Assembly: GCF_003326675.1 (NCBI RefSeq)
Contig: NZ_JPWF01000015.1
Span: 1 to 64,000 of the forward strand
From: Thalassospira profundimaris
Lineage (GTDB): Bacteria; Pseudomonadota; Alphaproteobacteria; Rhodospirillales; Thalassospiraceae
Length of the DNA stretch: 64,000 nt
Reading direction: 5' to 3'
Position numbers and translations under genes: made by a program. Below are positions 1-64,000 of the stretch, piece by piece. How positions within the stretch are numbered: position 1 is the stretch's first letter; each line of letters begins with the position of its first letter. Below the pieces are notes generated by a model that saw nothing but the letters and a program-made list of their open reading frames with translations, made no database searches and had not been told where the DNA came from.

Positions 1-484
1 AAGCATAGAAATAGGGGGCCAGCATGTCTGCCAGTATACGGATCTGTTCCAGATGGCTCTGGTTATAAAAATCTTCCTTTTTGGAAGAACAATTCAATGA
101 GCCAACCACCTCGCCAAGGACCTTCATCCCGACGCTGACGCGACTGCGAAGTTCATGGTCGATAATCGGGGCACTTACCGCACCGGGGAAAAGGAAACGC
201 TGGTCCTGAAGCGCATTTCCCGTCAATAGATGGTCCGTCTTACCCAGCAAAATGTCGCGAATGGGCGCTCTGTGCACGTTCGAGCGCATCTTGCTCCAGG
301 CCGTTTCGACACCGACCTCATAGGCCGTTGCCCACCTTTTGTCGGTATCAATCAGGCATACATCAAGGTGATCAAACTCGATAATCTTCTCGATCTCGGT
401 TTTGACTGAACTTAAAGCCGAGTGAATATCGAGATTGCCCGCAAGTAAATTGGATATGCGAAGGTAATGAGCAAGATCCGACAT
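1..484 (-). CDS. Histidine kinase, N-terminal part only (cut by window edge)
   Basis: The reading frame starts at the ATG complementary to 482-484, behind a good GGAGGAAA ribosome site, and runs off the left edge of the window. The visible part closely matches the N-terminal half of the complete kinase at 19968-21173. This is the GAF-like sensor region before the dimerisation helix. By analogy it would be a cytoplasmic, NarL-type kinase paired with a response regulator to the left of the window. It is divergent from the substrate-binding protein gene at 751, as its paralogue is in cluster B, so it probably senses or controls that transport cluster. The catalytic half is not visible, so whether this copy is intact is unknown. 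Confidence 0.8.
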   Translation of the reverse strand, partial: MSDLAHYLRISNLLAGNLDIHSALSSVKTEIEKIIEFDHLDVCLIDTDKRWATAYEVGVETAWSKMRSNVHRAPIRDILLGKTDHLLTGNALQDQRFLFPGAVSAPIIDHELRSRVSVGMKVLGEVVGSLNCSSKKEDFYNQSHLEQIRILADMLAPYFYA

Positions 485-534
485 GGGTGGTTTCCTCCAG
501 CGCGTCGATAATATTCACACGTATTTCCCTTGTC

Positions 535-550
535 TTGCGGGAACCCGCAG
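535..550. promoter_or_regulatory. Palindrome upstream of the kinase gene (cluster A copy)
   Basis: TTGCGGG-AA-CCCGCA lies about 50 bases upstream of the kinase start. The cluster B kinase has the same palindrome at 21224-21239, there with perfect 7-base arms. Conservation between duplicated clusters suggests an operator or a leader hairpin. The protein that would bind it is unknown. Confidence 0.4.
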
Positions 551-718
551 ATCTTATGTGTAACCCCGCATCACAGGTGCGGCCATCGCCCTTTACAGTT
601 GATAATCTGTTCCTGATAATCACCGCACAAAAAGAACAATGCTAGAATAAGAAACGATCTTCGCTGAGAAGGGCAAAGCCCAAAACTCTAAAACGAAGAA
701 TGATAACAATCATACACA

Positions 719-740
719 TGACGTGATCCTCATCACGTCA
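719..740. promoter_or_regulatory. Perfect inverted repeat at the ribosome site of the first binding-protein gene
   Basis: Arms TGACGTGAT and ATCACGTCA, separated by 4 bases, end right at the GGGAGGA ribosome site of the gene starting at 751. The arms are perfect over 9 bases. Because it touches the ribosome site it could be an operator placed in the leader or a hairpin limiting translation. The cluster B counterpart (before 21617) lacks it. Confidence 0.5.
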
Positions 741-750
741 GGGAGGAAAT

Positions 751-1770
751 ATGAAGATCAAGTCAATGCTGCTCGGCGTTGTTGCCGGGGCTATTATCAC
801 GACGTCCGGAAGCACCGTTGCCTTTGCTGATACATCAGACAAGCGGATTGCTCTTTCCAATAACTATGCCGGAAACTCCTGGCGTCAGGCAATGCTTGAA
901 AGCTGGAACAATGTCGCATTTGCTGCAGTTCACGAAGGCGTGGTTGATGCTGCAGATGCGTTTACGACATCTGAAAACCAGGCAACCGAACAGGCTGCGC
1001 AGATTCAAAACATGATCCTGCAGGGATATGATGCGATTGTAGTGAACGCAGCATCTCCGACCGCAATCAATGGTGCGATCAAAGAGGCCTGCGATGCCGG
1101 GATTACCGTTGTGTCTTTTGACGGTATCGTGACTGAACCCTGCGCATGGCGTATCGCCGTCGATTTCAAGCAGATGGGGCGTGACCAGGTCAAGTATCTT
1201 GCAAGTCGATATCCAGAAGGCGGAAATCTTCTAGAAATTCGCGGACTTGCAGGTGTTTTTGTTGATGACGAAATCAGTGCTGGTATCCACGAAGAAGTTG
1301 CAAACACCAACTTCGAAATCGTTGGTTCTGTTCACGGTGACTGGGCCCAGGATGTAGCACAAAAGGCGGTTGCAGGCATCCTTCCGAGCTTGCCTGAAAT
1401 CAAGGCCGTCGTCACCCAAGGCGGTGATGGGTATGGTGCCGCGCAAGCCTTCAAAGCTGCTGACCGTCCGATGCCGACGATTGTGATGGGTAACCGTCGC
1501 GATGAGCTGCAATGGTGGTTGGAACAGAAAGAAGCAACTGGCTATGAAACGACCTCTCTTTCCATTGCACCGGGGGTAAGTACATTGGCCTTCTGGGTGG
1601 CACAGCAGATTCTTGATGGTGCTGACGTGCCAAAAGATCTTACCGTTCCCTTCCTCCGCGTTGATCAGGAAAGTCTCGAGGAGATTGTCAAGGAAACACC
1701 AAACGGTTCCGTAGCCAATGTGGAATACAGCCTTGAAGACTCTAAAAAAGTGATCCAGGCCGCGAAGTAA
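751..1770 (+). CDS. Sugar ABC transporter, periplasmic substrate-binding protein
   Basis: A 339-residue protein with a typical signal peptide (MKIKSMLLGVVAGA..., cleavage near the AFADT region), followed by a periplasmic binding-protein fold of the ribose/galactose (type 1) class. The segment with NNYAGNSWRQ and the later VVNAASPTAI resemble the sugar-contact loops of RbsB-like proteins. It is the first gene of a five-gene operon with an ATPase, two permeases and an SMP-30 lactonase, so the ligand is probably a sugar or sugar derivative. The start has a strong GGGAGGA ribosome site. The cluster B counterpart at 21617 is longer and only moderately similar, so ligands may differ. Confidence 0.88.
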   Translation: MKIKSMLLGVVAGAIITTSGSTVAFADTSDKRIALSNNYAGNSWRQAMLESWNNVAFAAVHEGVVDAADAFTTSENQATEQAAQIQNMILQGYDAIVVNAASPTAINGAIKEACDAGITVVSFDGIVTEPCAWRIAVDFKQMGRDQVKYLASRYPEGGNLLEIRGLAGVFVDDEISAGIHEEVANTNFEIVGSVHGDWAQDVAQKAVAGILPSLPEIKAVVTQGGDGYGAAQAFKAADRPMPTIVMGNRRDELQWWLEQKEATGYETTSLSIAPGVSTLAFWVAQQILDGADVPKDLTVPFLRVDQESLEEIVKETPNGSVANVEYSLEDSKKVIQAAK

Positions 1771-1783
1771 GGCAAGCAGGGTC

Positions 1784-3262
1784 ATGATTCAAAACAAAAA
1801 AGTGATCGGCACCCATGAGGTGCCGATCATAACCTTGGCGGAAGTCGCTGTCTCATTTGGTGCCGTTAAGGCACTGAGCGATGTGGATTTCAGGATAATG
1901 CCCGGCGAGTGTGTTGGCGTCGTCGGACATAACGGGGCTGGCAAATCAACGTTTGTGAATGTCATCAACGGGCGGTTGTCACCAACAAGCGGTATTGTCA
2001 ACTATGCTGGTGATAATGCTCAGGCAGACTTCAGAAATGCTGACCGAGCCAGAACTGTCGGAATACGTAGCGTATTTCAGGAACTATCGTTGTGTCCAAA
2101 CCTGACAGTGTTGGAAAATCTGCGCATTCCGTATCGGAACATGCCGTTAAAGAACTGGCGGAAAGAGGCCGGACAGGTCGTTAAGAAATCGCTTGATGAG
2201 ATATTCCCGGGCAACGGTATCAATCCTTATAGTGTTGTTGCTGACCTGCCGATTGCCGAGCGTCAGATGGTTGAAATTGCAATTGCTTTTTCCCAAAGGG
2301 ATATTGACGCACGATTGGTGATCCTGGATGAGCCAACATCCTCCCTTGATGGCTCTATTGCAGAGCAATTGCTTAGTTACATCAAAAGGTTCTGTGAGGA
2401 AGGTGGGTCAATTATCTTTATTTCCCATATGCTTGGGGAAATTTTTGACGTAGCAACCCGTATCGTAGTTATGAAGGATGGCCGTATCATCGACGATAAT
2501 TTGGTCTCCAAATTTTCTCGCGATACGCTTGTTGATGCGATGGGACATGTTGTCCCCGATACGCCGGAAATTCAGGTCGCCAAAAAGAACAGATCATTTG
2601 GTGAGGAAGTTCTGCGCATGGAGAATGGGCTTAGCGCGCGCAAGGGAGAAATTATTGGTCTTGCCGGTCTTGCAGGTCACGGACAAGCAGAAGTTCTGGC
2701 CGCATGCACCTTGGCGCGGTCATCAGACTGGCTGGCATCACGTAATCCACAGGTTGTATTCGTTGCGGGTGATCGTGCCCGTGATGGTCTGATGCCACTG
2801 TGGTCTATCATGCGCAATCTGAGCTTACAGACACTTGTTGAATTCAGCCGTGGTTTTTGGATCAACCGTATCAAGGAAGCCAGCCTGGCTGATCGTTGGC
2901 ACAGCAAAATTGGTATCAAAACCGACAACCTCATGAACCCGATCCTGTCACTTTCTGGCGGGAATCAACAAAAGGTTCTGTTTTCACGGGCATTGGCCTC
3001 GTCCGCTCCAATTGTGGTGATGGACGATCCGATGCGTGGCGTGGATGTCGGAACAAAGATGGAAGTTTATCGTATGATCCGCAGTGAAGCGGAGAAGGGG
3101 CGGACTTTCCTTTGGTATTCAACGGAAACCGATGAAATTCTGGAATGCGACAGGGTATTTGTTTTTCGGGAAGGGGAAATCGTAAGTGAGCTTACGGGCG
3201 ATGAAATCACCGAAGATAACCTGCTTCGTACGTCGTTTGCCATGCAGGAGAGTATTCAATGA
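1784..3262 (+). CDS. Sugar ABC transporter ATPase, tandem-domain (RbsA/MglA type)
   Basis: A 492-residue protein with two nucleotide-binding domains. Domain 1 has Walker A GHNGAGKST, Q-loop FQELS, a PIAERQM signature region and Walker B VILDEPTSSLD. Domain 2 has a degenerate P-loop (GLAGHGQAEV), signature LSGGNQQKV and VVMDDPMRGVD, as usual for this family. The linker and the stretch after the second P-loop are about 20 or more residues shorter than in the cluster B ATPase (22804), so domain 2 is unusually compact. The first codons overlap a perfect hairpin (1803-1829). The gene overlaps the next permease by 4 bases. It powers sugar import at the inner membrane. Confidence 0.88.
   Translation: MIQNKKVIGTHEVPIITLAEVAVSFGAVKALSDVDFRIMPGECVGVVGHNGAGKSTFVNVINGRLSPTSGIVNYAGDNAQADFRNADRARTVGIRSVFQELSLCPNLTVLENLRIPYRNMPLKNWRKEAGQVVKKSLDEIFPGNGINPYSVVADLPIAERQMVEIAIAFSQRDIDARLVILDEPTSSLDGSIAEQLLSYIKRFCEEGGSIIFISHMLGEIFDVATRIVVMKDGRIIDDNLVSKFSRDTLVDAMGHVVPDTPEIQVAKKNRSFGEEVLRMENGLSARKGEIIGLAGLAGHGQAEVLAACTLARSSDWLASRNPQVVFVAGDRARDGLMPLWSIMRNLSLQTLVEFSRGFWINRIKEASLADRWHSKIGIKTDNLMNPILSLSGGNQQKVLFSRALASSAPIVVMDDPMRGVDVGTKMEVYRMIRSEAEKGRTFLWYSTETDEILECDRVFVFREGEIVSELTGDEITEDNLLRTSFAMQESIQ
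1803..1829 (+). promoter_or_regulatory. Strong hairpin at the start of the ATPase gene
   Basis: Arms TGATCGGCACC and GGTGCCGATCA are perfect over 11 bases with a 5-base loop. It begins 33 bases after the stop of the substrate-binding gene, but the ATPase frame already runs through it (residues about 7-16). It probably stabilises the upstream message or reduces translation of the ATPase, as intergenic hairpins do in the other clusters here. Confidence 0.55.
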
Positions 3263-4185
3263 ACCGGGAACACTTGCGGGCTCTTTTACCATTTATGTCC
3301 TTGGCCATCCTATTGGCGGCTGTTTTCTACATGCAGCCGCGTGCCATGAGTTATTTCGGTCTTAATCTGCTGTTTAATCTCGCAATTCCCGTAGCCTTGG
3401 CAACTGTGGCACAAATGATGATCCTGATGATCAACGACATTGATTTGTCGATCGGCACCTTCGTCAGCTTCTGTGCCTGTGTCACCGCCACATTTGTGCA
3501 AAGTGATCCGGTTATTGGCTATGCGATTCTAGCAGGTGCCATTCTTGTTTATGCAGGTATGGGGGCAATTATCCATGTGCGCAAACTTCCGGCAATTGTT
3601 GTGACACTCGGCATGTCATTCTTCTGGGCGGGGATGGCAATCCTGATACTGCCGTCGCCGGGTGGTTCTGCACCTGATTGGCTGCGCACCATGATGACTG
3701 CGAAAACACCATTTTTGCCAGTGGCAATCATTGCACCGATCATTATTGGCCTAAGCATGCATTATTTCGTCAAGCGTTCCGCACTTGGGGTTTTATTGCG
3801 CGGTGTTGGCGGCAATGAACAAGCGATCGAAAGATCAGGGTGGTCGGTATTGCGTCTGAAGGCTGTCGCCTACGGAATTGCCGGGCTCTTATGCGTTCTG
3901 TCAGGAATGGCTCTTGTTGGTTTAGCAACCTCCGCAGATGCCAATATCGCTTTGCGATACACGTTGTTGTCAATTGCGGGGGTGATTCTTGGTGGTGGTG
4001 AGTTCACAGGCGGCAGAGTTTCACCGATTGGTGCCGTGGTTGGTGCGCTGACTCTTACGCTTGCGGCCAGTTTTCTGTCATTCCTTCATTTGTCGTCTGA
4101 TTGGCAAATCGGTGCCCAAGGCGCAATCCTTATACTGGTTCTTGCTGCAAGACTTATCTTCACGCGGCGCGAGGCGACTATATGA
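3259..4185 (+). CDS. Sugar ABC transporter permease (RbsC family)
   Basis: A 308-residue, very hydrophobic protein with about eight to ten membrane segments. It has the family motif INDIDLSIGTFVSF in the first third (typical GGIDLSVG region of RbsC-type permeases) and a GGGEFTGGRVSPIGAVVGA loop near the C-terminus. It overlaps the ATPase stop and the next permease start by ATGA, so the three are translationally coupled. It forms half of the membrane channel with the permease that follows. Confidence 0.85.
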   Translation: MNREHLRALLPFMSLAILLAAVFYMQPRAMSYFGLNLLFNLAIPVALATVAQMMILMINDIDLSIGTFVSFCACVTATFVQSDPVIGYAILAGAILVYAGMGAIIHVRKLPAIVVTLGMSFFWAGMAILILPSPGGSAPDWLRTMMTAKTPFLPVAIIAPIIIGLSMHYFVKRSALGVLLRGVGGNEQAIERSGWSVLRLKAVAYGIAGLLCVLSGMALVGLATSADANIALRYTLLSIAGVILGGGEFTGGRVSPIGAVVGALTLTLAASFLSFLHLSSDWQIGAQGAILILVLAARLIFTRREATI

Positions 4186-5183
4186 AAATGATAGAAAATA
4201 AGATTGATGCGCATGCAACGCATTCTGCTCTCGTGCGTGGGCTTGTCAGTTTTGCTAAAAAGCAGTGGATATGGGCCTATTTTGCAGCAGGCGCGACCTA
4301 TTTTGTCACATTGCTTGTTGTCCCGACGGGCGGCGGTGCGGGCGCATTGCTTTATGCCGCACTAACCTTTGCGTCCTTTGCCGTCATTGTGGGTGTCGGG
4401 CAAATGTTTGTCGTAACCTTGGGCCCAGGAAACGTCGATCTGTCCATTCCGGCGACAATGACACTGGCCGGGACGCTGGCACTTAAATTCATGGACACTG
4501 ATAGCAGTCTCGTTGTTCCGGGTATTTTGATTGCCATTGGTGTCGGCCTGGCGTGTGGATTGTTTAACTTTTCTCTGATTCTGGTGCTACGTATTCCGCC
4601 AATCATCGCGACCCTATCTTCGTCATTTTTGTTTCAGTCATTGGCGATCTGGTCGAACCGGGGACTTCGTATCAAGCCACCTGAGGTGCTTGCGAACTTT
4701 TCGACCGGCGGCTTTGGCGGCGTTCCAAACGTTGCGATTATTGCTGTTCTTGTTTCGATTGTCGGCTGGTTCGTATTGGAACGAGCGATTGCCGGGCGTT
4801 GGATATCTGCGGTTGGACAAAATCAACGTGCCGCTCGACTGGCCGGTGTTCCCGTTAATGCCGTTAGACTTGGTGTCTATACCGGTTGCGCGGTACTGGC
4901 GGGACTTACTGGTTTCATCCTGGCTTGTTTTTCTGGCGGCGCGAACCTCAACATGGGAACAGAATACATGTTGATGTCTATTGCTGTAGTGGTAATTGGC
5001 GGGTCCTCAATTGCAGGGGGTAATTCAAATGTTCCTGGGATTTGGGGCGCAGCATTGTTCATGTTCCTGATTGTATCGATGTTGAACTCGTATGGGCTTG
5101 GTGCAGGTGTTCGCCTGATGCTGACCGGTTTGATCATCGTTTCAGTCGTAGCATTGGCCAGCAGGACAGGAAGGCGGCCATGA
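4182..5183 (+). CDS. Sugar ABC transporter permease, second subunit
   Basis: A 333-residue RbsC-family membrane protein with the LGPGNVDLSIPATM motif and the GGSSIAGGNSNVPG C-terminal loop. I place the start at the ATG at 4182, which overlaps the previous stop (ATGA). An upstream in-frame start at 4101 would lie deep in the preceding gene. The stop overlaps the lactonase start at 5180. Having two different permeases with one ATPase suggests a heterodimeric channel. Confidence 0.85.
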   Translation: MKMIENKIDAHATHSALVRGLVSFAKKQWIWAYFAAGATYFVTLLVVPTGGGAGALLYAALTFASFAVIVGVGQMFVVTLGPGNVDLSIPATMTLAGTLALKFMDTDSSLVVPGILIAIGVGLACGLFNFSLILVLRIPPIIATLSSSFLFQSLAIWSNRGLRIKPPEVLANFSTGGFGGVPNVAIIAVLVSIVGWFVLERAIAGRWISAVGQNQRAARLAGVPVNAVRLGVYTGCAVLAGLTGFILACFSGGANLNMGTEYMLMSIAVVVIGGSSIAGGNSNVPGIWGAALFMFLIVSMLNSYGLGAGVRLMLTGLIIVSVVALASRTGRRP

Positions 5184-6085
5184 ACGGACCATACGAGATT
5201 GTTGATAGCCGGTTTCGTGACCTTGTTCTGGCAAATGTAAGCTTGCGCAAGCTTTCCTCCGGGCATCTCTGGACAGAGGGCCCGGTTTGGGTCCCTGCGC
5301 ATCAATGCTTGCTGTTTTCCGACATCCCGAACCAGAAAATCTATCGTTGGATGTGTGACGGATCGGTCAATGTTTTTCGCGACCAGTCAAACTTTGCCAA
5401 TGGCAACACGATTGATTTGAATGGCCGTCTTGTGACTTGCCAGCACGGCACAAGATCGGTTACCCGCACGGAGCATAATGGTTCGATCACGATGCTTGCG
5501 GATGGGTTTGAAGGGTATCGGCTTAACGCGCCGAATGACGTTGTCGTCAAATCCGACGGATCAATCTGGTTTACAGATCCGACTTACGGGATATTGTCGA
5601 ACTACGAGGGGTATAAGGCGGCACCAGAGCAGAAATACAACAATGTATTTTGTCTTGATCCGGCCACGGGCACGTTAACCAGTGTCACATCGGAGTTTCA
5701 TCAGCCAAACGGGCTGGCATTTTCCAATGATGAAAAGCTGCTTTACATCGCAGAATCAGGAAGCAGCCATGACAGTTCAATTCCGGCGGTCATTCGTGTG
5801 TATGACGTTGTGAACGGCAACCGGCTTGAGAACGGTCGTGATTTTGCCACGATCGATAAAGGTTTGCCGGACGGGATCCGAATTGATTGCCATGGAAATG
5901 TTTGGAGTTCAGCTGCGGATGGTGTGCATTGCTTTGATCGCGCAGGCATGTTGCTTGGCAAGATTCTGGTGCCGGAAACTGTATCGAATTTAACGTTTGG
6001 CGGCGCGCGCGGAAACGAGATACTGATGACGGCAACGACAAGCGTTTACGCCATCCACGTCAATAGCGAGGCATTGGTTCGATAG
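5180..6085 (+). CDS. SMP-30/gluconolactonase family hydrolase
   Basis: A 301-residue beta-propeller lactonase. Recognisable family features are LWTEGPVWVP near the N-terminus, the metal-site segment LNAPNDVVVKSDGSIWFTDP, and QPNGLAFSNDEKLLYIAES. Such enzymes hydrolyse sugar lactones in the cytoplasm, so the cluster may import a sugar that is oxidised to a lactone. The start at 5180 gives an ATGA overlap with the permease and matches the N-terminus of the paralogue at 26508. It has no signal peptide. The paralogue is about 80% identical by eye. Confidence 0.87.
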   Translation: MNGPYEIVDSRFRDLVLANVSLRKLSSGHLWTEGPVWVPAHQCLLFSDIPNQKIYRWMCDGSVNVFRDQSNFANGNTIDLNGRLVTCQHGTRSVTRTEHNGSITMLADGFEGYRLNAPNDVVVKSDGSIWFTDPTYGILSNYEGYKAAPEQKYNNVFCLDPATGTLTSVTSEFHQPNGLAFSNDEKLLYIAESGSSHDSSIPAVIRVYDVVNGNRLENGRDFATIDKGLPDGIRIDCHGNVWSSAADGVHCFDRAGMLLGKILVPETVSNLTFGGARGNEILMTATTSVYAIHVNSEALVR

Positions 6086-6109
6086 GTTTTCCAGGTGCTG
6101 CAACCAGGA

Positions 6110-6660
6110 TCAGCCGTTTTGTTTTGGGTTTTCAACGGAGTCGCGTTCGACCATCAGGCATTCAACCTTGATTTGGTTTGGTGAGGCCAAAAGATCGCCC
6201 ACGCTATCGATCAGGAGTTCGGCACTGATTTCACCCATTTCGTAGTGGGGTAGAATCAGAGTCGTCAGGGCAGGGTGCGTGTGCTGGGCAATTTCGCGGT
6301 CGTCAAAGCCGATCACGGCTACATCGTCCGGGATGCTTTTCCCCAATTCGCGCAGCGCGTCATAACAGCCCAGCGCCATAAGGTCATTGGCGCAGAAAGT
6401 TGCGTCTGGCGGGATATCCAGTGCCATGAGTTCATGAGTCATCGAATAACCTGGTTGATGGTTCCCAGTTCCCCGGACGGACAAGAGTTGGGTCAAACGG
6501 TATATCGTTGCTGGAAAGTGCCTGGCGGTATCCTTTGAGACGGTCGCGCGAGGCATCGACACCTTTCTGGCCATTGATGATCGCAATACGTTTGCGACCA
6601 GCTTGTATCAGGCGTTCAGTTGCTGCCCGTCCCCTTGCAAGTCGCCCGGCAAAACTCCGT
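6110..6660 (-). pseudogene. LacI-family regulator, broken remnant
   Basis: This is the C-terminal half of a LacI-type repressor that closely matches residues of the intact copy at 27442-28494. Homology runs from the C-terminus (near 6110) to about 6660 and then stops, so the DNA-binding domain and half of the ligand domain are gone. Inside the remnant one extra T at about 6452 (AACCTGG against AACCGG in the intact copy) shifts the frame between GNWEPST and GYSMTHE. The gene cannot make a repressor, so cluster A has lost the local regulator that cluster B keeps. Confidence 0.85.
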
Positions 6661-7093
6661 GCAGATTGCGCTTTAATCAAGGCCAAAATTGCCAAAAGTA
6701 GGGAGCTCCTGCCGCTTCTGGTCGAGAGGAAGGATCTATTTCCGGACTCATTTCGGACGGGATCAGCACCAAGCCGGTCTGGCTTGAGGTCAAACAACAA
6801 ACACTCGAAGAACTTCTGGATGCGCGCAACAAGTTCGAAACTGCGGTGATTACCCTGCGCAAAGCCGAAAGCCGCTAAGATCGCCATCAATTGCGCGCCC
6901 CGGTCAGCGGCACGATTCGGCAATTGGCGGTCCATACCGTACGCGGCGTTGTCTCGCCAGCCGAGTGTCTGATGGTGGTGCCCGACGATGTGGAACTCAA
7001 AGCGGTTGCCAAGGTGCAAAATAAGGATGCCGGTTTTGTTGCGATAGAGCAGGAAGCTGTGATCAAGATCGATAGCTTCTCCTTCACTCGCTA

Positions 7094-8140
7094 GAGCGTT
7101 TCACGGTTTTTCCGAATCGATATGGGATTCCCAAGAGGGTTGAATTGTGATTCAAGATGAATGCTGGGTAAGGAGGCCAGCATTCATGACCCGTCCTTAT
7201 TCGAATGATCTTCGAGAGCGTGTTGTTTCTGCGGTTCGAGCCGGAGAAAGCTGTCGGGCAGTTGCAGCCCGTTTTGGAGTTGCGGTTTCAACTGTGGTGA
7301 AGTGGCACCAGCGTTACCGTTCCACCGGAAGCGTCTCACAGGGCAAGATTGGCGGCCATCGCAAACGTGTGCTTGTCGAGCATCGAGACTTCATTCATGA
7401 GCAACTCAAACGAACGCCACACCTGACACTTCATGGGCTTAAAGACATGCTTGCCGAGCATGGTGTGACTGTCTCGCATCAGACCGTATGGCAGTTTCTC
7501 AGAGATGAGGGACTACGCTTCAAAAAAACACTGTTCGCCCTTGAACAAGCGCGCTCCAGCGTTGCCCGCCAGCGTCGGCGCTGGAAGTCCTTGCAAAGAG
7601 TGATTGATCCGGAGCGGCTGGTTTTCATTGACGAGACCTGGATCAAAACCAACATGGCTCCGCTCCGGGGATGGTGTCCCAAGGGACAACGATTGGTCGG
7701 CTATGCACCACATGGGCACTGGCGAACAATGACCTTCATTGCCGCCCTGCGCCATGATCAACTGACAGCCCCTTGCGTGTTTGATGGGCCGATCAATGGC
7801 GCAAGTTTTTTGGCCTATGTTCAGCAGCAACTGCTTCGGGGACTGCGCCCGGGTGATATCGTGGTCATGGACAATCTTGGTAGCCACAAATCTCGCGCCG
7901 TCCGCGACAGCTTGAAGGCAGCCGGTGTCCGCTCATGGTACCTGCCACCTTACAGCCCCGACCTTAATCCTATAGAGCAAGCCTTCTCAAAGGTTAAGCA
8001 CTGGATGAGAGCTGCTCAGAAACGAAACATTGAAGATACCTGGCGTCATCTCGGGCAAATTGCTGGAACCTTCTCACCTGACGAATGCGCCGCTTACTTC
8101 AGGAATGCCGGGTATGGTTCCGTGAAAACATGAAGTGCTC
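7094..8140 (+). mobile_element. IS630-family insertion sequence inserted in hlyD-like gene
   Basis: The 1047-base element is bounded by imperfect terminal inverted repeats (GAGCGTTTCACGG at the left; the complement of the right end reads GAGCACTTCATG). A TA dinucleotide flanks it at 7092-7093 and 8141-8142, the target duplication expected for this family. It contains one intact transposase gene. The HlyD-like reading frame resumes after it. Confidence 0.88.
7186..8133 (+). CDS. IS630-family transposase
   Basis: A 315-residue DDE transposase starting at MTRPYSNDLRERVV, the usual start of this family; an earlier start at 7147 is less likely. It has an N-terminal helix-turn-helix (about residues 15-60, SCRAVAARFGVAVSTVVKW) and a DDE core: first Asp in FIDETW, second in VVMDNLGSHK, and Glu in NPIEQAFSKVK. 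The frame is complete, so the element may still be mobile. Confidence 0.92.
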   Translation: MTRPYSNDLRERVVSAVRAGESCRAVAARFGVAVSTVVKWHQRYRSTGSVSQGKIGGHRKRVLVEHRDFIHEQLKRTPHLTLHGLKDMLAEHGVTVSHQTVWQFLRDEGLRFKKTLFALEQARSSVARQRRRWKSLQRVIDPERLVFIDETWIKTNMAPLRGWCPKGQRLVGYAPHGHWRTMTFIAALRHDQLTAPCVFDGPINGASFLAYVQQQLLRGLRPGDIVVMDNLGSHKSRAVRDSLKAAGVRSWYLPPYSPDLNPIEQAFSKVKHWMRAAQKRNIEDTWRHLGQIAGTFSPDECAAYFRNAGYGSVKT

Positions 8141-8436
8141 TAAGGAAAGATTGACGGCAAGGTCAAAAGCATCTCGCGCGATGCCATTCAGGACGAAGAT
8201 CTGGGGCTGGTCTATGAGGTCCGGGCGACCCTTGATGGCTCGAAAATCTTCGCTGATGGACGGATAGTCAAACTGGTACCGGGAATGACGGCCTCTGTTG
8301 AGGTGAAGACTGGGAAACGACTGATTATTGAGTTCCTACTCTCGCCTGTGATGAAGTACGGGGATGAGGCGCTTCGAGAGCGATAACTCTTGGTGCACAA
8401 CATCTCTTGGCATTGAGACGCTACAAATTCTGAAAA

Positions 8437-8569
8437 TGTCACCTTTTCTGTCAATTTTGCAGTTTTTTGTCAGCTTATGTGTCAATCCATGTCAACTTAT
8501 CTGGCAATCTGAAATGCTAAGCGATTGATTTCTCTGCATGTCGAAAGTCATCTTTTATGGCACCTGACA
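8437..8569. repeat. Tn7-like transposon end, spaced-site (L-like) type, copy A
   Basis: About 133 bases ending in TGACA at 8565-8569. Read inward from that terminus it begins TGTCAGGTGCCATAAAAG and contains four degenerate copies of TGCCAnAwAAGnTGACA, the innermost three after a gap of about 50 bases. This arrangement resembles the spaced TnsB-binding sites of a Tn7 left end. Almost the same sequence occurs at 37434-37566, and a shorter version at 18924-19024. Confidence 0.75.
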
Positions 8570-8597
8570 TCCTCCCAAAATCCGCAAGCGCTTGATC
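8570..8597. repeat. Copy of the 3' flank of the CAT tRNA, abutting transposon end A
   Basis: TCCTCCCAAAATC plus the next 15 bases match, at 25 of 28 positions, the sequence at 44575-44602, which begins two bases after the CCA of the tRNA at 44495. Here it begins at the first base outside the transposon terminus. It therefore looks like the far side of an insertion made just 3' of a tRNA gene. Confidence 0.65.
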
Positions 8598-8916
8598 TCG
8601 CTTTGCATCGGACTTCTCCAAGTTCGGTGGATCACCACATGGTTAGACTGTATCTTTGGCTTATCTTTGTCAAAGGATGCGCGATACACGCGATTTGGTC
8701 AGACACTTTGGCTGTGCTTCTGTGGGCGGTCAAGTAAGGGATGTGGCGGCAACGTAAGATCTTATAAAGCAGCTTCTGCCTTTCTCCTGCGCCAAGTGAA
8801 TGAGGCCACGCCGCCGGTATTGTTGATGGGTGTACCAGCGGCGTGCAAACATGTTGTTGCAGTCGGTGCAGATTTTCAGGCGCCATTTACTGCATCCTTG
8901 TGTACCGAACAGCACC

Positions 8917-9144
8917 TCACCAGAAATGGGGCATTGGCCATCGATCCGGGAGCGGAACCAGATCATTCCAGTCCGCGCCTTTGAGGATGTGGCGAAGATA
9001 GGCGCGCTCGAGCGTCCGCATCGGTTTGTGAACACGAAATTTGCGCCATTCTGTGTTAACGCCATCCGGGAAGCGCGGCCGCGGATAGTCGCAATGACGC
9101 TCGGCGATCTTCTGTCCCTTCTGCTTGCGATAGGTACGTGACAT
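8917..9144 (-). CDS. Small basic protein of unknown function
   Basis: A 75-residue frame starting MSRTYRKQKGQKIAE, rich in Arg, Lys, Tyr and Trp, with a ribosome site (AGGAGA) about 8 bases ahead of the ATG. I do not recognise a family with certainty; the N-terminus resembles small basic phage or mobile-element proteins. It lies alone in the roughly 1 kb between transposon end A and the GntR gene, a stretch with no other convincing gene. It could also be a decayed fragment. Confidence 0.35.
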   Translation of the reverse strand: MSRTYRKQKGQKIAERHCDYPRPRFPDGVNTEWRKFRVHKPMRTLERAYLRHILKGADWNDLVPLPDRWPMPHFW

Positions 9145-9490
9145 CACGCGTCTCCTAAGTTGAACCCTAGAAGACGTCGAGCAGCAGATAGAAAAAGCCG
9201 GCGGGTGATATGGTGCAACCCGAGCACATACAAACACCCGGTTCGCACAAGGACGTTCCGGGAGCATTGAGGGGCGCAGGCAAAGCGATGTCAGCTAAAT
9301 TTTTGAACCGTTACTATAAGCGTGATGTGACCCGCAGACAAGCGGTCGGCTGTTGGCAAGGAGCATGCGACACGCGTTTACGCAGGTCCGGCGGCGTACC
9401 GATCGTTTCGGGGCTGATTTTGTCCGTTAATTGAGGTTTCCAGACAAAGTAAACCTGAGCTCCTGCAAGAAAGTGGATTCATGCAGCAAC

Positions 9491-9517
9491 CGCCCAAATT
9501 GTCATAATTCGGGGTTA
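9491..9517. repeat. Interspersed palindromic repeat, copy 1
   Basis: A 27-base sequence nearly identical to 19103-19129, differing at one base. Its core also occurs at 44630-44648. The core in the other copies is the perfect palindrome CCGAATTGTCATAATTCGG; here one base of an arm is changed (CCAAATT). The rest of 9145-9598 shows nothing I can name. Confidence 0.55.
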
Positions 9518-9598
9518 TCGATCTACAACGTCTATTTCTGGTCATGCGAAGCAGTCGTAGTTGATGACATGTGCTAACTTGGCCGTTCTAAGGCATAA

Positions 9599-10501
9599 TC
9601 AGGAGCGCGATGAAAAGATGTTTGGCTGCGCTTTCTCTTCCGATGCACCTCCTATATGCCGCCTGAGAAGTTCCGCAGCCTTCGTATTGTTGCCGGTCAA
9701 TAGGGCGTCAATAATCTCAAGATGCTGTTCCGTTTGCCGTTTGACGCGTGCACGATCAATCGTCTGACGATATTCAACAAGACGTCTAAGTTGGTTTTGT
9801 TTGGCAACTGATTGTGCAAGAAACCGGTTACCTGACATCTCAGCGAGACTTTCATGGAACTGCGAGTTGGCCTCAAACAGTTCAATTTGCCCGAGTGTTT
9901 CAAAGCCCTTGTCGTGAATGAATTCTTGCTGGGTTTTTAGGTGCTTCAAAACCGTAATATTTGCTTTGAATCCTTCCGCCTGTAAGCCTGCTGGTTCAAG
10001 AATCTGACGAAGTGCATAGCTTTCCCGATAGGCTTCGACCGAGTCAATCATTGGTAGAAACAACCAACCGTTTCCGGCCTTGCGTTCAATCCAGCCTTCG
10101 GATGAGATACGTCCGAGGACGCGACGCAAGCTATATCGCGGAACGTCGTAGCGCCGCATTAATTCGGCTTCGGTGACTTTTTCCTCCAGGGTTGACGCAA
10201 GTCGATCTGCCGCGATGGCAAGATATATGCGTTCATCATCTGCTTCTGGTGCATCTGAAATGCGATCCAAGGCATCGTTAGGTACAGAAAGCAGAAAGAA
10301 CCCACGATTTGGCCGTTTCTCTAAAAAGCCTTGATCTGAAAGATAGTTGAGCGCCGCGCGGATCGGGCCGCGCGACGTTCCTAGCAAATGTTGTAAGGAT
10401 GTTTCGGTGAAGTGATGCCCTGCTTCCAAGCCGGATGTACGCGCAAATAGTAATATACGTTGCGCAAGTTGAATATGTAGCTGATTTGGGACAACACTCA
10501 T
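9599..10501 (-). CDS. GntR-family regulator with two winged-helix domains and an FCD-like domain
   Basis: A 300-residue protein. Residues about 8-72 form a winged helix (LHIQLAQRIL... GTSRGPIRAALNYLSDQGFLEKRPNRG). A second winged-helix-like unit follows at about 90-150 (LMRRYDVPRYSLRRVLGRISSEGWIERKAGNGW), and then a helical FCD-type ligand domain. It ends the leftward operon aconitase-prpF-regulator, 15 bases after prpF, so it probably senses a tricarboxylate and controls the cluster. Candidate binding sites lie at 14369-14418. The doubled winged helix is unusual for GntR proteins, which normally have one. Confidence 0.8.
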   Translation of the reverse strand: MSVVPNQLHIQLAQRILLFARTSGLEAGHHFTETSLQHLLGTSRGPIRAALNYLSDQGFLEKRPNRGFFLLSVPNDALDRISDAPEADDERIYLAIAADRLASTLEEKVTEAELMRRYDVPRYSLRRVLGRISSEGWIERKAGNGWLFLPMIDSVEAYRESYALRQILEPAGLQAEGFKANITVLKHLKTQQEFIHDKGFETLGQIELFEANSQFHESLAEMSGNRFLAQSVAKQNQLRRLVEYRQTIDRARVKRQTEQHLEIIDALLTGNNTKAAELLRRHIGGASEEKAQPNIFSSRS

Positions 10502-10516
10502 GAATGCCTGCTTTAT

Positions 10517-11665
10517 TTATTGATCGGCCAACCGTGCCGGTACTGCAACGCTTCCTTTCATTAGGCAGCGTGCTGTTCGGAATACACTAGCATAGTCAAC
10601 GCTCCAACCATCAACTTGATCGACCTTCGCACTCACCCCGACAACCCCGGAAGGATTGCCAACACGAATCTCTGCGGTGTTGGGCGTGCTTGAGGACATG
10701 GCATGGGGGATCGTTCCTTTAATTAGAGAAGCAACACCGGCACACATCGCACCTGTAAGGGTAATGGCCTTATGGGCGCGTTCCATTGAAAGCATGTTGA
10801 TGCCAATGTCATAGTCGTTCTTGTTAAAGGCCGAACTATCGAGTGCAACAAACGCATTAGGGCGCGACGCAATAGCGATTTTGGGATTTGCCAGTCCTGC
10901 GGTTCCAGGTGTGTTTGCAAGCCCCATCAAAACAGCAGCCTTCCGCCTGATGTCATCAAGAGTTGCCATCAGACCAGGTAAAGTTTCTATCTCGTCGGGG
11001 TGCCGTAGACCTTGCAGGTTAAGATCTTCTGCTGCAACAAATGCAACCGGGTTACTCGCATCGATCATGGAGATACTGAGCTTACGTCCGTTATCCATGA
11101 CAATTTGGTCAACGACGTTTCCCGTCGGGAGCAGGCCGGATGTAATCGACCCGCCGGGAGACTTGAAATCAAGTCGAATTCTCGCCCCGCTGCCAGAGAC
11201 TCCAGCTATTGCCAGTTCTCCCTCAACCAGCGGCTTGCCATGTCGAACAGGAACCTGCGCGTGAATTATTTTACGCGTATTGACCTGATGAATTCGGACC
11301 GATGTTATGCCGTCTGTTGCAGAAATTAAGCCTTCCTCAATCGCGAATGGACCAACAGCAGAGCTCAGGTTGCCACAGTTCGCGCCGCGGTCGACAACAG
11401 CCTTGTCGACTGCAACCTGGGCAAAAGTGTAATCGATGTCGGCATCCGGGTGAGTTGAAGGGCCGATGATCACTGCTTTTGACAGAGATGAGACACCACC
11501 ACCCATACCGTCAAGCTGTCGACCGTTCGGATCAGGGCTCCCCATTGCTGCGAGGAATATCTCATCCTGTCGTTCAATTTCTGCAGGTAGGTCTTTGGCA
11601 TGAAAGAACAGGCCCTTGCTAGAGCCGCCGCGATAAAATGAAGCTGGAATAAAATACTGGTTCAT
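10517..11665 (-). CDS. prpF: PrpF-family isomerase (2-methylaconitate/aconitate isomerase-like)
   Basis: A 382-residue protein starting MNQYFIPASFYRGGSSKGLFF, which carries the family's N-terminal RGGTSKG-like motif. Later conserved stretches are MGGGVSSLSKAVI and GANCGNLSSAVGPFAIEEGL, the active-site half of the diaminopimelate-epimerase-like fold. PrpF enzymes isomerise trans-2-methylaconitate to the cis form and are known to act on trans-aconitate. I chose the ATG at 11663-11665 because of the GAGGAAAA ribosome site; it lies 10 bases after the aconitase stop. No prpB or prpC is present, so a methylcitrate cycle is not indicated locally. Confidence 0.85.
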   Translation of the reverse strand: MNQYFIPASFYRGGSSKGLFFHAKDLPAEIERQDEIFLAAMGSPDPNGRQLDGMGGGVSSLSKAVIIGPSTHPDADIDYTFAQVAVDKAVVDRGANCGNLSSAVGPFAIEEGLISATDGITSVRIHQVNTRKIIHAQVPVRHGKPLVEGELAIAGVSGSGARIRLDFKSPGGSITSGLLPTGNVVDQIVMDNGRKLSISMIDASNPVAFVAAEDLNLQGLRHPDEIETLPGLMATLDDIRRKAAVLMGLANTPGTAGLANPKIAIASRPNAFVALDSSAFNKNDYDIGINMLSMERAHKAITLTGAMCAGVASLIKGTIPHAMSSSTPNTAEIRVGNPSGVVGVSAKVDQVDGWSVDYASVFRTARCLMKGSVAVPARLADQ

Positions 11666-11675
11666 GGCGTTTTCC

Positions 11676-14336
11676 TCAGGCGTTAACCGTTGACACATAT
11701 TCGCGCCAAACAGCAGGCAAAATGCCGCCCTCCAGCCAATATTCGAGCTCTTCTTCAGTCTCGATACGAACAGTCAGGTTGATGCTGGACGTGTCGCCGT
11801 TCTCTCGGTGAACAAGGCATTGTAGGGTTGAGCGAACTCCAACTGATTGTTCGAGATTGAGCAAATCAAACGTTTCAGTTCCATCAAGGTTCAGAGCATT
11901 TGCATTGGTGTCGGCAGGCAGTTCTAGTGGAAGAACGCCCATACCAACGAGGTTGGTGCGGTGAATCCGCTCAAAGCTCTCCGCGATAACTGCTTTGACG
12001 TTTAGGAGCGCCACACCTTTTGCTGCCCAATCTCGGGAAGACCCACATCCGTAATTCTTGCCGGCCACAACAACAAGCGGGACATTTCTTTTCTTGTAGA
12101 TTTCAGCGGCATCGAAAACCGACATTTGTTTGCCTTCAGGCATCAGTTTAGTGATGCTTCCTTCTGTACCTTCGACGATTTTATTCTTGAGGCGGATGTT
12201 TGCGAATGTCGCCCGAACAGCTATTTCATGGTTGCCGCGGCGCGTGCCATACGAGTTGAAGTCTCTTTTCTGCACACCCTTACCAAGCATGAAGTTCGCG
12301 GCTGCTGAATGATCGGCAATCGCACCGGAAGGTGAGATATGATCTGTGGTGATAGAATCACCCAGGATAGCCAGTGGTCGCATTCCCTTGATGTCTATCA
12401 CCTCATTTCGGTGTGGTGAGAGCTCGTCAAAGTACGGTGCCTGACGGATGTAAGTGCTGTCCGCCTTCCAGGAGAACTGGCTTCCCGGCTTCTCAGACAA
12501 TGAAACCCATTTATCATCGCCGTCAAAAATCTCATTATATTTCTCAACAAACAACTTCGGGTCGTAGGCTGTCGAGACAATCGACGAAATTTCTGTCGCT
12601 GACGGCCAGATGTCAGCAAGGAAAACAGGGGTGCCGTGACGATCTTGACCTAGCGGTTCGGTCCGCAGGTCTATATTGAGATTGCCAGCAATTGCATAGG
12701 CAACGACCAAAGCTGGGGACGCCAAATATGCGGCACGAACGTTGGGGTGAGTTCGTCCTTCAAAGTTACGGTTACCCGACAGTACTGCTGTTGCGAGAAT
12801 CTTCTCGTTATCAATGGTCTCGGCCAAGGCTTCATCAATTGGCCCAGACATGCCGTTGCATGTTGTGCAGCCAAACCCGACAACCTGGAAGCCAAGTTTG
12901 TCGAGGTGAGATTGCAAGCTAGTGTTTTCTAGGATCGCGGCAACAACTTGGCTACCGGGTGCTAACGAAGTTTTCACCCAAGGCTTGACGGTTAAACCTA
13001 GCTCTGCTGCACGTTTTGCAAGCAAGCCCGCACCGATCATGTTGATTGGATTGGAGGTGTTGGTGCAACTGGTGATTGCGGCGATGACAATGTCCCCGTC
13101 CTTCAAGCTATAGCCTTTTGAAGGGATATTTGTTTCTGCCTGCAGGTCACGGTGAGAGTTTATTGACTTCTGGAGTGTCTGGAACGCTTGTTTGGCATTG
13201 CTCAAAGAAATTCGATCTTCTGGCCTCCACGGTCCCGCAATCGAGCTTTCAACTTCAGAAAGATCAAATTGAACGACTTGCTCAAAGACTGGTGCGGAAG
13301 ATTTGCTGTCGCGCCACATCAATTGTGCTTTGGCATATGCTTCGACCAAGGCAATGTGTTCTTCCGTGCGACCGGTCATTCGCAGATAGTCTGAAAGACG
13401 CTCATCTGGCGGGAAATACACGCAAGTTGCACCAAATTCCGGTGCCATATTTGCAATCGTACCGCGGTCTGCAACAGGCAAGCCATCAAGGCCTTTGCCA
13501 AAGAATTCAACAAACTTTCCGACAACACCTACCGCCCTTAGGCGCTCGGTAATTGCCAGGACAATATCTGTTGGCATAACGCCTTCAGGAATTGTGCCGG
13601 TGATTTCGACGCCAACTACTTCGGGAATCGGAAGTGAAACAGCGCGTCCGAGCATGACGGCTTCCGCTTCGATGCCGCCAACACCCCAACCAAGAATACC
13701 CAAACCATTAATCATTGTTGTGTGGCTGTCTGTGCCAACAAGGGTATCGGGGTATGCCCAAGTGCCATCATCGGTCTCATCAGTCCAAATCACCTTGCCC
13801 AGATACTCCATGTTGATCTGGTGCATGATGCCTTTTCCGGGCGGGACAACACGTAGCTTGTCGAAACTGGTTTGGCACCAGCGCAAGAAACCAAAGCGTT
13901 CTACGTTGCGCTCATGCTCCAGTTCGAGATTAATTTTTCGTGCTGCATCACTGGCAGACACATCGACGCGCAATGAATGGTCAATGACCAGGTCTGCCGC
14001 AACGCGTGGGTTCACATCAGACGGATTGCCGCCAGCCTTGGCGACCGCATCTCGCAGAGAGGCGAGATCAACCATCAACGGAACACCAAGAAGATCTTGC
14101 AAAAACACTCGAGCGGGGAAGAAGGGAATCCCTTCTCCTATCCTTCGGTTTACTAGAGAATCGATATTTTTCGCGTGATCTTCGTGCCGGTGTGCGTGCC
14201 GTAACTGGTTTTCCAGTACGACTTTCAGCGCTATGGGCAAGCTCTCGCAGCCTGCAATTTCTGAAATCGGCATATAGAGGTACCGCTTTCCAGAGACATC
14301 TAACTCTCTGTTTTTATGTGGATTTGTGCGGGACAT
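11676..14336 (-). CDS. Aconitate hydratase (AcnA/AcnD type)
   Basis: An 886-residue protein, the usual length of AcnA-type aconitases. The 4Fe-4S cysteine motifs ITSCTNTSNP (near residue 424) and GFGCTTCNGMSG (near 490) are intact. The swivel domain has YGCGSSRDWAAKG and VIAESFERIHRTNLVGMG. The start at MSRTNPHKN is preceded by a strong AAGGAGGAATTC ribosome site; the longer frame from 14399 lacks one. It interconverts citrate, cis-aconitate and isocitrate, or acts as the 2-methylcitrate dehydratase AcnD. First gene of the aconitase-prpF-gntR operon, divergent from a tricarboxylate transporter. It is probably a cluster-specific enzyme additional to a housekeeping aconitase. Confidence 0.92.
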   Translation of the reverse strand: MSRTNPHKNRELDVSGKRYLYMPISEIAGCESLPIALKVVLENQLRHAHRHEDHAKNIDSLVNRRIGEGIPFFPARVFLQDLLGVPLMVDLASLRDAVAKAGGNPSDVNPRVAADLVIDHSLRVDVSASDAARKINLELEHERNVERFGFLRWCQTSFDKLRVVPPGKGIMHQINMEYLGKVIWTDETDDGTWAYPDTLVGTDSHTTMINGLGILGWGVGGIEAEAVMLGRAVSLPIPEVVGVEITGTIPEGVMPTDIVLAITERLRAVGVVGKFVEFFGKGLDGLPVADRGTIANMAPEFGATCVYFPPDERLSDYLRMTGRTEEHIALVEAYAKAQLMWRDSKSSAPVFEQVVQFDLSEVESSIAGPWRPEDRISLSNAKQAFQTLQKSINSHRDLQAETNIPSKGYSLKDGDIVIAAITSCTNTSNPINMIGAGLLAKRAAELGLTVKPWVKTSLAPGSQVVAAILENTSLQSHLDKLGFQVVGFGCTTCNGMSGPIDEALAETIDNEKILATAVLSGNRNFEGRTHPNVRAAYLASPALVVAYAIAGNLNIDLRTEPLGQDRHGTPVFLADIWPSATEISSIVSTAYDPKLFVEKYNEIFDGDDKWVSLSEKPGSQFSWKADSTYIRQAPYFDELSPHRNEVIDIKGMRPLAILGDSITTDHISPSGAIADHSAAANFMLGKGVQKRDFNSYGTRRGNHEIAVRATFANIRLKNKIVEGTEGSITKLMPEGKQMSVFDAAEIYKKRNVPLVVVAGKNYGCGSSRDWAAKGVALLNVKAVIAESFERIHRTNLVGMGVLPLELPADTNANALNLDGTETFDLLNLEQSVGVRSTLQCLVHRENGDTSSINLTVRIETEEELEYWLEGGILPAVWREYVSTVNA

Positions 14337-14368
14337 GAATTCCTCCTTGGTCAAATTCTGAAACATGA

Positions 14369-14418
14369 TTGTCATATGTGTTGACATAAAACAAGTCATA
14401 TGTTTTCACTTATGACAA
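14369..14418. promoter_or_regulatory. Probable operator array for the tricarboxylate cluster regulator
   Basis: Three copies of a 10-base unit lie just upstream of the aconitase start: TTGTCATATG (14369-14378), AAGTCATATG (14393-14402) and, inverted, CTTATGACAA (14409-14418). Spacing of the first two is 24 bases. The position between divergent aconitase and tctC genes fits control of both by the GntR-type regulator at 9599. Confidence 0.5.
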
Positions 14419-14661
14419 TAAGAGCAAGCGAACGATATCTCGGAATGAACCGAGAAATCGCAGCAGCTGCAGCAGAGAGCGACCAAGAAACGAGGAAGAG
14501 GCTTGGTGTCCGTCCATGTCGTCAAGTAACCGAAGTGTCTTGTATCGGATGAAGTCGGTACTTCCCGTTTCACCAAACGATAATCAGAGAGTCGGATCCG
14601 TGCCGTGAAATGAACGGGTCTGGAAAAGGGAACGCTTTTGTTCCAATTCATCGGGAGGAAA

Positions 14662-15651
14662 ATGATGAAATCAATTCGAGCTTTGTGCGTAACTGGTCTC
14701 ATTGCCTTTGCCAGTGGCGGGGCAACGACGGCTTTCGCATTCGAGCCAGAAAGCCCTCAATGTATTGCTCCGTCAGGTGCTGGTGGCGGCTGGGATTTCA
14801 CTTGCCGCCAAGTTGGTAAGGCGATGCAAGATCAGAAGCTTATCTCAAGCACGATGCGTGTTGTTAATGCTGCAGGCGGCGGCGGCGGAGTTGCCTATGC
14901 CGAAGTTGTCAACAAAATGAATGACGACAATGATCTGATTGTTGCAGCTTCTTCTGCTACTGCCACGCGTCTCGCTCAAGGTGCATATCCTGGAAACACG
15001 ATGGACCAGGTTCGTTGGGTAGGAACAATCGGCGCTGACTACGGTGTTATCGGTGTAGCTGCCGATTCTCCGGTTAATTCGTTGACCGAGCTAATGGACC
15101 AGATCAAGCAAGACCCATCATCTGTTAACTTTGCGGGCGGCTCAGCTGTTGGTGGATGGGATCATCTCAAAGTTCTTCTTGCTGCCAAGAAGTCCGGAAT
15201 CAGCGATGTACGGAAAGTAAAGTATGTTGCGTTTGATGGTGGTGCAGAAGCTGTGGTTCAGATCATGGCTGGTACTGTCCAAGCCTTTACCGGTGATGCC
15301 TCTGAGGCAAAAGGTTTTGTTGAGTCAGGGGACCTGAAAGTTCTCGCCATTCTCGCGCCAGAACGTCTCGACGGTGAATTTGCTTCGTTCCCGACTGCAA
15401 AGGAACAGGGCATTGATGTTGTTGGTGCGAACTGGCGTGGTTTTTATGCGCCATTGAATATGTCTGAAGAGGCGTATGACTTCTGGGTGAACTCTGTAGG
15501 CGAAGTTTATGCATCCGCAGAGTGGAAGAAAACCATGGAGGCAAACGGATTGGCTCCACTGGATCTTCGCGGTGCCGAGTTTGAAGACTTCGTTCGTGCT
15601 TCGGTCAACGATATCGAAAGCCTCTCGAAAGAGATCGGCCTGATCAAGTAA
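14662..15651 (+). CDS. Tripartite tricarboxylate transporter substrate-binding protein (TctC/Bug family)
   Basis: A periplasmic receptor of 329 residues with a signal peptide (MMKSIRALCVTGLIAFASGG, cleavage near TTAFA). It has the family N-terminus CIAPSGAGGGWDFTCRQ, which contacts the carboxylate ligand, and the usual VQIMAGTVQAFTGDA segment. The ribosome site GGGAGGA precedes two adjacent ATG codons (14662, 14665); the second has better spacing. It heads tctC-tctB-tctA and captures a di- or tricarboxylate. With aconitase and PrpF-like enzyme divergently encoded, citrate, tricarballylate or an aconitate isomer is the likely ligand. Confidence 0.9.
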   Translation: MMKSIRALCVTGLIAFASGGATTAFAFEPESPQCIAPSGAGGGWDFTCRQVGKAMQDQKLISSTMRVVNAAGGGGGVAYAEVVNKMNDDNDLIVAASSATATRLAQGAYPGNTMDQVRWVGTIGADYGVIGVAADSPVNSLTELMDQIKQDPSSVNFAGGSAVGGWDHLKVLLAAKKSGISDVRKVKYVAFDGGAEAVVQIMAGTVQAFTGDASEAKGFVESGDLKVLAILAPERLDGEFASFPTAKEQGIDVVGANWRGFYAPLNMSEEAYDFWVNSVGEVYASAEWKKTMEANGLAPLDLRGAEFEDFVRASVNDIESLSKEIGLIK

Positions 15652-15669
15652 TCCATCTACCGCGCTAGC

Positions 15670-15695
15670 GTCCGCCAACTTGCAAGTTGGCGGAC
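15670..15695. promoter_or_regulatory. Perfect 26-base palindrome between tctC and tctB
   Basis: Arms GTCCGCCAACTTG and CAAGTTGGCGGAC meet without a spacer. It starts 18 bases after the tctC stop and ends 12 bases before the tctB ribosome site. No T-run follows, so a terminator is unlikely. It probably protects the 3' end of the tctC message, allowing more receptor than membrane subunits. Confidence 0.6.
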
Positions 15696-15719
15696 CACTC
15701 TACAACAGGAGTAAAATTC

Positions 15720-16151
15720 GTGAGCGATCGCGTGTTTGGCGGAATTGGACTGCTTTTGGGGGTTTTCTTCATCTGGCAGGCCACACTCATTCCGCTCAGT
15801 TTCATCTCTGACCCAATTGGGCCCAAGACATTCCCAATCATTCTTGGCGTAGTGCTTTCATTATCCAGCGTCGCGATCATGCTTCTGCCCGGCGGCAGCG
15901 CAGACTGGCCGGGAATGAGAACCTTTGCCGAACTTTCAGCGGCAGTTGCCGTATTAATTGCGTATTCGTTTGTCTTGCCACTGGTTGGTTTCGTCGTCTC
16001 GACAATCTTTGCCGCATTCTACCTTTGCCTGCGTCTTGGAGCTCCATTGAAAGGAGCTGCCATTGGGGGAGTATCGATCTCTTTGGGGATTTATGCACTT
16101 TTCCATTTGGTGCTAGGCCTATCACTAGCGCGAGGCCCCTGGGGCTTTTGA
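15720..16151 (+). CDS. Tripartite tricarboxylate transporter small membrane subunit (TctB)
   Basis: A 143-residue protein with four hydrophobic segments, the normal plan of TctB. The start is the GTG at 15720 behind an AGGAG ribosome site; a longer frame from a TTG at 15687 would begin inside the upstream palindrome. TctB assists the large TctA permease at the inner membrane. The stop is 11 bases before tctA. Confidence 0.87.
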   Translation: MSDRVFGGIGLLLGVFFIWQATLIPLSFISDPIGPKTFPIILGVVLSLSSVAIMLLPGGSADWPGMRTFAELSAAVAVLIAYSFVLPLVGFVVSTIFAAFYLCLRLGAPLKGAAIGGVSISLGIYALFHLVLGLSLARGPWGF

Positions 16152-16162
16152 GGATTGGATAA

Positions 16163-17698
16163 ATGTTAGAAACTCTCTCGTCTCTCGCTGACGGCTTCGG
16201 TGTTGCATTGACATTCCAATGCCTCGCTTTGGCTTTCCTCGGTTGTCTCTTGGGTACTGTGATTGGTGCATTGCCGGGCTTAGGTCCATCTAACGGTGTT
16301 GCTATATTGATTCCTCTGGCTTTTAGCCTAGGATTGGCGCCTACACCGGCACTCATCCTTTTGACCAGTGTGTACTACGGCGCAATGTATGGCGGACGAA
16401 TTTCGTCAATATTATTGAACATACCCGGTGACGAGCCTGCCATGATGACCACACTGGATGGTGTTCCAATGGCACGTAAGGGCCAGGCAGGCGAAGCTCT
16501 CGCATTGTCTGGGTTTGCTTCGTTCTTCGGCGCTTTCTTTGCGACTTGGGGATTGGTGTTTTTGGCGCCATTGCTGGTTAAGGTTGCGCTTCTTTTCGGA
16601 CCTGCAGAGTATTTTGCCCTCTTCGTGCTTGCGTTCGCCACACTGGGCGGCGTGGCCAGTACTAATCAGGCCAAAGCCGCATTTGCAGCAGCGCTTGGTC
16701 TGGCGATTGCAATGATTGGTGTTGATAGTCAGACAGGTGTACCCAGGTTCTCGTTCGGGCAAGTACACTTTTATGACGGCATCGACTTTCTTGTTGCTAT
16801 TGTTGGCCTTTTTGCGCTGTCAGAAGTGTTTGTTTTCCTTGAACACAAGTCTTCGCTGAAAAAAAGCGACACGTCTGGTATCAAGCTTGGCAGAATCACG
16901 CCGCCTTTGTGGATGCTAAGAAAAACGTTTCCCACCATGTGCCGCAGCACGCTATTTGGTTTCTTTGCTGGCGTGCTTCCTGGTGCTGGAGCATCTCTGG
17001 GGTCGTTCATTTCCTATAGCTTTGAAAAGCAACTCGTTGATCGCGAGAACACATTTGGAAAAGGCGATCCACGTGGTGTTGTTGCGCCAGAAGCAGGAAA
17101 CAATGCTGCGGCAGGTGGTGCACTGGTCCCGATGTTGGCTCTTGGCGTGCCGGGCTCGGGAACGACAGCTGTTCTGCTGGCAATGCTTCTTGCATTGAAC
17201 ATCACACCCGGACCTTTGCTCTTCCAGAACAACCCTGATGTTGTTTGGGGTCTAATCGCCGCACTTTTCATCGGCAACTTTATGTTGTTGGCGCTTAATA
17301 TTCCGCTTGTTGGAATGTTTGTTCGAGTGCTGATGATTCCGACGCATTACCTCATGCCAGGTGTTGCTATGATCTCATTTGTTGGGATTTACGGTATCTC
17401 GGGATCAACATTTGATCTGATCGTGATGGTGGTGTTCGGTGTCGTCGGTTGGGTCCTGCGTAAACTGGACGTGCCACTTGTCCCTGTAATTCTCGGTGTA
17501 CTTCTCGGAAACCTGATGGAGCAGAACCTTCGGCGAGCGATGACAATCTCCGATGGTGACTGGGGTATCTTGTTTGCGTCCCCGCTATCAATTGGGATTT
17601 GGACCGTGGCGGTCGTTGGTTTCATCCTGCCTATTTTTATGGCGCGTCGCCTGCGCAGAAAACTGGAACGAGAAGTTACCGCATCAGACGTTGACTAA
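16163..17698 (+). CDS. Tripartite tricarboxylate transporter large permease (TctA)
   Basis: A 511-residue membrane protein with about twelve segments. Two family motifs are clear: GALPGLGPSNGVAILIPLAF near residues 35-55, and the repeated-half motif GVLPGAGASLGSFISYSFEK near 275-295. MYGGRISSILLNIPGDEPA follows the first. It is the ion-coupled channel of the transporter fed by the receptor at 14662. Length and motifs are complete. Confidence 0.92.
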   Translation: MLETLSSLADGFGVALTFQCLALAFLGCLLGTVIGALPGLGPSNGVAILIPLAFSLGLAPTPALILLTSVYYGAMYGGRISSILLNIPGDEPAMMTTLDGVPMARKGQAGEALALSGFASFFGAFFATWGLVFLAPLLVKVALLFGPAEYFALFVLAFATLGGVASTNQAKAAFAAALGLAIAMIGVDSQTGVPRFSFGQVHFYDGIDFLVAIVGLFALSEVFVFLEHKSSLKKSDTSGIKLGRITPPLWMLRKTFPTMCRSTLFGFFAGVLPGAGASLGSFISYSFEKQLVDRENTFGKGDPRGVVAPEAGNNAAAGGALVPMLALGVPGSGTTAVLLAMLLALNITPGPLLFQNNPDVVWGLIAALFIGNFMLLALNIPLVGMFVRVLMIPTHYLMPGVAMISFVGIYGISGSTFDLIVMVVFGVVGWVLRKLDVPLVPVILGVLLGNLMEQNLRRAMTISDGDWGILFASPLSIGIWTVAVVGFILPIFMARRLRRKLEREVTASDVD

Positions 17699-17732
17699 AC
17701 GCTCGAAAAGGATCCCACAACCTTCTCGGGTA

Positions 17733-17810
17733 GGCCGCCTGTACCGACGTGATCGATGGATTGTTACGCCCAACAAACCACATTGCGCCTTACAGGCGGC
17801 CATTTTTTTA
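17733..17810 (+). terminator. Probable terminator of the tctCBA operon
   Basis: GGCCGCCTGT (17733-17742) and ACAGGCGGCC (17792-17801) form a perfect 10-base stem followed by ATTTTTTTA. The loop is long (49 bases), which is atypical, but the T-run directly after the stem and the position after tctA support termination. Confidence 0.6.
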
Positions 17811-17841
17811 GCCGTTGTTCCACATCAACTGGATTGGTCAG

Positions 17842-18570
17842 ATGAAAGAGATTAAGCAATCACTTGCTCCTTATGGAACGCTAAGAGCAGCAATTAACCT
17901 TGGTAATAACGTTTTAGCAGAACAAGGCGATGAAAATGCTCCCCCGTCCGGGATATCTGTAGAGCTTGTCCGCCAAATTGCATCGGACTTCGATCTCCCT
18001 GTTGAGTATGTCATTTTCAATTCTGCACGTGAGGTTGTAGAAGCTGCCGGGCAGGATGTCTGGGATATCGCATTTCTTGCACGTGATCCCAAACGCGCAG
18101 AAGCGATCTGGTTCTCGGAACCTTACCTTTTAATTGAGGGTAGTTACTTGGTTCGAGAAGAGTCGGACTTTCAGAGTAACGCCGACGTTGACCAGCCCGG
18201 TACACGGATCGCTGTTGGCAAAGGAGCAGCTTACGACCTGTATCTGTCTCGAACGTTAGAGTTTGCGACCCTGCTGCGTGCCTCGACGACACCGGGTGCG
18301 GTCGATCTGTTTATAGAACAGAAACTTGAGGCTGCCGCTGGGGTGCGTCAGCCCCTACAAGCTTTTGCGGAACAGACACCAGGGTTTCGAGTTTTGTCTG
18401 AGAGTTTCATGACCATCGAACAGACGGTTGCGCTGCCGGTTCGATACGCAGCATTGGAAGTGGGAATTAACCAAATTATCTCGGAAAACCTCCAGAGCGG
18501 TTTTATCCATGCACTTGTGGATCGGTTCGATAAAAGGCAGGCCATTGTACCAGAAACATTTGGTACTTAG
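17842..18570 (+). CDS. Family 3 solute-binding-like protein without signal peptide
   Basis: A 242-residue protein from the ATG at 17842 (MKEIKQSLAPYGTLRAAINLG). The fold signature of amino-acid-type (family 3) binding proteins is visible: LRAAINLG, GISVELVRQIASDF, WDIAFLARDPKRAEAIWFSEPYL. It starts directly without a secretion signal, so it would stay in the cytoplasm; such soluble relatives occur widely and have no settled role. It lies after the transporter terminator, so it may have its own promoter. The ribosome site is weak. Confidence 0.7.
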   Translation: MKEIKQSLAPYGTLRAAINLGNNVLAEQGDENAPPSGISVELVRQIASDFDLPVEYVIFNSAREVVEAAGQDVWDIAFLARDPKRAEAIWFSEPYLLIEGSYLVREESDFQSNADVDQPGTRIAVGKGAAYDLYLSRTLEFATLLRASTTPGAVDLFIEQKLEAAAGVRQPLQAFAEQTPGFRVLSESFMTIEQTVALPVRYAALEVGINQIISENLQSGFIHALVDRFDKRQAIVPETFGT

Positions 18571-18923
18571 TCCCCATCGTTGCAGATGTTGTTGGAACTC
18601 GCGGCTATCGGATGCAACAGAAACTTCAACGGCTTATAAAAACAGTAACGTGGCTCGAGAAAACGCCAATCAAACCAAGGTGGTTAATACAATTGTTGAT
18701 GAAGAAATTCGGGTGCTGGGGAGATGTTTGCAGTCAAGATCCAGAAAAAAATGCGGAATTTGTCGAAGCTCTTAAACGTGGTTGAAGTAGTGTTCCCAGT
18801 TTGATCGTCTGTTTTGGGTTGGGGGCCATGCCAGAACGCAAGTTGTAGTCGAACATAGGAACATGACTGGCGTACACAGTGCGACGGTCTTTTTTTGAGC
18901 TTTGAATATAGAATTGAGAGAGT
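18571..18923. other. Gene-free stretch before transposon end B
   Basis: I find no convincing gene, RNA or strong repeat here. Short frames lack ribosome sites and familiar motifs. It may be decayed sequence left at the edge of the mobile block. Confidence 0.4.
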
Positions 18924-19024
18924 TGTCATCTTTTCTGTCAAGCTATGTCAACTTATGTGATAATCGGAAGCTCTAAGTATTTGATTTTTCTTATGTCGAA
19001 TGTCATCATTTGTGGCGCCTGACA
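18924..19024. repeat. Tn7-like transposon end, L-like type, copy B (shorter)
   Basis: Read inward from the terminus at 19020-19024 (TGACA on this strand) it begins TGTCAGGCGCCACAAATG and holds three copies of the TGACA-ended site, against four in copies A and C. The block between the first and second site (AAGTATTTGATTTTTC on this strand) closely matches copy C. One internal site appears deleted. Confidence 0.7.
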
Positions 19025-19026
19025 GC

Positions 19027-19058
19027 GGAGCAGTGATTGCAAAGGTAGTCACTGCTCC
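19027..19058. repeat. Hairpin immediately outside transposon end B
   Basis: Arms GGAGCAGTGA and TCACTGCTCC are perfect with a 12-base loop. It starts 2 bases beyond the transposon terminus. No T-run follows on either strand. Its role is unknown. Confidence 0.45.
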
Positions 19059-19102
19059 ATCGCTTCACAAATTCCTGCCTCAAATCAGTCAGAGTTGCTT
19101 TC

Positions 19103-19129
19103 CGCCCGAATTGTCATAATTCGGGGTTA
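19103..19129. repeat. Interspersed palindromic repeat, copy 2
   Basis: Contains the perfect palindrome CCGAATTGTCATAATTCGG (19106-19124) with 7-base arms and a 5-base centre. It matches 9491-9517 over 27 bases except one, and shares the core with 44630-44648. It lies about 80 bases outside transposon end B. Confidence 0.55.
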
Positions 19130-19252
19130 ATGAACATCAGTTGGGCTATAGCGCGAGGCTCAGGACTCAATGGGCCGAAACCGAGCTCACATAGTGTTCT
19201 TTATCAATCTGACGAACCACTTTTAACCAGAAAGGTGGAATGGGTTCTGAGC

Positions 19253-19987
19253 CTAACGTTGAGAAGCAGGAGCGCGCGCAAGCCAGTCGCCAAGCTCTTT
19301 GTTGGCAGCAATCAATCCTTCGCGATTGATCACCTTGCGTGCAATGGCACTGGAGACAGCGCGTGTTCGTTTGTTCAGCACAATGCCCATTTCGTTCTGG
19401 TCCTGCGACTCTACTTCGAGTTTGTCATAGAGAGATAATAAACGGTTCTGGACAGTACGGAGCGACAGTTTCCGGCGCGCGGCAATAGCCTTGTCAGGCA
19501 GCCCTAGCGCCAAATCAAGTAAGATCAGATATTCAAATTCTGTCAGAGCACTGCGGGAGCGCATTTGCTGGGCCTGTATCTGGTGGACTTCGCGATCAAC
19601 CACAATCTGGGCTTCGACAAGGACGGCGCGCAAAGCCAGTCGCATCTTGTCCTGTGTCGCGGTTTTCAGAACATATCCATAGGCCGCCTGATCCGGAACA
19701 ATTCGCGTAATCCCGCGCAAATATGCCTCATCAGAATAGTTTGACCAGAACAGAATACGGGTGTCAGGACGTTCTGCCCAAATGGTTCGCGCGGCTTCGA
19801 TGCCGTTATGTTCCTTCATGCGCAGGTCCATCACGACTGCCGAAATTTGATGCCGGTGGGCTAGGGTTTCGGCCTCCTTGCCGTTATGTGCAACAAGGAT
19901 TTCATCAAATTCTGGCAAGGCTTGTTCAACGATTTCCATCAGGAAATCTGCATGCATGTTGTCATCTTCAACCAGCAATATTTTCAT
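19253..19987 (-). CDS. Response regulator, NarL/FixJ-like
   Basis: A 244-residue protein with a receiver domain (MKILLVEDDN..., phospho-acceptor Asp in VVMDLRMKEHNG, Lys in GYVLKTA). A LuxR-like helix-turn-helix follows (LTEFEYLILLDLALGLPDKAIAARRKLSLRTVQNRL). It overlaps the kinase gene by 20 bases and is therefore its partner. It probably controls the divergent ABC cluster at 21617 onward. The C-terminal tail after the HTH is longer than usual (about 45 residues). Confidence 0.87.
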   Translation of the reverse strand: MKILLVEDDNMHADFLMEIVEQALPEFDEILVAHNGKEAETLAHRHQISAVVMDLRMKEHNGIEAARTIWAERPDTRILFWSNYSDEAYLRGITRIVPDQAAYGYVLKTATQDKMRLALRAVLVEAQIVVDREVHQIQAQQMRSRSALTEFEYLILLDLALGLPDKAIAARRKLSLRTVQNRLLSLYDKLEVESQDQNEMGIVLNKRTRAVSSAIARKVINREGLIAANKELGDWLARAPASQR

Positions 19988-21173
19988 TCATCTTTTCTCC
20001 TTCTTGTCTGGTCGGTTGATGCAACTGAATTGTTACCTGTGTGCCGTCCGAGGTTGAAAGGTCATACTTTGCACCGATCAGGCGGGCGCGCGTTTTCATA
20101 TGTTCCAGGCCACTGGGGGGCTTTCTCGGATGTGGCTGGAAGTTTCCGTTGTCCGAGACCTTGATGGTCAGGCAACCATCAACACTTTTGGCAATCGAAA
20201 CAGAAACAAGAGATGCATTTGAATGCAGGACCGCGTTATTGATGGCTTCCTGACATATGCGAAAGACCGCGATACGTGTTGTTTCAGGCAGCAGGTCAAT
20301 CGCGCCGTCTGTCTGATCATCCACTTTGAACTGCATGACGCTGTCATAGCTTACGGCGCGTTCGAGATGCGTCTGGACAGCATGATGGAAGCCAAACAGG
20401 TCAAGAATGGAGGGGATAGAGGTATCAATGATATCGCGCAGTCCCTGGATCATGTTTTGGACTTGCTGTTGCAATCTTAAGTACTGTGCTTCGCTCAGGC
20501 CGGGGCGGAGGTCGCGGGCGATGCGTGTCAGATCGGCCAAAGTTTGATCATGCAGATCCATCCCAATGCGCTGGCGCTCGGCTTCGAGTGCGTCTGTAAG
20601 GCTTAGTGCGCCTAGACGCAAGCCTTCTTCACGGGCAAGGATTTCGGCACGAATGATGGCTTCCTTGTTGGCCTTCTCATTGGCACGCAAAGCATAGAAA
20701 TAGGGGGCCAGCATGTCTGCGAGGATACGGATCTGTTCCAGGTGGCTCTGGTTATAAAAGTCTTCCTTCTTCGAAGAACAATTCAACGAGCCAACGACTT
20801 CTCCCAGAACCTTCATCCCGACACTGACGCGACTACGAAGTTGATGGTCAATAATCGGGGCGCTTACCGCGCCGGGGAAAAGGAAGCGCTGGTCCTGAAG
20901 GGCATTTCCCGTCAGTAGATGATCTGTCTTACCCAGCAAAATGTCGCGGATGGGGGCTTTTTGTACGTGCGAACGCATTTTGCTCCAGGCTGTTTCAACG
21001 CCGACCTCGTAAGCCGTTGCCCAGCTTTTGTCCGTGTCAATCAGACATACATCAAGGTGATCAAACTCGATAATCTTCTCGATCTCGGTTTTGACCGAAC
21101 TTAATGCCGAGTGAATATCGAGGTTGCCCGCTAGTAAATTGGATATGCGAAGGTAATGAGCAAGATCCGACAT
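19968..21173 (-). CDS. Sensor histidine kinase, NarL-type, soluble with GAF-like domain
   Basis: A 401-residue protein without membrane segments. Residues about 15-165 form a GAF-like sensor. The HisKA_3 helix with ERQRIGMDLHDQTL carries the phosphorylatable His, and the ATPase domain shows EAINNAVLHSNA (N-box) and VSDNGNF. The last 20 bases overlap the response regulator gene. It is divergent from the cluster B transporter, suggesting it responds to a metabolite of that pathway. A strong GGAGGAAA ribosome site precedes the ATG. The first 484 bases of the window are a close paralogue. Confidence 0.88.
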   Translation of the reverse strand: MSDLAHYLRISNLLAGNLDIHSALSSVKTEIEKIIEFDHLDVCLIDTDKSWATAYEVGVETAWSKMRSHVQKAPIRDILLGKTDHLLTGNALQDQRFLFPGAVSAPIIDHQLRSRVSVGMKVLGEVVGSLNCSSKKEDFYNQSHLEQIRILADMLAPYFYALRANEKANKEAIIRAEILAREEGLRLGALSLTDALEAERQRIGMDLHDQTLADLTRIARDLRPGLSEAQYLRLQQQVQNMIQGLRDIIDTSIPSILDLFGFHHAVQTHLERAVSYDSVMQFKVDDQTDGAIDLLPETTRIAVFRICQEAINNAVLHSNASLVSVSIAKSVDGCLTIKVSDNGNFQPHPRKPPSGLEHMKTRARLIGAKYDLSTSDGTQVTIQLHQPTRQEGEKMNENIAG

Positions 21174-21223
21174 GGGTGGTTTCCTCCAGCTCTTCGATAA
21201 TATTCACAGGCGTTTCTCTTGTC

Positions 21224-21239
21224 TTGCGGGAACCCGCAA
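21224..21239. promoter_or_regulatory. Palindrome upstream of the kinase gene (cluster B copy)
   Basis: TTGCGGG-AA-CCCGCAA, perfect 7-base arms, about 50 bases upstream of the kinase start, conserved at 535-550. The rest of the 443-base divergent gap (21174-21616) shows no other feature I can support. Confidence 0.4.
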
Positions 21240-21616
21240 CCTGGATGCGTATCACCGTATGCGTTCTGCGGAAACTGCTCTTTACGATTTAATCAGACAA
21301 TATGATGATTGCGCCATGGTTTTGTGTTTGCCGATGAAGGCATTTACGGGCCCTTGCCGTTCAACGGCACAGAAGTAAACAAAAGAAATAAGTCACATGC
21401 TGACATCAGGGGGGGGAATGCCCGGTCCGCTCAGGTCCTGAGTGAGAACGAGTTCTCTCTGACAACCATTTGAATTTCCGTCATTTCTGTTCGTTGATCA
21501 GAAGTGTCTGATCCGGCATGCGGCAAACGAGACGTCAAGAACTTGCACAATGCGGGCAGGGGCGCTGACCTGCTTAGGAAGCGATAAAGAACAGCGTATC
21601 CAACGGGAGGACTACC

Positions 21617-22729
21617 ATGAAAAAACTACTGACTATGACGACCGCCGCTGTCGCGTTGATGGTGGCTGGACAGGTTGCGTCTGCCGGCCCGAATACCGTT
21701 GCTGGTCCCGGTGCCGATCCGTCGTGCTTCACGCCGGTGTCCGATGATACAACCTATTTCCAGTGGCCTGCACGTGAAGGGCCTTACAAAATTGCACTTG
21801 TGAATGGCTTTATTGCCAATGACTGGCGTGTTCAGATGATTGCGGTGGCCAAGGCCTATGCCGCACAGCCGGAAGTTGCTGCCGAAATCGAAGAATTCAA
21901 GGTTGTTTCTGTCGGAGAAGACATCGCGGCACAGATTGCAGCCGCCAACAACTTTATCGATCAGGGCTTTGACGCAATTATCATTAACGCCAACAACACC
22001 CGCGCGTTCGGATCGGTGGTGCGTAAGGCCAACGAAGCCGATGTCGTCGTTCTGTCGTTTGACAATGTGATTGATGATCCCAACCAGATTGCGATCAATG
22101 TTGATCAAAAAGGTCTGGGCATGTCGGCCGGTAAGTTCCTTCTTGAGCAAAGCGGTGATGGCCCTGCCAAGTTCCTGCATGTGCGTGGTCCGGCAGGGCA
22201 ACCTGTAGATATCGCACGCAATGAAGGTTTCCTTGAGGTCATCAAGGAATCCGGACGCGACATCGAAGTCGTTGACGTCGTCGGAAACTGGGCGCCTGGT
22301 GATGGCCAGAAAGTGACGGCAGATGCCATTGCTGCGGGCGGTATTTTTGACGGGATTTATGTTCAGGGTGGTTCGCAAGGTGTTGCGACAGCGATGCTTG
22401 ATTCAGGTGCTTTCAAGGCCCCGATTTCCGGGGAAACCGAGAACGCGTTTCGTCAGCTTTGCAACAGTGCAGGTCTTGCCTGCCAGTCAGGCGGTACAGG
22501 CCCGGCACAATCATCTGTGACGATTAAAACCGCGATTGCGGCCCTGAAAGGTGAAGTGGTTCCATCCGGAATTGCCCTGCCGACGTCGATTTCCTATTCA
22601 CCCTTCAAGGAGGGTGTCGAGATGTTCCCGAAACTGCCGGGTAGCTTCTTTGCAGGCAACAATTTCGAGGCTTGCAACATTGGCTTTACGGCAGAAGAGA
22701 TCGCGTCTCAGACAGGCGAGAACAACTAA
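21617..22729 (+). CDS. Sugar ABC transporter, periplasmic substrate-binding protein
   Basis: A 370-residue protein with a clear signal peptide (MKKLLTMTTAAVALMVAGQV, cleavage after ASA). It has an RbsB-like fold: IALVNGFIANDWRVQM, DAIIINANNTRAFGSV, VVVLSFDNVID. The C-terminal region contains extra Cys residues. It heads cluster B (binding protein, ATPase, two permeases, lactonase) and is preceded by a CGGGAGGA-type ribosome site. It probably imports a sugar related to, but not identical with, that of cluster A, because the two receptors diverge more than the lactonases do. Confidence 0.88.
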   Translation: MKKLLTMTTAAVALMVAGQVASAGPNTVAGPGADPSCFTPVSDDTTYFQWPAREGPYKIALVNGFIANDWRVQMIAVAKAYAAQPEVAAEIEEFKVVSVGEDIAAQIAAANNFIDQGFDAIIINANNTRAFGSVVRKANEADVVVLSFDNVIDDPNQIAINVDQKGLGMSAGKFLLEQSGDGPAKFLHVRGPAGQPVDIARNEGFLEVIKESGRDIEVVDVVGNWAPGDGQKVTADAIAAGGIFDGIYVQGGSQGVATAMLDSGAFKAPISGETENAFRQLCNSAGLACQSGGTGPAQSSVTIKTAIAALKGEVVPSGIALPTSISYSPFKEGVEMFPKLPGSFFAGNNFEACNIGFTAEEIASQTGENN

Positions 22730-22748
22730 CAACAATAAAAGGCCGGAT

Positions 22749-22778
22749 ACCGTCGATGTCAGGTTTGGCATCGACGGT
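22749..22778 (+). promoter_or_regulatory. Hairpin between binding-protein and ATPase genes
   Basis: Arms ACCGTCGATG and CATCGACGGT are perfect with a 10-base loop, 20 bases after the binding-protein stop. An in-frame ATG of the ATPase frame (22756) lies inside the first arm, which argues for a later ATPase start. Confidence 0.6.
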
Positions 22779-22803
22779 GTTCAATAACGTTAGGAAAACT
22801 GCC

Positions 22804-24369
22804 GTGTCAGAGCGCAAATCTCCTTATCTATTATCCATGTCGGGCATAACCAAACGCTACGGCGGTGTCCGGGCACTTGAAGATGTTAGTTTCGATACGC
22901 AGCGTGGATCAATTCATGCGCTGTTGGGTGAAAACGGGGCTGGGAAGTCGACCCTGATCAAGATCCTTTCGGGCGTCGTGCAGCCAGATAGCGGCACGAT
23001 AGAAATCGATAGCAAACAGGTGAGCTTTGCAAATCCGCAACAGGCCAATGATCTTGGCGTGTCATGCATATTTCAGGAATTGTCCCTGTTGCCGGACCTG
23101 ACCGTTGCCGACAATATTGGCATCACTCGTCCGCCACGTAAATTCGGGATGATTGATTACCGCGCTCAGCGGCGTATCGCCGAAGAGGCGCTTGCGCGGG
23201 TCGGGGGCGAAAACATTGACCCGATGGAAACCGTCAGCAATTTGTCGCTTTCCCGCCGTCAGATGGTGGAAATTGCCAAGGCACTGGCCCGTAATCCCAA
23301 AATTCTGATCCTTGACGAAGCGACATCCGCGCTGACCGCGGCCGATGTCGAAAAGGTCTACAAGATGCTTCATCGGCTTCGCGATGAAGGGATGGCGATC
23401 ATCTATATTTCACACCGCATGCCCGAAATTGCCGAACTGGCAGACACCTGCACTGTCTATCGCAATGGTACCAAAGTCGAGACATTCAAGAACGGTACGA
23501 AATCGGACAGTGCCGTTGTCGAGATGATGATCGGTCGCGAATACAGCAGTGTCTATCCAGCCAAAAGTATCAGACCAGTTGCCTCCGAACCAATTCTGAA
23601 GGTGATGGACTTTTCATGGAACGATGAACTGAATGGCATCAATCTGGAAATGCGGCCGGGTGAAATCGTTGGGCTTGGCGGTTTGGACGGGCAGGGACAA
23701 CGTCAACTGCAATTGGGGCTGTTTGGCACCCTGATAGGGGCAACCGGGTCGATGGAGATCAATGGTGATCCGGTAAAACTGAACAGCCCGAAAATGGCGA
23801 AATCAGATGATATTGGTATTGCGCTGGTGCCTGAAGACCGCAAATACGAAGGCCTGATGTTGTCAATGACCGTGCGCGAGAACCTGTCCTTCGCTGCGGT
23901 TGAAAAAATGAGCCGGATGGGCGTTGTGGATACACGCGCAGAAGAAAACGCAATCGACGAGATGGTCGAGCTTCTCAAGATCAAGGCAGACGGCATTGAC
24001 GGACCTGTCGGGGCGTTATCCGGAGGGAACCAGCAAAAAGTCGTGATCGGCAAGTGGCTGATGACCAAGCCACGCATCATTCTGTTGAACGATCCGACAC
24101 GTGGAATCGATGTTGGCACCAAGCAGGAAATCTATCAGCTTTTGCAGAAATTGGCGGCAGAAGGGTGTGCGATTCTTTTGTATTCCACCGACTACGATGA
24201 GCTGATTGGTTGCTGCGACCGTGTGCTGGTCATGTATGACGGCAGGATTGTTCGAACCCTTGCCGGAGATGATCTTAACGAAACAAATCTGGTTTCAGCC
24301 GCGCTTAACCTGCCGGAACAGGCAGCGACCCGACCTGAACCAAAAAAAATACAGGGAGCGTCGCTATGA
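22804..24369 (+). CDS. Sugar ABC transporter ATPase, tandem-domain
   Basis: About 521 residues. Domain 1: Walker A GENGAGKST, FQELSLLP, signature LSLSRRQM and ILDEATSAL (Ala for the usual Pro after the Glu). Domain 2: GLGGLDGQGQRQL, VPEDRKYEGL, signature LSGGNQQKV and LLNDPTRGID. I prefer the GTG at 22804 (TAGGA ribosome site, just after the hairpin) over in-frame ATGs upstream that lie within the hairpin or the previous gene. It ends in an ATGA overlap with the permease. Confidence 0.87.
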   Translation: MSERKSPYLLSMSGITKRYGGVRALEDVSFDTQRGSIHALLGENGAGKSTLIKILSGVVQPDSGTIEIDSKQVSFANPQQANDLGVSCIFQELSLLPDLTVADNIGITRPPRKFGMIDYRAQRRIAEEALARVGGENIDPMETVSNLSLSRRQMVEIAKALARNPKILILDEATSALTAADVEKVYKMLHRLRDEGMAIIYISHRMPEIAELADTCTVYRNGTKVETFKNGTKSDSAVVEMMIGREYSSVYPAKSIRPVASEPILKVMDFSWNDELNGINLEMRPGEIVGLGGLDGQGQRQLQLGLFGTLIGATGSMEINGDPVKLNSPKMAKSDDIGIALVPEDRKYEGLMLSMTVRENLSFAAVEKMSRMGVVDTRAEENAIDEMVELLKIKADGIDGPVGALSGGNQQKVVIGKWLMTKPRIILLNDPTRGIDVGTKQEIYQLLQKLAAEGCAILLYSTDYDELIGCCDRVLVMYDGRIVRTLAGDDLNETNLVSAALNLPEQAATRPEPKKIQGASL

Positions 24370-25391
24370 ATGTGAGCTCAGAACCAGCAGATCTGGTTTC
24401 TCGACAAAGGTATTTCGGCTGGGTTGGCCGCTTGTCCGCGGCGCAACGCGGTGTTCTGATCGCAATGCTGATCTTTGCCGCGATGTTCATTGTGTATGGA
24501 TGGAAGCAGGCGGCGGGCCTTACGCCGAACATGATAAATACTGCGGCCAACAAAGGCGCATTGCTGGCACTTGTTGCCATGGCGCAGACCTTGCCGGTCA
24601 TTACCCGTGGACTGGATTTATCGGTGGGCGCGACTTTCGTTCTGGCAAACTGTCTGGCATCAACGATTGTTGTTGGCGGACCGGTGGCAACCACGTTCGG
24701 CATATTTGGTGTGCTGTTGCTTGGGCTGGCATGTGGTGCGGTAAATGGTGTGATTATCGTTTATGGACGGTTGCAGCCCCTGATCGCGACGCTGGCCACC
24801 AGTGCGGCTTATTTCGGTATTGCGCTTGCCATCCGGCCGCAACCGGGCGGGTTGGTAAATTTTGAACTTGCCGACTTCATGACCCGTTCGACATTTGCCG
24901 TGCCGCATACTGTTTTGCTGCTGCTGGCTGTCGTTGTGTTCATCTGGATTCCGTATCGCCGATCGGTTCTGGGGCGAGCGGCGTTTGCCATCGGTTCATC
25001 CGAGCAGGCGGCATATATGTCGGGCATCCCGATCAATCGGGCAAAGATGCTGGCCTATACACTGAGCGGCTTGTTGGCATCCATCGGTGGCATCCTGTTG
25101 ACGGCGCTGACCTATTCCGGGGCGGCGAAGATGTCAATTGCCAACGAGTACACGCTTAATTCCATTGGGGCTGTCGTTATTGGAGGCACGTCATTGTTTG
25201 GCGGTGTTGGCAGTGCTGTTGGCTCGATTTTTGGTGCGTTTGTGATGCGGACTGTTGGTGATCTGCTGATCGTGTTTGACATCAACCCTGTCTTGCAGCC
25301 GCTTTTCGTCGGCGTCGTACTGCTTGTTGCGGTCAGTCTCGGTTCGCTGCGCGTCCTGAGAATCAAGAACAGACTAGATATTTATCGGTAA
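24366..25391 (+). CDS. Sugar ABC transporter permease (RbsC family)
   Basis: A 341-residue membrane protein with a hydrophilic N-terminal tail of about 30 residues, then about ten membrane segments. It has the GLDLSVGATFVLANCLA motif and the GAVVIGGTSLFGGVGS C-terminal loop. The start overlaps the ATPase stop by 4 bases. It pairs with the next permease. Confidence 0.87.
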   Translation: MNVSSEPADLVSRQRYFGWVGRLSAAQRGVLIAMLIFAAMFIVYGWKQAAGLTPNMINTAANKGALLALVAMAQTLPVITRGLDLSVGATFVLANCLASTIVVGGPVATTFGIFGVLLLGLACGAVNGVIIVYGRLQPLIATLATSAAYFGIALAIRPQPGGLVNFELADFMTRSTFAVPHTVLLLLAVVVFIWIPYRRSVLGRAAFAIGSSEQAAYMSGIPINRAKMLAYTLSGLLASIGGILLTALTYSGAAKMSIANEYTLNSIGAVVIGGTSLFGGVGSAVGSIFGAFVMRTVGDLLIVFDINPVLQPLFVGVVLLVAVSLGSLRVLRIKNRLDIYR

Positions 25392-25400
25392 GGCGGAAAA

Positions 25401-26402
25401 ATGAGTGTTTCAGGCGTAATCGCAAGGCAGTTTGATCGGGCAACGCTTATTGCGTTTGGTTGTGTGGTTGTTTTGCTTCTGATCGGGGCCATGGTTGAAC
25501 CGGCCTTTCTGTCTCCGAAATATTTGATCCAGCAGCTTCATACCGCATCCTTCCTTGGTGTGGTGGCAAGTGGTGTGATGCTGGTTATTCTGTTGGGACA
25601 TATCGATCTGTCCATTCCCTGGACCATCGGTGTGGGGGGCATGATGGCGACTGGTGCCACCGGGTTTCTGGGGCCGGAATGGGGCGTTACACTTGCCGTT
25701 CCATTTGGTGTTCTGTGTGGTGCGCTGATCGGGACGGTTAATGGGCTGGGTGTGGCCTATCTGCGGGCGCCGGCCATGATCTTTACACTTGGCATGAATG
25801 CGGTCGCGCAAGGTCTTATGGTTTATCACACCGGTGGTTTTGCACCGCAGGACCGCGCAACTGAATTCATGCGTGAACTGGCCGTCGGACATTTCATTCC
25901 TGGCATTCCCAATCCGCTTCTGATCTGGATTGTTTTGGGGGCTGCGATTGTTTTCATGCTGAACCGGTCGGTTCTTGGTCGACGGATTTATGCAGTAGGA
26001 AATCAGGAACGGTCCGTCTTTTTGAGTGGCGTTGATACGCGCAAGGTCATTCTGGCGTGCTTTATTTTTTCCGGTGCGTGTGCTGCGCTGACCGGTGTCT
26101 TGTTGGCAGGATGGGCAAACCGGTCCTATCAGGCCATGGGTGATCCGTACCTGTTGCCGACGATTGCGGCGATTATTCTTGGTGGAACCAATGTTTTGGG
26201 CGGTCGTGGCAAATATGTTGGAACGATTGCAGGCGTGATCTTGATTACAATCTTGCAATCGATGCTGTCGGTGGTTCAGCCACAACGGTATTTCGCCCAG
26301 CTCGGTGTTGATATTCCTGCCGATACATTCCGGCAGGTGGTCTTTGGCGTGGTGATCATTGGAATGTTGTTGATCTATGGTCGGCAACAGTTGGTGCGCT
26401 GA
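25401..26402 (+). CDS. Sugar ABC transporter permease, second subunit
   Basis: A 333-residue RbsC-type permease with GHIDLSIPWTIGVGGM (the coupling motif variant also seen in the cluster A second permease, VDLSIPA) and ILGGTNVLGGRGKYVG. It starts 9 bases after the preceding gene with a GGCGGAAAA ribosome site. The long opposite-strand open frame over this gene is a compositional shadow. Confidence 0.87.
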   Translation: MSVSGVIARQFDRATLIAFGCVVVLLLIGAMVEPAFLSPKYLIQQLHTASFLGVVASGVMLVILLGHIDLSIPWTIGVGGMMATGATGFLGPEWGVTLAVPFGVLCGALIGTVNGLGVAYLRAPAMIFTLGMNAVAQGLMVYHTGGFAPQDRATEFMRELAVGHFIPGIPNPLLIWIVLGAAIVFMLNRSVLGRRIYAVGNQERSVFLSGVDTRKVILACFIFSGACAALTGVLLAGWANRSYQAMGDPYLLPTIAAIILGGTNVLGGRGKYVGTIAGVILITILQSMLSVVQPQRYFAQLGVDIPADTFRQVVFGVVIIGMLLIYGRQQLVR

Positions 26403-26507
26403 TCGCTTGATGGCATTCAGACACTGCTTTCTTGTTACAAATTGAATTTGGCAAAGGAATGTCTCTTGGCTAGCAGTGCCGCAGATAAATTTGGTGATGT
26501 GATCGGT

Positions 26508-27413
26508 ATGTTCGAGCCCTATCAGGTTCTGGACTGTCGGTTTCGCGATCTTGTTCTGGCTAATGTACGTCTCAGGAAACTGTCCGGCGGGCATTTATGG
26601 ACGGAAGGTCCTGTATGGTTTCCGGCTCATCAGTGCCTTTTGTTTTCGGATATTCCGAACCAGAGGATTTATCGCTGGATGTGCGACGGATCGGTCAATG
26701 TGTTTCGGGACAGGTCGGATTTTGCCAATGGCAATACTGTCGACAGGCTTGGTCGGTTAATCACCTGTCAGCATGGGACAAGATCGGTTACCCGTACCGA
26801 ACATAATGGGGAAATTACAACTTTGGTCGCCGAATTTCAGGGAAACAGGCTCAATTCACCCAACGATGTTATCGCCAAAACAGACGGAACGATCTGGTTT
26901 ACCGATCCGACATACGGGATTTTATCGGACTATGAAGGTTACAAGGCAACGCCGGAACAGGAATACAACAATGTCTTCTGCCTTGACCCGGAAACCGGAA
27001 TTGTAACGAGTGTGGCGCGGGATTTCACCCAGCCGAACGGTCTTGCGTTCTCCAATGATGAGAAACTGCTTTATATCGCTGAGTCCGGCAGTAGCCATGA
27101 TGACAAAATCCCGTCAGTCATTCGTGTTTACGATGTTACAGGCGAGAACAGATTGGAGAATGGACGTGATTTCGCAAGAATTGACGATGGGTTGCCCGAT
27201 GGGCTGCGTGTAGATTGCTATGGCAATATCTGGTGTTCCGCGAAGGACGGGGTTCACTGTTTTGCCGCGGACGGGACATTGCTTGGTAAAATATTTGTTC
27301 CCGAAACAGTCTCAAATCTAACGTTTGGCGGTGCGCGCGGGAACGAGTTGCTGATTACTGCAACTACAAGCCTTTATGCAATTCATGTCAATAGTCACGT
27401 GATGTTCCGATAG
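26508..27413 (+). CDS. SMP-30/gluconolactonase family hydrolase
   Basis: A 302-residue lactonase with LWTEGPVWFP, LNSPNDVIAKTDGTIWFTDP and QPNGLAFSNDEKLLYIAES. I set the start at the ATG at 26508 because it aligns with the paralogue at 5180; an in-frame TTG at 26442 would add 22 unmatched residues. It hydrolyses a sugar lactone in the cytoplasm. About 105 bases separate it from the permease, unlike the overlap in cluster A. It is convergent with the LacI gene. Confidence 0.86.
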   Translation: MFEPYQVLDCRFRDLVLANVRLRKLSGGHLWTEGPVWFPAHQCLLFSDIPNQRIYRWMCDGSVNVFRDRSDFANGNTVDRLGRLITCQHGTRSVTRTEHNGEITTLVAEFQGNRLNSPNDVIAKTDGTIWFTDPTYGILSDYEGYKATPEQEYNNVFCLDPETGIVTSVARDFTQPNGLAFSNDEKLLYIAESGSSHDDKIPSVIRVYDVTGENRLENGRDFARIDDGLPDGLRVDCYGNIWCSAKDGVHCFAADGTLLGKIFVPETVSNLTFGGARGNELLITATTSLYAIHVNSHVMFR

Positions 27414-27441
27414 CAAACCCGGCAAAGGCGAGGTGGTGCGC

Positions 27442-28494
27442 CTATGCGTTTTTTGGTGGTGCCTCAACAGAATCGCGTTCAACCATCTGGCATTCGACTT
27501 TGATCTGGTTCGGGGTCGCAAGCAGGCCGCCGATACTGTCGATCAACATCTCTGCCCCTATTTCCCCCATTTCATATTGCGGGAGAACCAGGGTCGTCAG
27601 GGCAGGGTGCGTGTGCTGGGCAATTTCGCGATCGTCAAAGCCGATCACGGCGACATCGTCCGGGATGCTTTTCCCCAGTTCGCGCAGGGCGTCATAACAG
27701 CCAAGTGCCATCAAATCATTGGCGCAGAAAATTGCGTCTGGCGGATTGTCGAGGGCCATTAGCTCATGAGTCATGGAATAACCGGTTGATGGTTCCCAGT
27801 TTCCTGATCGCACAAGGGTCGGGTCAAAGGGAATATCGTTACTTGTAAGTGCTTGCCGGTAACCTTTGAGGCGATCACGCGATGCGTCGACACCTTTTTG
27901 GCCGTTGATGATGGCAATGCGTTTGCGGCCGGCATGTATCAATCGTTCTGCCGCAGCCCGCCCCCCCAGAAGGTCGCCGGGCAGGACAGACGGAAGGGTG
28001 CGGGTACTGTCATAGCAATTGACCAGAACAGTGGGATTCTTCGAAAATTCCACCGGCAACTCAACCAGACGGGTCAGAATCGTACCATAGATAAATCCGA
28101 TAACATTCGAGTCCGCCATCTGGTTGACGATACTTGCCTCGATCAATGCGTTCCCGTGGCTGACTGCAAGGCAAACATTGATTCCGTACTCAAGAGCCTT
28201 GTTATGGGCGCCTTCAAAGGCAAGTGCCATCCACGGGTCGGTGCTGATTTCGTCTGCTATGAATATGATTGTCGAACGCGCTTTGTTGCTGGGCGGTACC
28301 TGGCTGTCCCGACGCACGAGCTGATAGCCAAGTTTGCTGGCCGAATCGATGACACGCTGCCGCGTCGCTTCGGTCAATTTGGCAGGGCTGCCATTCAGCA
28401 CCAGCGATACCGTAGCCTGGGATACGCCGGCCATCGAGGCAACATCCATCATCGTGGGCCGGTTTTTGCCACCGTAATGTTTCTTTTGCGACAT
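27442..28494 (-). CDS. LacI-family transcriptional regulator
   Basis: A 350-residue repressor. The helix-turn-helix is at residues 15-40 (MMDVASMAGVSQATVSLVLNG), followed by the LacI hinge and a sugar-binding domain with FCANDLMALGCYDALRELG. It is the intact relative of the remnant at 6110-6660. Placed downstream of the lactonase on the opposite strand, and divergent from the epimerase gene at 28794, it could control cluster B, cluster C or both. The AT-rich repeats at 28750 and 31941 are possible targets, though they lack the usual central CG of LacI sites. Confidence 0.9.
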   Translation of the reverse strand: MSQKKHYGGKNRPTMMDVASMAGVSQATVSLVLNGSPAKLTEATRQRVIDSASKLGYQLVRRDSQVPPSNKARSTIIFIADEISTDPWMALAFEGAHNKALEYGINVCLAVSHGNALIEASIVNQMADSNVIGFIYGTILTRLVELPVEFSKNPTVLVNCYDSTRTLPSVLPGDLLGGRAAAERLIHAGRKRIAIINGQKGVDASRDRLKGYRQALTSNDIPFDPTLVRSGNWEPSTGYSMTHELMALDNPPDAIFCANDLMALGCYDALRELGKSIPDDVAVIGFDDREIAQHTHPALTTLVLPQYEMGEIGAEMLIDSIGGLLATPNQIKVECQMVERDSVEAPPKNA

Positions 28495-28749
28495 GAATTC
28501 GATCTGCCTTTGGTCTTTGGCCCAAACAATCTTTGGCGACGGTTGAGTCAGATGACCCGAAAACTGCGGTTCAAAGTGCTGTTAATTCTGCGAGTTGAAT
28601 GGTTCGGCACATGCATGCCGCACCAATTCGATATTGGTAATACCTTTTCAGCTTCTTCAAAACAACCCGTCTAGGCGCGGCGGCGGAAGAATTATTAATG
28701 ATCGAAACGCGACATTGATTCGATCACCATGCTGAAGGTCTCTTGACTA

Positions 28750-28775
28750 AATATTATTAATTAATATTATTAATT
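28750..28775. promoter_or_regulatory. Tandem AT-rich repeat before the epimerase gene, probable operator
   Basis: Two perfect direct copies of AATATTATTAATT lie side by side, 18 bases upstream of the epimerase start codon. A copy differing at one base sits at 31954-31966 before the second binding-protein gene of the same cluster. The shared unit suggests one regulator for both transcription units. Confidence 0.5.
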
Positions 28776-28793
28776 CAATAGGGAGGGGGATTA

Positions 28794-29774
28794 ATGAAGA
28801 TTTTAGTCACCGGTGCGACGGGAAAGGTCGGTAGGGCTTTTCTAACAGCATTTCTTGATGACGACCGCTATGCGTCTGCGAAGGTTGTGGCGCTTTGCCA
28901 TAATCGTGGACTCGATGCGGGGGATAGAGTTGAAGTTGTCTCCGGCTCGCTTTCTGATCCGCAAGCTGTTGCGCACGCGATGGACGGCGTGACGCACGTT
29001 CTTCATATGGCGGCCGTGAAAGAAAGCCCGGATCTGGTTATTGATGTCGCAATCAAGGGCATGTTTTTACTGCTTGAGGCGGCGCGTCAGTCGTCAACCC
29101 TGAAGCAGTTCGTTCTGATCAGCGGGGATTGTACGGTCGGGCATATCTTCAAAGAATATTCCGCGCCGATTAATGAAGTCTCGCCGCGGAAGGCCTATAG
29201 CGGTTGTTACGCGCTGACCAAAGTGCTCGAGGAAGTCATGATCGAGCAATATCAAATTCAGTACGGCCTGAACGGTACAGTGCTGCGTGCGCCCTGGATC
29301 ATGGAAAAAGATGATTTCAAATATGCCCTGTCATTTGGCGAGGAGCAATTTGGCGGGCCTGCCTGGAGCGACTTGATAGGTGCAGACAAGGCGATGCGCC
29401 TTGCCAGGGGGGATTTTGTCCCGCTCATGCGTGACAGAACGGGCGCATCTCTTAAGCGTAACTTTGTGCATGTGGATGATCTGGTTATGGCGCTTATGGC
29501 CGTTTTGGATCATGCCGGTGCAATGCAGGAACTTTTCAACATCGCGATGGACGAGCCGGTCGATTACGCGCAGGTCGCCGAATATCTTGCGCGAACGCGT
29601 GACATGGAAGCTGTCGAAATACCTACGCCGTTTCATAGCAACTGGCTTGATAACACAAAGGCGCGGCACGCCTTAGGTTGGCGGCCGCAAGTAGATTTCG
29701 AGGAGATGATCGAGCGGGCCTGGGCATATGAAAGAAGCCCGAGCGATCCTCGGAAAATCTGGTATCCGGGGTAA
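28794..29774 (+). CDS. NAD-dependent epimerase/dehydratase (extended SDR)
   Basis: A 326-residue protein with the N-terminal nucleotide motif TGATGKVG (residues 6-13), an active-site YALTK (Tyr-x-x-x-Lys) and a VHVDDLVMAL segment typical of sugar-nucleotide or sugar-acid epimerases. Strong ribosome site AGGGAGGGGG. It starts cluster C and stands before a substrate-binding protein, so it probably acts on the imported sugar or its derivative. The exact reaction cannot be told; sugar acid dehydrogenase is an alternative. Confidence 0.82.
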   Translation: MKILVTGATGKVGRAFLTAFLDDDRYASAKVVALCHNRGLDAGDRVEVVSGSLSDPQAVAHAMDGVTHVLHMAAVKESPDLVIDVAIKGMFLLLEAARQSSTLKQFVLISGDCTVGHIFKEYSAPINEVSPRKAYSGCYALTKVLEEVMIEQYQIQYGLNGTVLRAPWIMEKDDFKYALSFGEEQFGGPAWSDLIGADKAMRLARGDFVPLMRDRTGASLKRNFVHVDDLVMALMAVLDHAGAMQELFNIAMDEPVDYAQVAEYLARTRDMEAVEIPTPFHSNWLDNTKARHALGWRPQVDFEEMIERAWAYERSPSDPRKIWYPG

Positions 29775-29810
29775 TCAATTCCGGGCCAGACCAACTAGGG
29801 AGAGCTAAAC

Positions 29811-30806
29811 GTGAAACATAAAATGTTACTAACTCTCACATCTGCGCTCATTCTTGCGACAGGTGTTAGCACTGCAAATGCCGATGGGAAAAAGACATTG
29901 GCTATTGTGGTGAAAGGCTTGGATAACCCGTTCTTCGAGCAAATCAACCTGGGTTGTCAGAAGTGGATGTCGGAGAACATGGACTCTGAATACGAGTGTT
30001 TGTACACCGGGCCCGCATCCAGTGCTGATGAGGCTGGCGAGGTTCAGATCGTCGATGATCTGTTGACCCGCGGTGTTGCCGCAATCGCAATTTCGCCGTC
30101 AAATGCGCCGGCGATGGCAAACCGAATTCGTCAGATCAACCCGAATGTGCCAGTGATGACGATTGATGCCGATTTCCTTGAAAAAGATCGCGACTTGCGT
30201 GCGACCTATCTGGGGACTGACAACTATCTGATGGGTGTCAAAATGGCCGAAGAAGCCATGATGCTTAAACCGGATGGGGGATCGGTATGTTTGCAGTTGG
30301 GGAACGTTGCGGCGGACAATATCAACGCGCGTGCTTCTGGCTTCCGCGACACGATTTCAGGGACTAAGGGCACGGAGCGCCTTGCGAACAGCAATGGCTG
30401 GACGGAAATTGAAGGGTGTCCGGTCTTTACCAATGACCAGGTCGATCTTGCTAACCAGCAGATGGCCGACACCTTCACGGCAAATCCCGATCTTGATGCC
30501 TTTATTCTGATTGGCGGCTGGGCACAGTTTGCGCCGCAAGCCTATGCCCAGGTTACCGATCAGGTCATGGATCGGCTGAAATCCAAGGAACTGATCCTGG
30601 TTGCGGGCGATACGCTTCCTCCGCAAACCCAGGCATTCCGCGACGGGCGCAGTCATGCGCAGGTCGGTCAGCGTCCGTTTGAGATGGGGTATCGGGCACC
30701 TGACGTGATGATCGAACTGATCAATGGCAAAAAGGTAGATGATCCACTCTATACGGGACTGGATGTTTGCAATCAGTCGGATCCGGGCTTTTGCGCGGAT
30801 AACTAA
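29811..30806 (+). CDS. Sugar ABC transporter, periplasmic substrate-binding protein
   Basis: A 331-residue protein starting at GTG behind AGGGAGAG, with a signal peptide (cleavage near ANA). Type 1 sugar-binding fold: LAIVVKGLDNPFFEQINLGC, VAAIAISPSNAPAM, VPVMTIDADF. It has four or more Cys in the mature part (for example EYECLYTG and DVCNQSDPGFC), which could form disulfides. It lies in cluster C between the epimerase and a Gfo/Idh oxidoreductase, without an adjacent ATPase, so it may share the transporter encoded at 33077-37408. Confidence 0.86.
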   Translation: MKHKMLLTLTSALILATGVSTANADGKKTLAIVVKGLDNPFFEQINLGCQKWMSENMDSEYECLYTGPASSADEAGEVQIVDDLLTRGVAAIAISPSNAPAMANRIRQINPNVPVMTIDADFLEKDRDLRATYLGTDNYLMGVKMAEEAMMLKPDGGSVCLQLGNVAADNINARASGFRDTISGTKGTERLANSNGWTEIEGCPVFTNDQVDLANQQMADTFTANPDLDAFILIGGWAQFAPQAYAQVTDQVMDRLKSKELILVAGDTLPPQTQAFRDGRSHAQVGQRPFEMGYRAPDVMIELINGKKVDDPLYTGLDVCNQSDPGFCADN

Positions 30807-30827
30807 TACCAATCCTTGATGAACTGG

Positions 30828-30852
30828 GCCGGATTTGTTGATCGGATCCGGC
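30828..30852 (+). promoter_or_regulatory. Hairpin after a binding-protein gene
   Basis: GCCGGAT (30828-30834) and ATCCGGC (30846-30852) form a stem, followed by TCGATTTTTA. It lies 21 bases after the binding-protein stop and before the oxidoreductase. It could be a weak terminator or a message-stabilising hairpin. Confidence 0.5.
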
Positions 30853-30890
30853 TCGATTTTTATCCGGACTTACACAGGGCCGAAGACAAC

Positions 30891-31895
30891 GTGACAAAAA
30901 CAAAAATCAACTGGGGCATTCTTTCGACGGCCAATATCGGCGTGGAGAAAGTTATTCCGGCAATCAAAAAATCACCCTCGTCGAATGTGCTGGGGATTGC
31001 ATCGCGCAATGCGGGGCGATCGGCGAGGGTGGCCAATGACCTTGGAATTCAGAAGTCTTATGCGTCTTACGAGGCGTTGATTGCTGATCCGGAAATTGAT
31101 GCGATTTACAACCCGTTGCCAAACCATATGCATGTCGACTGGACGCTGGCTGCAGCACAGGCGGGTAAGCATGTGCTGTGTGAAAAGCCCATCGGACTAA
31201 ATGCACGCGATGCAGAACGGCTACGCGCGTGTCCGAAAAATGTGCTGGTCGCAGAGGCCTTTATGGTGCGCTACCACCCGCAATGGATACGTGTGCGCGA
31301 GATGGTCAGAAGCGGCGAGCTTGGTGAGGTCAGGGCGATCCAGGCGGCATTCAGTTACTTTAACGATGATGCTCAGGATATCCGCAACAGGCCAGAGGCC
31401 GGCGGCGGTGCCGTCATGGATATCGGTTGCTATCCGATCACGGCGGGCCGTTTTTTGTTCGAAGACGAGCCGGTGCGCGTCATGGCCCTGATCGATCGAG
31501 ATCCCGTATTCAAAACCGATCGGATGGCGAGTGTGGTTGCGGACTTCGGCGGCGGTCGGCAATTGTCATTCATGGTTTCGACGCAACTGTGCCCGTATCA
31601 GACCTTGAATGTGTTTGGCACGAAGGCGCGGGCCGAAATCATGATCCCCTACAATGCGCCGGCAGATAAAGAAACCGCCCTGATTATCGATGCGGGCGAG
31701 AGCCTGGATGGCAGTCTGGCTGGCTGCGAGATCGTGCCTGCGTGTGATCAGTATACCGAACAGGCGGAAATGTTTGCGCAGGCCATTCTGACAGGAAGAG
31801 GTTTGCCATACGGCATCGAGGATTCGATTGCCTCCATGCGTGTTCTTGACGCGGTTTTTGCGAGCGAAGAGCAAAAAACGTGGGCCAATCTGTGA
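30891..31895 (+). CDS. Gfo/Idh/MocA family oxidoreductase
   Basis: A 334-residue NAD(P)-dependent dehydrogenase. It has the N-terminal Rossmann segment WGILSTANIG, the family catalytic motif CEKPIGLNA and AEAFMVRYHP. I set the start at GTG 30891, which puts the Rossmann strand near the N-terminus; a longer frame from TTG 30816 would overlap the upstream hairpin. Members oxidise sugars, inositols or sugar acids. With the epimerase and the SMP-30 lactonases nearby, a sugar to lactone to acid route is plausible. Confidence 0.86.
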   Translation: MTKTKINWGILSTANIGVEKVIPAIKKSPSSNVLGIASRNAGRSARVANDLGIQKSYASYEALIADPEIDAIYNPLPNHMHVDWTLAAAQAGKHVLCEKPIGLNARDAERLRACPKNVLVAEAFMVRYHPQWIRVREMVRSGELGEVRAIQAAFSYFNDDAQDIRNRPEAGGGAVMDIGCYPITAGRFLFEDEPVRVMALIDRDPVFKTDRMASVVADFGGGRQLSFMVSTQLCPYQTLNVFGTKARAEIMIPYNAPADKETALIIDAGESLDGSLAGCEIVPACDQYTEQAEMFAQAILTGRGLPYGIEDSIASMRVLDAVFASEEQKTWANL

Positions 31896-31940
31896 TTAAA
31901 ACCATCAACTTACGCAACCGGGGGTGAAAAACGCTTGATC

Positions 31941-31969
31941 CATAATTATTAATGATATTATTAATTATG
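31941..31969. promoter_or_regulatory. AT-rich near-palindrome before the second binding-protein gene
   Basis: Outer arms CATAATTA and TAATTATG enclose GATATTATTAATT (31954-31966), which matches the tandem unit at 28750-28775 in 12 of 13 bases. It ends 60 bases upstream of the start codon at 32030. Probable operator or promoter element shared in cluster C. Confidence 0.5.
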
Positions 31970-32029
31970 AGCCGCACAGATAATTTATAAATACAGTCGT
32001 GCGGATTGTTAATCGGGAGGATTAAACGC

Positions 32030-32977
32030 ATGAAATTTGCAACAACATTCGCAACCCTCGGTCTGTCAATGGTTCTGGCTGGCGGGGCGTTCGCACAAGA
32101 AAAGCAGCAGCTTGCATTCGTGGTGAATGCTGCTTCGGACTTTTGGAAACTGGCAGAAGCAGGGGTCGAGGCCGCACAGGCAGAACTCCCCGAATATGAG
32201 CTGCAGTTCCGGTATCCTGCACAGGGAACGGCAGCACTTCAGAATGCGCTGATGGATGATTTGGTTGCCGGGGGGACTGATGCGATCATGATTTCGTCTG
32301 CCGATCCAAAGAACTCTATTGATGCGTTCAATCGCATTGCGGCCCAGGTGCCGCTCTTTACCACCGACAGTGATGCCCCGCAAAGTGATCGCATCGCCTA
32401 TCTTGGATCATCCAACACTGCCGCTGGCGTGCAGGCTGGTGAAATTGCCGTGAAAGCACTACCAAACGGTGGGAAATGCATGGGCTTTGTCGGGTTCCTT
32501 GGCGCCGACAACGCGATTGAGCGTATCGCCGGTTTCCGTCAGGCGGTTGAAGGCAGCGGTATCGAGCTTGTCGATGTGCGTGGTGATGATGTTGATTTTG
32601 CGCGTGCGCGATCAAACGTCGATGACGTGCTTGCGGCAAATCCCGACATTGATTGCATGGTCGGGTTCTATTCCTACAACCCGCCGAAAATTTACGAAGC
32701 ATTGCAGGCTGCTGGCAAATTGGGGCAGGTGACCGTTATTGCCTTTGATGAAGACCCTGTAACGCTTGGCGCGGTTCGTGAGGGCAGCTTTGCTGGCACT
32801 GTTGTTCAGGACCCGTACCAGTGGGGGTATCAGGGCATGCACCTGATGGCGGATTATCTTGAGGGCGATATGTCGAAGGTGCCCGCAGATGGCTTGATCA
32901 TCGTGCCGACCCAGGTGATCGACAAATCCAATGTCGATGAGTTCGAGGCTGTCGTTAAGGAAAGAATAGGCGGGTAA
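32030..32977 (+). CDS. Sugar ABC transporter, periplasmic substrate-binding protein
   Basis: A 315-residue protein, start MKFATTFATLGLSMVLAGGA behind a GGGAGGA site, signal cleavage after AFA. It has a type 1 sugar-binding fold with LAFVVNAASDFWKLAEAGVE, TDAIMISSADPKNS and IGFDEDP-like VIAFDEDPVT. It heads the unit ATPase-permease-ATPase-permease. It differs clearly from the receptor at 29811, so cluster C may import two substrates. Confidence 0.88.
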   Translation: MKFATTFATLGLSMVLAGGAFAQEKQQLAFVVNAASDFWKLAEAGVEAAQAELPEYELQFRYPAQGTAALQNALMDDLVAGGTDAIMISSADPKNSIDAFNRIAAQVPLFTTDSDAPQSDRIAYLGSSNTAAGVQAGEIAVKALPNGGKCMGFVGFLGADNAIERIAGFRQAVEGSGIELVDVRGDDVDFARARSNVDDVLAANPDIDCMVGFYSYNPPKIYEALQAAGKLGQVTVIAFDEDPVTLGAVREGSFAGTVVQDPYQWGYQGMHLMADYLEGDMSKVPADGLIIVPTQVIDKSNVDEFEAVVKERIGG

Positions 32978-32996
32978 TTTTCTTCCCCCTGCCTAG

Positions 32997-33033
32997 CGAG
33001 CGGGCGTGTGAAATCTGCGAGTGCGCCTGCTCG
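32997..33033 (+). promoter_or_regulatory. Hairpin after the second cluster C binding-protein gene
   Basis: CGAGCGGGCG (32997-33006) pairs with CGCCTGCTCG (33024-33033), with one G-T wobble and a 17-base loop. It starts 20 bases after the stop. Position is the same as in the other binding-protein genes here. Confidence 0.5.
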
Positions 33034-33076
33034 CACCTTTCCAACGATGTCGAATGGACATTGGGGAGCCGAATAT

Positions 33077-34594
33077 ATGAGTGCAGTGCATGGGCTTGAT
33101 CTGCGACTTGAAGGTGTCACCAAGGTTTATCCCGGTGTGGTGGCCCTTAATGATGTTTCATTGCAGATCAAAGCTGGCGAAGTTGTTGGACTTCTTGGTG
33201 AAAACGGGGCTGGTAAATCAACCCTTATGAAGATTCTCGGTGGGCTGATTGCGCCGACATCCGGGAAAATTATTCTTGATGGTCAAGAGTATGATGCGTT
33301 TGACGTCAAACAGTCCCAGCAAGCAGGGATCGCGTTTGTTCATCAGGAACTGAATGTTTTTGATAACATGGATGTGACGGCTAACATCTTTCTTGGCCGT
33401 GAGAAAGTTCGCGGGCCGTTCCGTCTGACCGATCATCGGGCAATGCAGGACTTGGCAAAGCCGCTGCTGGATCTTGTCGGTGCACGGTTCAAACCGGATA
33501 CGCCGGTTTCATCCTTGTCACTGGCAGAACGTCAGCTGCTTGAAATCGCAAAGGCGTTATCGATGAATGCAAGGCTTGTCATCATGGACGAGCCGACTTC
33601 CAGCCTTACGCTTTCCGAAACCAACATGTTGTTGAAGGTCATTGCCGATCTGAAAGCGCAAGGAATTGCGGTCGTTTATATTTCCCATCGGCTAAGCGAG
33701 GTTGAAGAATGCGTGGATCGTGCAGTCGTGCTGCGAGACGGGCATAAAGTTGGTGCCCTTGAACGCGATGAAGTTACGCACGACGCGATGATCCGCATGA
33801 TGATCGGGCGGGAGCTCAAGGCGCTTTATACGCCACCCGCGGTCGCTGCGACCCGACCTGTGCTTGAAGTCAAAGACCTTTCGACCAAAGGCAAACCGGA
33901 CCGTCCGGCCAGCTTCGAGTTGAAGGCTGGCGAAATTCTTGGTGTCGCCGGGCTCATCGGTGCCGGTCGGACGGAATTGGCGGAAGTGATCTTTGGCGTG
34001 GGGGAAAAGCTCGGCGGCAAGGTGCTGATTGACGGCCTTGAGGTGAAGGTAAATAGCCCTGCGGATGCAATCGCAGCCGGGCTCTATCTGGTGCCGGAAG
34101 ATCGCAAACGGGCCGGGCTGATTCTGGAGTTCCCGACTTTGGAAAACGTCACAATGGCCAACCTTCCAGCCTTCACTTCGCGCGGGCTGGTCTCGCGGGA
34201 GAGGCAGATCGAGGTCGCGGAAGCGCAACGGGTGGCCCTGTCAATCAAGACCCAGGATGTGCGCCGTGCAGCCAACGAGATGTCTGGTGGAAACCAGCAA
34301 AAAGTCGTTCTGGCGAAATGGTTGTCGATGAATCCGAAGGTCATCATTTTCGATGAACCCACGCGCGGCATTGATGTGGGGGCGAAAGCCGAGATTTATG
34401 GATTAATGCGATCGCTGGCGGATCGCGGAGTTGGGGTGATGATGATATCGAGCGACATGGAAGAGGTGATCGGAGTGTCTGACCGCATTGTCGTCATGAA
34501 AGACGGCGTGATCACAGGGGAATTGCCCAGATTGAAATTTTCCGAAAGCAACGTGCTCAATCTTGCCGTTGGCAAAGTGCTGGAAGAGGCCTGA
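33077..34594 (+). CDS. Sugar ABC transporter ATPase, tandem-domain
   Basis: A 505-residue two-domain ATPase. Domain 1: GENGAGKST, FVHQELNVFDNMDV, LSLAERQLLEIAKAL, VIMDEPTSSL. Domain 2: GLIGAGRTELAEVIFG, VPEDRKRAGL, MSGGNQQKV, IFDEPTRGIDVG. All motifs are canonical for the RbsA/XylG group. The start at 33077 has GGGGAG at good spacing; a longer frame from 33008 would begin in the upstream hairpin. It lies 3 bases before the permease. Confidence 0.9.
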   Translation: MSAVHGLDLRLEGVTKVYPGVVALNDVSLQIKAGEVVGLLGENGAGKSTLMKILGGLIAPTSGKIILDGQEYDAFDVKQSQQAGIAFVHQELNVFDNMDVTANIFLGREKVRGPFRLTDHRAMQDLAKPLLDLVGARFKPDTPVSSLSLAERQLLEIAKALSMNARLVIMDEPTSSLTLSETNMLLKVIADLKAQGIAVVYISHRLSEVEECVDRAVVLRDGHKVGALERDEVTHDAMIRMMIGRELKALYTPPAVAATRPVLEVKDLSTKGKPDRPASFELKAGEILGVAGLIGAGRTELAEVIFGVGEKLGGKVLIDGLEVKVNSPADAIAAGLYLVPEDRKRAGLILEFPTLENVTMANLPAFTSRGLVSRERQIEVAEAQRVALSIKTQDVRRAANEMSGGNQQKVVLAKWLSMNPKVIIFDEPTRGIDVGAKAEIYGLMRSLADRGVGVMMISSDMEEVIGVSDRIVVMKDGVITGELPRLKFSESNVLNLAVGKVLEEA

Positions 34595-34597
34595 ACA

Positions 34598-35581
34598 ATG
34601 CAAAAAAAAGATATCGGTCTTGGCGTGCTGATTATTGTGGTTGGTGCAATCGTTTACATGCAGAACCCGTTATTCCTGTCGCCGATCAACCTTGGAAATA
34701 CCGCGAACCTTATTGGTTTGTTTGGTCTTTTTGCGATCGGACAGGGCTTCGTCATTATGACCGGTGGTATTGATCTTTCGGTCGGTTCAGTGATTGCCCT
34801 TCTGGGGGTTTTGTTTGTCGATATGGTCGGGAAATTTGATGTCGCATGGCCAATAGCTGTTGCGATTACAATAGGTCTGGGCGTGCTGATCGGGTTGGCC
34901 CACGGGATTTTGATCACCCGATTTAGGTTGCAACCATTTGTTGTCACGCTATGTGGTCTTTTGATCTATCGCGGCATTGCCAGGGGGTACACAGCAGAGT
35001 CTACAGCCGGGTTCCCGTTCGGTTCGAGCTATCCCCAGTTGGAATGGTTGACAATTGGGCGGAGTTTTGGGGTTCCCCATTCCTTTATTGCCATGCTGAT
35101 TGTTGCGGCTGTGATGTGGGTTGTGCTGCACCATACCGTATTTGGGCGGCACCTGTGTGCGGTTGGGAAAAACGAAGAAGCAGCACGGTTCTCAGGGATA
35201 AATACCCGCTTCGTTACAATTGCCGCATATGTCATTTGCGCGGTTCTGGCCTCCATTGCGGCGATCTATTTCGCAATGTTCACAAAGTCCGTGCAACCGT
35301 CTTCGCATGGCAATTTCTATGAGCTTTATGCAATTGCTGCAGCGGTGCTTGGGGGATGTTCGCTTCGTGGCGGAGAAGGATCGGTCATTGGCATTGTTCT
35401 GGGTGCGGTATTGCTCCAGGAACTTCAAAACCTTGTCAATCTGCTCGGAATTCCGTCTTCGCTGAACTTCGCAGTGATGGGGGCGGTGATTTTGCTGGGT
35501 GTTCTGGCGGATCAGCAATTTGCAGCCTATCGCACCAGAAGAAATACCGAAAGGGCGCTGGGTTTGCTGCAAAAGCCATAA
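34598..35581 (+). CDS. Sugar ABC transporter permease (RbsC family)
   Basis: A 327-residue protein with the canonical TGGIDLSVGSVIAL motif, about ten membrane segments and AVLGGCSLRGGEGSVIG near the C-terminus. Close coupling to the tandem ATPase (3-base gap) suggests these two plus the receptor at 32030 form one transporter. Confidence 0.9.
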   Translation: MQKKDIGLGVLIIVVGAIVYMQNPLFLSPINLGNTANLIGLFGLFAIGQGFVIMTGGIDLSVGSVIALLGVLFVDMVGKFDVAWPIAVAITIGLGVLIGLAHGILITRFRLQPFVVTLCGLLIYRGIARGYTAESTAGFPFGSSYPQLEWLTIGRSFGVPHSFIAMLIVAAVMWVVLHHTVFGRHLCAVGKNEEAARFSGINTRFVTIAAYVICAVLASIAAIYFAMFTKSVQPSSHGNFYELYAIAAAVLGGCSLRGGEGSVIGIVLGAVLLQELQNLVNLLGIPSSLNFAVMGAVILLGVLADQQFAAYRTRRNTERALGLLQKP

Positions 35582-35645
35582 ACCACAAAAGAAAACCGTC
35601 TGCTTGTTACCACATTAGGTGGATCAGCAGATATGGGGGGTGTTC

Positions 35646-36386
35646 ATGAATGTGCTTGAACTTAAAAATATATCCAAACGTTATGGCGCCATACAGGCAC
35701 TTGATAGCGTGTCACTTGCCATTGCGCCGGGCGAAGTTGTCGGACTTATGGGCGATAACGGTGCGGGGAAATCCACCTTGGTCAAGGTGATTGCGGGCAA
35801 CTTTGCCCCGACGTCGGGCGATATCCTTATTTCCGATAAGAAAGTGGCGTTTAACAAACCGTTGGATGCACAGAAAGCCGGTATCGAGGTCGTTTATCAG
35901 GATCTGGCGATTTGCAACAATCTGAGTGCAGCATCGAACGTATTTTTGGGGCGTGAACCGACCCGCAGGATAGGGCCGATCAAGGTTGTTGATTATGCCT
36001 TCATGCGCAGCAAATCCGCCGAACTGTTTGCGCGCTTGAAATCGGAAACCCGTCCCCGTGATCTGGTGCACAAAATGTCCGGCGGGCAGCGTCAGGCCGT
36101 TGCAATCGCACGAACCCTTTTGAGCGATGCCAAGATCGTCTTGATGGACGAGCCAACGGCTGCGATCTCCGTTCGGCAGGTGGCGGAAGTCCTCAATCTT
36201 ATCCGGCAGCTTAGTGATCACGGTATCGCCGTCGTTCTGATCAGCCACCGAATGCCCGATGTCTTTGAGGTCGCAGACAAGGTTGTTGTCCTAAGGCGCG
36301 GCGAACTTGTTGCAGACAAAAAAGCATCGCAGTCTTCGCCAGAAGAAATTACGGGCCTGATTACTGGCGCGATTGAGCACGCATGA
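35646..36386 (+). CDS. Sugar ABC transporter ATPase, single-domain (FrcA-like)
   Basis: A 247-residue protein with one nucleotide-binding domain: GDNGAGKST, YQDLAICNNLS, signature MSGGQRQAVAIART, LMDEPTAAIS, H-loop LISHRMPDV. A single domain is the pattern of fructose-type (FrcA) systems, unlike the tandem ATPases elsewhere in the window. Start at MNVLELKNISKRYG. It overlaps the next permease by 4 bases. It likely forms a second transporter with that permease, perhaps served by the receptor at 29811. Confidence 0.88.
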   Translation: MNVLELKNISKRYGAIQALDSVSLAIAPGEVVGLMGDNGAGKSTLVKVIAGNFAPTSGDILISDKKVAFNKPLDAQKAGIEVVYQDLAICNNLSAASNVFLGREPTRRIGPIKVVDYAFMRSKSAELFARLKSETRPRDLVHKMSGGQRQAVAIARTLLSDAKIVLMDEPTAAISVRQVAEVLNLIRQLSDHGIAVVLISHRMPDVFEVADKVVVLRRGELVADKKASQSSPEEITGLITGAIEHA

Positions 36387-37408
36387 GTGGACATGAAAAA
36401 GGAACAATGAACATGGCAACGCCGACTCTTGCTGAAGTCATCAATCGTTCTCAGCACCACGGGCTGATCGCGCGGATCACAAGCCAGCAGATTTTTTGGG
36501 TGTTTATGGCGGCTGTTTTTGCCTGCCTGGCATTGACGATCCTTACCGACAGTTTCGCAACAGAGCGCAACCTGTTCAATGTCACCCGCAATTTTGCGTT
36601 TGTCGGGATCATTGCGCTTGGCATGACGGCGGTTATTGCCTCCGGCGGGATTGACCTTTCTGTTGGCTCTACGCTGGTGATCTCTGCGATGACTGTCAGC
36701 GTCATCATGTCCGCAGGAATGCCGTTTTGGCTCGGTTGTATTGCCGCACTTGGCATCTCGTTGCTTGTCGGGGCGGTTAATGGCGTGCTGATTGCCTATG
36801 CGAAAATGCCGCCATTCGTGGTGACGCTTGGCATGCTGTCGGTTGCGCGCAGTCTGGCAATGGTGCTTTCTGATAACAAGATGATCTATGAGTTCGGGCC
36901 GGATCACGACTTCTTGCTTTGGCTTGGGGGCGGTTCGACGCTTGGTCTTCCGCATCCGTTGATCATCATGGTGATTCTGGCGTGCCTGACGGCGTTCGCG
37001 TTTAGGCATTTACGTTGGGGCCAGCATTTGTTCGCGATTGGCGGTAACGAAAACGCAGCGGTTCTGACCGGTATTCCCGTCGCGCGCATCAAAGTCAGCG
37101 TTTATATGTTTTCGGCCCTGATGGCAGGTATTACCGGGGTCCTGGAAGTTGGCTGGCTCGGTGGGGTTACGACCAATCTTGGTCAGGCGATGGAGTTGAC
37201 CGTCATTGCCGCCGCTGTCATTGGCGGTGCCAATCTTGCGGGTGGTGGTGGCACTGCGTTTGGTGCCGTGGTCGGTGCTTTGTTGATTGAAGTGATCCGC
37301 AACAGCCTTATTTTACTTGGTATCAGCACGTTCTGGCAGGGAACGTTTGTCGGATCGTTTATTGTGATAGCCGTGGCATTTGATCGCTTTAGGCAGAGAA
37401 GGTCGTAG
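36383..37408 (+). CDS. Sugar ABC transporter permease (FrcC-like)
   Basis: A 341-residue permease with a 30-residue hydrophilic N-terminus, ASGGIDLSVGSTLVISAM and VIGGANLAGGGGTAFG. The ATG at 36383 gives an ATGA overlap with the ATPase; an internal ATG at 36407 with an AAGGAA site is an alternative start. It is the last gene before the transposon end at 37434, only 25 bases away. Confidence 0.87.
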   Translation: MSGHEKGTMNMATPTLAEVINRSQHHGLIARITSQQIFWVFMAAVFACLALTILTDSFATERNLFNVTRNFAFVGIIALGMTAVIASGGIDLSVGSTLVISAMTVSVIMSAGMPFWLGCIAALGISLLVGAVNGVLIAYAKMPPFVVTLGMLSVARSLAMVLSDNKMIYEFGPDHDFLLWLGGGSTLGLPHPLIIMVILACLTAFAFRHLRWGQHLFAIGGNENAAVLTGIPVARIKVSVYMFSALMAGITGVLEVGWLGGVTTNLGQAMELTVIAAAVIGGANLAGGGGTAFGAVVGALLIEVIRNSLILLGISTFWQGTFVGSFIVIAVAFDRFRQRRS

Positions 37409-37433
37409 ACTTACAAAAGTGCTATTAGAGAAA

Positions 37434-37566
37434 TGTCGCCTTTTCTGTCAATCCTGCAGCTTTTTGTCAGCTTATGTGTCAATCCGTGTCAACTTATGTG
37501 GCAATCGGAAATTCTAAGTATTTGATTTTGCTGTATGTCGAATGTCAGCTTTTGTGGCACGTGACA
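37434..37566. repeat. Tn7-like transposon end, L-like type, copy C
   Basis: Four spaced sites of the TGCCACATAAGTTGACA type (read inward from 37566), the first separated from the rest by about 50 bases as in copy A. The terminus (TGACA, 37562-37566) directly abuts the R-like end at 37567. Confidence 0.78.
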
Positions 37567-37631
37567 GTCACGTGCCAGAAAAGCTGACATTTTCGCCAGA
37601 AAAGCTGACAATCTTGCCAGAAAAGATGACA
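37567..37631. repeat. Tn7-like transposon end, tandem-site (R-like) type
   Basis: Three tightly packed direct repeats with a 21-base period: TGCCAGAAAAGCTGACA (37573), CGCCAGAAAAGCTGACA (37594) and TGCCAGAAAAGATGACA (37615). Packed TnsB sites next to tnsA are the hallmark of a Tn7 right end. The outermost bases read GTCACG after a shared A, rather than a full TGTCACG. It is the only end of this type that I find in the window. Confidence 0.78.
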
Positions 37632-38358
37632 CTGGTCGCATGCAGACTCTGGTGAGGCGTACTGTTCGGGATAGCTTTTCTTTTGAATAGACCCGTTTCC
37701 CACTTGACGAAGTGTTCTGTGATACTGCAGGCGCTATCTCACACGTACAGTCTGTTCAAAAGCTGCGAATAGTCAGCTATTCCATCAGGCGTTAAGTTCG
37801 TAGAAAACACTTCCAACGCAATCATTCGACTTCAAACATGAAGCCTTGCTTGAATGTTAGCTGTCGAGTCCCAACTCGAGGCCGAGCAGGTAATAGTTTC
37901 GAAGCCGAAAGATCTGATGCGGTCAGAAAAATAATTTAATCTAATTTGGCTTTCTACTCGACAAGATAAGATTCGATTTTGAAGTATTATTAGAGAGCTT
38001 AGAGGAGAGGGAATTACACAAAAAACATTGTGTTACCCTCGGCCATTGGCATGAGAATTTGCTGGGTATTGGTCCCTGTATTTTCATTTTGCAAATTTTA
38101 CATTGTATTAGGCCCTCGCTTGAACATCTTTTTGGGAGCACCACAATACCACGATGTTCGAGACCTTATTTCTGAACAGAGGAAGTACTCTTGGTATGGG
38201 GGGCTTGACCTTTAGGTGGTCAGTCGGAAACATTCTTTCCAACGAAAACAACTCATGAGGCCCAAAACGCAAAAACCGCCCCAGAATGTCTGAGACGGTT
38301 GGTTACGTCGCTAACGCGATAAGATGTGAGAAGTCTCTCCTTTAGCACGTTTCCTTCC
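37632..38358. other. Long gene-free leader between the transposon R-like end and tnsA
   Basis: No frame with a credible ribosome site or known motif is visible. The stretch is AT-rich in 37920-38110. I found no CRISPR-like repeats and no cas genes nearby, so a CRISPR-associated transposon is not supported. It may hold promoters or a small RNA. Confidence 0.4.
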
Positions 38359-38422
38359 CCTCAGGCAAGCACTGCGTGTCAAGCACGCCACAGGATCACT
38401 TTGCCTAAATTCAGCCTGAGGA
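38359..38422 (+). promoter_or_regulatory. Inverted repeat that could mask the tnsA ribosome site
   Basis: CCTCAGGC (38359-38366) is the exact complement of GCCTGAGG (38415-38422), and the second arm contains part of the GAGGAG ribosome site of tnsA (start 38430). Pairing would hide the site. The loop is 48 bases, so it may need a second structure or a protein. Confidence 0.4.
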
Positions 38423-38429
38423 GAGAAAT

Positions 38430-39065
38430 ATGCGTGAACCAGCACGTCGGGTTGTAACCCCGAGTAAAGGCCGTGTTGTCGGTCGTTTTTTTAGTGGAAA
38501 GAACAAACGCCACGTTCCGTGGGAGTCCCAGCTCGAGCGGGACTGTATGCGGGTCTTGGACATTTTGCCGGAAGTGGAAGCCTACTGGTCCCAACCTTTT
38601 GGGCTGATGTACGAGCATTATGGCAAGGTAAAAACCTACTATCCCGATATTGAGGTGAAAACCCGGACAGGCCGCAAGATTATCGAAGTGAAGCCAAACA
38701 GTAAGCTCATCAAGTCCGGAATATTCGATCGGTTCGAGGTGATACGAGATCTGCTTCGCGAAAAGGGATATTCCTTCGAAGTATGGACTGAAGATCAAAT
38801 TCGCCCGGAACCTTTGCTCTCAAACGTCAAGCTATTGCAGCCCTATCGGCTTCTGGGGGGAACATTATATTCCGTCATCGCGATTGCGCGTGCATTTGAA
38901 GGAAAAGAGCGCATTACCATTCGAGAGCTTGCTCGAAAAATTAGCGCGGATGAAGCTTTGGAAGCCGTGTTGCCTTACATCGCTGAGGGTAAACTTTGTG
39001 TCGATCTCCACCAGCCGATTACTGAGGACAGCCTCGTCTGGTTTTTCGAGGAGGCGGAGCAATGA
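38430..39065 (+). CDS. tnsA: TnsA-like transposon endonuclease
   Basis: A 211-residue protein with a TnsA nuclease core: Glu in WESQLERD (residues 31-38), Asp73 in YYPDIEV and the E86-x-K88 pair in IIEVKPNSK, the restriction-enzyme-like triad. The C-terminal 80 residues resemble the winged-helix TnsC-contact domain. In Tn7 this protein cuts the 5' ends so the element moves by cut-and-paste. It overlaps tnsB by 4 bases. Confidence 0.88.
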   Translation: MREPARRVVTPSKGRVVGRFFSGKNKRHVPWESQLERDCMRVLDILPEVEAYWSQPFGLMYEHYGKVKTYYPDIEVKTRTGRKIIEVKPNSKLIKSGIFDRFEVIRDLLREKGYSFEVWTEDQIRPEPLLSNVKLLQPYRLLGGTLYSVIAIARAFEGKERITIRELARKISADEALEAVLPYIAEGKLCVDLHQPITEDSLVWFFEEAEQ

Positions 39066-41149
39066 CATCGATTCATATCCCAATGAACACACGAATTCGA
39101 TTGGAGGAGTCGGTTTACAAAGTCACATGTCATACCGAGGGAGGGGAACTGAACCTAACCTGTTGTCAAACAGGGGAGCCTCGTTTGATATCCACACATG
39201 AGTTGGTCAGAAAGATTATCGACGGTGCGGCTTCGATAGATCAGCAAGTTCCTGAAACGTCGATCAATGTGAAAGATCAGCATGAAAAGCGGTTTGATGC
39301 ATTTAATGAGCGGGATAAGGCAGTTGCCCGAGAACGGCTGAGTTACGTCGAAAAAGTGGACGAGCACCTTTTCGAAAGCAACGTAACAACTGCAATAAAT
39401 GACGTAATCCGAGATGCACAGCTGTCTGGTATTACTGTACCCCCAAGTTTCCGGGCAATTTGGAGGTGGTATGATGCCTGGATCAAGGGCGGGCGGAACA
39501 TTACAGCTCTCCTTCCGCGGCACCATGTGAAGGGACGACGGCAGTCATCTCTATGCAACCGATCATTTGAAATACTTCAGGAAGTTATTGAAGACCACTA
39601 CCTCATCCGTACACCAAAGACAAAACTCAGCGTTTTCAGGTTGTTTAAAGGCCGGTTGGTAAAAGAGAACAAGCTTCATCCAGAAGCTGGGCGCATGCAT
39701 ATACCTTCTGCGCGAAGTATCTATCGTTTTCTTGCAGGCCTAAATCCCTACGAAGTGAAGGAGGCTCAGAAAGGGCGAAAAGAAGCTGACAAAGTTTTTG
39801 CCCCTATCGGAGCGGGCGTCGTCGCGAGATTTCCGCTGCAGGTTGTCCAGGTCGATCACCACCTGATGGACATGATCCTCGTACTACAGACGGGGAAGGT
39901 TATAGGGAGGCCATGGTTAACATTGGCCTTGGATCTATTCAGCCGCATGCCTGTTGGGTTCTACATTAGCTTTGAAGCGCCGAGCTATGTTGCGGTGATG
40001 CATTGCTTGAAGCATGCAATCTTGCCAAAAGCGGATTATCTCAATCACGTGTTGTCACAGATCAAAGGTCAGCCGGGTACCGTAATAGACGCCAAGTTCT
40101 CTTCAGACTGGCCGTGTTTTGGCTTGATGGACACTTTGGTGCTCGACAATGGTTTGGAATTCCACTCGCAAGATTTGCAAGATAGTTGCAGCCAACTAGG
40201 CGTTTCTTTGGAGTACAACCCGGCTCGGACACCTCACTACAAGGGAGCAGTTGAACGTTTCTTCGGGACGTTAAATTCCAAGCTGATCCACACCCTGCCA
40301 GGCACCACATTCTCCGATCCTCGACAGAGAGGAGACTATCAGTCTGAGAAGGCAGCTTGTCTGACGATTGAGGATCTAGAGTTCCTGCTAACTAAATTCA
40401 TCGTCGATGACTACGCTCTTACAACTCACTCGACGCTGGATCAGCTTCCGCTAAAGAAATGGCAGGATGGCGTGCAGAAACATCCAGTTCGCTTCATTTC
40501 CGATCAGCAAGACTTAACTGTGTTGCTATTTAAGATGAAGGCCAGAAAATTGACTAGGGCTGGCGTCAAGATCATGGGATTGAGCTATCAGTCAGAAGCC
40601 TTGCAATTGCTTAGGCAGCGTCTGATGCAAAATGTATCGGGGAAGCCGGCTAACCCGGATGTTCGCGTCAAATTTGATCCCGAGGACTTGTCGACGATCT
40701 TCGTCGAGGATCCACATGCGAAAATTTTCCTTCCAGTCAAATGTATCTACGAGACTTATGCGTCACAACTATCGATTTGGCGTCATCGCCTTGTCCGTAG
40801 GGCAATGCTCAAGCAAGACTTAGATCTGCGAAGATCGGCTGAGGATGAATTTCTTGAAGTCCGCCAGTCACTGTTCGACGTAGCTGAAGACATCATTCAA
40901 AGCGGACAAAAGCGGAAACGTAAGGCTGCGAACCGGGTTCGTAACGAGGAGAAAAAGGCTGGCAACGATAATGGCCCGCTGCTCGCTTCCAATCAGTTCA
41001 TCGACGATAGTGAAGACGTCATCCCAGATGCTGAATTTACTTCACCATTTCAGTCGCCTGAGGAACTTGAGGAAGAATTAAAGCGACGAGGTTGGAAAAC
41101 TTCTCGAGCAGGCATGCAGCGTCTTGATGAGGGTGAAGCTAATGAATGA
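39062..41149 (+). CDS. tnsB: TnsB-like DDE transposase
   Basis: A 695-residue transposase of the Tn7/Mu/retroviral integrase class. Catalytic residues are Asp265 (VQVDHHLMDM), Asp362 (LVLDNGLEF) and Glu398 (KGAVERFFGTLN), with the expected spacing between the last two. N-terminal helix-turn-helix regions bind the end repeats, and the charged C-terminal tail (SPEELEEELKRRGW) likely contacts TnsC. Length is normal for TnsB. It overlaps tnsA and tnsC. The ends at 37434-37631 are its probable binding sites. Confidence 0.93.
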   Translation: MTSIHIPMNTRIRLEESVYKVTCHTEGGELNLTCCQTGEPRLISTHELVRKIIDGAASIDQQVPETSINVKDQHEKRFDAFNERDKAVARERLSYVEKVDEHLFESNVTTAINDVIRDAQLSGITVPPSFRAIWRWYDAWIKGGRNITALLPRHHVKGRRQSSLCNRSFEILQEVIEDHYLIRTPKTKLSVFRLFKGRLVKENKLHPEAGRMHIPSARSIYRFLAGLNPYEVKEAQKGRKEADKVFAPIGAGVVARFPLQVVQVDHHLMDMILVLQTGKVIGRPWLTLALDLFSRMPVGFYISFEAPSYVAVMHCLKHAILPKADYLNHVLSQIKGQPGTVIDAKFSSDWPCFGLMDTLVLDNGLEFHSQDLQDSCSQLGVSLEYNPARTPHYKGAVERFFGTLNSKLIHTLPGTTFSDPRQRGDYQSEKAACLTIEDLEFLLTKFIVDDYALTTHSTLDQLPLKKWQDGVQKHPVRFISDQQDLTVLLFKMKARKLTRAGVKIMGLSYQSEALQLLRQRLMQNVSGKPANPDVRVKFDPEDLSTIFVEDPHAKIFLPVKCIYETYASQLSIWRHRLVRRAMLKQDLDLRRSAEDEFLEVRQSLFDVAEDIIQSGQKRKRKAANRVRNEEKKAGNDNGPLLASNQFIDDSEDVIPDAEFTSPFQSPEELEEELKRRGWKTSRAGMQRLDEGEANE

Positions 41150-42092
41150 GTTCGAAAGGCGCCTTACCGCAAAGCAGGCTGTCAAAATCGCCGCATTTCG
41201 CGACCGCAGGATTGCACATGACGCGTTTCAGGGGGCATTGACCAAGATTGCCAATTTCCACCAGTCCGGGCGCCATGCTGCCCGTCCGGGGATTCTCACA
41301 ATGGTTGGTGAAACAGGAGCTGGTAAGACCTCCATTATTGAAGATTACTGCAAGCTTCATAACAAGGAGGGGAAGTTCAAGAAGGTCTTGTTCATTATTG
41401 TGCCTGAAAACTGCACTGTGAAGAACCTTGCGGCAAGCATGTTGATGGCACTCGGGGACCTTTCGAGCGTTAAAGGCACGCGGCAGGACATGGAGCTCAG
41501 GATCAAAGACTATATTGATCGTACAGGTGTTGAGATGTTGATCTTTGATGAATTTCAGCATTTGACAAACAGAGGAAGTGCGAAGCGGCAGTACGACGCA
41601 GCAGACTGGTTGAAAACTCAAGTTGAGATATTGCGCAAACCAATCGTATTTGCCGGGTTACCTGAGGTTCACAATATATTTGCCGTAAATCCTCAGCTTG
41701 AGACCAGGCGAAACGGAAAGATTGGCATATTGCCGTTCGATGTTGAGACAGATGAAAGCCGCAAGTCCGTATTCCTGTTCTTTCACATGCTTAACAAGCA
41801 CTTGCCGCTTCCGAAGCCGGAGCTTTCAGCTCTCAATGACCCAAAAGCAATTAAGTATGTTGTTACCGAAAACAAAGGGCTTCTCGGATATATGATGCGA
41901 ACGGTGCATCACGCCGCGGAAATGGCTTTGATCGAAGGTGAGGACACTTTGCATTTTCGACATCTTCACAGTGCAGTTCAGGAGCTAGGAGGTGTGGAAT
42001 TCGAGGTTGGTCAAGCGACAATCCGTCCCGGAAGACGAAGCTCTTTGACAGGGCAAAGCAGAGGAAAGGATATCTATCGTGACATCCTCTAA
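41142..42092 (+). CDS. tnsC: TnsC-like AAA+ ATPase, transposition regulator
   Basis: A 316-residue ATPase. Walker A is GETGAGKTS (residues 56-64); Walker B is LIFDEFQHL (near 135). It also has an arginine-rich segment LETRRNGKIG. This is the short TniB/TnsC form. It would bridge the TniQ-bound target and the TnsAB transposase and give target immunity. Start at ATG 41142 after GAGGGTGA; overlaps tnsB by 8 bases and tniQ by 14. Confidence 0.92.
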   Translation: MNEFERRLTAKQAVKIAAFRDRRIAHDAFQGALTKIANFHQSGRHAARPGILTMVGETGAGKTSIIEDYCKLHNKEGKFKKVLFIIVPENCTVKNLAASMLMALGDLSSVKGTRQDMELRIKDYIDRTGVEMLIFDEFQHLTNRGSAKRQYDAADWLKTQVEILRKPIVFAGLPEVHNIFAVNPQLETRRNGKIGILPFDVETDESRKSVFLFFHMLNKHLPLPKPELSALNDPKAIKYVVTENKGLLGYMMRTVHHAAEMALIEGEDTLHFRHLHSAVQELGGVEFEVGQATIRPGRRSSLTGQSRGKDIYRDIL

Positions 42093-43632
42093 AACTCTGC
42101 TTTTCCAATCGCCGCCCATTCAAAACGAGAGCCTGATAGGTTATCTGACCAGAATCGCTGAGCTTAACAGGTATCCCCAAATGTCTTGGATTGGTAATTT
42201 GGCACGTGTTGACGTTAAGGATGACTCCTTAGCAAGAATGAGTAGGAGCTTGAACGGTCTAGCTAAGATTATCGGGGTATCATCAGCAGAAATGAAATCG
42301 CTCTGCTATTATGCGAGTGCCAACGGAAACCACTCACATGTTATGCTCTCAATGGGCGAAATTATTCCGAGGCGCTTTCTCCAAGGTCCAAATGAACGTG
42401 TCTGTTTCACATGTTTGCATGAAAAAGGTTTCGTTTCAGGTTTGTGGGACCTCAAGGTCGTTACGCATTGTCCAGAGCATGGAGAAAAATTGCGAACAAA
42501 GTGCCCATCTTGCAATGAGCCAGTTGTCTTCAATAGAGGGCGATTACTCCCCTGCCTGCCGGGGTGTGGGTATCGAGGAAGTGGAGAGAAATGTTCTGAT
42601 TCAGTTCTTGGATTGATGCAGCTAGTTTCTAACAAGTTCTTGGGTAGTGGCTTTGACGTGAGTAAACACGGCTTTCCTCGGCAACTTGAGGACAGTGACC
42701 TCTATTCATTGATACAGACCATCTCATTTTTGGGAAGCCGAACATGGCGTGAAGGTAGTGTGGTCGATCGTGGATATTTGGATTTCATGCCAGAGTTGAC
42801 GCCTGAGAAAATGGAGCATGTTGCAGGGGCGCTTCGTGATTGGCCCAGTGGATATTTCAAGTTTCTCGATGGTATCTGTGCGGGGAAGGATGCCCCGGGT
42901 GGAGCAATTGCAATGCATTGGATGTTTGGAGGGTACTACAAATGTTTGGTCGAGGCGCAGAAACGGCTGCACTTTCTATTTGATGGTCTTCAGGATTACA
43001 TGAACGAGAGGCTGGACGGGTACTTGTTAACAGGAAGAGGAAATCCTGCTGTCCTGAAAGTCCGCGATCGAAGGCGCTACATTCCGGGTTTTGTTGCGCG
43101 TAAACAGTTGAGGGTCGGGCGCCAAGAGTTTACGCGACTTGTCGACCGCGGCTTCTTGCAGAGCAGAGTGTTTCGCACCAGCTATGGAGATGTTGCCTGC
43201 GTTCATAGAGATAGTGTTCGAGAATACGCAGAGGTCAAGCAGCGCCTGGTTGGGAGACGGCAGCTCAGCGAGGAGCTCGGCATATCTTTGCATGCTCTAT
43301 ACAGCCTGAGCGTTGGAAACGTGCTTAAACCATTCCATTCACCTCAGAAGGACGGATGGCCGCAGTGGTACTATGACCGAAAGGCAGTCGATGAATGGTT
43401 GAATGATCTTCGAGCTTTAGCTCAGCCGATATCTGGAGTGAAACAGTCATTGAGTTTATCTGAGGCCGTTGCAGCTTTTAACAAGCAAGGCGTCAGTTAT
43501 TGCAGTTTGTTTCATGCAGTTGGTGAGGGCACTTTGAAGCTTTATCGACGGCAAAAGGACAATGAAAGCTCGCTGAACTGTTTTCACTTGAGTAGATTTC
43601 AGCTCAAGAGCTGGTACCCTTCTCTATCTTAG
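42079..43632 (+). CDS. tniQ: TniQ/TnsD-like target-site selector
   Basis: A 517-residue protein starting at GTG. The N-terminal TniQ domain (NESLIGYLTRIAELN) is followed by zinc-finger residues: Cys109 and Cys112 (CFTC), His130-Cys131 and His134 (HCPEH), then Cys142 and Cys145 (CPSC). The long C-terminal half contains several helix-turn-helix-like stretches (LSEELGISLHALYSL, KQLRVGRQEFTRLVDRGFL), as in TnsD proteins that read a specific attachment site. The tRNA-flank evidence in this window suggests the site may be a CAT tRNA gene. Confidence 0.88.
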   Translation: MTSSKTLLFQSPPIQNESLIGYLTRIAELNRYPQMSWIGNLARVDVKDDSLARMSRSLNGLAKIIGVSSAEMKSLCYYASANGNHSHVMLSMGEIIPRRFLQGPNERVCFTCLHEKGFVSGLWDLKVVTHCPEHGEKLRTKCPSCNEPVVFNRGRLLPCLPGCGYRGSGEKCSDSVLGLMQLVSNKFLGSGFDVSKHGFPRQLEDSDLYSLIQTISFLGSRTWREGSVVDRGYLDFMPELTPEKMEHVAGALRDWPSGYFKFLDGICAGKDAPGGAIAMHWMFGGYYKCLVEAQKRLHFLFDGLQDYMNERLDGYLLTGRGNPAVLKVRDRRRYIPGFVARKQLRVGRQEFTRLVDRGFLQSRVFRTSYGDVACVHRDSVREYAEVKQRLVGRRQLSEELGISLHALYSLSVGNVLKPFHSPQKDGWPQWYYDRKAVDEWLNDLRALAQPISGVKQSLSLSEAVAAFNKQGVSYCSLFHAVGEGTLKLYRRQKDNESSLNCFHLSRFQLKSWYPSLS

Positions 43633-43722
43633 AGGGAATTTTTCATTGGTCACTACTGTTTTGAAAAAGTTGGAAGTTCCGAATGAACTCTGGCATTTCA
43701 CATTTGTGGGGAGAGGTATTCG

Positions 43723-44010
43723 ATGAGCGAAGAAAATGAAACTTCAAGCTTGTTTGGTCAAGTAACTGTCCAGCTGCAGGTGGATGAGGAATTGGTTATC
43801 CGTCAAGCGATGAAACTTGCGGGAACCGAGAGCGTTGTAGAGTATATCATTCAGGCCTCAATAATGCAGGCGACGCGAGATTTAGCGGGCCAAACGGTGT
43901 TCTCGCTGGACAAGGACAAGGCTTCGGAGTTCTTGGCAGCTCTTGATCACCCACCGGAACCAAATGACGCTTTGAAGGAGCTATTTGCACACAAAACCAT
44001 CATTGAGTAA
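43723..44010 (+). CDS. DUF1778/TacA-like antitoxin without visible toxin
   Basis: A 95-residue protein. The C-terminal part (GQTVFSLDKDKASEFLAALDHPPEPND) is the typical toxin-binding region of TacA-type antitoxins, and residues 10-60 fit the ribbon-helix-helix half. A GNAT toxin gene would normally overlap its end, but only 47 bases separate it from the convergent gene. It may serve as a DNA-binding regulator of the transposon or be a leftover. Own ribosome site GGGGAGAGG. Confidence 0.65.
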   Translation: MSEENETSSLFGQVTVQLQVDEELVIRQAMKLAGTESVVEYIIQASIMQATRDLAGQTVFSLDKDKASEFLAALDHPPEPNDALKELFAHKTIIE

Positions 44011-44057
44011 CAAGCTCGTTGGTTAATCGGATAGGCAGATCACAAGCTAAACGAACT

Positions 44058-44312
44058 TTATTCGCGGTCCTGAGTTTTAGGCTCGATGTCGAGCTTTTCA
44101 GGTTCAAATTCGATTTCCTCTGCACCCGGATAGTAGAAAAGCTTGGCTAGTGTTTGGTTCCCTGCCGACAAATCTTGATAGCGATCAATGGTCATCACGA
44201 CATGAGTGGGACGTCCATCAGCTGTTATAATCACTGGTCCTGACCGAGCTGTTTTTAAGACCTTGGGGAGATTGTTTGCCGCGTGCTCAAGTGGAATCAA
44301 TGTTTCGGTCAT
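44058..44312 (-). CDS. Phd/YefM-family antitoxin without visible toxin
   Basis: An 84-residue protein starting at MTETLIPLEHAANNLPKVL, with the Phd core GPVIITADGRPTHVVMTIDRYQDL and the family C-terminal tail YPGAEEIEFEPEKLDIEP. The ribosome site GGAGG supports this start over the longer frame. A toxin gene would be expected just downstream (below 44058), but that space is filled by the end of the convergent TacA-like gene. It lies between the transposon genes and the tRNA. Confidence 0.75.
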   Translation of the reverse strand: MTETLIPLEHAANNLPKVLKTARSGPVIITADGRPTHVVMTIDRYQDLSAGNQTLAKLFYYPGAEEIEFEPEKLDIEPKTQDRE

Positions 44313-44494
44313 CGGTAGAGCCCTCCGTGATTTTGGCGATACCAAGACGCTTTCTCAGCTCACCAGTCCGACATGTCGTGCCCGATTGACCATCGTGCAA
44401 AGTATGATCGATATTGCGCTTGACCAACAACGAAAAATCGCTAGTTTCGCGAGCTGCATAGGGCGCTTGTTCAGACAGCGTAAAGTCTTATGTA

Positions 44495-44572
44495 GGGCCT
44501 GTAGCTCAATTTGGTTAGAGCCGACCGCTCATAACGGTCTGGTTGCGAGTTCAAGTCTCGCCGGGCCCACCA
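44495..44572 (+). tRNA. tRNA with anticodon CAT (Met or lysidine-modified Ile)
   Basis: A full cloverleaf: acceptor GGGCCTG with CGGGCCC, D stem GCTC/GAGC, anticodon stem GACCG/CGGTC with loop CTCATAA, T stem GCGAG/CTCGC, encoded CCA at the end. The anticodon CAT fits elongator Met or Ile2; a few identity bases would decide. Sequence just after the CCA is repeated beside transposon end A at 8570, so this tRNA type is a likely insertion target. This copy has no insertion directly at its 3' end. Confidence 0.95.
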
Positions 44573-44574
44573 CC

Positions 44575-44602
44575 TCCTCCCAAAATCTGCAAGTGCTTAA
44601 TC
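44575..44602. repeat. tRNA 3' flank, second copy of the 8570-8597 sequence
   Basis: Begins TCCTCCCAAAATC two bases after the tRNA CCA. It matches 8570-8597 at 25 of 28 positions. It represents the uninterrupted attachment-site form. Confidence 0.65.
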
Positions 44603-44629
44603 GCAACTGTGTCTGTTACTCGGTTCAAG

Positions 44630-44648
44630 CCGAATTGTCATAATTCGG
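44630..44648. repeat. Interspersed palindromic repeat, copy 3
   Basis: CCGAATTGTCATAATTCGG, identical to the core at 19106-19124, 58 bases after the tRNA. It may serve as the tRNA transcript's terminator hairpin, although no T-run follows. The rest of the gap to 44868 shows nothing further that I can support. Confidence 0.5.
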
Positions 44649-44868
44649 GATTGTCGAGTGCCAGAGTGCATGCGGATATAGCCTGAAGTTATCAAGATGA
44701 TCTATGTTGTGCCATCTGGTTTACAGTGACTGGCACAAATCATTCTGAGTTGTTGTAATATGAAAGCTATCTGAGTGAGAATTGACTTTAAGATTTGTAG
44801 TCACAATATCTAAAGCCTTACCATGCTGATGTAGCAAGGTTCCCCTCCTTCCCCGGAGATTTCCCAGA

Positions 44869-45807
44869 GTGTCTACAGGATCAGATTTTCCAAACCTTGT
44901 TTCTGGTTCCAACCAACAGAACAAGGTCCTCGTAGCAGATGACGATCCTATGATGGGGGAATTCCTTGGAGCAATTCTTGAGCAGATTGCAGATGTCACA
45001 GTAGTTTCATCCGGCGAAGCAGCGCTTAAAGCGCTTGAGACAGATGCATATGATGTCGTATTGCTGGATGTCGAAATGCCCGGAATGGGGGGGCTGGAAG
45101 CTTGCAAAGCAATTAAGTCTTCACCGGATACGTCGCACATCTCTGTCATTATTGTGACAGCTCGCATCGGCGACAAAATGGAAGTCGATGCCCTTGATCT
45201 TGGCGCAACAGATTTCATTGTGAAACCATTTGTTGCAAAAATCGTGCTGGCTCGCGTTCGTAACCATTTGATTATGCAAGCACAGGCACGTCAGCTGCGC
45301 CTGCTCTCGATGAGTGACGGGTTGACGGGTATCGCAAATCGGAGATGTTTCGATCAAACATTGGAAAATGAATGTAGCCGGGCAGCCCGGACAAATACGC
45401 CATTATCTTTACTGCTGATCGATGTCGACAGGTTCAAGCAATACAACGATCATTATGGCCACTCTCAAGGTGATGAATGCCTGAAAAAAATCGCGAAGGC
45501 ATTAACGCTCTCGGCACGCAGGGCGGGCGACCTTGTGGCACGGGTCGGGGGCGAAGAGTTTGCTTTCATCTTTCCCAACACAGATAAAGATAGCTTGATT
45601 GCTATTGCCCAAAGCGTGTCCATGCACGTGTCTGAACTTGCTCTTTCTCATATTGATGGTATCGACGGCAAGGTAACCATCAGCATTGGGGGAACAACGT
45701 TAGATGGCACCAATCAACCCATTTCTGGCAGCGCAATCTATATGAAAGCCGACGAGCTTCTTTACAAGGCAAAGGAAGCAGGTCGCAATTGCGCCGTTAT
45801 TGAATAA
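44869..45807 (+). CDS. Diguanylate cyclase with receiver domain (REC-GGDEF, PleD/WspR-like)
   Basis: A 312-residue protein starting at GTG. An N-terminal receiver domain has Asp in VVLLDVEMPGMGG (near residue 67) and Lys in FIVKPF. A GGDEF domain with the intact active site GGEEF (about residues 227-231) follows. RxxD (RAGD) lies five residues before it, the product-inhibition site. It makes cyclic di-GMP when phosphorylated. The hybrid kinase encoded just downstream (46026) is a natural partner. The last codons overlap a terminator hairpin. Confidence 0.92.
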   Translation: MSTGSDFPNLVSGSNQQNKVLVADDDPMMGEFLGAILEQIADVTVVSSGEAALKALETDAYDVVLLDVEMPGMGGLEACKAIKSSPDTSHISVIIVTARIGDKMEVDALDLGATDFIVKPFVAKIVLARVRNHLIMQAQARQLRLLSMSDGLTGIANRRCFDQTLENECSRAARTNTPLSLLLIDVDRFKQYNDHYGHSQGDECLKKIAKALTLSARRAGDLVARVGGEEFAFIFPNTDKDSLIAIAQSVSMHVSELALSHIDGIDGKVTISIGGTTLDGTNQPISGSAIYMKADELLYKAKEAGRNCAVIE

Positions 45808-45827
45808 CCTTGCCCGCAAGGTTATTC
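45802..45827 (+). terminator. Terminator hairpin overlapping the end of the cyclase gene
   Basis: GAATAACCTTG and CAAGGTTATTC, perfect 11-base stem with a CCCG loop, followed by GTTTCGTT. The stem includes the stop codon of the cyclase. Confidence 0.6.
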
Positions 45828-46025
45828 GTTTCGTTGGCTCTGCGATTGCAGCTTAAGCTTCTTTGCCGTGTCTCTTGTGCCTGTGTTAATCAAAGGTGCC
45901 GTGAGCGATAGCCTGCCAAGAGTATGTGATTACAAGAAAAATTTTCCCGCGGATTCAATTGCAACCCTTGTTTGTAAACGTATTCCTCCTAACATAATCT
46001 GAGTCACAAACCCGGGGGACGAGCG

Positions 46026-49000
46026 TTGGTTCACAGATTCCAGGAAGCTGCGGGCGAAGATGTCGCAGAAGGCAAGCCTGAAGTTACAAAGAGCAAGGCA
46101 AAACGTGGTAGCATAATCGTTTTGCCTTCAATCGTATTCGCCTTCGGTTTGCTGATAACGATTGCGACAAGCTGGTACTGGAATGTCAGCAATGAAAAAG
46201 CCGTCTCTGGTCAACTTGAGGAAATAACAAATCTCGCAGAGAGCTCAGTCAAAAACAGGTTTGAGCTTTATGAATATGGCCTGCGCGGCATGAGAGGCAC
46301 AATCCTCGCAACCTGGCCGGATCGTCTTAATCGTGGTGTTATTGAACGATATATTGCAAGCCGCGAAAACCAGCGAGAGTTCCCCGGAGCACGCGGTTTT
46401 GGCTTCATCAGATTGGTCCCACCAGAGGGATTAGAAGAGTTTTTGAAAGCTGCTCAGGCAGATGGAAGGCCCAACTTCGCCCTCCGCGAGCTGAATCAAA
46501 ACGACGGTGATCGCTTTATCATTCAATACATTTATCCGGAAGCTGGCAATGAAGGCGCAACCGGATTGGATATTGCGTCAGAAACAAACCGAAGAACTGC
46601 TGCAATGGATGCTGTCCTGAGCGGTGATGTTCGGCTCACTGAGCCGATTACGCTGGTTCAGGCCGATGGTAAGGTTGGTCGGGGATTCTTGATACTTTTG
46701 CCCGTGTACGAGGGCGACTTCCCCACAAATAATCCAAGTGAGCGACAGAAAGCCGCAATCGGCTGGTCCTACGCCCCCCTTGTCGTTGACGAGGTGTTGG
46801 CGAATTTGGGTGTTGGACTGGAAAATATTAGACTTTCCCTGACTGACAGCGCAGAAGACCATCCATTTTTCATCTCCGACACACATGAACAAAAGGCAAT
46901 AACCTCTCAAACGGAAACACGCCGCTTACAGGTTCTTGGTCGTGAATGGATGCTGCAAGTAAACGCGCTCCCCTCTTTTTATCAATCTCTAAACCTGCTG
47001 AGCGCATGGACTTTGGGGCTGATCGGAATGCTGCTATCAGCAGCCAGCGCCGGATTGACATGGTGGTATCTTCTTGCTCGGAAAGGGCACGAGGGCACCG
47101 AACTCGGGCAAGATGTCAGTTTTCGATCTTTTGTCCGTGACCCGCTTGCAAGATCCGTAATTTTGTTTGCTATCGTATTTGTAACGGTCGTCAGCGGAAC
47201 AGCTTGTGCGTATATTTGGCAAAACAAATGGCAGAAAACTGCAGATCAACTGACAGCCCGGACATCAGAAGCAACAGTAAGCTATCAAAATCAAATAGCA
47301 GACTACCAGTTGGCTTTGCGCTTTCTCTCTGCCAGCATTGAGGCATCTGATTTATTTCGGACAAAAGTCGCACAGGGGCTGGCCTCAGAAGAGGAACTTG
47401 ATGACTGGAGGCAGCAAGTCGAGAATTCCTTGTCTGCATTCATGCTGTCGTCTTCGCCTGTTTTTCAAGCACGGGTAATCGGGTTCGCTAACCAAGGCAA
47501 GGAACTGGTCCGTGTCGAGTATCAGGATGGTAAACTCATAACGGCGCCGGAAGAACGCCTGCAGAAAAAGGGCCAAGAGCCTTATATGCAGACGGGTCAC
47601 CAACTTAATCCGGGCTCTATGTGGACCTCGGACGTTACACTCAATCGGGAAAACGGTCAGATCGAGGAGCCCGAGCGACCCACTGTTCGCTTTTTCACTC
47701 CGATCTTTGCTGCGTCAGGGGAAAGGTTCGGTATTGTAATCCTCAATGTGGACTGGGGTAACTTTCTAAGTGAAGCACACTTAACAAGTGGCGATGTGTC
47801 CAGCTTCATCTTGAACGTCAGGGATGACTTTTTACTTCATCCGGACCCAGCGATGAGTTTCGCGTTCGAACGTTGGTCAGCACCAAGTTGGCGCAATATT
47901 TTCCAACAGTCTGGTTTGCCGTATGGCGCTCCTGAGAGCTTGGAGGGCTGGACGGATAACTCAGGTGCAGAATGGTTAACATCAAGCAGCACAATTGCGC
48001 CAAACGGCAATGAAAATCCGGGCGAAGTCACTCTGATTTATGCAAAGCCTCTGGGGGACATCATAGCGGATTTCCTGCGAGCAGCTCTGTTGAGTGTATC
48101 GCTGGTAACGATTTTTGGTGTGCTGTCTGTACTGGCGTATTTCTTTAGCTGGAAGAGAGGGCAGCGAGATCAGCTAATTCGACGTCAAATTGCAGCTACC
48201 CAAAGGTTAAGGTCGCAGGAGGGATTGCTTCGTGACATTCTTGGCTCTGCACCAGAGGCAATGATTGTCTGCAATCACGATGGTCGCATTGTTTTTGCGA
48301 ACCAGAGAACTTCAGACCTGTTCGGTTATACACTCGATGAGTTGACAGAGCTGCCGAGCGGTGCCCTCATCGCGGATGATTGCATCGCTCAATTCCGGAA
48401 GGATTTCGACAGCTACTTGAAAACCTCCGCTAACGTTTCTACGGCAGAAAATTTGGAACTGGACGCTGTAAGGAAAGACAAGACGGATTTTCCTGCAAAG
48501 GTTCAAATGGCTGCTGTCGATTTCGAAGAGAAGTACCTGCTTGTATTGTCAGTCCGCGACCTGACCGAAGAGCTGAGAGCGAAAGAAACGTTGACTGTTG
48601 CGAAAGAGGCGGCTGAGCAGGCTAGTGTTGCCAAGGGTGCGTTCATGGCAAATATAAGCCACGAAATTCGGACACCGCTAAATGCGATTTTAGGGCTGAC
48701 CACCCTTCTGATCGACGGAAAAGCTTCAGACGAACAACGCGATTTTCTGAACAAAATTAATCTTGCTGGCCGTTCGTTGCTTGGCATCGTGAATAATGTT
48801 CTTGATCTTTCAAAGATTGAGGCAAACGAGATGGCACTCGATGAGGTCATTTTCTCGCCGCGAGATCAGATCGGTGATCTAATTACAATCTATGAGACAC
48901 AGGCGTCAGTCGCCAATCTCGAATTCAAAGTGGATATAGCAGAAAACCTGCCAGAGACGGTTTTGGGTGATAGCAACCGCCTTGGTCAGATTCTAACCAA

Positions 49001-50657
49001 TCTTGTCGGGAACGCTATCAAGTTTACGGAGAAGGGCTCTGTAACCCTTCGGGCAGAACTGCTGCCAACTGAGCGAAATGAGGGTAATCATACGGTCAAC
49101 CTGAGATTTTCAGTGATTGATACTGGTATTGGTGTGCCTATTGATAAGCAGGAGAAGCTGTTTAAGCCATTCTCCCAGGCTGACAGCTCGACATCGCGAA
49201 AGTTCGGGGGTACAGGGCTTGGCCTGTCAATTGTCAATCAATTTGTTGCCTTGATGGGGGGGCGGCTTGGATTGGACAGCGAAGACGGAAAAGGCAGCAG
49301 GTTTTGGGTGGAATTGCCGTTCCGGCGCGTCGCCGAGGGTACCTTGTATCCGCCGGAAAAATCATCAGCTTCTCTTCTGGTCTTCCTGGTTGAAGATAAT
49401 GAAACAGAGCGATTGAGATTAACCAATTTGATCATATCGCTTGGCTGGGACGCTGTTGCAATGACAACAGGTACGGAGCTTGTTGATGAATATCTCCGTC
49501 GAGTATCCGAGAACATCGTGCTTCCCGATGTGTTGATTGTCGACTGGCAATTACCGGAGCTGGATGGCGTCTCCGCACTGAGCCGGTTGGCTGAGCAATT
49601 AGGTGAAAGCAACCTGCCCGCTGCCTTGATGATATCGGTATTCGATAGCGAGAAAATTGCAGAAATCGACACAAAACATCTCGCAGATCAAATCATTACA
49701 AAACCCATTGATGGATCAACGTTGTTCAATGCAGTGAACGACATTGTTTCTGCACGCACTGGCCGTAAGGATCACGTTCTGGAAATTACCAACACAGAAA
49801 CGCTAGATGCCAACTGGCTGCCCGATATCAAAACGTTGGTGGTGGACGACAGCAAGTTAAACTTGGAGGTTGCGACCCATCTTCTATCAAATTCCGGTGC
49901 AATTGTGACTGCGGTCGAAAGTGGTGAACAATGTCTTGCCCTGCTTCGTGCGCAACCGGAAAAGTTCGATGTCGTTCTGATGGATGTACAAATGCCGGGG
50001 ATGGATGGGTACGAAACGACCAAACGTATTCGGACGGAGTTGGGCTTGCACACCCTGCCGGTTTTAGCACTGACTGCCGGGGCTTTGCTTGAGGAAAGAA
50101 AGCTGGCGCTTGCTGCCGGTATGAATGATTTTCTGACAAAGCCAATTGAACCGCGCCAACTCATTCAGCGGGTACGGAAAGCAGCGGAAAACGCCAATGG
50201 CAGCACGATTCCGGTCACGGCCCGAGCCAGTAAAAATGATGTGATCATAGCTGCCGACGTTGCGCAAGAAGTGATCTCATTGCCAGAGAGCAAGGCGATC
50301 CCAGAAGACACTTCTGAACTTCCGATTTGGGATCGTAATCATGCCTTGGATCTTGCCGGAGGCAATGAACCGCTATTGAAACGGCTAGCCGAATTATACC
50401 CTCCTCAGGTCCGGCAACAGATCATCGAAGTGCAGAATGGCGTTGCCGACAACGACACTGACTTGGCAGCAAGGAGCTTGCATATCTTGCAGGGTTCATC
50501 GTCTCAGATCGGTGCGCAACGTGTCGCTGATCTTGCAAGGAACCTCGAAAAAACGACAAGAGAACAGGGTATTAGTGAATTGCTACAGCAAATTGAATAT
50601 CTGAGTAAACTTGTCGAAGAAACAGCAAGTGTGATTGAAAAAGCTTTTGCTGATTAG
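46026..50657 (+). CDS. Large membrane hybrid sensor kinase (CHASE, second extracytoplasmic sensor, PAS, HisKA, HATPase, two REC, Hpt)
   Basis: A 1543-residue protein. Membrane segments lie near residues 29-50, 325-350, 378-400 and 675-705. The first periplasmic part (about 55-320) resembles a CHASE domain (ESSVKNRFELYEYGLRGMRG). A second extracytoplasmic sensor region lies at about 405-670. PAS is near 725-840, then HisKA with His near 879 (ANISHEIRTPLNAILGL) and an ATPase domain with GNAIKFTEKG and FGGTGLGLSI. Receiver domains have Asp near 1172 (VDWQLPELDG) and 1319 (LMDVQMPGMDG). The C-terminal Hpt has His near 1486 (LHILQGSSSQIGA; Gln replaces the usual Lys). It contains a full phosphorelay in one chain. 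The start is a TTG, so the exact N-terminus is uncertain. Confidence 0.9.
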   Translation: MVHRFQEAAGEDVAEGKPEVTKSKAKRGSIIVLPSIVFAFGLLITIATSWYWNVSNEKAVSGQLEEITNLAESSVKNRFELYEYGLRGMRGTILATWPDRLNRGVIERYIASRENQREFPGARGFGFIRLVPPEGLEEFLKAAQADGRPNFALRELNQNDGDRFIIQYIYPEAGNEGATGLDIASETNRRTAAMDAVLSGDVRLTEPITLVQADGKVGRGFLILLPVYEGDFPTNNPSERQKAAIGWSYAPLVVDEVLANLGVGLENIRLSLTDSAEDHPFFISDTHEQKAITSQTETRRLQVLGREWMLQVNALPSFYQSLNLLSAWTLGLIGMLLSAASAGLTWWYLLARKGHEGTELGQDVSFRSFVRDPLARSVILFAIVFVTVVSGTACAYIWQNKWQKTADQLTARTSEATVSYQNQIADYQLALRFLSASIEASDLFRTKVAQGLASEEELDDWRQQVENSLSAFMLSSSPVFQARVIGFANQGKELVRVEYQDGKLITAPEERLQKKGQEPYMQTGHQLNPGSMWTSDVTLNRENGQIEEPERPTVRFFTPIFAASGERFGIVILNVDWGNFLSEAHLTSGDVSSFILNVRDDFLLHPDPAMSFAFERWSAPSWRNIFQQSGLPYGAPESLEGWTDNSGAEWLTSSSTIAPNGNENPGEVTLIYAKPLGDIIADFLRAALLSVSLVTIFGVLSVLAYFFSWKRGQRDQLIRRQIAATQRLRSQEGLLRDILGSAPEAMIVCNHDGRIVFANQRTSDLFGYTLDELTELPSGALIADDCIAQFRKDFDSYLKTSANVSTAENLELDAVRKDKTDFPAKVQMAAVDFEEKYLLVLSVRDLTEELRAKETLTVAKEAAEQASVAKGAFMANISHEIRTPLNAILGLTTLLIDGKASDEQRDFLNKINLAGRSLLGIVNNVLDLSKIEANEMALDEVIFSPRDQIGDLITIYETQASVANLEFKVDIAENLPETVLGDSNRLGQILTNLVGNAIKFTEKGSVTLRAELLPTERNEGNHTVNLRFSVIDTGIGVPIDKQEKLFKPFSQADSSTSRKFGGTGLGLSIVNQFVALMGGRLGLDSEDGKGSRFWVELPFRRVAEGTLYPPEKSSASLLVFLVEDNETERLRLTNLIISLGWDAVAMTTGTELVDEYLRRVSENIVLPDVLIVDWQLPELDGVSALSRLAEQLGESNLPAALMISVFDSEKIAEIDTKHLADQIITKPIDGSTLFNAVNDIVSARTGRKDHVLEITNTETLDANWLPDIKTLVVDDSKLNLEVATHLLSNSGAIVTAVESGEQCLALLRAQPEKFDVVLMDVQMPGMDGYETTKRIRTELGLHTLPVLALTAGALLEERKLALAAGMNDFLTKPIEPRQLIQRVRKAAENANGSTIPVTARASKNDVIIAADVAQEVISLPESKAIPEDTSELPIWDRNHALDLAGGNEPLLKRLAELYPPQVRQQIIEVQNGVADNDTDLAARSLHILQGSSSQIGAQRVADLARNLEKTTREQGISELLQQIEYLSKLVEETASVIEKAFAD

Positions 50658-50749
50658 TGTCAAAGATAAGTTCTAACAATTAGATAGAGCGAGCTACTGA
50701 ACATGCTGCGGGCTACTGTTGCAGATCTTGGCCCGCGGTGAGCCGAGCA

Positions 50750-52801
50750 TCAGTATGGCTTACTAGTCGCTTCAGTTAGTACATAGCTGCGCATCAGATG
50801 TATGGCTTTTACCGCTTCATCAAATCGCGGACCAAACTCCTGCAGTGCGTTCTTGGCAGCTTGTGAAAGCTCTTCCCCCGGTGTGGCAAAATCCAGAACT
50901 TTGACCAGCTTGTCAATTTGCTGAGCTGTTTTAGAATCTCCAAGCAGCCCCAGCATGCCCCCAACCATCTGTAATTCGCGCCGCAGATCATCGGTTATTG
51001 ATGTCTGCGCCTGTTCTCCAAAATGGCCTTTGATCCGTTCTGCTTCTAGGAGAAAGCTGTCGAGTACATTGATATAGCTATCAACATTCCCATCAAGTGA
51101 CTTTAACGACGCGTTGATATCCAGACCCAGTTCGTTTGCGAGTTCCGTGACACGCCGAGACAAGTTCAGTGTTTCCGATGCGGAGCGCATGATGCTTCGT
51201 TTCCTGATTTGCAGTAACAGCGTGTCGATCAGTTCCCGGGCCAAGAAAGGTTTTTGTACGACATCCATTGCGCCAGCTTTGAAGCATTCCCGGCGAATTG
51301 CTTCGGACGTATTAGCTGTCATCAGAACAATCGGAAGATTTCGATAGCCGAGTGAACGAACTTTAGAAACAGTGGTGATGCCATCCAAATCAGGCATTTG
51401 GATATCCATCAGAACCATATCAAGCACTTCGCCTGATGCCTGGATTGCCGCAATCGCGGCATAGCCGCCGGTTGCAGTATTCACAGTGGCGCCGTGAAGA
51501 GACAAAAGTTCTCTGGCCACCTCCAGATTTATCGGGTTGTCGTCAACGACAAGAATCTTTTTCCCTGCAAAGCCGTCAATTTCATCCACGGACGCGTTTG
51601 GAACTGTTTCTGTCACATCGGGTTCGTATTGATGAGCCGTTGCATCAATCACTGCATCTAGAAGCATTGAAAGGCTGATTGGTTTGGTGATGAAGCCGTT
51701 CAAGACCTCATTCCGCTCTTGGTTGCTTTTTGAGAGATATTCATGATTGTGCGCCGAGATCATCACGATAATCGGCAGGTTGCCTCCAGCGATTTCTGAT
51801 CGAATGCGCTTGCTGGTTTCCCAGCCATCCGCATCTGGCATCCGCCAATCAACAAGCACGATGTCATAGGCCGCATGTAGTCCAGATTTAAACTTCATCA
51901 TATGGATTGCAGCTTCGCCGGAGGCCGCAACATCCGCTTGCCAACCAATTGTATGCGCAAGTTCCTGAAGCACTTCACGTGAAACAGGGTTGTCATCAAT
52001 GATCAAGGTGCGCAGATTTTTGAGATAGCTTGGTACGACATACCCAGATACAAGATCATCAACGACAATCTGATCGGTGGAAAATCTGAATCCTGTGCCG
52101 CCTCCGGGGAATTCACCGATTTCGAGGTCTGCCTGAACTGTTTTTGCTAGCCGTCGGGCAATTTCTAGATCCAGACTGATGTTTTTCTTGTCATACGACG
52201 AAGTATATTCCTCGCGGTCATTCCCGGTCTTGCGCCGCGACACTTCAATTACAAGCATCGGGTCTTTGTTCGAAATTTCTTCAATGCGTGTCTTTACTAC
52301 GATGCAGCAATCATGGCACGCACGGATGATATGATTCACCAAGTGGAAAATAAGTTTTTCGAGAACATCTCGTGGGAAAGAAATAACCCGTGCAATTGTG
52401 TGGTCGGTATCATAGAGCACCTCGAAGGTGTCAGTGTCCGAACGCATATTCAGTTTGCGCGATATGCTACTAAGCAATTGATCGATGCTGAATTTTTGGA
52501 CATCAAGCCGAGCTGTATGTTCTTCGAAATCAAAGAAGCTTATTAATGTGTCTACGGTGGAAATGACACGCTCCGTTGAAAACTCAAGGGTGCCCATGTA
52601 TTTTTGCTGTTGTTCGAGACTTGATGAGGATTTCAATAGTTCAATCATCCCCAGCAGGCCTTGCAGCTCTGTGCGCAATCCGTGATTAAGGTCCTTTAAC
52701 AAGGAACGATCATCGTCATGAACTTTTGACGCTTCAATCAGGCCCAGTCTCTGAGCTTCAAGTGATTTAACCGCGCCCTGTGTGTCAGCAATCTCGATCA
52801 A
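50750..52801 (-). CDS. Hybrid kinase, catalytic and receiver part (separated from its sensor by one stop codon)
   Basis: 683 residues from a TTG. HisKA with His in DLNHGLRTELQGLLGMIELL (near residue 40). The ATPase-like domain is poorly conserved: no clear DxGxG box, but GGGTGFRFS remains. Two receiver domains have Asp in VLVDWRMPDADG and VLMDIQMPDLDG, followed by a helical C-terminal region resembling Hpt but without an obvious His motif. The frame continues upstream without a break except for one TAG (52835-52837) into the membrane/PAS part at 52835-53353. Either a recent nonsense mutation split the gene, or the product restarts at an internal codon. Confidence 0.8.
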   Translation of the reverse strand: MIEIADTQGAVKSLEAQRLGLIEASKVHDDDRSLLKDLNHGLRTELQGLLGMIELLKSSSSLEQQQKYMGTLEFSTERVISTVDTLISFFDFEEHTARLDVQKFSIDQLLSSISRKLNMRSDTDTFEVLYDTDHTIARVISFPRDVLEKLIFHLVNHIIRACHDCCIVVKTRIEEISNKDPMLVIEVSRRKTGNDREEYTSSYDKKNISLDLEIARRLAKTVQADLEIGEFPGGGTGFRFSTDQIVVDDLVSGYVVPSYLKNLRTLIIDDNPVSREVLQELAHTIGWQADVAASGEAAIHMMKFKSGLHAAYDIVLVDWRMPDADGWETSKRIRSEIAGGNLPIIVMISAHNHEYLSKSNQERNEVLNGFITKPISLSMLLDAVIDATAHQYEPDVTETVPNASVDEIDGFAGKKILVVDDNPINLEVARELLSLHGATVNTATGGYAAIAAIQASGEVLDMVLMDIQMPDLDGITTVSKVRSLGYRNLPIVLMTANTSEAIRRECFKAGAMDVVQKPFLARELIDTLLLQIRKRSIMRSASETLNLSRRVTELANELGLDINASLKSLDGNVDSYINVLDSFLLEAERIKGHFGEQAQTSITDDLRRELQMVGGMLGLLGDSKTAQQIDKLVKVLDFATPGEELSQAAKNALQEFGPRFDEAVKAIHLMRSYVLTEATSKPY

Positions 52802-52834
52802 AACTGACCGCTCAAATTCGCTTGGGTAAGGGAG

Positions 52835-53353
52835 CTAGGTGAAGTGGAATGTTCCGGTGCTCTTGACCTCTCCTCTAAGGAGTATGTCACCCGTTCCATA
52901 CATCGATATGCCGATGGGTACTTCCTGAACGCTCTGGCTCCACAGGTCGTCAAGCACAGAGTTTTCACTGAAGGCAATGTGTCCATCGATGAGGCGGGTT
53001 ATGGATATGCCCCAAAGGTTTTCTAACGCAGTGTTTGCGTCCACAACCCGACGTGCGCCATTGATCAACAAGCAAGGTGCAGTGACGGTATGGATGTACT
53101 CACCAATAACTGAAGGACTGTAAGTGTTATCAAGTGGATTAACTGCCAGCGCCTCAGTTGTGGGCTCTGATTTCCGATTGGAAAAGCGGCCAGAAATGTA
53201 GGCCAGAACCCAGATCATCAGAATAACGATCAAGGATAAGACTGGGTTGTCATAAATCCAGTTTGGCATAAGAAACGCCAAGGCTGCCGCAACGATTGCG
53301 ACAACCGCCCCGAGCGCTAATCCTGGGTGGCCAAGGAGCACTTCTTTCTCCAC
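52835..53353 (-). CDS. Membrane-anchored PAS-like sensor part of the split hybrid kinase
   Basis: 172 residues: two N-terminal membrane segments (LALGAVVAIVAAALAFLM and PVLSLIVILMIWVLAYI) and a PAS-like domain (VTAPCLLINGARRVVDANTALENLWG). It ends at a TAG and is in the same frame as the kinase part at 50750-52801, 33 bases away. Joined, the protein would be about 867 residues: sensor, coiled coil, HisKA, ATPase, two receivers. Convergent with the large kinase at 46026. Confidence 0.75.
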   Translation of the reverse strand: MEKEVLLGHPGLALGAVVAIVAAALAFLMPNWIYDNPVLSLIVILMIWVLAYISGRFSNRKSEPTTEALAVNPLDNTYSPSVIGEYIHTVTAPCLLINGARRVVDANTALENLWGISITRLIDGHIAFSENSVLDDLWSQSVQEVPIGISMYGTGDILLRGEVKSTGTFHFT

Positions 53354-53401
53354 TTCAATAACTTACGAGTATCATATTGTAGTGGATTGAGGCTGTTCAA
53401 G

Positions 53402-53427
53402 CCATACTACTCTTCGGGGTAGTATGG
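53402..53427. terminator. UUCG-loop hairpin in the gap before the split kinase
   Basis: CCATACTACTC and GGGTAGTATGG enclose a TTCG tetraloop, 11 pairs with one wobble. TTTC follows on the plus strand. It lies upstream of the minus-strand kinase start and may be a terminator for read-through or a leader structure. The remaining gap to 53954 is AT-rich without a gene that I can support. Confidence 0.45.
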
Positions 53428-53954
53428 TTTCTGATTGCAGTGTTTTAATGCGGTGCCAAATCTTTCAGGAAGCATGACAGCGCGCGTACAGTGATTGAAT
53501 GTAATCGTGCAAAAAATATTTGAAATATGACTGTGCTAAGGAAGAGATAGTTGGGTTGGTTGGACATGAGTTAGAGAGATTATCGGCTTTCAATTCACGT
53601 CGATATATCCCTCTGGAGTTAAAGGCGTTTCAATTTATTAGCAAGTTTTGGCAGAGATAACGCACTCTCCGATTGCATGTGTCTTATCTCTGCTCTCAAC
53701 TGAACCGATTTTTGCCAGGTTGTGCCAATCAAAATTATTAATGCATTGATTTCTTCGGAATTTGAAGGCAACTTTTGTGTTGCCTGACAAGTACTTTCTG
53801 CGTTTGCTCACAGCTATATTGCTTCTATTTTCCGAACCAACTTCAACTTCCGTACTTACTGCTCACCTTGGCGTAGTTAGCGATTATAGCTCAGTTTGAA
53901 TTGTTGTAGAGATTTTAAAAAATTGTAGAGATGGTCGATCGTGTTCAGATTAAG

Positions 53955-53983
53955 GGCCGATCAAGTTGATTGTGTGATCGGCC
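53955..53983. terminator. Hairpin downstream of the lactonase-like gene
   Basis: GGCCGATCA and TGATCGGCC form a perfect 9-base stem with an 11-base loop, 19 bases beyond the stop of the minus-strand gene at 54003. T-runs are weak on both sides. Probable terminator of the MFS-hydrolase operon. Confidence 0.5.
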
Positions 53984-54002
53984 TTTGTGTTAGACGTTTC
54001 TA

Positions 54003-54857
54003 CTAATCCAAGAGTGTGTAGTTTTCAGCCTTGGTAACGTCGGCATGGCGGTTGTCGATCGCAGTAGGATAGAGGCCGATTACCTTGCCGCCTTGGATGA
54101 GAGCGGGAACATCATGGCCAACCAAGAGGAATTTGCTGTCTGAAAGCGCTTTTTTAATCGCGGTTTTTTCCTGCAGAGTTGTCATGGCCCTGTTCCCGGT
54201 GATGGTTGGTTCAAGCAGAGCCTGATCAAGTAGCGGCGAGATAAGTTGGTCCTGAAGATTATAGGCAATGTCGCCCGCAATATTGACCATACCTTCCTCG
54301 GTTTCGACGAGAACCGAAATTGATCCAGGTGTATGCCCCCCGGAAAGACGCACAGCTACGCCGGGAATAACTTCTTCTTCAAAGCTTCCGTCCACGTCAA
54401 ACAAGCGGATGGCGCCGGGTGTATAAAGCCGGTCAATCAGGTGCTTCGTATCCGCCGCAGCGTACATAGCAGGCCCCATAAGGCCAGACGCAGCAAATTC
54501 AAGTTCGCGTCGTGCTAGTGCAACCGTCGTTGTCATGGGAAACAGGTCATCACCGCCGACGTGATCAATATGCGCATGGGTATGAACAATATATTTGATG
54601 TCGGAACGCTTTAGTCCGTGCTGGCTTAGATGATAGTCGATTGTCATGGAGTCCTCGAGGATTCCATGCATGTTAAATGGTTGAAACTGCTCCATGTTGC
54701 GAGGGCCTGTGTCGACGAGGACGGGGGCATCTCCACCCAGGATCAGAAATCCCAGGAACGGAATGGTTACTTTGGTGCCTGGGTTGCGGAAAAGTACCAG
54801 TCCGCTGGCATCCATCGTCAGTTCGCCGATCGTAATGGGATACACCTTTAGAGTCAT
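54003..54857 (-). CDS. Metallo-beta-lactamase-fold hydrolase, N-acyl-homoserine lactonase-like
   Basis: A 284-residue protein with the zinc motif HTHAHIDHVGG (near residue 95), a third ligand in LSGGHTPGSISV, an Asp in NIAGDIAYN and a late His in LVGHDVP. These match the AiiA/AttM lactonase group. No signal peptide, so cytoplasmic. The gene starts 2 bases after the MFS stop, so both are one operon, apparently under the TetR gene at 56231. It may open lactone rings of signals or of a toxic compound exported by the MFS protein. Confidence 0.82.
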   Translation of the reverse strand: MTLKVYPITIGELTMDASGLVLFRNPGTKVTIPFLGFLILGGDAPVLVDTGPRNMEQFQPFNMHGILEDSMTIDYHLSQHGLKRSDIKYIVHTHAHIDHVGGDDLFPMTTTVALARRELEFAASGLMGPAMYAAADTKHLIDRLYTPGAIRLFDVDGSFEEEVIPGVAVRLSGGHTPGSISVLVETEEGMVNIAGDIAYNLQDQLISPLLDQALLEPTITGNRAMTTLQEKTAIKKALSDSKFLLVGHDVPALIQGGKVIGLYPTAIDNRHADVTKAENYTLLD

Positions 54858-54858
54858 T

Positions 54859-56046
54859 TTAGTCTCCGTGTGGATTGTTCGTAGTTGAGGAAATTGAACG
54901 TTTGAATGATATGTAAATAACTAACAGTGACATTATCGATACAGATAACGTGATGAAGTAGATTGCAGAGGAGACATCGAAGTCTTCGGATATTTTTCCG
55001 ACCGCAATTGAGGCAAATCCGGTGAATAGATAGGCAAAGACAAGAATTGTGTTGATTGTCTTTGAGTTATTTTTTTCTGTTGATTTAAGATTTATTATAG
55101 ATATTGATCCGGAAAATTTTAGCGCATAGCCAATTCCAGATGAAAAACTGGAGGCGCCATAAAGAAAAATGCTTTGCTGATTTGCCGCAGCCACAAGAAG
55201 AGCCATTCCGAAAATCGAAAAAACTGCGCCAATTCGGATGGCGGGAAAGCCGTCAAATTTTCTTGCGAAAAATGCACCCGCACCAATGGAAATGGCAAAG
55301 AAGCCAAGCACGAAACCGTTCAGTAAGCTGTTGGTTGACGCAAGCAACTGTTTGGCGACAGTGGCACCAAGTGCTGTGTAGGTGACGCCGTGCATATAAG
55401 CCGTTGTTACAGTAAGGATCAGCAATGGGAGCAATGGCTTGCTTATGTTCGACTCATCCTGGCCTGATTTTGCTTGAGGGTATTGAGGGGGGCTGTTCGT
55501 CGTGAGGATATACAAGGCAAAAACTGCAAGCAGGACGATGAACAAGAAAACAAATGGGTAATGCGCGGGCTGAACGGTGAACTCCACAAAGGCGCCACCA
55601 GCAATAAAGGATGCAGAAAACCCGACTGATTGTGCTGCGATCGTGATTGTGCCAGCGCGTTGTTTGTTGGGGGACAACTCGATCAGTTCGGCCGCAGAGT
55701 AACCTGCAGACAAACCAACGCCGACACCCATGAAAACACGACCAACGAGTAGCCAGGCAAGGCTGTCTCCAATCGCAAACAGGAAAACACCAAGGGTCGA
55801 TGCACCTAAGCCAATGCTGACGAGCTGTTCTCTTGAGAAGCGTTGCAGTGCGAAATTACTCAGTAACAGCAAAACACCGACGACAATCGGGTAGGTCCCG
55901 AAAACCAGCATCGTCTGCGTATAACTCAGATTCCATTGATCAATGTAGATCGGATAGACCATTGCCGGTGCTGCACTGGTCCAAAGCGTGTGTGCGACCA
56001 CAGCTGCCGTGATCCATATGCGATATTTTGTGACGAGCCTGTCCAT
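54859..56046 (-). CDS. Major facilitator superfamily transporter
   Basis: A 395-residue protein with twelve predicted membrane segments and an MFS loop motif (GRVFMGVGVGLSAGYSAAELI) in the first half. I chose the ATG at 56046, near the first membrane segment, over the longer frame from 56097, which would include part of the operator palindrome. Substrate unknown; coupling to a lactonase-like enzyme and a TetR repressor suggests efflux or uptake of a small hydrophobic compound. Confidence 0.8.
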   Translation of the reverse strand: MDRLVTKYRIWITAAVVAHTLWTSAAPAMVYPIYIDQWNLSYTQTMLVFGTYPIVVGVLLLLSNFALQRFSREQLVSIGLGASTLGVFLFAIGDSLAWLLVGRVFMGVGVGLSAGYSAAELIELSPNKQRAGTITIAAQSVGFSASFIAGGAFVEFTVQPAHYPFVFLFIVLLAVFALYILTTNSPPQYPQAKSGQDESNISKPLLPLLILTVTTAYMHGVTYTALGATVAKQLLASTNSLLNGFVLGFFAISIGAGAFFARKFDGFPAIRIGAVFSIFGMALLVAAANQQSIFLYGASSFSSGIGYALKFSGSISIINLKSTEKNNSKTINTILVFAYLFTGFASIAVGKISEDFDVSSAIYFITLSVSIMSLLVIYISFKRSISSTTNNPHGD

Positions 56047-56070
56047 CTGTTTGTCCGTGGCTAGGAGGCG

Positions 56071-56150
56071 GCATTTATTTTGAACTGTTCGGTTCAAAAT
56101 AAATGCATCGGAACCTTTTTTGTCAAGATCATTTTGAACTGATCAGTTTT
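56071..56150. promoter_or_regulatory. TetR operator pair between MFS and TetR genes
   Basis: Arms GCATTTATTTTGAAC (56071-56085) and GTTCAAAATAAATGC (56092-56106) are perfect over 15 bases with a 6-base centre. A second site at 56132-56150 shares TTTTGAACTG and contains the palindrome AACTGATCAGTT. Location in the divergent gap fits repression of the MFS-hydrolase operon and of tetR itself. Confidence 0.7.
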
Positions 56151-56230
56151 TTAAAGGTTGTTTTTCGAGATGTTTTCGCGGAGTATACGCTTCCGTATCA
56201 GGCGCGAAAAAAAGCAGTGAGGACATTATT

Positions 56231-56800
56231 GTGGCACGTCCAAAGCAGTTCAATCGTACCAACGTGTTAGATAAAGCTATTCCGGTTTTTTGGATGTACG
56301 GCCTTGCGGGCGCAAGTCTCAGCCAACTTGAACAGGCCACAGGATTAAACCGGTCCAGCCTTTACGCAGAATTCTCAAGCAAGGAAGAATTGTTCAAAGA
56401 GGCGCTTAAACGATACGTAAGTTCTGGGCCTGCGCGCGAAATCCTGCTTGCAGAGCCGTTGGGCCTTAGCAATGTCGAGCGCTTTTTGAACGTTGCTCAG
56501 TGGTTTTCGGAAGATGCGCGCGGATGCTTCTTCGTGAACTCTGTTCGTGATCTTGCCGAATTGCCCGGTTCAGTGGTGTCGCTGATCGCAGAGCAGGTAA
56601 AAGCTTACCAGTCTTTGATCGAACCAAACCTTCAGAATGTATCGACTTTTGTTTCGCCCAAGACATTGAGTGAAATTGTTTGGTCATACTTCGCAGGACT
56701 CATGCTCAAGGACAATTTTGCAAATACCGATCCGCAAACAAGGTCCGACGAAATACGGGCATTTGTTGATCTGCTCGCAGGGCATGAACGCAATCAATAG
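56231..56800 (+). CDS. TetR/AcrR-family transcriptional regulator
   Basis: A 189-residue protein starting at GTG (MARPKQFNRTNVLDKAIPVFW). The helix-turn-helix is at residues 25-50 (GLAGASLSQLEQATGLNRSSLYAEFSSKEELF). The C-terminal part is like that of TetR_C (AcrR-type) proteins, with LAELPGSVVSLI. It is divergent from the MFS-hydrolase operon, with a clear operator between, so it most likely represses that operon. A GAGGA ribosome site precedes the start. Confidence 0.9.
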   Translation: MARPKQFNRTNVLDKAIPVFWMYGLAGASLSQLEQATGLNRSSLYAEFSSKEELFKEALKRYVSSGPAREILLAEPLGLSNVERFLNVAQWFSEDARGCFFVNSVRDLAELPGSVVSLIAEQVKAYQSLIEPNLQNVSTFVSPKTLSEIVWSYFAGLMLKDNFANTDPQTRSDEIRAFVDLLAGHERNQ

Positions 56801-56841
56801 ATATAGGGTTCTGGCTTTGTTTCATCAAAAGAGTAAAAATT

Positions 56842-57768
56842 GTGGTCGATGCCGATATCTTTCGTGAACTCTCGGAATTCCTTCGGGTTCGTCCCGTCCT
56901 GGATGATTACTGTCTTTTTGGCGGAGACTGGCGTGCATTTCACGAACATGATTTGGAAGGGTGCGCGTATTTCCACTTGGTATTGGCAGGAAATTGCTTT
57001 CTTGAACGCCGGAACTGCGATCCAATTGCCTTATCGAAAGGCGATATTGTTTTGCTGCCGCATGGATCTGAACATTCCCTGGGTAGCGGAACTGATACAA
57101 GCAACAGCACCGTCATTACCGATGTCCGCCAAGATATCCGCATCAAAACAATCGAGGGCAGTGACGTAACAACGAAACTTGTTTGCGGACGGCTCTTTTA
57201 CAGCACCGGGGCAAGTGACTTTCTTGTCCGGCTATTGCCCGAAGTTGTTATTTCAAAAACAATTGCACTGGACACGGAGTGTCGGCACGAATGGATTGTC
57301 TCCAATATCGCGACAGAAATTCAGGAGGGGCGCCCGGGCTGGTCAATCGTTGCAGCCAATTTTGCATCGGCACTTTTCACCATGGTTTTGCGCGATCATT
57401 TTGAAAGACATCCAGTTGCTGAAGGCGTTTTTTCTCTCCTTGCCAACAATCAGACCCGCAAGGCTGTGATTGCTATGTTGCACAATCCAGCCCATCCGTG
57501 GTCGCTTGACGAGCTGGCGGCTGCCTCTGTGACGTCAAGAGCCTCTCTTGTTCGTGCGTTTTCCAGAGCTGGCAACATAGCGCCGTTTGGTTTCCTGATG
57601 CGGCTCAGGCTCGGCATTGCACGTCAAAAGCTGTCATCTGGAAGTACTTCACTGGGCCAGATTGCCGAGGATGTCGGCTACCAGTCCGAAGCCGCATTCA
57701 GTCGGGCGTTTTTTCGGGAGTTCGGTGTTCGCCCGGGCCAATGGCGCGAATTTTCATCCAAAGCCTGA
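56842..57768 (+). CDS. AraC-family regulator with cupin sensor domain
   Basis: A 308-residue protein starting at GTG. The N-terminal cupin-type domain (YFHLVLAGNCFLER... LSKGDIVLLPHGSEHSL) is followed by two helix-turn-helix motifs at the C-terminus (WSLDELAAASVTSRASLVRAF and LGQIAEDVGYQSEAAFSRAF). It is only 41 bases after tetR and may be co-transcribed. The likely target is the AhpD-like gene or the SDR-MFS operon nearby, but nothing in the sequence proves it. Confidence 0.88.
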   Translation: MVDADIFRELSEFLRVRPVLDDYCLFGGDWRAFHEHDLEGCAYFHLVLAGNCFLERRNCDPIALSKGDIVLLPHGSEHSLGSGTDTSNSTVITDVRQDIRIKTIEGSDVTTKLVCGRLFYSTGASDFLVRLLPEVVISKTIALDTECRHEWIVSNIATEIQEGRPGWSIVAANFASALFTMVLRDHFERHPVAEGVFSLLANNQTRKAVIAMLHNPAHPWSLDELAAASVTSRASLVRAFSRAGNIAPFGFLMRLRLGIARQKLSSGSTSLGQIAEDVGYQSEAAFSRAFFREFGVRPGQWREFSSKA

Positions 57769-57785
57769 TCTTTCCGTATAAACCG

Positions 57786-57817
57786 AAGGGCCGGTCATTC
57801 CAGAATGACCGGCCCTT
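57786..57817. terminator. Bidirectional terminator
   Basis: AAGGGCCGGTCATT and AATGACCGGCCCTT, perfect 14-base arms with a CCAG loop, between the convergent AraC and AhpD-like genes (18 and 21 bases from their stops). Confidence 0.8.
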
Positions 57818-57838
57818 ACGAACGAAAACGGTTTTCCG

Positions 57839-58192
57839 TCAGTCCCGCGTTTCAGTAACCGCATCGAATGCGTCAAGAGTGCGTGTTGTGTAAACCAGTG
57901 CAGCACCAGCATTGACACTGATCGCGACGCTTAATGCTTCGGCGATTTCTTCTTTGGAAACGCCGAGTTTGGCAGCTTCGGCGCTATGAACTGTAATACA
58001 GCCGTCACACCGCAGGCTGATCGCAACGGCCAGGGCAATGAGTTCTCGTGTTTTGGCGTCCAGGTGACCTGTTTTGGCGCCGGCGCCGCCAATGGTGGCA
58101 TATCCTTTCACGGTGTCCGGGCTCAGTTTGGCTACTTCTCCGACGCCAGACAACACTTGACCACGATATTCGTTCCAGTTGTGCATATGCAT
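57839..58192 (-). CDS. Carboxymuconolactone decarboxylase/AhpD-like protein
   Basis: A 117-residue helical protein with the redox motif CDGCITVHSAEAAKLG (Cys-x-x-Cys plus His, near residues 62-70), the signature of AhpD-like members of this family. Such proteins act as small thiol peroxidase partners. Length is complete. The ribosome site is weak (GGAGAAAC). Separate from the MFS gene to the right by 190 bases. Confidence 0.85.
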   Translation of the reverse strand: MHMHNWNEYRGQVLSGVGEVAKLSPDTVKGYATIGGAGAKTGHLDAKTRELIALAVAISLRCDGCITVHSAEAAKLGVSKEEIAEALSVAISVNAGAALVYTTRTLDAFDAVTETRD

Positions 58193-58382
58193 AATGTTTC
58201 TCCAGATTTTGGATGTTTAACCGTTTGATGGAGAAAAGATATCTGACGAAGTGCATCGGGAGAATGTCCGGGCGGATCATGTTTATGGCTGTGCGGATCA
58301 AAAAGAAATCAGCAAGACTGATATGGAAAAAAGGCCTTACTCCGGTGGAGCAAGACCTTTGATGCGCAGGCTGCGTGCAAGC

Positions 58383-59654
58383 TTAACTGGTGCGCCGGGT
58401 TCCGAGGAATATTGCTAGTGCCACTATTTCCGATATGGCTGCGACAGCCCCGATTTGCCAGCTGTTTCCAGCGGCAATGACAATCGAGCCTATTGCACTC
58501 CCAAGCGAGAAGCCCGCATACATCACCGACGTGTTCAATGAAAGCGTCACAGAGGCTGTTTGTGGCCCGCCGGCATTGATCAGGTTTGCCATTTGCGCAG
58601 GGAAAAACGACCAAACCGTAATACCCCACAACGAAATCGCGGCCAGAACAGGAATGAATGCGATGTCTGGTGTAAGGGCAAGGGCGCTAAATGCTATTAC
58701 GACAAATGCCAGGGCCAGTAAAAGCAACGATGGCACAATGACGCGTGGATAACCGATGCGATCTGTCAGCTTACCACCGATCAGGACACCCACGGCAGCA
58801 GAGGCTCCCCAAAGGCTGACCGTTGCACCAATACCGGTTTCTGCAAAATTCAGAGTTTGTGAGAGATATGGCGCGATAAAGGGGTAAGCAGTATATGCCC
58901 CCATTGCCCAGAATGCAGTGACGAAAAGCGGTTTCAGAACTGCGGGCGACGTTGCAACTTTCACTCTTTCGGCAAGGCCCGCGACGCGAATCTCGCGACC
59001 TGCATCCTTATTGACGCCCGCATATATCCCCGCAGCAGCAATCAGGGACATTCCGCCGACGGCAAAAAATGTTGCTCGCCATCCAAGAGCATGTCCGATC
59101 AGTGAACCGAGCGGCAGGCCGAGCGCAATCGCAATTGTCATCCCGCCACTGACGATTGCCAGTGCCTGTCCTCGTTTCTCGGGTCCGGCGATCGCGCCAG
59201 CCAATGCATTCGCGTTGGGCACATAAAGCCCGGATGCGATTGCAAGCAGTATTCTTGCGATCATCAGGCTCGAATAATCGCTGGAAAGCCACGCAAAGAT
59301 ATTGCCGGCAGTGAAGAGTGCCATTGACCAGAGCAAAACATTCCGGCGGTTCAGGTTTGCTGTTAGCACCGTCATGACGGGTGAACTAAGCGCAAGTGTG
59401 ATTGTAAATACAGTAACCAACTGGGCAACCGTTGAAACGGAATGGCCAAAGTCGACAGCCATTTTGGGTAACAGCGGAGCGATCATGAAGCCTTCTGTGC
59501 CGATCGCGAATGTTCCCAATGCCATGCAGAGTATCGGCATCAATTCCCGGAGGGTGGCGGATCGCCTTTTCTTTTCGGAAAGATTTGAGACGCTTGCGGA
59601 GCTTGAATTTGCGGGGGCAAGTGATTTTGATGTGCAAACAGATTGATGTGTCAT
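58383..59654 (-). CDS. MFS efflux transporter (DHA1/AraJ-like)
   Basis: A 423-residue protein with a 35-residue polar N-terminus and twelve membrane segments. It shows the drug-exporter features GTFAIGTEGFMIAPLLP in segment 1, LNRRNVLLWS in the first loop and ALGLPLGSLIGHALGWRATFF in segment 5. I chose the ATG at 59654; a longer frame begins at 59714 inside the previous stop. It is the last gene of the SDR-SDR-MFS operon and probably exports a sugar analogue or drug. Confidence 0.85.
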   Translation of the reverse strand: MTHQSVCTSKSLAPANSSSASVSNLSEKKRRSATLRELMPILCMALGTFAIGTEGFMIAPLLPKMAVDFGHSVSTVAQLVTVFTITLALSSPVMTVLTANLNRRNVLLWSMALFTAGNIFAWLSSDYSSLMIARILLAIASGLYVPNANALAGAIAGPEKRGQALAIVSGGMTIAIALGLPLGSLIGHALGWRATFFAVGGMSLIAAAGIYAGVNKDAGREIRVAGLAERVKVATSPAVLKPLFVTAFWAMGAYTAYPFIAPYLSQTLNFAETGIGATVSLWGASAAVGVLIGGKLTDRIGYPRVIVPSLLLLALAFVVIAFSALALTPDIAFIPVLAAISLWGITVWSFFPAQMANLINAGGPQTASVTLSLNTSVMYAGFSLGSAIGSIVIAAGNSWQIGAVAAISEIVALAIFLGTRRTS

Positions 59655-59713
59655 GGGGCGTATCCAACTAAAAAGTCCGGATTGGCCGACAAAGCCAACC
59701 CGGAACTGGGACA

Positions 59714-60472
59714 TCAGACAGGGATCGGTTCGGCAATGAGTGCAGCATTGAAGTTATGCACGAACTCATGCTCATCCGGTCCGACGTTGGCGCGGAAGGC
59801 TGCTGCGGCCTCGACCACCACTTCTGGTGTTTCTGTCGCCAGTCCCAGCATTGTTTGTTCGATGAAGCTTGTAAGATCCATTGCGCGCGGATCGTCGCTT
59901 TTCTTGATCAGATCGGTGTTCACCCAGGGCGGTGCAATTTCTTGTACACTCACCGATGTATCTCTGAGCATGAAGCGCAGCGACATCGAGTATGAGTGGA
60001 TTGCAGCCTTTGAAGCCGAGTAAACCGCATTTCCTGCCAACGGCACGAAAGCGAGTACTGAGCTGTTATTGATGATTGTTGCGCGTTGCTGCGTTTTCAG
60101 ATGTTCGACTAGTGCTGAGGTCATTCGCACAGGGCCGAGTACATTTGTCGTCAGAATCTGTTGGGAAACCGTGTCATCAACTGGTCCAGATACATCATCA
60201 AATGGCATGATACCGGCATTGTTGATGAGCACATTCAGGTTCGGATACTTGTTGATCAATTGCTTGGCAGCAGCATCGATACTGGCAATATCGTTGATAT
60301 CGAGTTCGAGAGCATCCATGCCCGGGTTGGCTTTGGTGATTTCGTCTAAAAGACCTTTCCGCCGACCTGCGATGATTACCTTGTTGCCCAATTTGTGAAA
60401 CGCCTCTGCCAGTCCGCGCCCGATACCGGATGTTCCGCCAGTGATGAAAATCGTGTTGTCGGTCATATGCAT
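59714..60472 (-). CDS. Short-chain dehydrogenase/reductase (DltE-like)
   Basis: A 252-residue classical SDR: TGGTSGIGRGLAEA cofactor motif, NNAG, catalytic Ser in INNSSVLAF and YSASKAA. The C-terminal EEVVVEAAAAFRAN-like region resembles DltE-type oxidoreductases. AAGGAA ribosome site before the ATG. Middle gene of the leftward operon. Confidence 0.87.
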   Translation of the reverse strand: MHMTDNTIFITGGTSGIGRGLAEAFHKLGNKVIIAGRRKGLLDEITKANPGMDALELDINDIASIDAAAKQLINKYPNLNVLINNAGIMPFDDVSGPVDDTVSQQILTTNVLGPVRMTSALVEHLKTQQRATIINNSSVLAFVPLAGNAVYSASKAAIHSYSMSLRFMLRDTSVSVQEIAPPWVNTDLIKKSDDPRAMDLTSFIEQTMLGLATETPEVVVEAAAAFRANVGPDEHEFVHNFNAALIAEPIPV

Positions 60473-60549
60473 TTGCTTATTCCTTCGGAGTTTGTGCCCG
60501 ACTTGAGCTGTTAAGCCGGTATTGCGTGATTATCCTGATTGACCTGGGG

Positions 60550-61368
60550 TCAAATTGCCGGGGTCAGTGCTTTTTCGCGGTAACGAGCACCCGGAGTGCT
60601 ATGGGCAAACTTTTGGGAGAGGCTCTTGCGAGACGCCTCGAAATTGTCCCAGTCAATGCCACTTTGCAGTGGGGGAATTGTTACGACTTCGCCTTGGTCA
60701 AGTCCGGCCAGGGCTGCATCGACCATCACATCCGCACGCATGACCATTTCGTCAGGCATATTTGAGTGATGCATACCGGAGATTTCCCAGAATTCTGTCG
60801 CCGTTGCACCGGGAAGAACTGCTTGTACGCGGACGCCTTTATCGGCCAGTTCGTGATGCAGGGACTGCGTCAAAGCCAGTACATAGGCTTTCGTCGCACC
60901 GTATACGCCGTTGAGAATCTCAGGGCCAATCGCAACAATTGAAGAGATGTTGATAATTGTCCCTTCATTGCGCGAAGCAAATGCCGGAGCAGCAGCATAT
61001 GTCAGTCGTGTAAGTGCCGTGACATTCAGGCCAATCATTTCCTCCATGCGGTTGATGTCGGCCGACAGAAGGGGGGCTACCGATCCGAACCCTGCATTAT
61101 TGACGAGTACGGAGATGCTGCTGTCTGTCTTCAGAATGTGCTCAACATGTGCGGTGTCGGATTTTTTGCTCAGGTCTGCAGGCAGAACGTGAACGTAACG
61201 GCCGGTTTCCTCAGAAATGCTTTTTGCAATTGCATTAAGGCGATCTTCGTTACGAGCAACCAAAACAAGGTCATAACCACGCTTAGCCAAACGGTCAGCG
61301 TAAATCGCACCAATACCTGCCGATGCTCCGGTAATCAGTGCAGTTCCTGCGGCGGATGAGTCAGACAT
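60550..61368 (-). CDS. Short-chain dehydrogenase/reductase
   Basis: A 272-residue SDR starting MSDSSAAGTALITGASAGIG behind AGAGGAA. It has TGASAGIGAIYADRL, NNAGFG, IINISSIVA and YGATKAYV, all catalytic positions intact. It is the first gene of the leftward SDR-SDR-MFS operon, divergent from the GlxA-type regulator at 61513. Substrate unknown. Confidence 0.88.
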   Translation of the reverse strand: MSDSSAAGTALITGASAGIGAIYADRLAKRGYDLVLVARNEDRLNAIAKSISEETGRYVHVLPADLSKKSDTAHVEHILKTDSSISVLVNNAGFGSVAPLLSADINRMEEMIGLNVTALTRLTYAAAPAFASRNEGTIINISSIVAIGPEILNGVYGATKAYVLALTQSLHHELADKGVRVQAVLPGATATEFWEISGMHHSNMPDEMVMRADVMVDAALAGLDQGEVVTIPPLQSGIDWDNFEASRKSLSQKFAHSTPGARYREKALTPAI

Positions 61369-61444
61369 TTCAAATTCCTCTGCGAAGTTGGTTTCGATGA
61401 GGATGACGATAAGCTTGATTTGTGATGTCTTGAATGTCATATTA

Positions 61445-61500
61445 ACGTCGTTTTAGGACATAATTTGTCCGTTTTATCAATTTTACGTCTTTTTATGCCA
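61445..61500. promoter_or_regulatory. Direct repeats and palindrome between SDR operon and AraC-type gene
   Basis: ACGTCGTTTTAGGACA (61445) and ACGTCTTTTTATGCCA (61485) match at 13 of 16 positions with a 40-base period. Between them GGACA-TAATT-TGTCC is a palindrome. Direct repeats on one face of the helix are typical for AraC-family proteins, so the regulator at 61513 probably binds here. Confidence 0.5.
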
Positions 61501-61512
61501 TCGGAGGATGCG

Positions 61513-62451
61513 ATGCTCAGTTTGGGGTTTATTCTGCACAGTGATTTTTCACCGATGGGACTTGCGGCCCTCACTGCGTTCGAACTGGCCAATGCACAAT
61601 CGGAAGAAAAGCTTTATGACGTGTCAATTCTGTCCGCGAATGGCGGACCGGTAAAAGGGTCAATAGGGTTTTCGATAGATACTGAATCTGTATCCGATCG
61701 ATACTTCGATTTGTTAATTGTCAGCGGCAGTATGCAGCCACCAGGCACCGAAGTTGTCGATTTTCTTAAGACGGCGCCACGCTTTAGTCGCAGGATTGCT
61801 TCAATTTGTACCGGCGCATTCGTGCTTGCGGCGGCCGGTCTGCTTGACGGCCGACGTGCTACGACCCACTGGGCATATGCACAGCAAATGAAAGAAAATT
61901 ATCCCAAGATCAAAGTCGAGGAAGACCTGATATTTATCAAGGATGGGCCAATCTGGACGTCTGCTGGAATGACGGCAGGGATAGATTTGGCGCTTGCGCT
62001 TATCGAGGAAGATTTCGGAGCAGATCTTGCGCGCCTGATTGCCAAGAAGCTGGTCATTTATCATCGCCGTGCCGGAGGACAGACGCAGCATTCTACGTTG
62101 CTGGAGCTGGAACCAAAGTCAGACCGCATCCAGAAAGTGCTCACTTATGCGCGGCGCAATCTGGAAAGCCGTCTTGACGTTGAAGAACTGGCCGGCGTTG
62201 CAAATCTGAGCCCAAGACAGTTCAGCCGTGCCTTTCGTACCGAAACCGGACAATCTCCTGCGAAAGCAATTGAAAATCTCAGGTTGGAGGTTGCACGCAG
62301 CTTGATGGAAGACACCAATCATTCAATCGATGAGGTGGCACGTCAAACTGGATTTTCAGATCGTGACCGCATGCGAAGGGCGTTCCTACGAGCATTTGGT
62401 CAGCCTCCGCAAACCATTCGCCGCGCGACCCGTACCGCAGCTGGCATATAA
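61513..62451 (+). CDS. GlxA-family regulator (DJ-1/PfpI domain plus AraC helix-turn-helix)
   Basis: A 312-residue protein. Residues about 1-180 form a DJ-1/PfpI-like domain with the nucleophile-elbow motif SICTGAFVLAAAGLLDGRRATTHW. The AraC domain at about 210-310 has LDVEELAGVANLSPRQFSRAF and IDEVARQTGFSDRDRMRRAF. I chose the ATG at 61513 for its GGAGG ribosome site; an upstream frame from 61465 would include the operator. It probably activates or represses the divergent SDR-SDR-MFS operon. Confidence 0.88.
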   Translation: MLSLGFILHSDFSPMGLAALTAFELANAQSEEKLYDVSILSANGGPVKGSIGFSIDTESVSDRYFDLLIVSGSMQPPGTEVVDFLKTAPRFSRRIASICTGAFVLAAAGLLDGRRATTHWAYAQQMKENYPKIKVEEDLIFIKDGPIWTSAGMTAGIDLALALIEEDFGADLARLIAKKLVIYHRRAGGQTQHSTLLELEPKSDRIQKVLTYARRNLESRLDVEELAGVANLSPRQFSRAFRTETGQSPAKAIENLRLEVARSLMEDTNHSIDEVARQTGFSDRDRMRRAFLRAFGQPPQTIRRATRTAAGI

Positions 62452-62513
62452 GGTTCCCTCCCTGATCTGCCAGGTTTCCGATGTCTGACGGACTGGCAAT
62501 ATAACGTGCAGAT

Positions 62514-62545
62514 ATGACCCGCATTCAAAAATGAATGCGGGTCAT
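62514..62545. terminator. Terminator-like hairpin after the GlxA-type gene
   Basis: ATGACCCGCATTCA and TGAATGCGGGTCAT, perfect 14-base arms with an AAAA loop, 63 bases after the stop. A T-run is weak, but the stem is very stable and the place is right for the end of the transcript. Confidence 0.6.
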
Positions 62546-62628
62546 TCAGTGTTGGCTGTTTGCACGTTTGAACACTCGATCAATCATTGCCGAATTCACT
62601 TCGATCGTTTCGGAAATATGAGGAAGAC

Positions 62629-63294
62629 ATGAGTGATTCAATGCGGACTGTTATTTTGGGCGGCAGCACGGGCATCGGCAAGGCCATCGCCTCTGCACTC
62701 TCGCACCGGGGAGGCGATGTTTTTTCTCTTGGCAGGTCGAATGGTATAGACGTTGCAAGTGCGGCAAGCATCGAGGGATGGTTTCTTGCCAATGGTGAGG
62801 TTGATCATGTGATTTTTACCGCGGGCTCGCAGGCGCCAGCGGGTATGGTTACAGGGCTGGACATTGACGCTGCCAAAGCAGCTTTCGACGTAAAGTTCTG
62901 GGGGGCGGTACGGGTGGCGCAGACAGCTGCAAAATACATCCGCTCCGGTGGGACCCTTACTTTGACTTCTGGATTTCTGGCACGCAAAACGGTTCCGGGC
63001 ACGTTTGTTAAGACGACGATGAATGCCGCATTGGAAGCAGGTGTGAAGATCCTGGCACGGGAACTTGCGCCTGTTCGGGTCAATATCGTTAGCCCCGGTC
63101 TGACAGACACCGAAGCCTATAGCGGAATGGCAGCAAGTGATCGCGAACAAATGTTTGCAAGTGCAGCGAAATCGCTGCCGGTCGGCCGTGTCGCGTCACC
63201 AAATGACGTTGCCAAAGGGTATCTGTTTGTAATCGACTGTGATTCGGTTACCGGGGCCGTGATTGATATTGACGGTGGCGCGCTCGTTAGCTGA
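62629..63294 (+). CDS. Short-chain dehydrogenase/reductase
   Basis: A 221-residue SDR with GGSTGIGKAIASALS and VNIVSPGLTDTEAY and the C-terminal IDIDGGALVS. The usual catalytic Tyr-x-x-x-Lys is not obvious: the region reads TLTSGFLARKTVPGTFVKTTMNAAL, where Tyr appears replaced (TFVKT). It may therefore be a catalytically altered member. Start at 62629 after GAGGAAG; the frame upstream lacks a ribosome site. Confidence 0.82.
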   Translation: MSDSMRTVILGGSTGIGKAIASALSHRGGDVFSLGRSNGIDVASAASIEGWFLANGEVDHVIFTAGSQAPAGMVTGLDIDAAKAAFDVKFWGAVRVAQTAAKYIRSGGTLTLTSGFLARKTVPGTFVKTTMNAALEAGVKILARELAPVRVNIVSPGLTDTEAYSGMAASDREQMFASAAKSLPVGRVASPNDVAKGYLFVIDCDSVTGAVIDIDGGALVS

Positions 63295-63442
63295 ACGGAC
63301 GCAATTCCCGAACCCCGGGTTCTAGATTTCAATTCAGAGAGAAGACTGTTCCTGTCCGACGTTATTTTGGGTTTCGGCACTGTTTTCTCTCGCAGGATTC
63401 CAACTTGTCAGGATCGCCTTTGGTGGTGAGAAAGGAAGCCGC

Positions 63443-64000
63443 ATGGCCAAGTCATTGACCGTCGGGCACATCGATTTGTCGTTTCACAAGGCCAGCTGCC
63501 TTGAAGTGGAGAAAGTTCTCAAAAGGCATGGCTTTGAGGTTCAGCGACGGGCTGCCCCTCATGAAGACATGTTTGAATTGTTGAAAAATGACGAGATAGA
63601 TCTGCTTGTGTCGGCATGGTTACCGGCAAGTCATGATTTATATCTTCGTCCAATTGCAGACAAGGTTAGCAAACTCACGGTGCTGTATGAGCCATACTGC
63701 ATATGGGGTGTGCCGGACTATGTCAGTGAGCTTGAAGTTCGCTCGGTAGATGATCTCAAGAAACCAGCATCTCTCGACAGAATGGATAAGCTCATCCAGG
63801 GGATCAATCCGGGAGCCGGGATCAGCCGTTTTTCAGAAAAGATGATTGATAGCTATGGCCTGCGCCAATTTGGTTACCGCTTTAATGCGGGCTCTGAAGC
63901 CGATTGTTTCGACAGGTTTGAGCAGTTCTATGCAGCTCAACGGTGGCTTGTCATTCCGCTCTGGCACCCACAATACCTTCACAACCGATACAAGATCCGT
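63443..64000 (+). CDS. Glycine betaine/proline ABC substrate-binding-like protein (OpuAC type), cut by window edge
   Basis: 186 residues visible from the ATG at 63443 (AAAGGAAG ribosome site), open to the window end. It begins directly with the mature-type sequence MAKSLTVGHIDLSFHKASCLE, without a signal peptide, and shows the OpuAC-type segments LLVSAWLPASHDLYLRPIADK and GINPGAGISRFSEKMID. A binding domain without a signal may be a cytoplasmic sensor or an orphan receptor. The C-terminus is not visible. Confidence 0.75.
   Translation, partial: MAKSLTVGHIDLSFHKASCLEVEKVLKRHGFEVQRRAAPHEDMFELLKNDEIDLLVSAWLPASHDLYLRPIADKVSKLTVLYEPYCIWGVPDYVSELEVRSVDDLKKPASLDRMDKLIQGINPGAGISRFSEKMIDSYGLRQFGYRFNAGSEADCFDRFEQFYAAQRWLVIPLWHPQYLHNRYKIR

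Follow-up and report, generated by a model that had tools for sequence, protein, structure and literature searches.

Features of the locus

The window analysed here is a stretch of 64,000 bp of Thalassospira profundimaris DNA that begins at the first base of a 112,851-bp contig (C7). It contains blocks of transport and catabolic genes, transposon ends and a tnsABC-tniQ module followed by a tRNA(CAU) gene (Table 1). Cluster A also encodes another permease and a protein resembling SMP-30, both assigned from reading the sequence and from their similarity to 26538-27965.

Table 1. Features of the window, with positions counted from its first base
Feature	Position	Strand	Remarks
Histidine-kinase gene, 5' part	1-549	-	Cut by contig start; 91% identical to 20690-21238
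Cluster A	751-6085	+	Block closed by L end 1; periplasmic binding protein, ABC ATPase, permease (Pfam)
L end 1	8434-8569	+	Full length; four TnsB-type sites; outer end rightward
Copy of the flank of the element-borne tRNA(CAU), 28 bp	8570-8597	+	89% identical to 44575-44602
Boundary motif CCCAAATTGTCATAATTCGGG	9493-9513	+	Left edge of tricarboxylate block
Tricarboxylate block	9599-18570		GntR regulator, PrpF-like protein, AcnA aconitase, TctC, TctB, TctA, SBP_bac_3
L end 2	18923-19024	+	Three of four TnsB-type sites; internal deletion
tRNA flank, hairpin type 2	19025-19125	+	Motif CCCGAATTGTCATAATTCGGG at 19105-19125
Clusters B and C	19253-37408		Response regulator, histidine kinase, sugar-type ABC transport genes, SMP-30, LacI, epimerase, Gfo/Idh oxidoreductase
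L end 3	37431-37566	+	Full length; four TnsB-type 17-mers
R end	37567-37631	+	Three predicted TnsB-type sites
TnsA-like endonuclease	38430-39065	+	Pfam Tn7_TnsA-like_N
TnsB-like transposase	39062-41149	+	Pfam Mu-transpos_C
TnsC/TniB-like AAA ATPase	41124-42092	+	Pfam TniB
TniQ, 517 aa	42079-43632	+	Pfam TniQ; weak C-terminal HTH match under Pfam cut-off
TacA1-like antitoxin gene	43723-44010	+	
Element-borne tRNA(CAU)	44495-44572	+	
Flank of element-borne tRNA, type 6, uninterrupted	44573-44649	+	Motif at 44629-44649
Decayed L end, then decayed tRNA flank	53689-53887	+	L end 53689-53789; flank 53790-53887

The three numbered L ends share one orientation, as the preliminary description had stated, and are 102-136 bp long with 79-87% pairwise identity. 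The termini read TGT...ACA, with an outer consensus of TGTCA at L and the pattern TGTC at R, and the ends are asymmetric, each with several predicted TnsB sites. The R end, proposed in the same description together with the adjoining tnsABC-tniQ genes, was retained with its three sites; it lacks the first T of the pattern TGTCNNNTGCCA, which was seen in seven relatives. The genes tnsA, tnsB, tnsC/TniB and tniQ were confirmed in this order by Pfam matches above gathering scores, as in Tn7-like elements. A further intact L end lies on the same contig outside the window (79997-80132).

The whole assembly (4.88 Mb) was searched with L end 3. Three more strong copies were returned (E 7e-26 to 2e-41), all on C7; the R end came next (E 8e-6), and outside C7 no match was better than E = 0.0075. 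The check for genome-wide repeats was thus negative. No point was found in favour of the L-like sequences being ordinary dispersed repeats without a link to transposition, and the probability of this is close to nil, given the restriction of L copies to C7 within the genome, their TnsB-site architecture and the target duplications shared with R in relatives (see below).

A second tnsABC-tniQ module of this genome was found on contig C21. The end of C21 holds the start of a response-regulator gene matching the kinase at the start of C7; the two contigs are therefore presumably neighbours, with about 0.7 kb missing between them. The contig order would be C12-C21-C7, where C12 carries rpoD and the host tRNA.

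The tns module and the element-borne tRNA

TniQ is likely to be the selector of the tRNA site. Behind it, an extra tRNA(CAU) was found on the inner side of tniQ in four of the six nearest tns modules (C7, C21, G001 and G016); the gene is identical in C7, C21 and G001 and 97% identical in G016. TnsB identity to the window's protein is 83% for C21 and about 44% for G001 and G016. Among the matches listed, homology between the C7 and C21 modules stops exactly at the 3' end of this tRNA. At the position of the TacA1-like gene, C21 has a stretch of 32% similarity with no open frame in the reference sequence. The flank of the element-borne tRNA on C7 reads as an unoccupied site; in C21, G001 and G016 the motif is not close behind the tRNA. 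The modules of G005 and G023 are complete without an extra tRNA, which is therefore not essential. Nine further tns loci are more distant; the seven scanned (five within the genus, plus G133 and G239, without G016:C10 and G007:C1) showed no tRNA in the sequence available, which for G239 stops with its contig inside tnsC.

The closest solved structures to TnsB are PseTnsAB and the TnsB of Tn6677. At E ≤ 1e-100, TnsB was matched in 3 of 385 genomes of the class, namely the genome itself and two outside the genus at 35% identity. A plasmid DNA search with 37400-41400 gave no match; in a plasmid protein search with TnsB, 3521 records passed E ≤ 1e-30, none of them reaching 60% identity.

Insertion site in the genus

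Comparison of 29 genomes of the genus Thalassospira placed the attachment site just 3' of the rpoD-linked tRNA(CAU), with the R end on the tRNA side. In 7 of the 28 host tRNA loci covered beyond the 3' end, the tRNA is followed by R at a distance of 7-12 bp. The genus yielded 51 L matches; 35 are on contigs with the host tRNA, and 33 of these 35 lie downstream in tRNA orientation. Exact 5-bp target duplications flanking R and an L were identified in three of the five testable genomes, those in which an L terminus was available as well as an R beside the tRNA: G001 (CGTAT, with R and L on separate contigs), G005 (TTCGA) and G016 (ATAAT). The R ends of G023 and G025 showed no matching duplication at any available L. 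For the window's own element the R flank is occupied by L end 3, and the duplications come from relatives only. An empty and an occupied site could be paired, among the matches listed, between G026 (...CC|ATTTTTTCTG) and G023 (L83202|ATTTTTTCTG), where A is the last tRNA base and the following 26.8 kb of DNA are 97% identical.

These duplications and the paired site bear out the repeated insertion of related Tn7-like elements proposed at first, and the catabolic operons stand as their cargo. Among the matches listed, clusters B and C also occur beside the same tRNA in G018, cluster C alone matches G003 and G026, and two of the window's blocks recur as blocks in relatives. The operons were not met in place free of end sequences: in G018, clusters B and C are preceded by the tRNA-flank motif and followed by a truncated L end.

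Block structure of the island

Sequence to the right of L matched a host tRNA flank at 29 of 45 L ends, two of which are L|R tandem junctions (27 of 45 without them), against 0 of 200 random island 70-mers; no recognised tRNA flank was found right of the other 16. These flanks consist mostly of a hairpin plus the motif TTGTCATAATTCGGGG. The island therefore reads as a series of blocks, each made of tRNA flank, motif, cargo and L, and several blocks recur between genomes in other orders. In one pair, 2664-24725 of G002 and 52418-74480 of G015 are 96% identical exactly from motif to L end (among the matches listed).

The motif is an inverted repeat, and its 15-base core (≤1 mismatch) was matched 60 times in the 29 genomes, whereas the reversed control gave 5 matches; among the 60, some of the one-mismatch matches, and one exact match in G017, are on other contigs. 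To the right of 25 of the 45 L ends, at a distance of 31-140 nt, there is a motif match at p ≤ 0.0025. The null sequences were sampled from these same islands and therefore include genuine motifs, and a 99.9% cut passes only 9 of 45.

A boundary feature lay no more than 120 bp from the synteny breakpoint in 32 of 102 cases on the left and 28 of 102 on the right (shifted-control means 1.5 and 1.7), with enrichment at L ends, motifs and the tRNA end; about 70 of 102 per side were away from any such feature.

Two other roles of the motif were considered. A second transposon end was rejected, with no fitting 5-bp duplication in the cases compared by eye. A TniQ target was disfavoured because the L-to-motif distance varies with flank type (about 56-89 bp) while insertion stays close to the tRNA end.

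The block arrangement changes the reading of the window. The L ends had been taken as the closing ends of three elements with decayed R ends, but most L ends precede a copy of a tRNA(CAU) flank, and many blocks open with flank and motif rather than with R or tns remnants. The visible R opens an element extending right, towards L79997-80132, and L end 3 appears to be a later insertion 1 bp inside this following R end.

Alternative explanations

The account nearest to the original one holds simply that elements inserted in tandem at the tRNA and that their R ends and tns genes then decayed at random. L|R junctions do exist, at 37566/37567 on C7 and on contig C20 of G005 (11 bp between L and R), and several L ends show decay or an internal deletion. 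Random decay, however, predicts R or tns remnants at left block edges, where the motif (near 25 of the 45 L ends) and flanks of the tRNA (27 of 45) were found instead, and this account is unlikely. The absence of R ends and tns genes was upheld, but not decay of R ends as its sole cause. Homologous recombination between host and element-borne tRNA genes would lose R and tns as a circle and leave flank, cargo and L; it fits the four modules with a tRNA in direct orientation (the G016 pair lies 9 kb apart on one contig) and the homology between C7 and C21 that stops at the tRNA. It also predicts hybrid tRNA genes. None was seen: the 3' half is of host type in 28 of 28 host tRNAs covered to the 3' end and of element type in 4 of 4 element tRNAs, which makes the exchange quite unlikely.

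The motif CCCGAATTGTCATAATTCGGG might also be a site-specific recombination site at which a recombinase exchanges cargo, as in integrons or tycheposons. Its inverted repeat, its enrichment in islands over the reversed control and the presence of the same cargo behind it with differing left flanks would agree with this. Against it, no phage-integrase-family gene (PF00589, E ≤ 1e-5) was found on the island contigs of seven of eight genomes, picked for absence of a visible prophage-like flank and not including G003, and in the eighth (G027) the nearest such gene is more than 230 kb from the island. Deletion between direct repeats at the motif would, moreover, yield identical junctions, and recombinase exchange is considered very unlikely. 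In G003, a phage-integrase-family gene directly follows the tRNA, beside prophage-like genes. By eye, the flanks of G013, G017 and G021 resemble that of G003.

Proposed mechanism

The region probably belongs to a large genomic island beside the rpoD-linked tRNA(CAU), built by a Tn7-like family with TnsABC and TniQ through a process that would include skipping of ends and exit of the tns genes. The comparison of genomes shows that a new element lands between the tRNA and older DNA, so that L ends accumulate facing one way. Any R may pair with any co-oriented L, and one transposition could therefore move several blocks. The part bearing tns would later exit, either from the L closest to it or from a nested element at the element-borne tRNA, and the blocks behind it would stay, joined to a clean tRNA site open to the next insertion. 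Such exits would leave many L ends and few R ends and tns modules, and the catabolic operons of the window may be what remained after the tns part left. We infer this manner of losing R and tns from the layout of the sequences; in the genomes compared no block was caught mid-process, and neither end-skipping nor exit of a tns part was observed.

More tentatively, the elements may come with an attachment site of their own, namely a tRNA(CAU) and its flank placed between machinery and cargo, each insertion bringing a fresh landing site. The machinery in front of the cargo could then be swapped or lost, and metabolic blocks could build an exchangeable, machinery-free array that would store genes as an integron does but be operated by a Tn7-type transposase.

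Relation to known systems

TnsA, TnsB, TnsC and TniQ are shared with Tn7 and the Tn7-like elements that use an attachment-site TnsD/TniQ (Tn7 at glmS, type I-B2 and I-D CASTs at tRNA genes), as are multi-site ends, the 5-bp duplication, insertion downstream of a gene and the R end beside the site gene. In Tn7, the R end is proximal to the site gene. The Thalassospira elements differ in that no cas genes were noticed by eye among the translated genes adjoining tns, some have their own tRNA copy, and many orphan L ends, with tRNA flanks beside them, follow one another in the islands. Tn7-like cargo islands were reportedly described by Parks and Peters in 2007; they likewise lie at safe sites. 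tRNA genes serve as attachment sites of CASTs (PMC10293859, PMC11406308), and CyCAST inserts 30-33 nt downstream, compared with 7-12 bp past the tRNA for R in Thalassospira. Metabolic cargo, put forward as a novelty in the preliminary description, is already in print: one survey gives defence and some central-carbon-metabolism genes as Tn7-like cargo, with few complete metabolic pathways (Benler et al., 2021, PMC8649781). The blocks in the window, by contrast, comprise entire operons for transport and catabolism.

Tycheposons (Prochlorococcus; Methylophilaceae, PMC10872708) are tRNA-anchored elements of aquatic bacteria with nutrient-related cargo, in one case with a tRNA(CAU) border, and they use a tyrosine recombinase where the Thalassospira machinery is TnsABC-TniQ. 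A tRNA gene borders the island here too. No PF00589 gene, of the tycheposon or the IntI type, was found on C7 or C21, and none of the family in the islands of the other seven genomes searched. Open-access papers were searched for orphan, tandem or serial Tn7-like ends or a tRNA-Met site, with most subscription papers outside the search; judged mainly from abstracts, they gave no account of this arrangement, nor did the part of PMC6360697 consulted describe it.

The locus offers a clear, testable case of a Tn7-like transposon turning into fixed metabolic islands. Its blocks are legible by their L ends and tRNA flanks, and gene gain at the locus can therefore be ordered in time across the genus. 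It also suggests that marine tRNA-anchored nutrient islands, so far tied to the tyrosine recombinases of tycheposons, can arise via Tn7-type machinery.

Left ends in the window and across the genus

The three L (left) ends proposed in the preliminary description were recovered with slightly corrected limits (table below). The third was used as query in a DNA search of the whole genome and gave three further strong matches, all on contig C7; the best match off this contig reached only E=0.0075, which argues against ordinary genome-wide repeats. A fourth L end was located beyond the window, and a profile made from 30 full-length relatives picked up a decayed copy. Three of four TnsB-type sites were found in the second L end. 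Outside this genome, several block-border L ends have kept their outer end despite internal deletion (G026 30862, G003 102813, G020 37533).

Positions of the features described (contig C7 unless another contig is named)
Feature	Position	Remark
Part of a kinase/response regulator pair (kinase)	1-549
IS630-like transposase gene	7147-8133	inside the block closed by the first L end
First L end	8434-8569
Second L end	18923-19024
Kinase/response regulator pair	19253-21173	regulator, then kinase gene
Third L end	37431-37566
tRNA(CAU) gene, element-borne	44495-44572	beyond tniQ and a TacA-like antitoxin gene
Decayed L copy	53689-53789
Fourth L end	79997-80132	beyond the window
imuA-imuB-dnaE2-like genes	C21 7251-12898
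Part of a kinase/response regulator pair (regulator)	C21 24318-25022

Because the window opens contig C7 (112,851 bp, of which it covers the initial 64 kb), the sequence to its left is unseen. Contig C21 terminates within a response-regulator gene and C7 begins within a kinase gene, in the order of the paralogue after the second L end; we therefore infer that the two are neighbouring contigs with ~0.7 kb missing between them. Paralogous histidine kinase/response regulator pairs precede the ABC-transporter clusters A and B. The host tRNA, an rpoD-linked tRNA(CAU) gene, was found at the extreme end of contig C12, broken off after 46 bases, beside rpoD (identified by its sigma-70 domains, Pfam).

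The search for L ends (E<=1e-4) gave 51 places, spread over 21 of the 29 genomes; TnsB was present in 10 of 29 (E<=1e-20). Thirty-five of these places share a contig with the host tRNA, and 33 of the 35 lie downstream of it and in its orientation, up to ~119 kb away; of the two exceptions, one comes from cross-matching to an R (right) end in G016, and the other, in G015, is an L close to a different tnsB. G015 has a 29-32% identical tnsB with an L-like end nearby (C12:184834-186847), upstream of the tRNA island and separate from it. Among the island stretches examined, tRNA, R and the tns module (tnsABC-tniQ) occur on one contig only in G005, G016 and G023.

Attachment site and target duplications

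In seven of the 28 host loci, namely G001, G005, G009, G016, G019, G023 and G025, the distance from the tRNA to the start of R is 7-12 bp. In G005, a genome of the same genus as the window's, 9 bp separate the host tRNA from R, and tnsABC-tniQ, cargo and L follow in that order. The 5-base target duplications that the preliminary description proposed to look for were present in relatives: TTCGA on both sides of the G005 element, ATAAT at both ends in G016, and CGTAT at both ends in G001, where R and L are on separate contigs. In G023 and G025, R lies at the tRNA, yet no matching duplication was found among the L ends examined. G026 is an empty site for an insertion seen in G023: the DNA after ...CC of the G026 tRNA is that after L83202 in G023 (26.8 kb, 97% identity). 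The first base of this common flank is the tRNA's last, which places that insertion still closer to the tRNA.

In the window, the third L end runs directly into GTCACGTGCCAG..., an R end minus its first T; R ends beside host tRNAs (n=7) all fit TGTCNNNTGCCA. The simplest reading is that a later element entered an older R end 1 bp in from its terminus, as would be expected for two insertions at near-equal distance from the tRNA. The R37567-L79997 element would then be older than that closed by the third L end, and its R end would have been disarmed.

Block structure, mobility and cargo

In the island stretches examined, the sequence to the right of 29 of 45 intact-terminus L ends matched a host-tRNA flank (against 27 such flanks, E<=1e-3; 0 of 200 random island 70-mers did so); in two of these, L and R form a tandem junction (L|R) and the match comes through a tRNA-R flank. 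The flanks fall into several hairpin types, followed in most by the motif TTGTCATAATTCGGGG. Its 15-base core, allowing one mismatch, gave 60 matches in the genus and 5 for the reversed control. On contigs with a host tRNA, all 19 exact core matches lie downstream of the tRNA in its orientation; some core matches lie on contigs without it. From these flanks and motifs, the island reads as repeated units of flank, motif, cargo and L.

Such blocks recur elsewhere. G002 2664-24725 and G015 52418-74480 are 96% identical precisely from motif to L end, and both outer flanks differ; G023 and G026 hold three common parts (97-98% identical) in different order. In G003 and G026, a motif precedes the window's cluster C (27463-37450) and cluster B is missing. 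In G018, the stretch covering both B and C (19268-35806) is preceded by tRNA, flank and motif and ends in a truncated L, and a cluster B relative (27259-35502, 74%) precedes an L in G024. Over all islands compared, synteny breakpoints lay no more than 120 bp from a boundary feature in 32 of 102 cases on the left and 28 of 102 on the right (shifted controls: means 1.5 and 1.7, maxima 6 and 8, 500 shifts); the remainder lie elsewhere.

In three relatives, a tns-linked element carries defence genes. The G005 element has SIR2-HerA and Eco57I-like restriction genes, and the G023 element a gene resembling Druantia DruE1; the G016 element, which has the target duplication on both sides, combines a CBASS set (cyclase, E1-E2, JAB, 2TM effector) with a TctA transporter. 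C21 carries mutagenesis genes between its element-borne tRNA and a boundary motif (imuB and dnaE2 assigned by Pfam domains, imuA by eye), and related stretches occur in tRNA islands of G003, G004 and G015. The window's cluster A, tricarboxylate, B and C blocks are transport and catabolic operons. Catabolic-type cargo in a Tn7-like element is shown in one relative (G016), where a TTT transporter lies within the duplication-bounded element; for the window's operons the block structure suggests the same status.

Element-borne tRNA

The extra tRNA is present in four of the six nearest tns modules (C7, C21, G001 and G016) and absent from G005 and G023; none was found in the stretches scanned of seven more distant modules, one of them incomplete. 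The C7, C21 and G001 copies are identical, the G016 copy is 97% like them, and all differ from the host tRNA by ~9%; on C21, as on C7, the copy lies beyond tniQ. The C21 module (tnsA, tnsC, tniQ and a second TnsB) encodes a TnsB 83% identical to the window's; those of G001 and G016 are ~44% identical, despite the near-identical tRNAs. C7/C21 module homology stops exactly at the tRNA 3' end. None of the 28 host copies and none of the 4 element copies was seen to be a hybrid. ARAGORN called the C7 element copy and the host copies tRNA-Met by anticodon; the C4-G69 and C5-G68 pairs suggest that they may be tRNA-Ile2 (lysidine).

The flank of the C7 element tRNA is uninterrupted, and 28 bp of its type directly follow the first L end, which therefore appears to have inserted at a tRNA bearing that flank type, plausibly the C21 copy. 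A phage-integrase gene follows the same host tRNA in G003 (L061 3230-4336; Pfam), and G013, G017 and G021 resemble G003 there by eye; prophages therefore probably use this site too.

Relation to known systems and proposed mechanism

By its defining features the element belongs to the Tn7-like class. tRNA sites for such elements are already described in PMC10293859 and PMC11406308, and metabolic cargo in PMC8649781. A literature search of limited reach found no description of a Tn7-like element with its own tRNA copy, nor of the block array. Tycheposons (PMC10872708) are likewise tRNA-anchored, nutrient-loaded islands, but no tyrosine recombinase was found in the Thalassospira islands of the eight genomes searched.

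Repeated Tn7-like insertion, as first suggested, was borne out by comparison with relatives, which demonstrates R-proximal insertion at the tRNA, tandem insertion and blocks recurring in other orders. For the loss of R and tns, the favoured explanation is that one R would pair with different co-oriented L ends and the tns-bearing part would exit later; R and tns would vanish, and flank, cargo and L would stay. The element-borne tRNA may serve as a second landing place for insertion.
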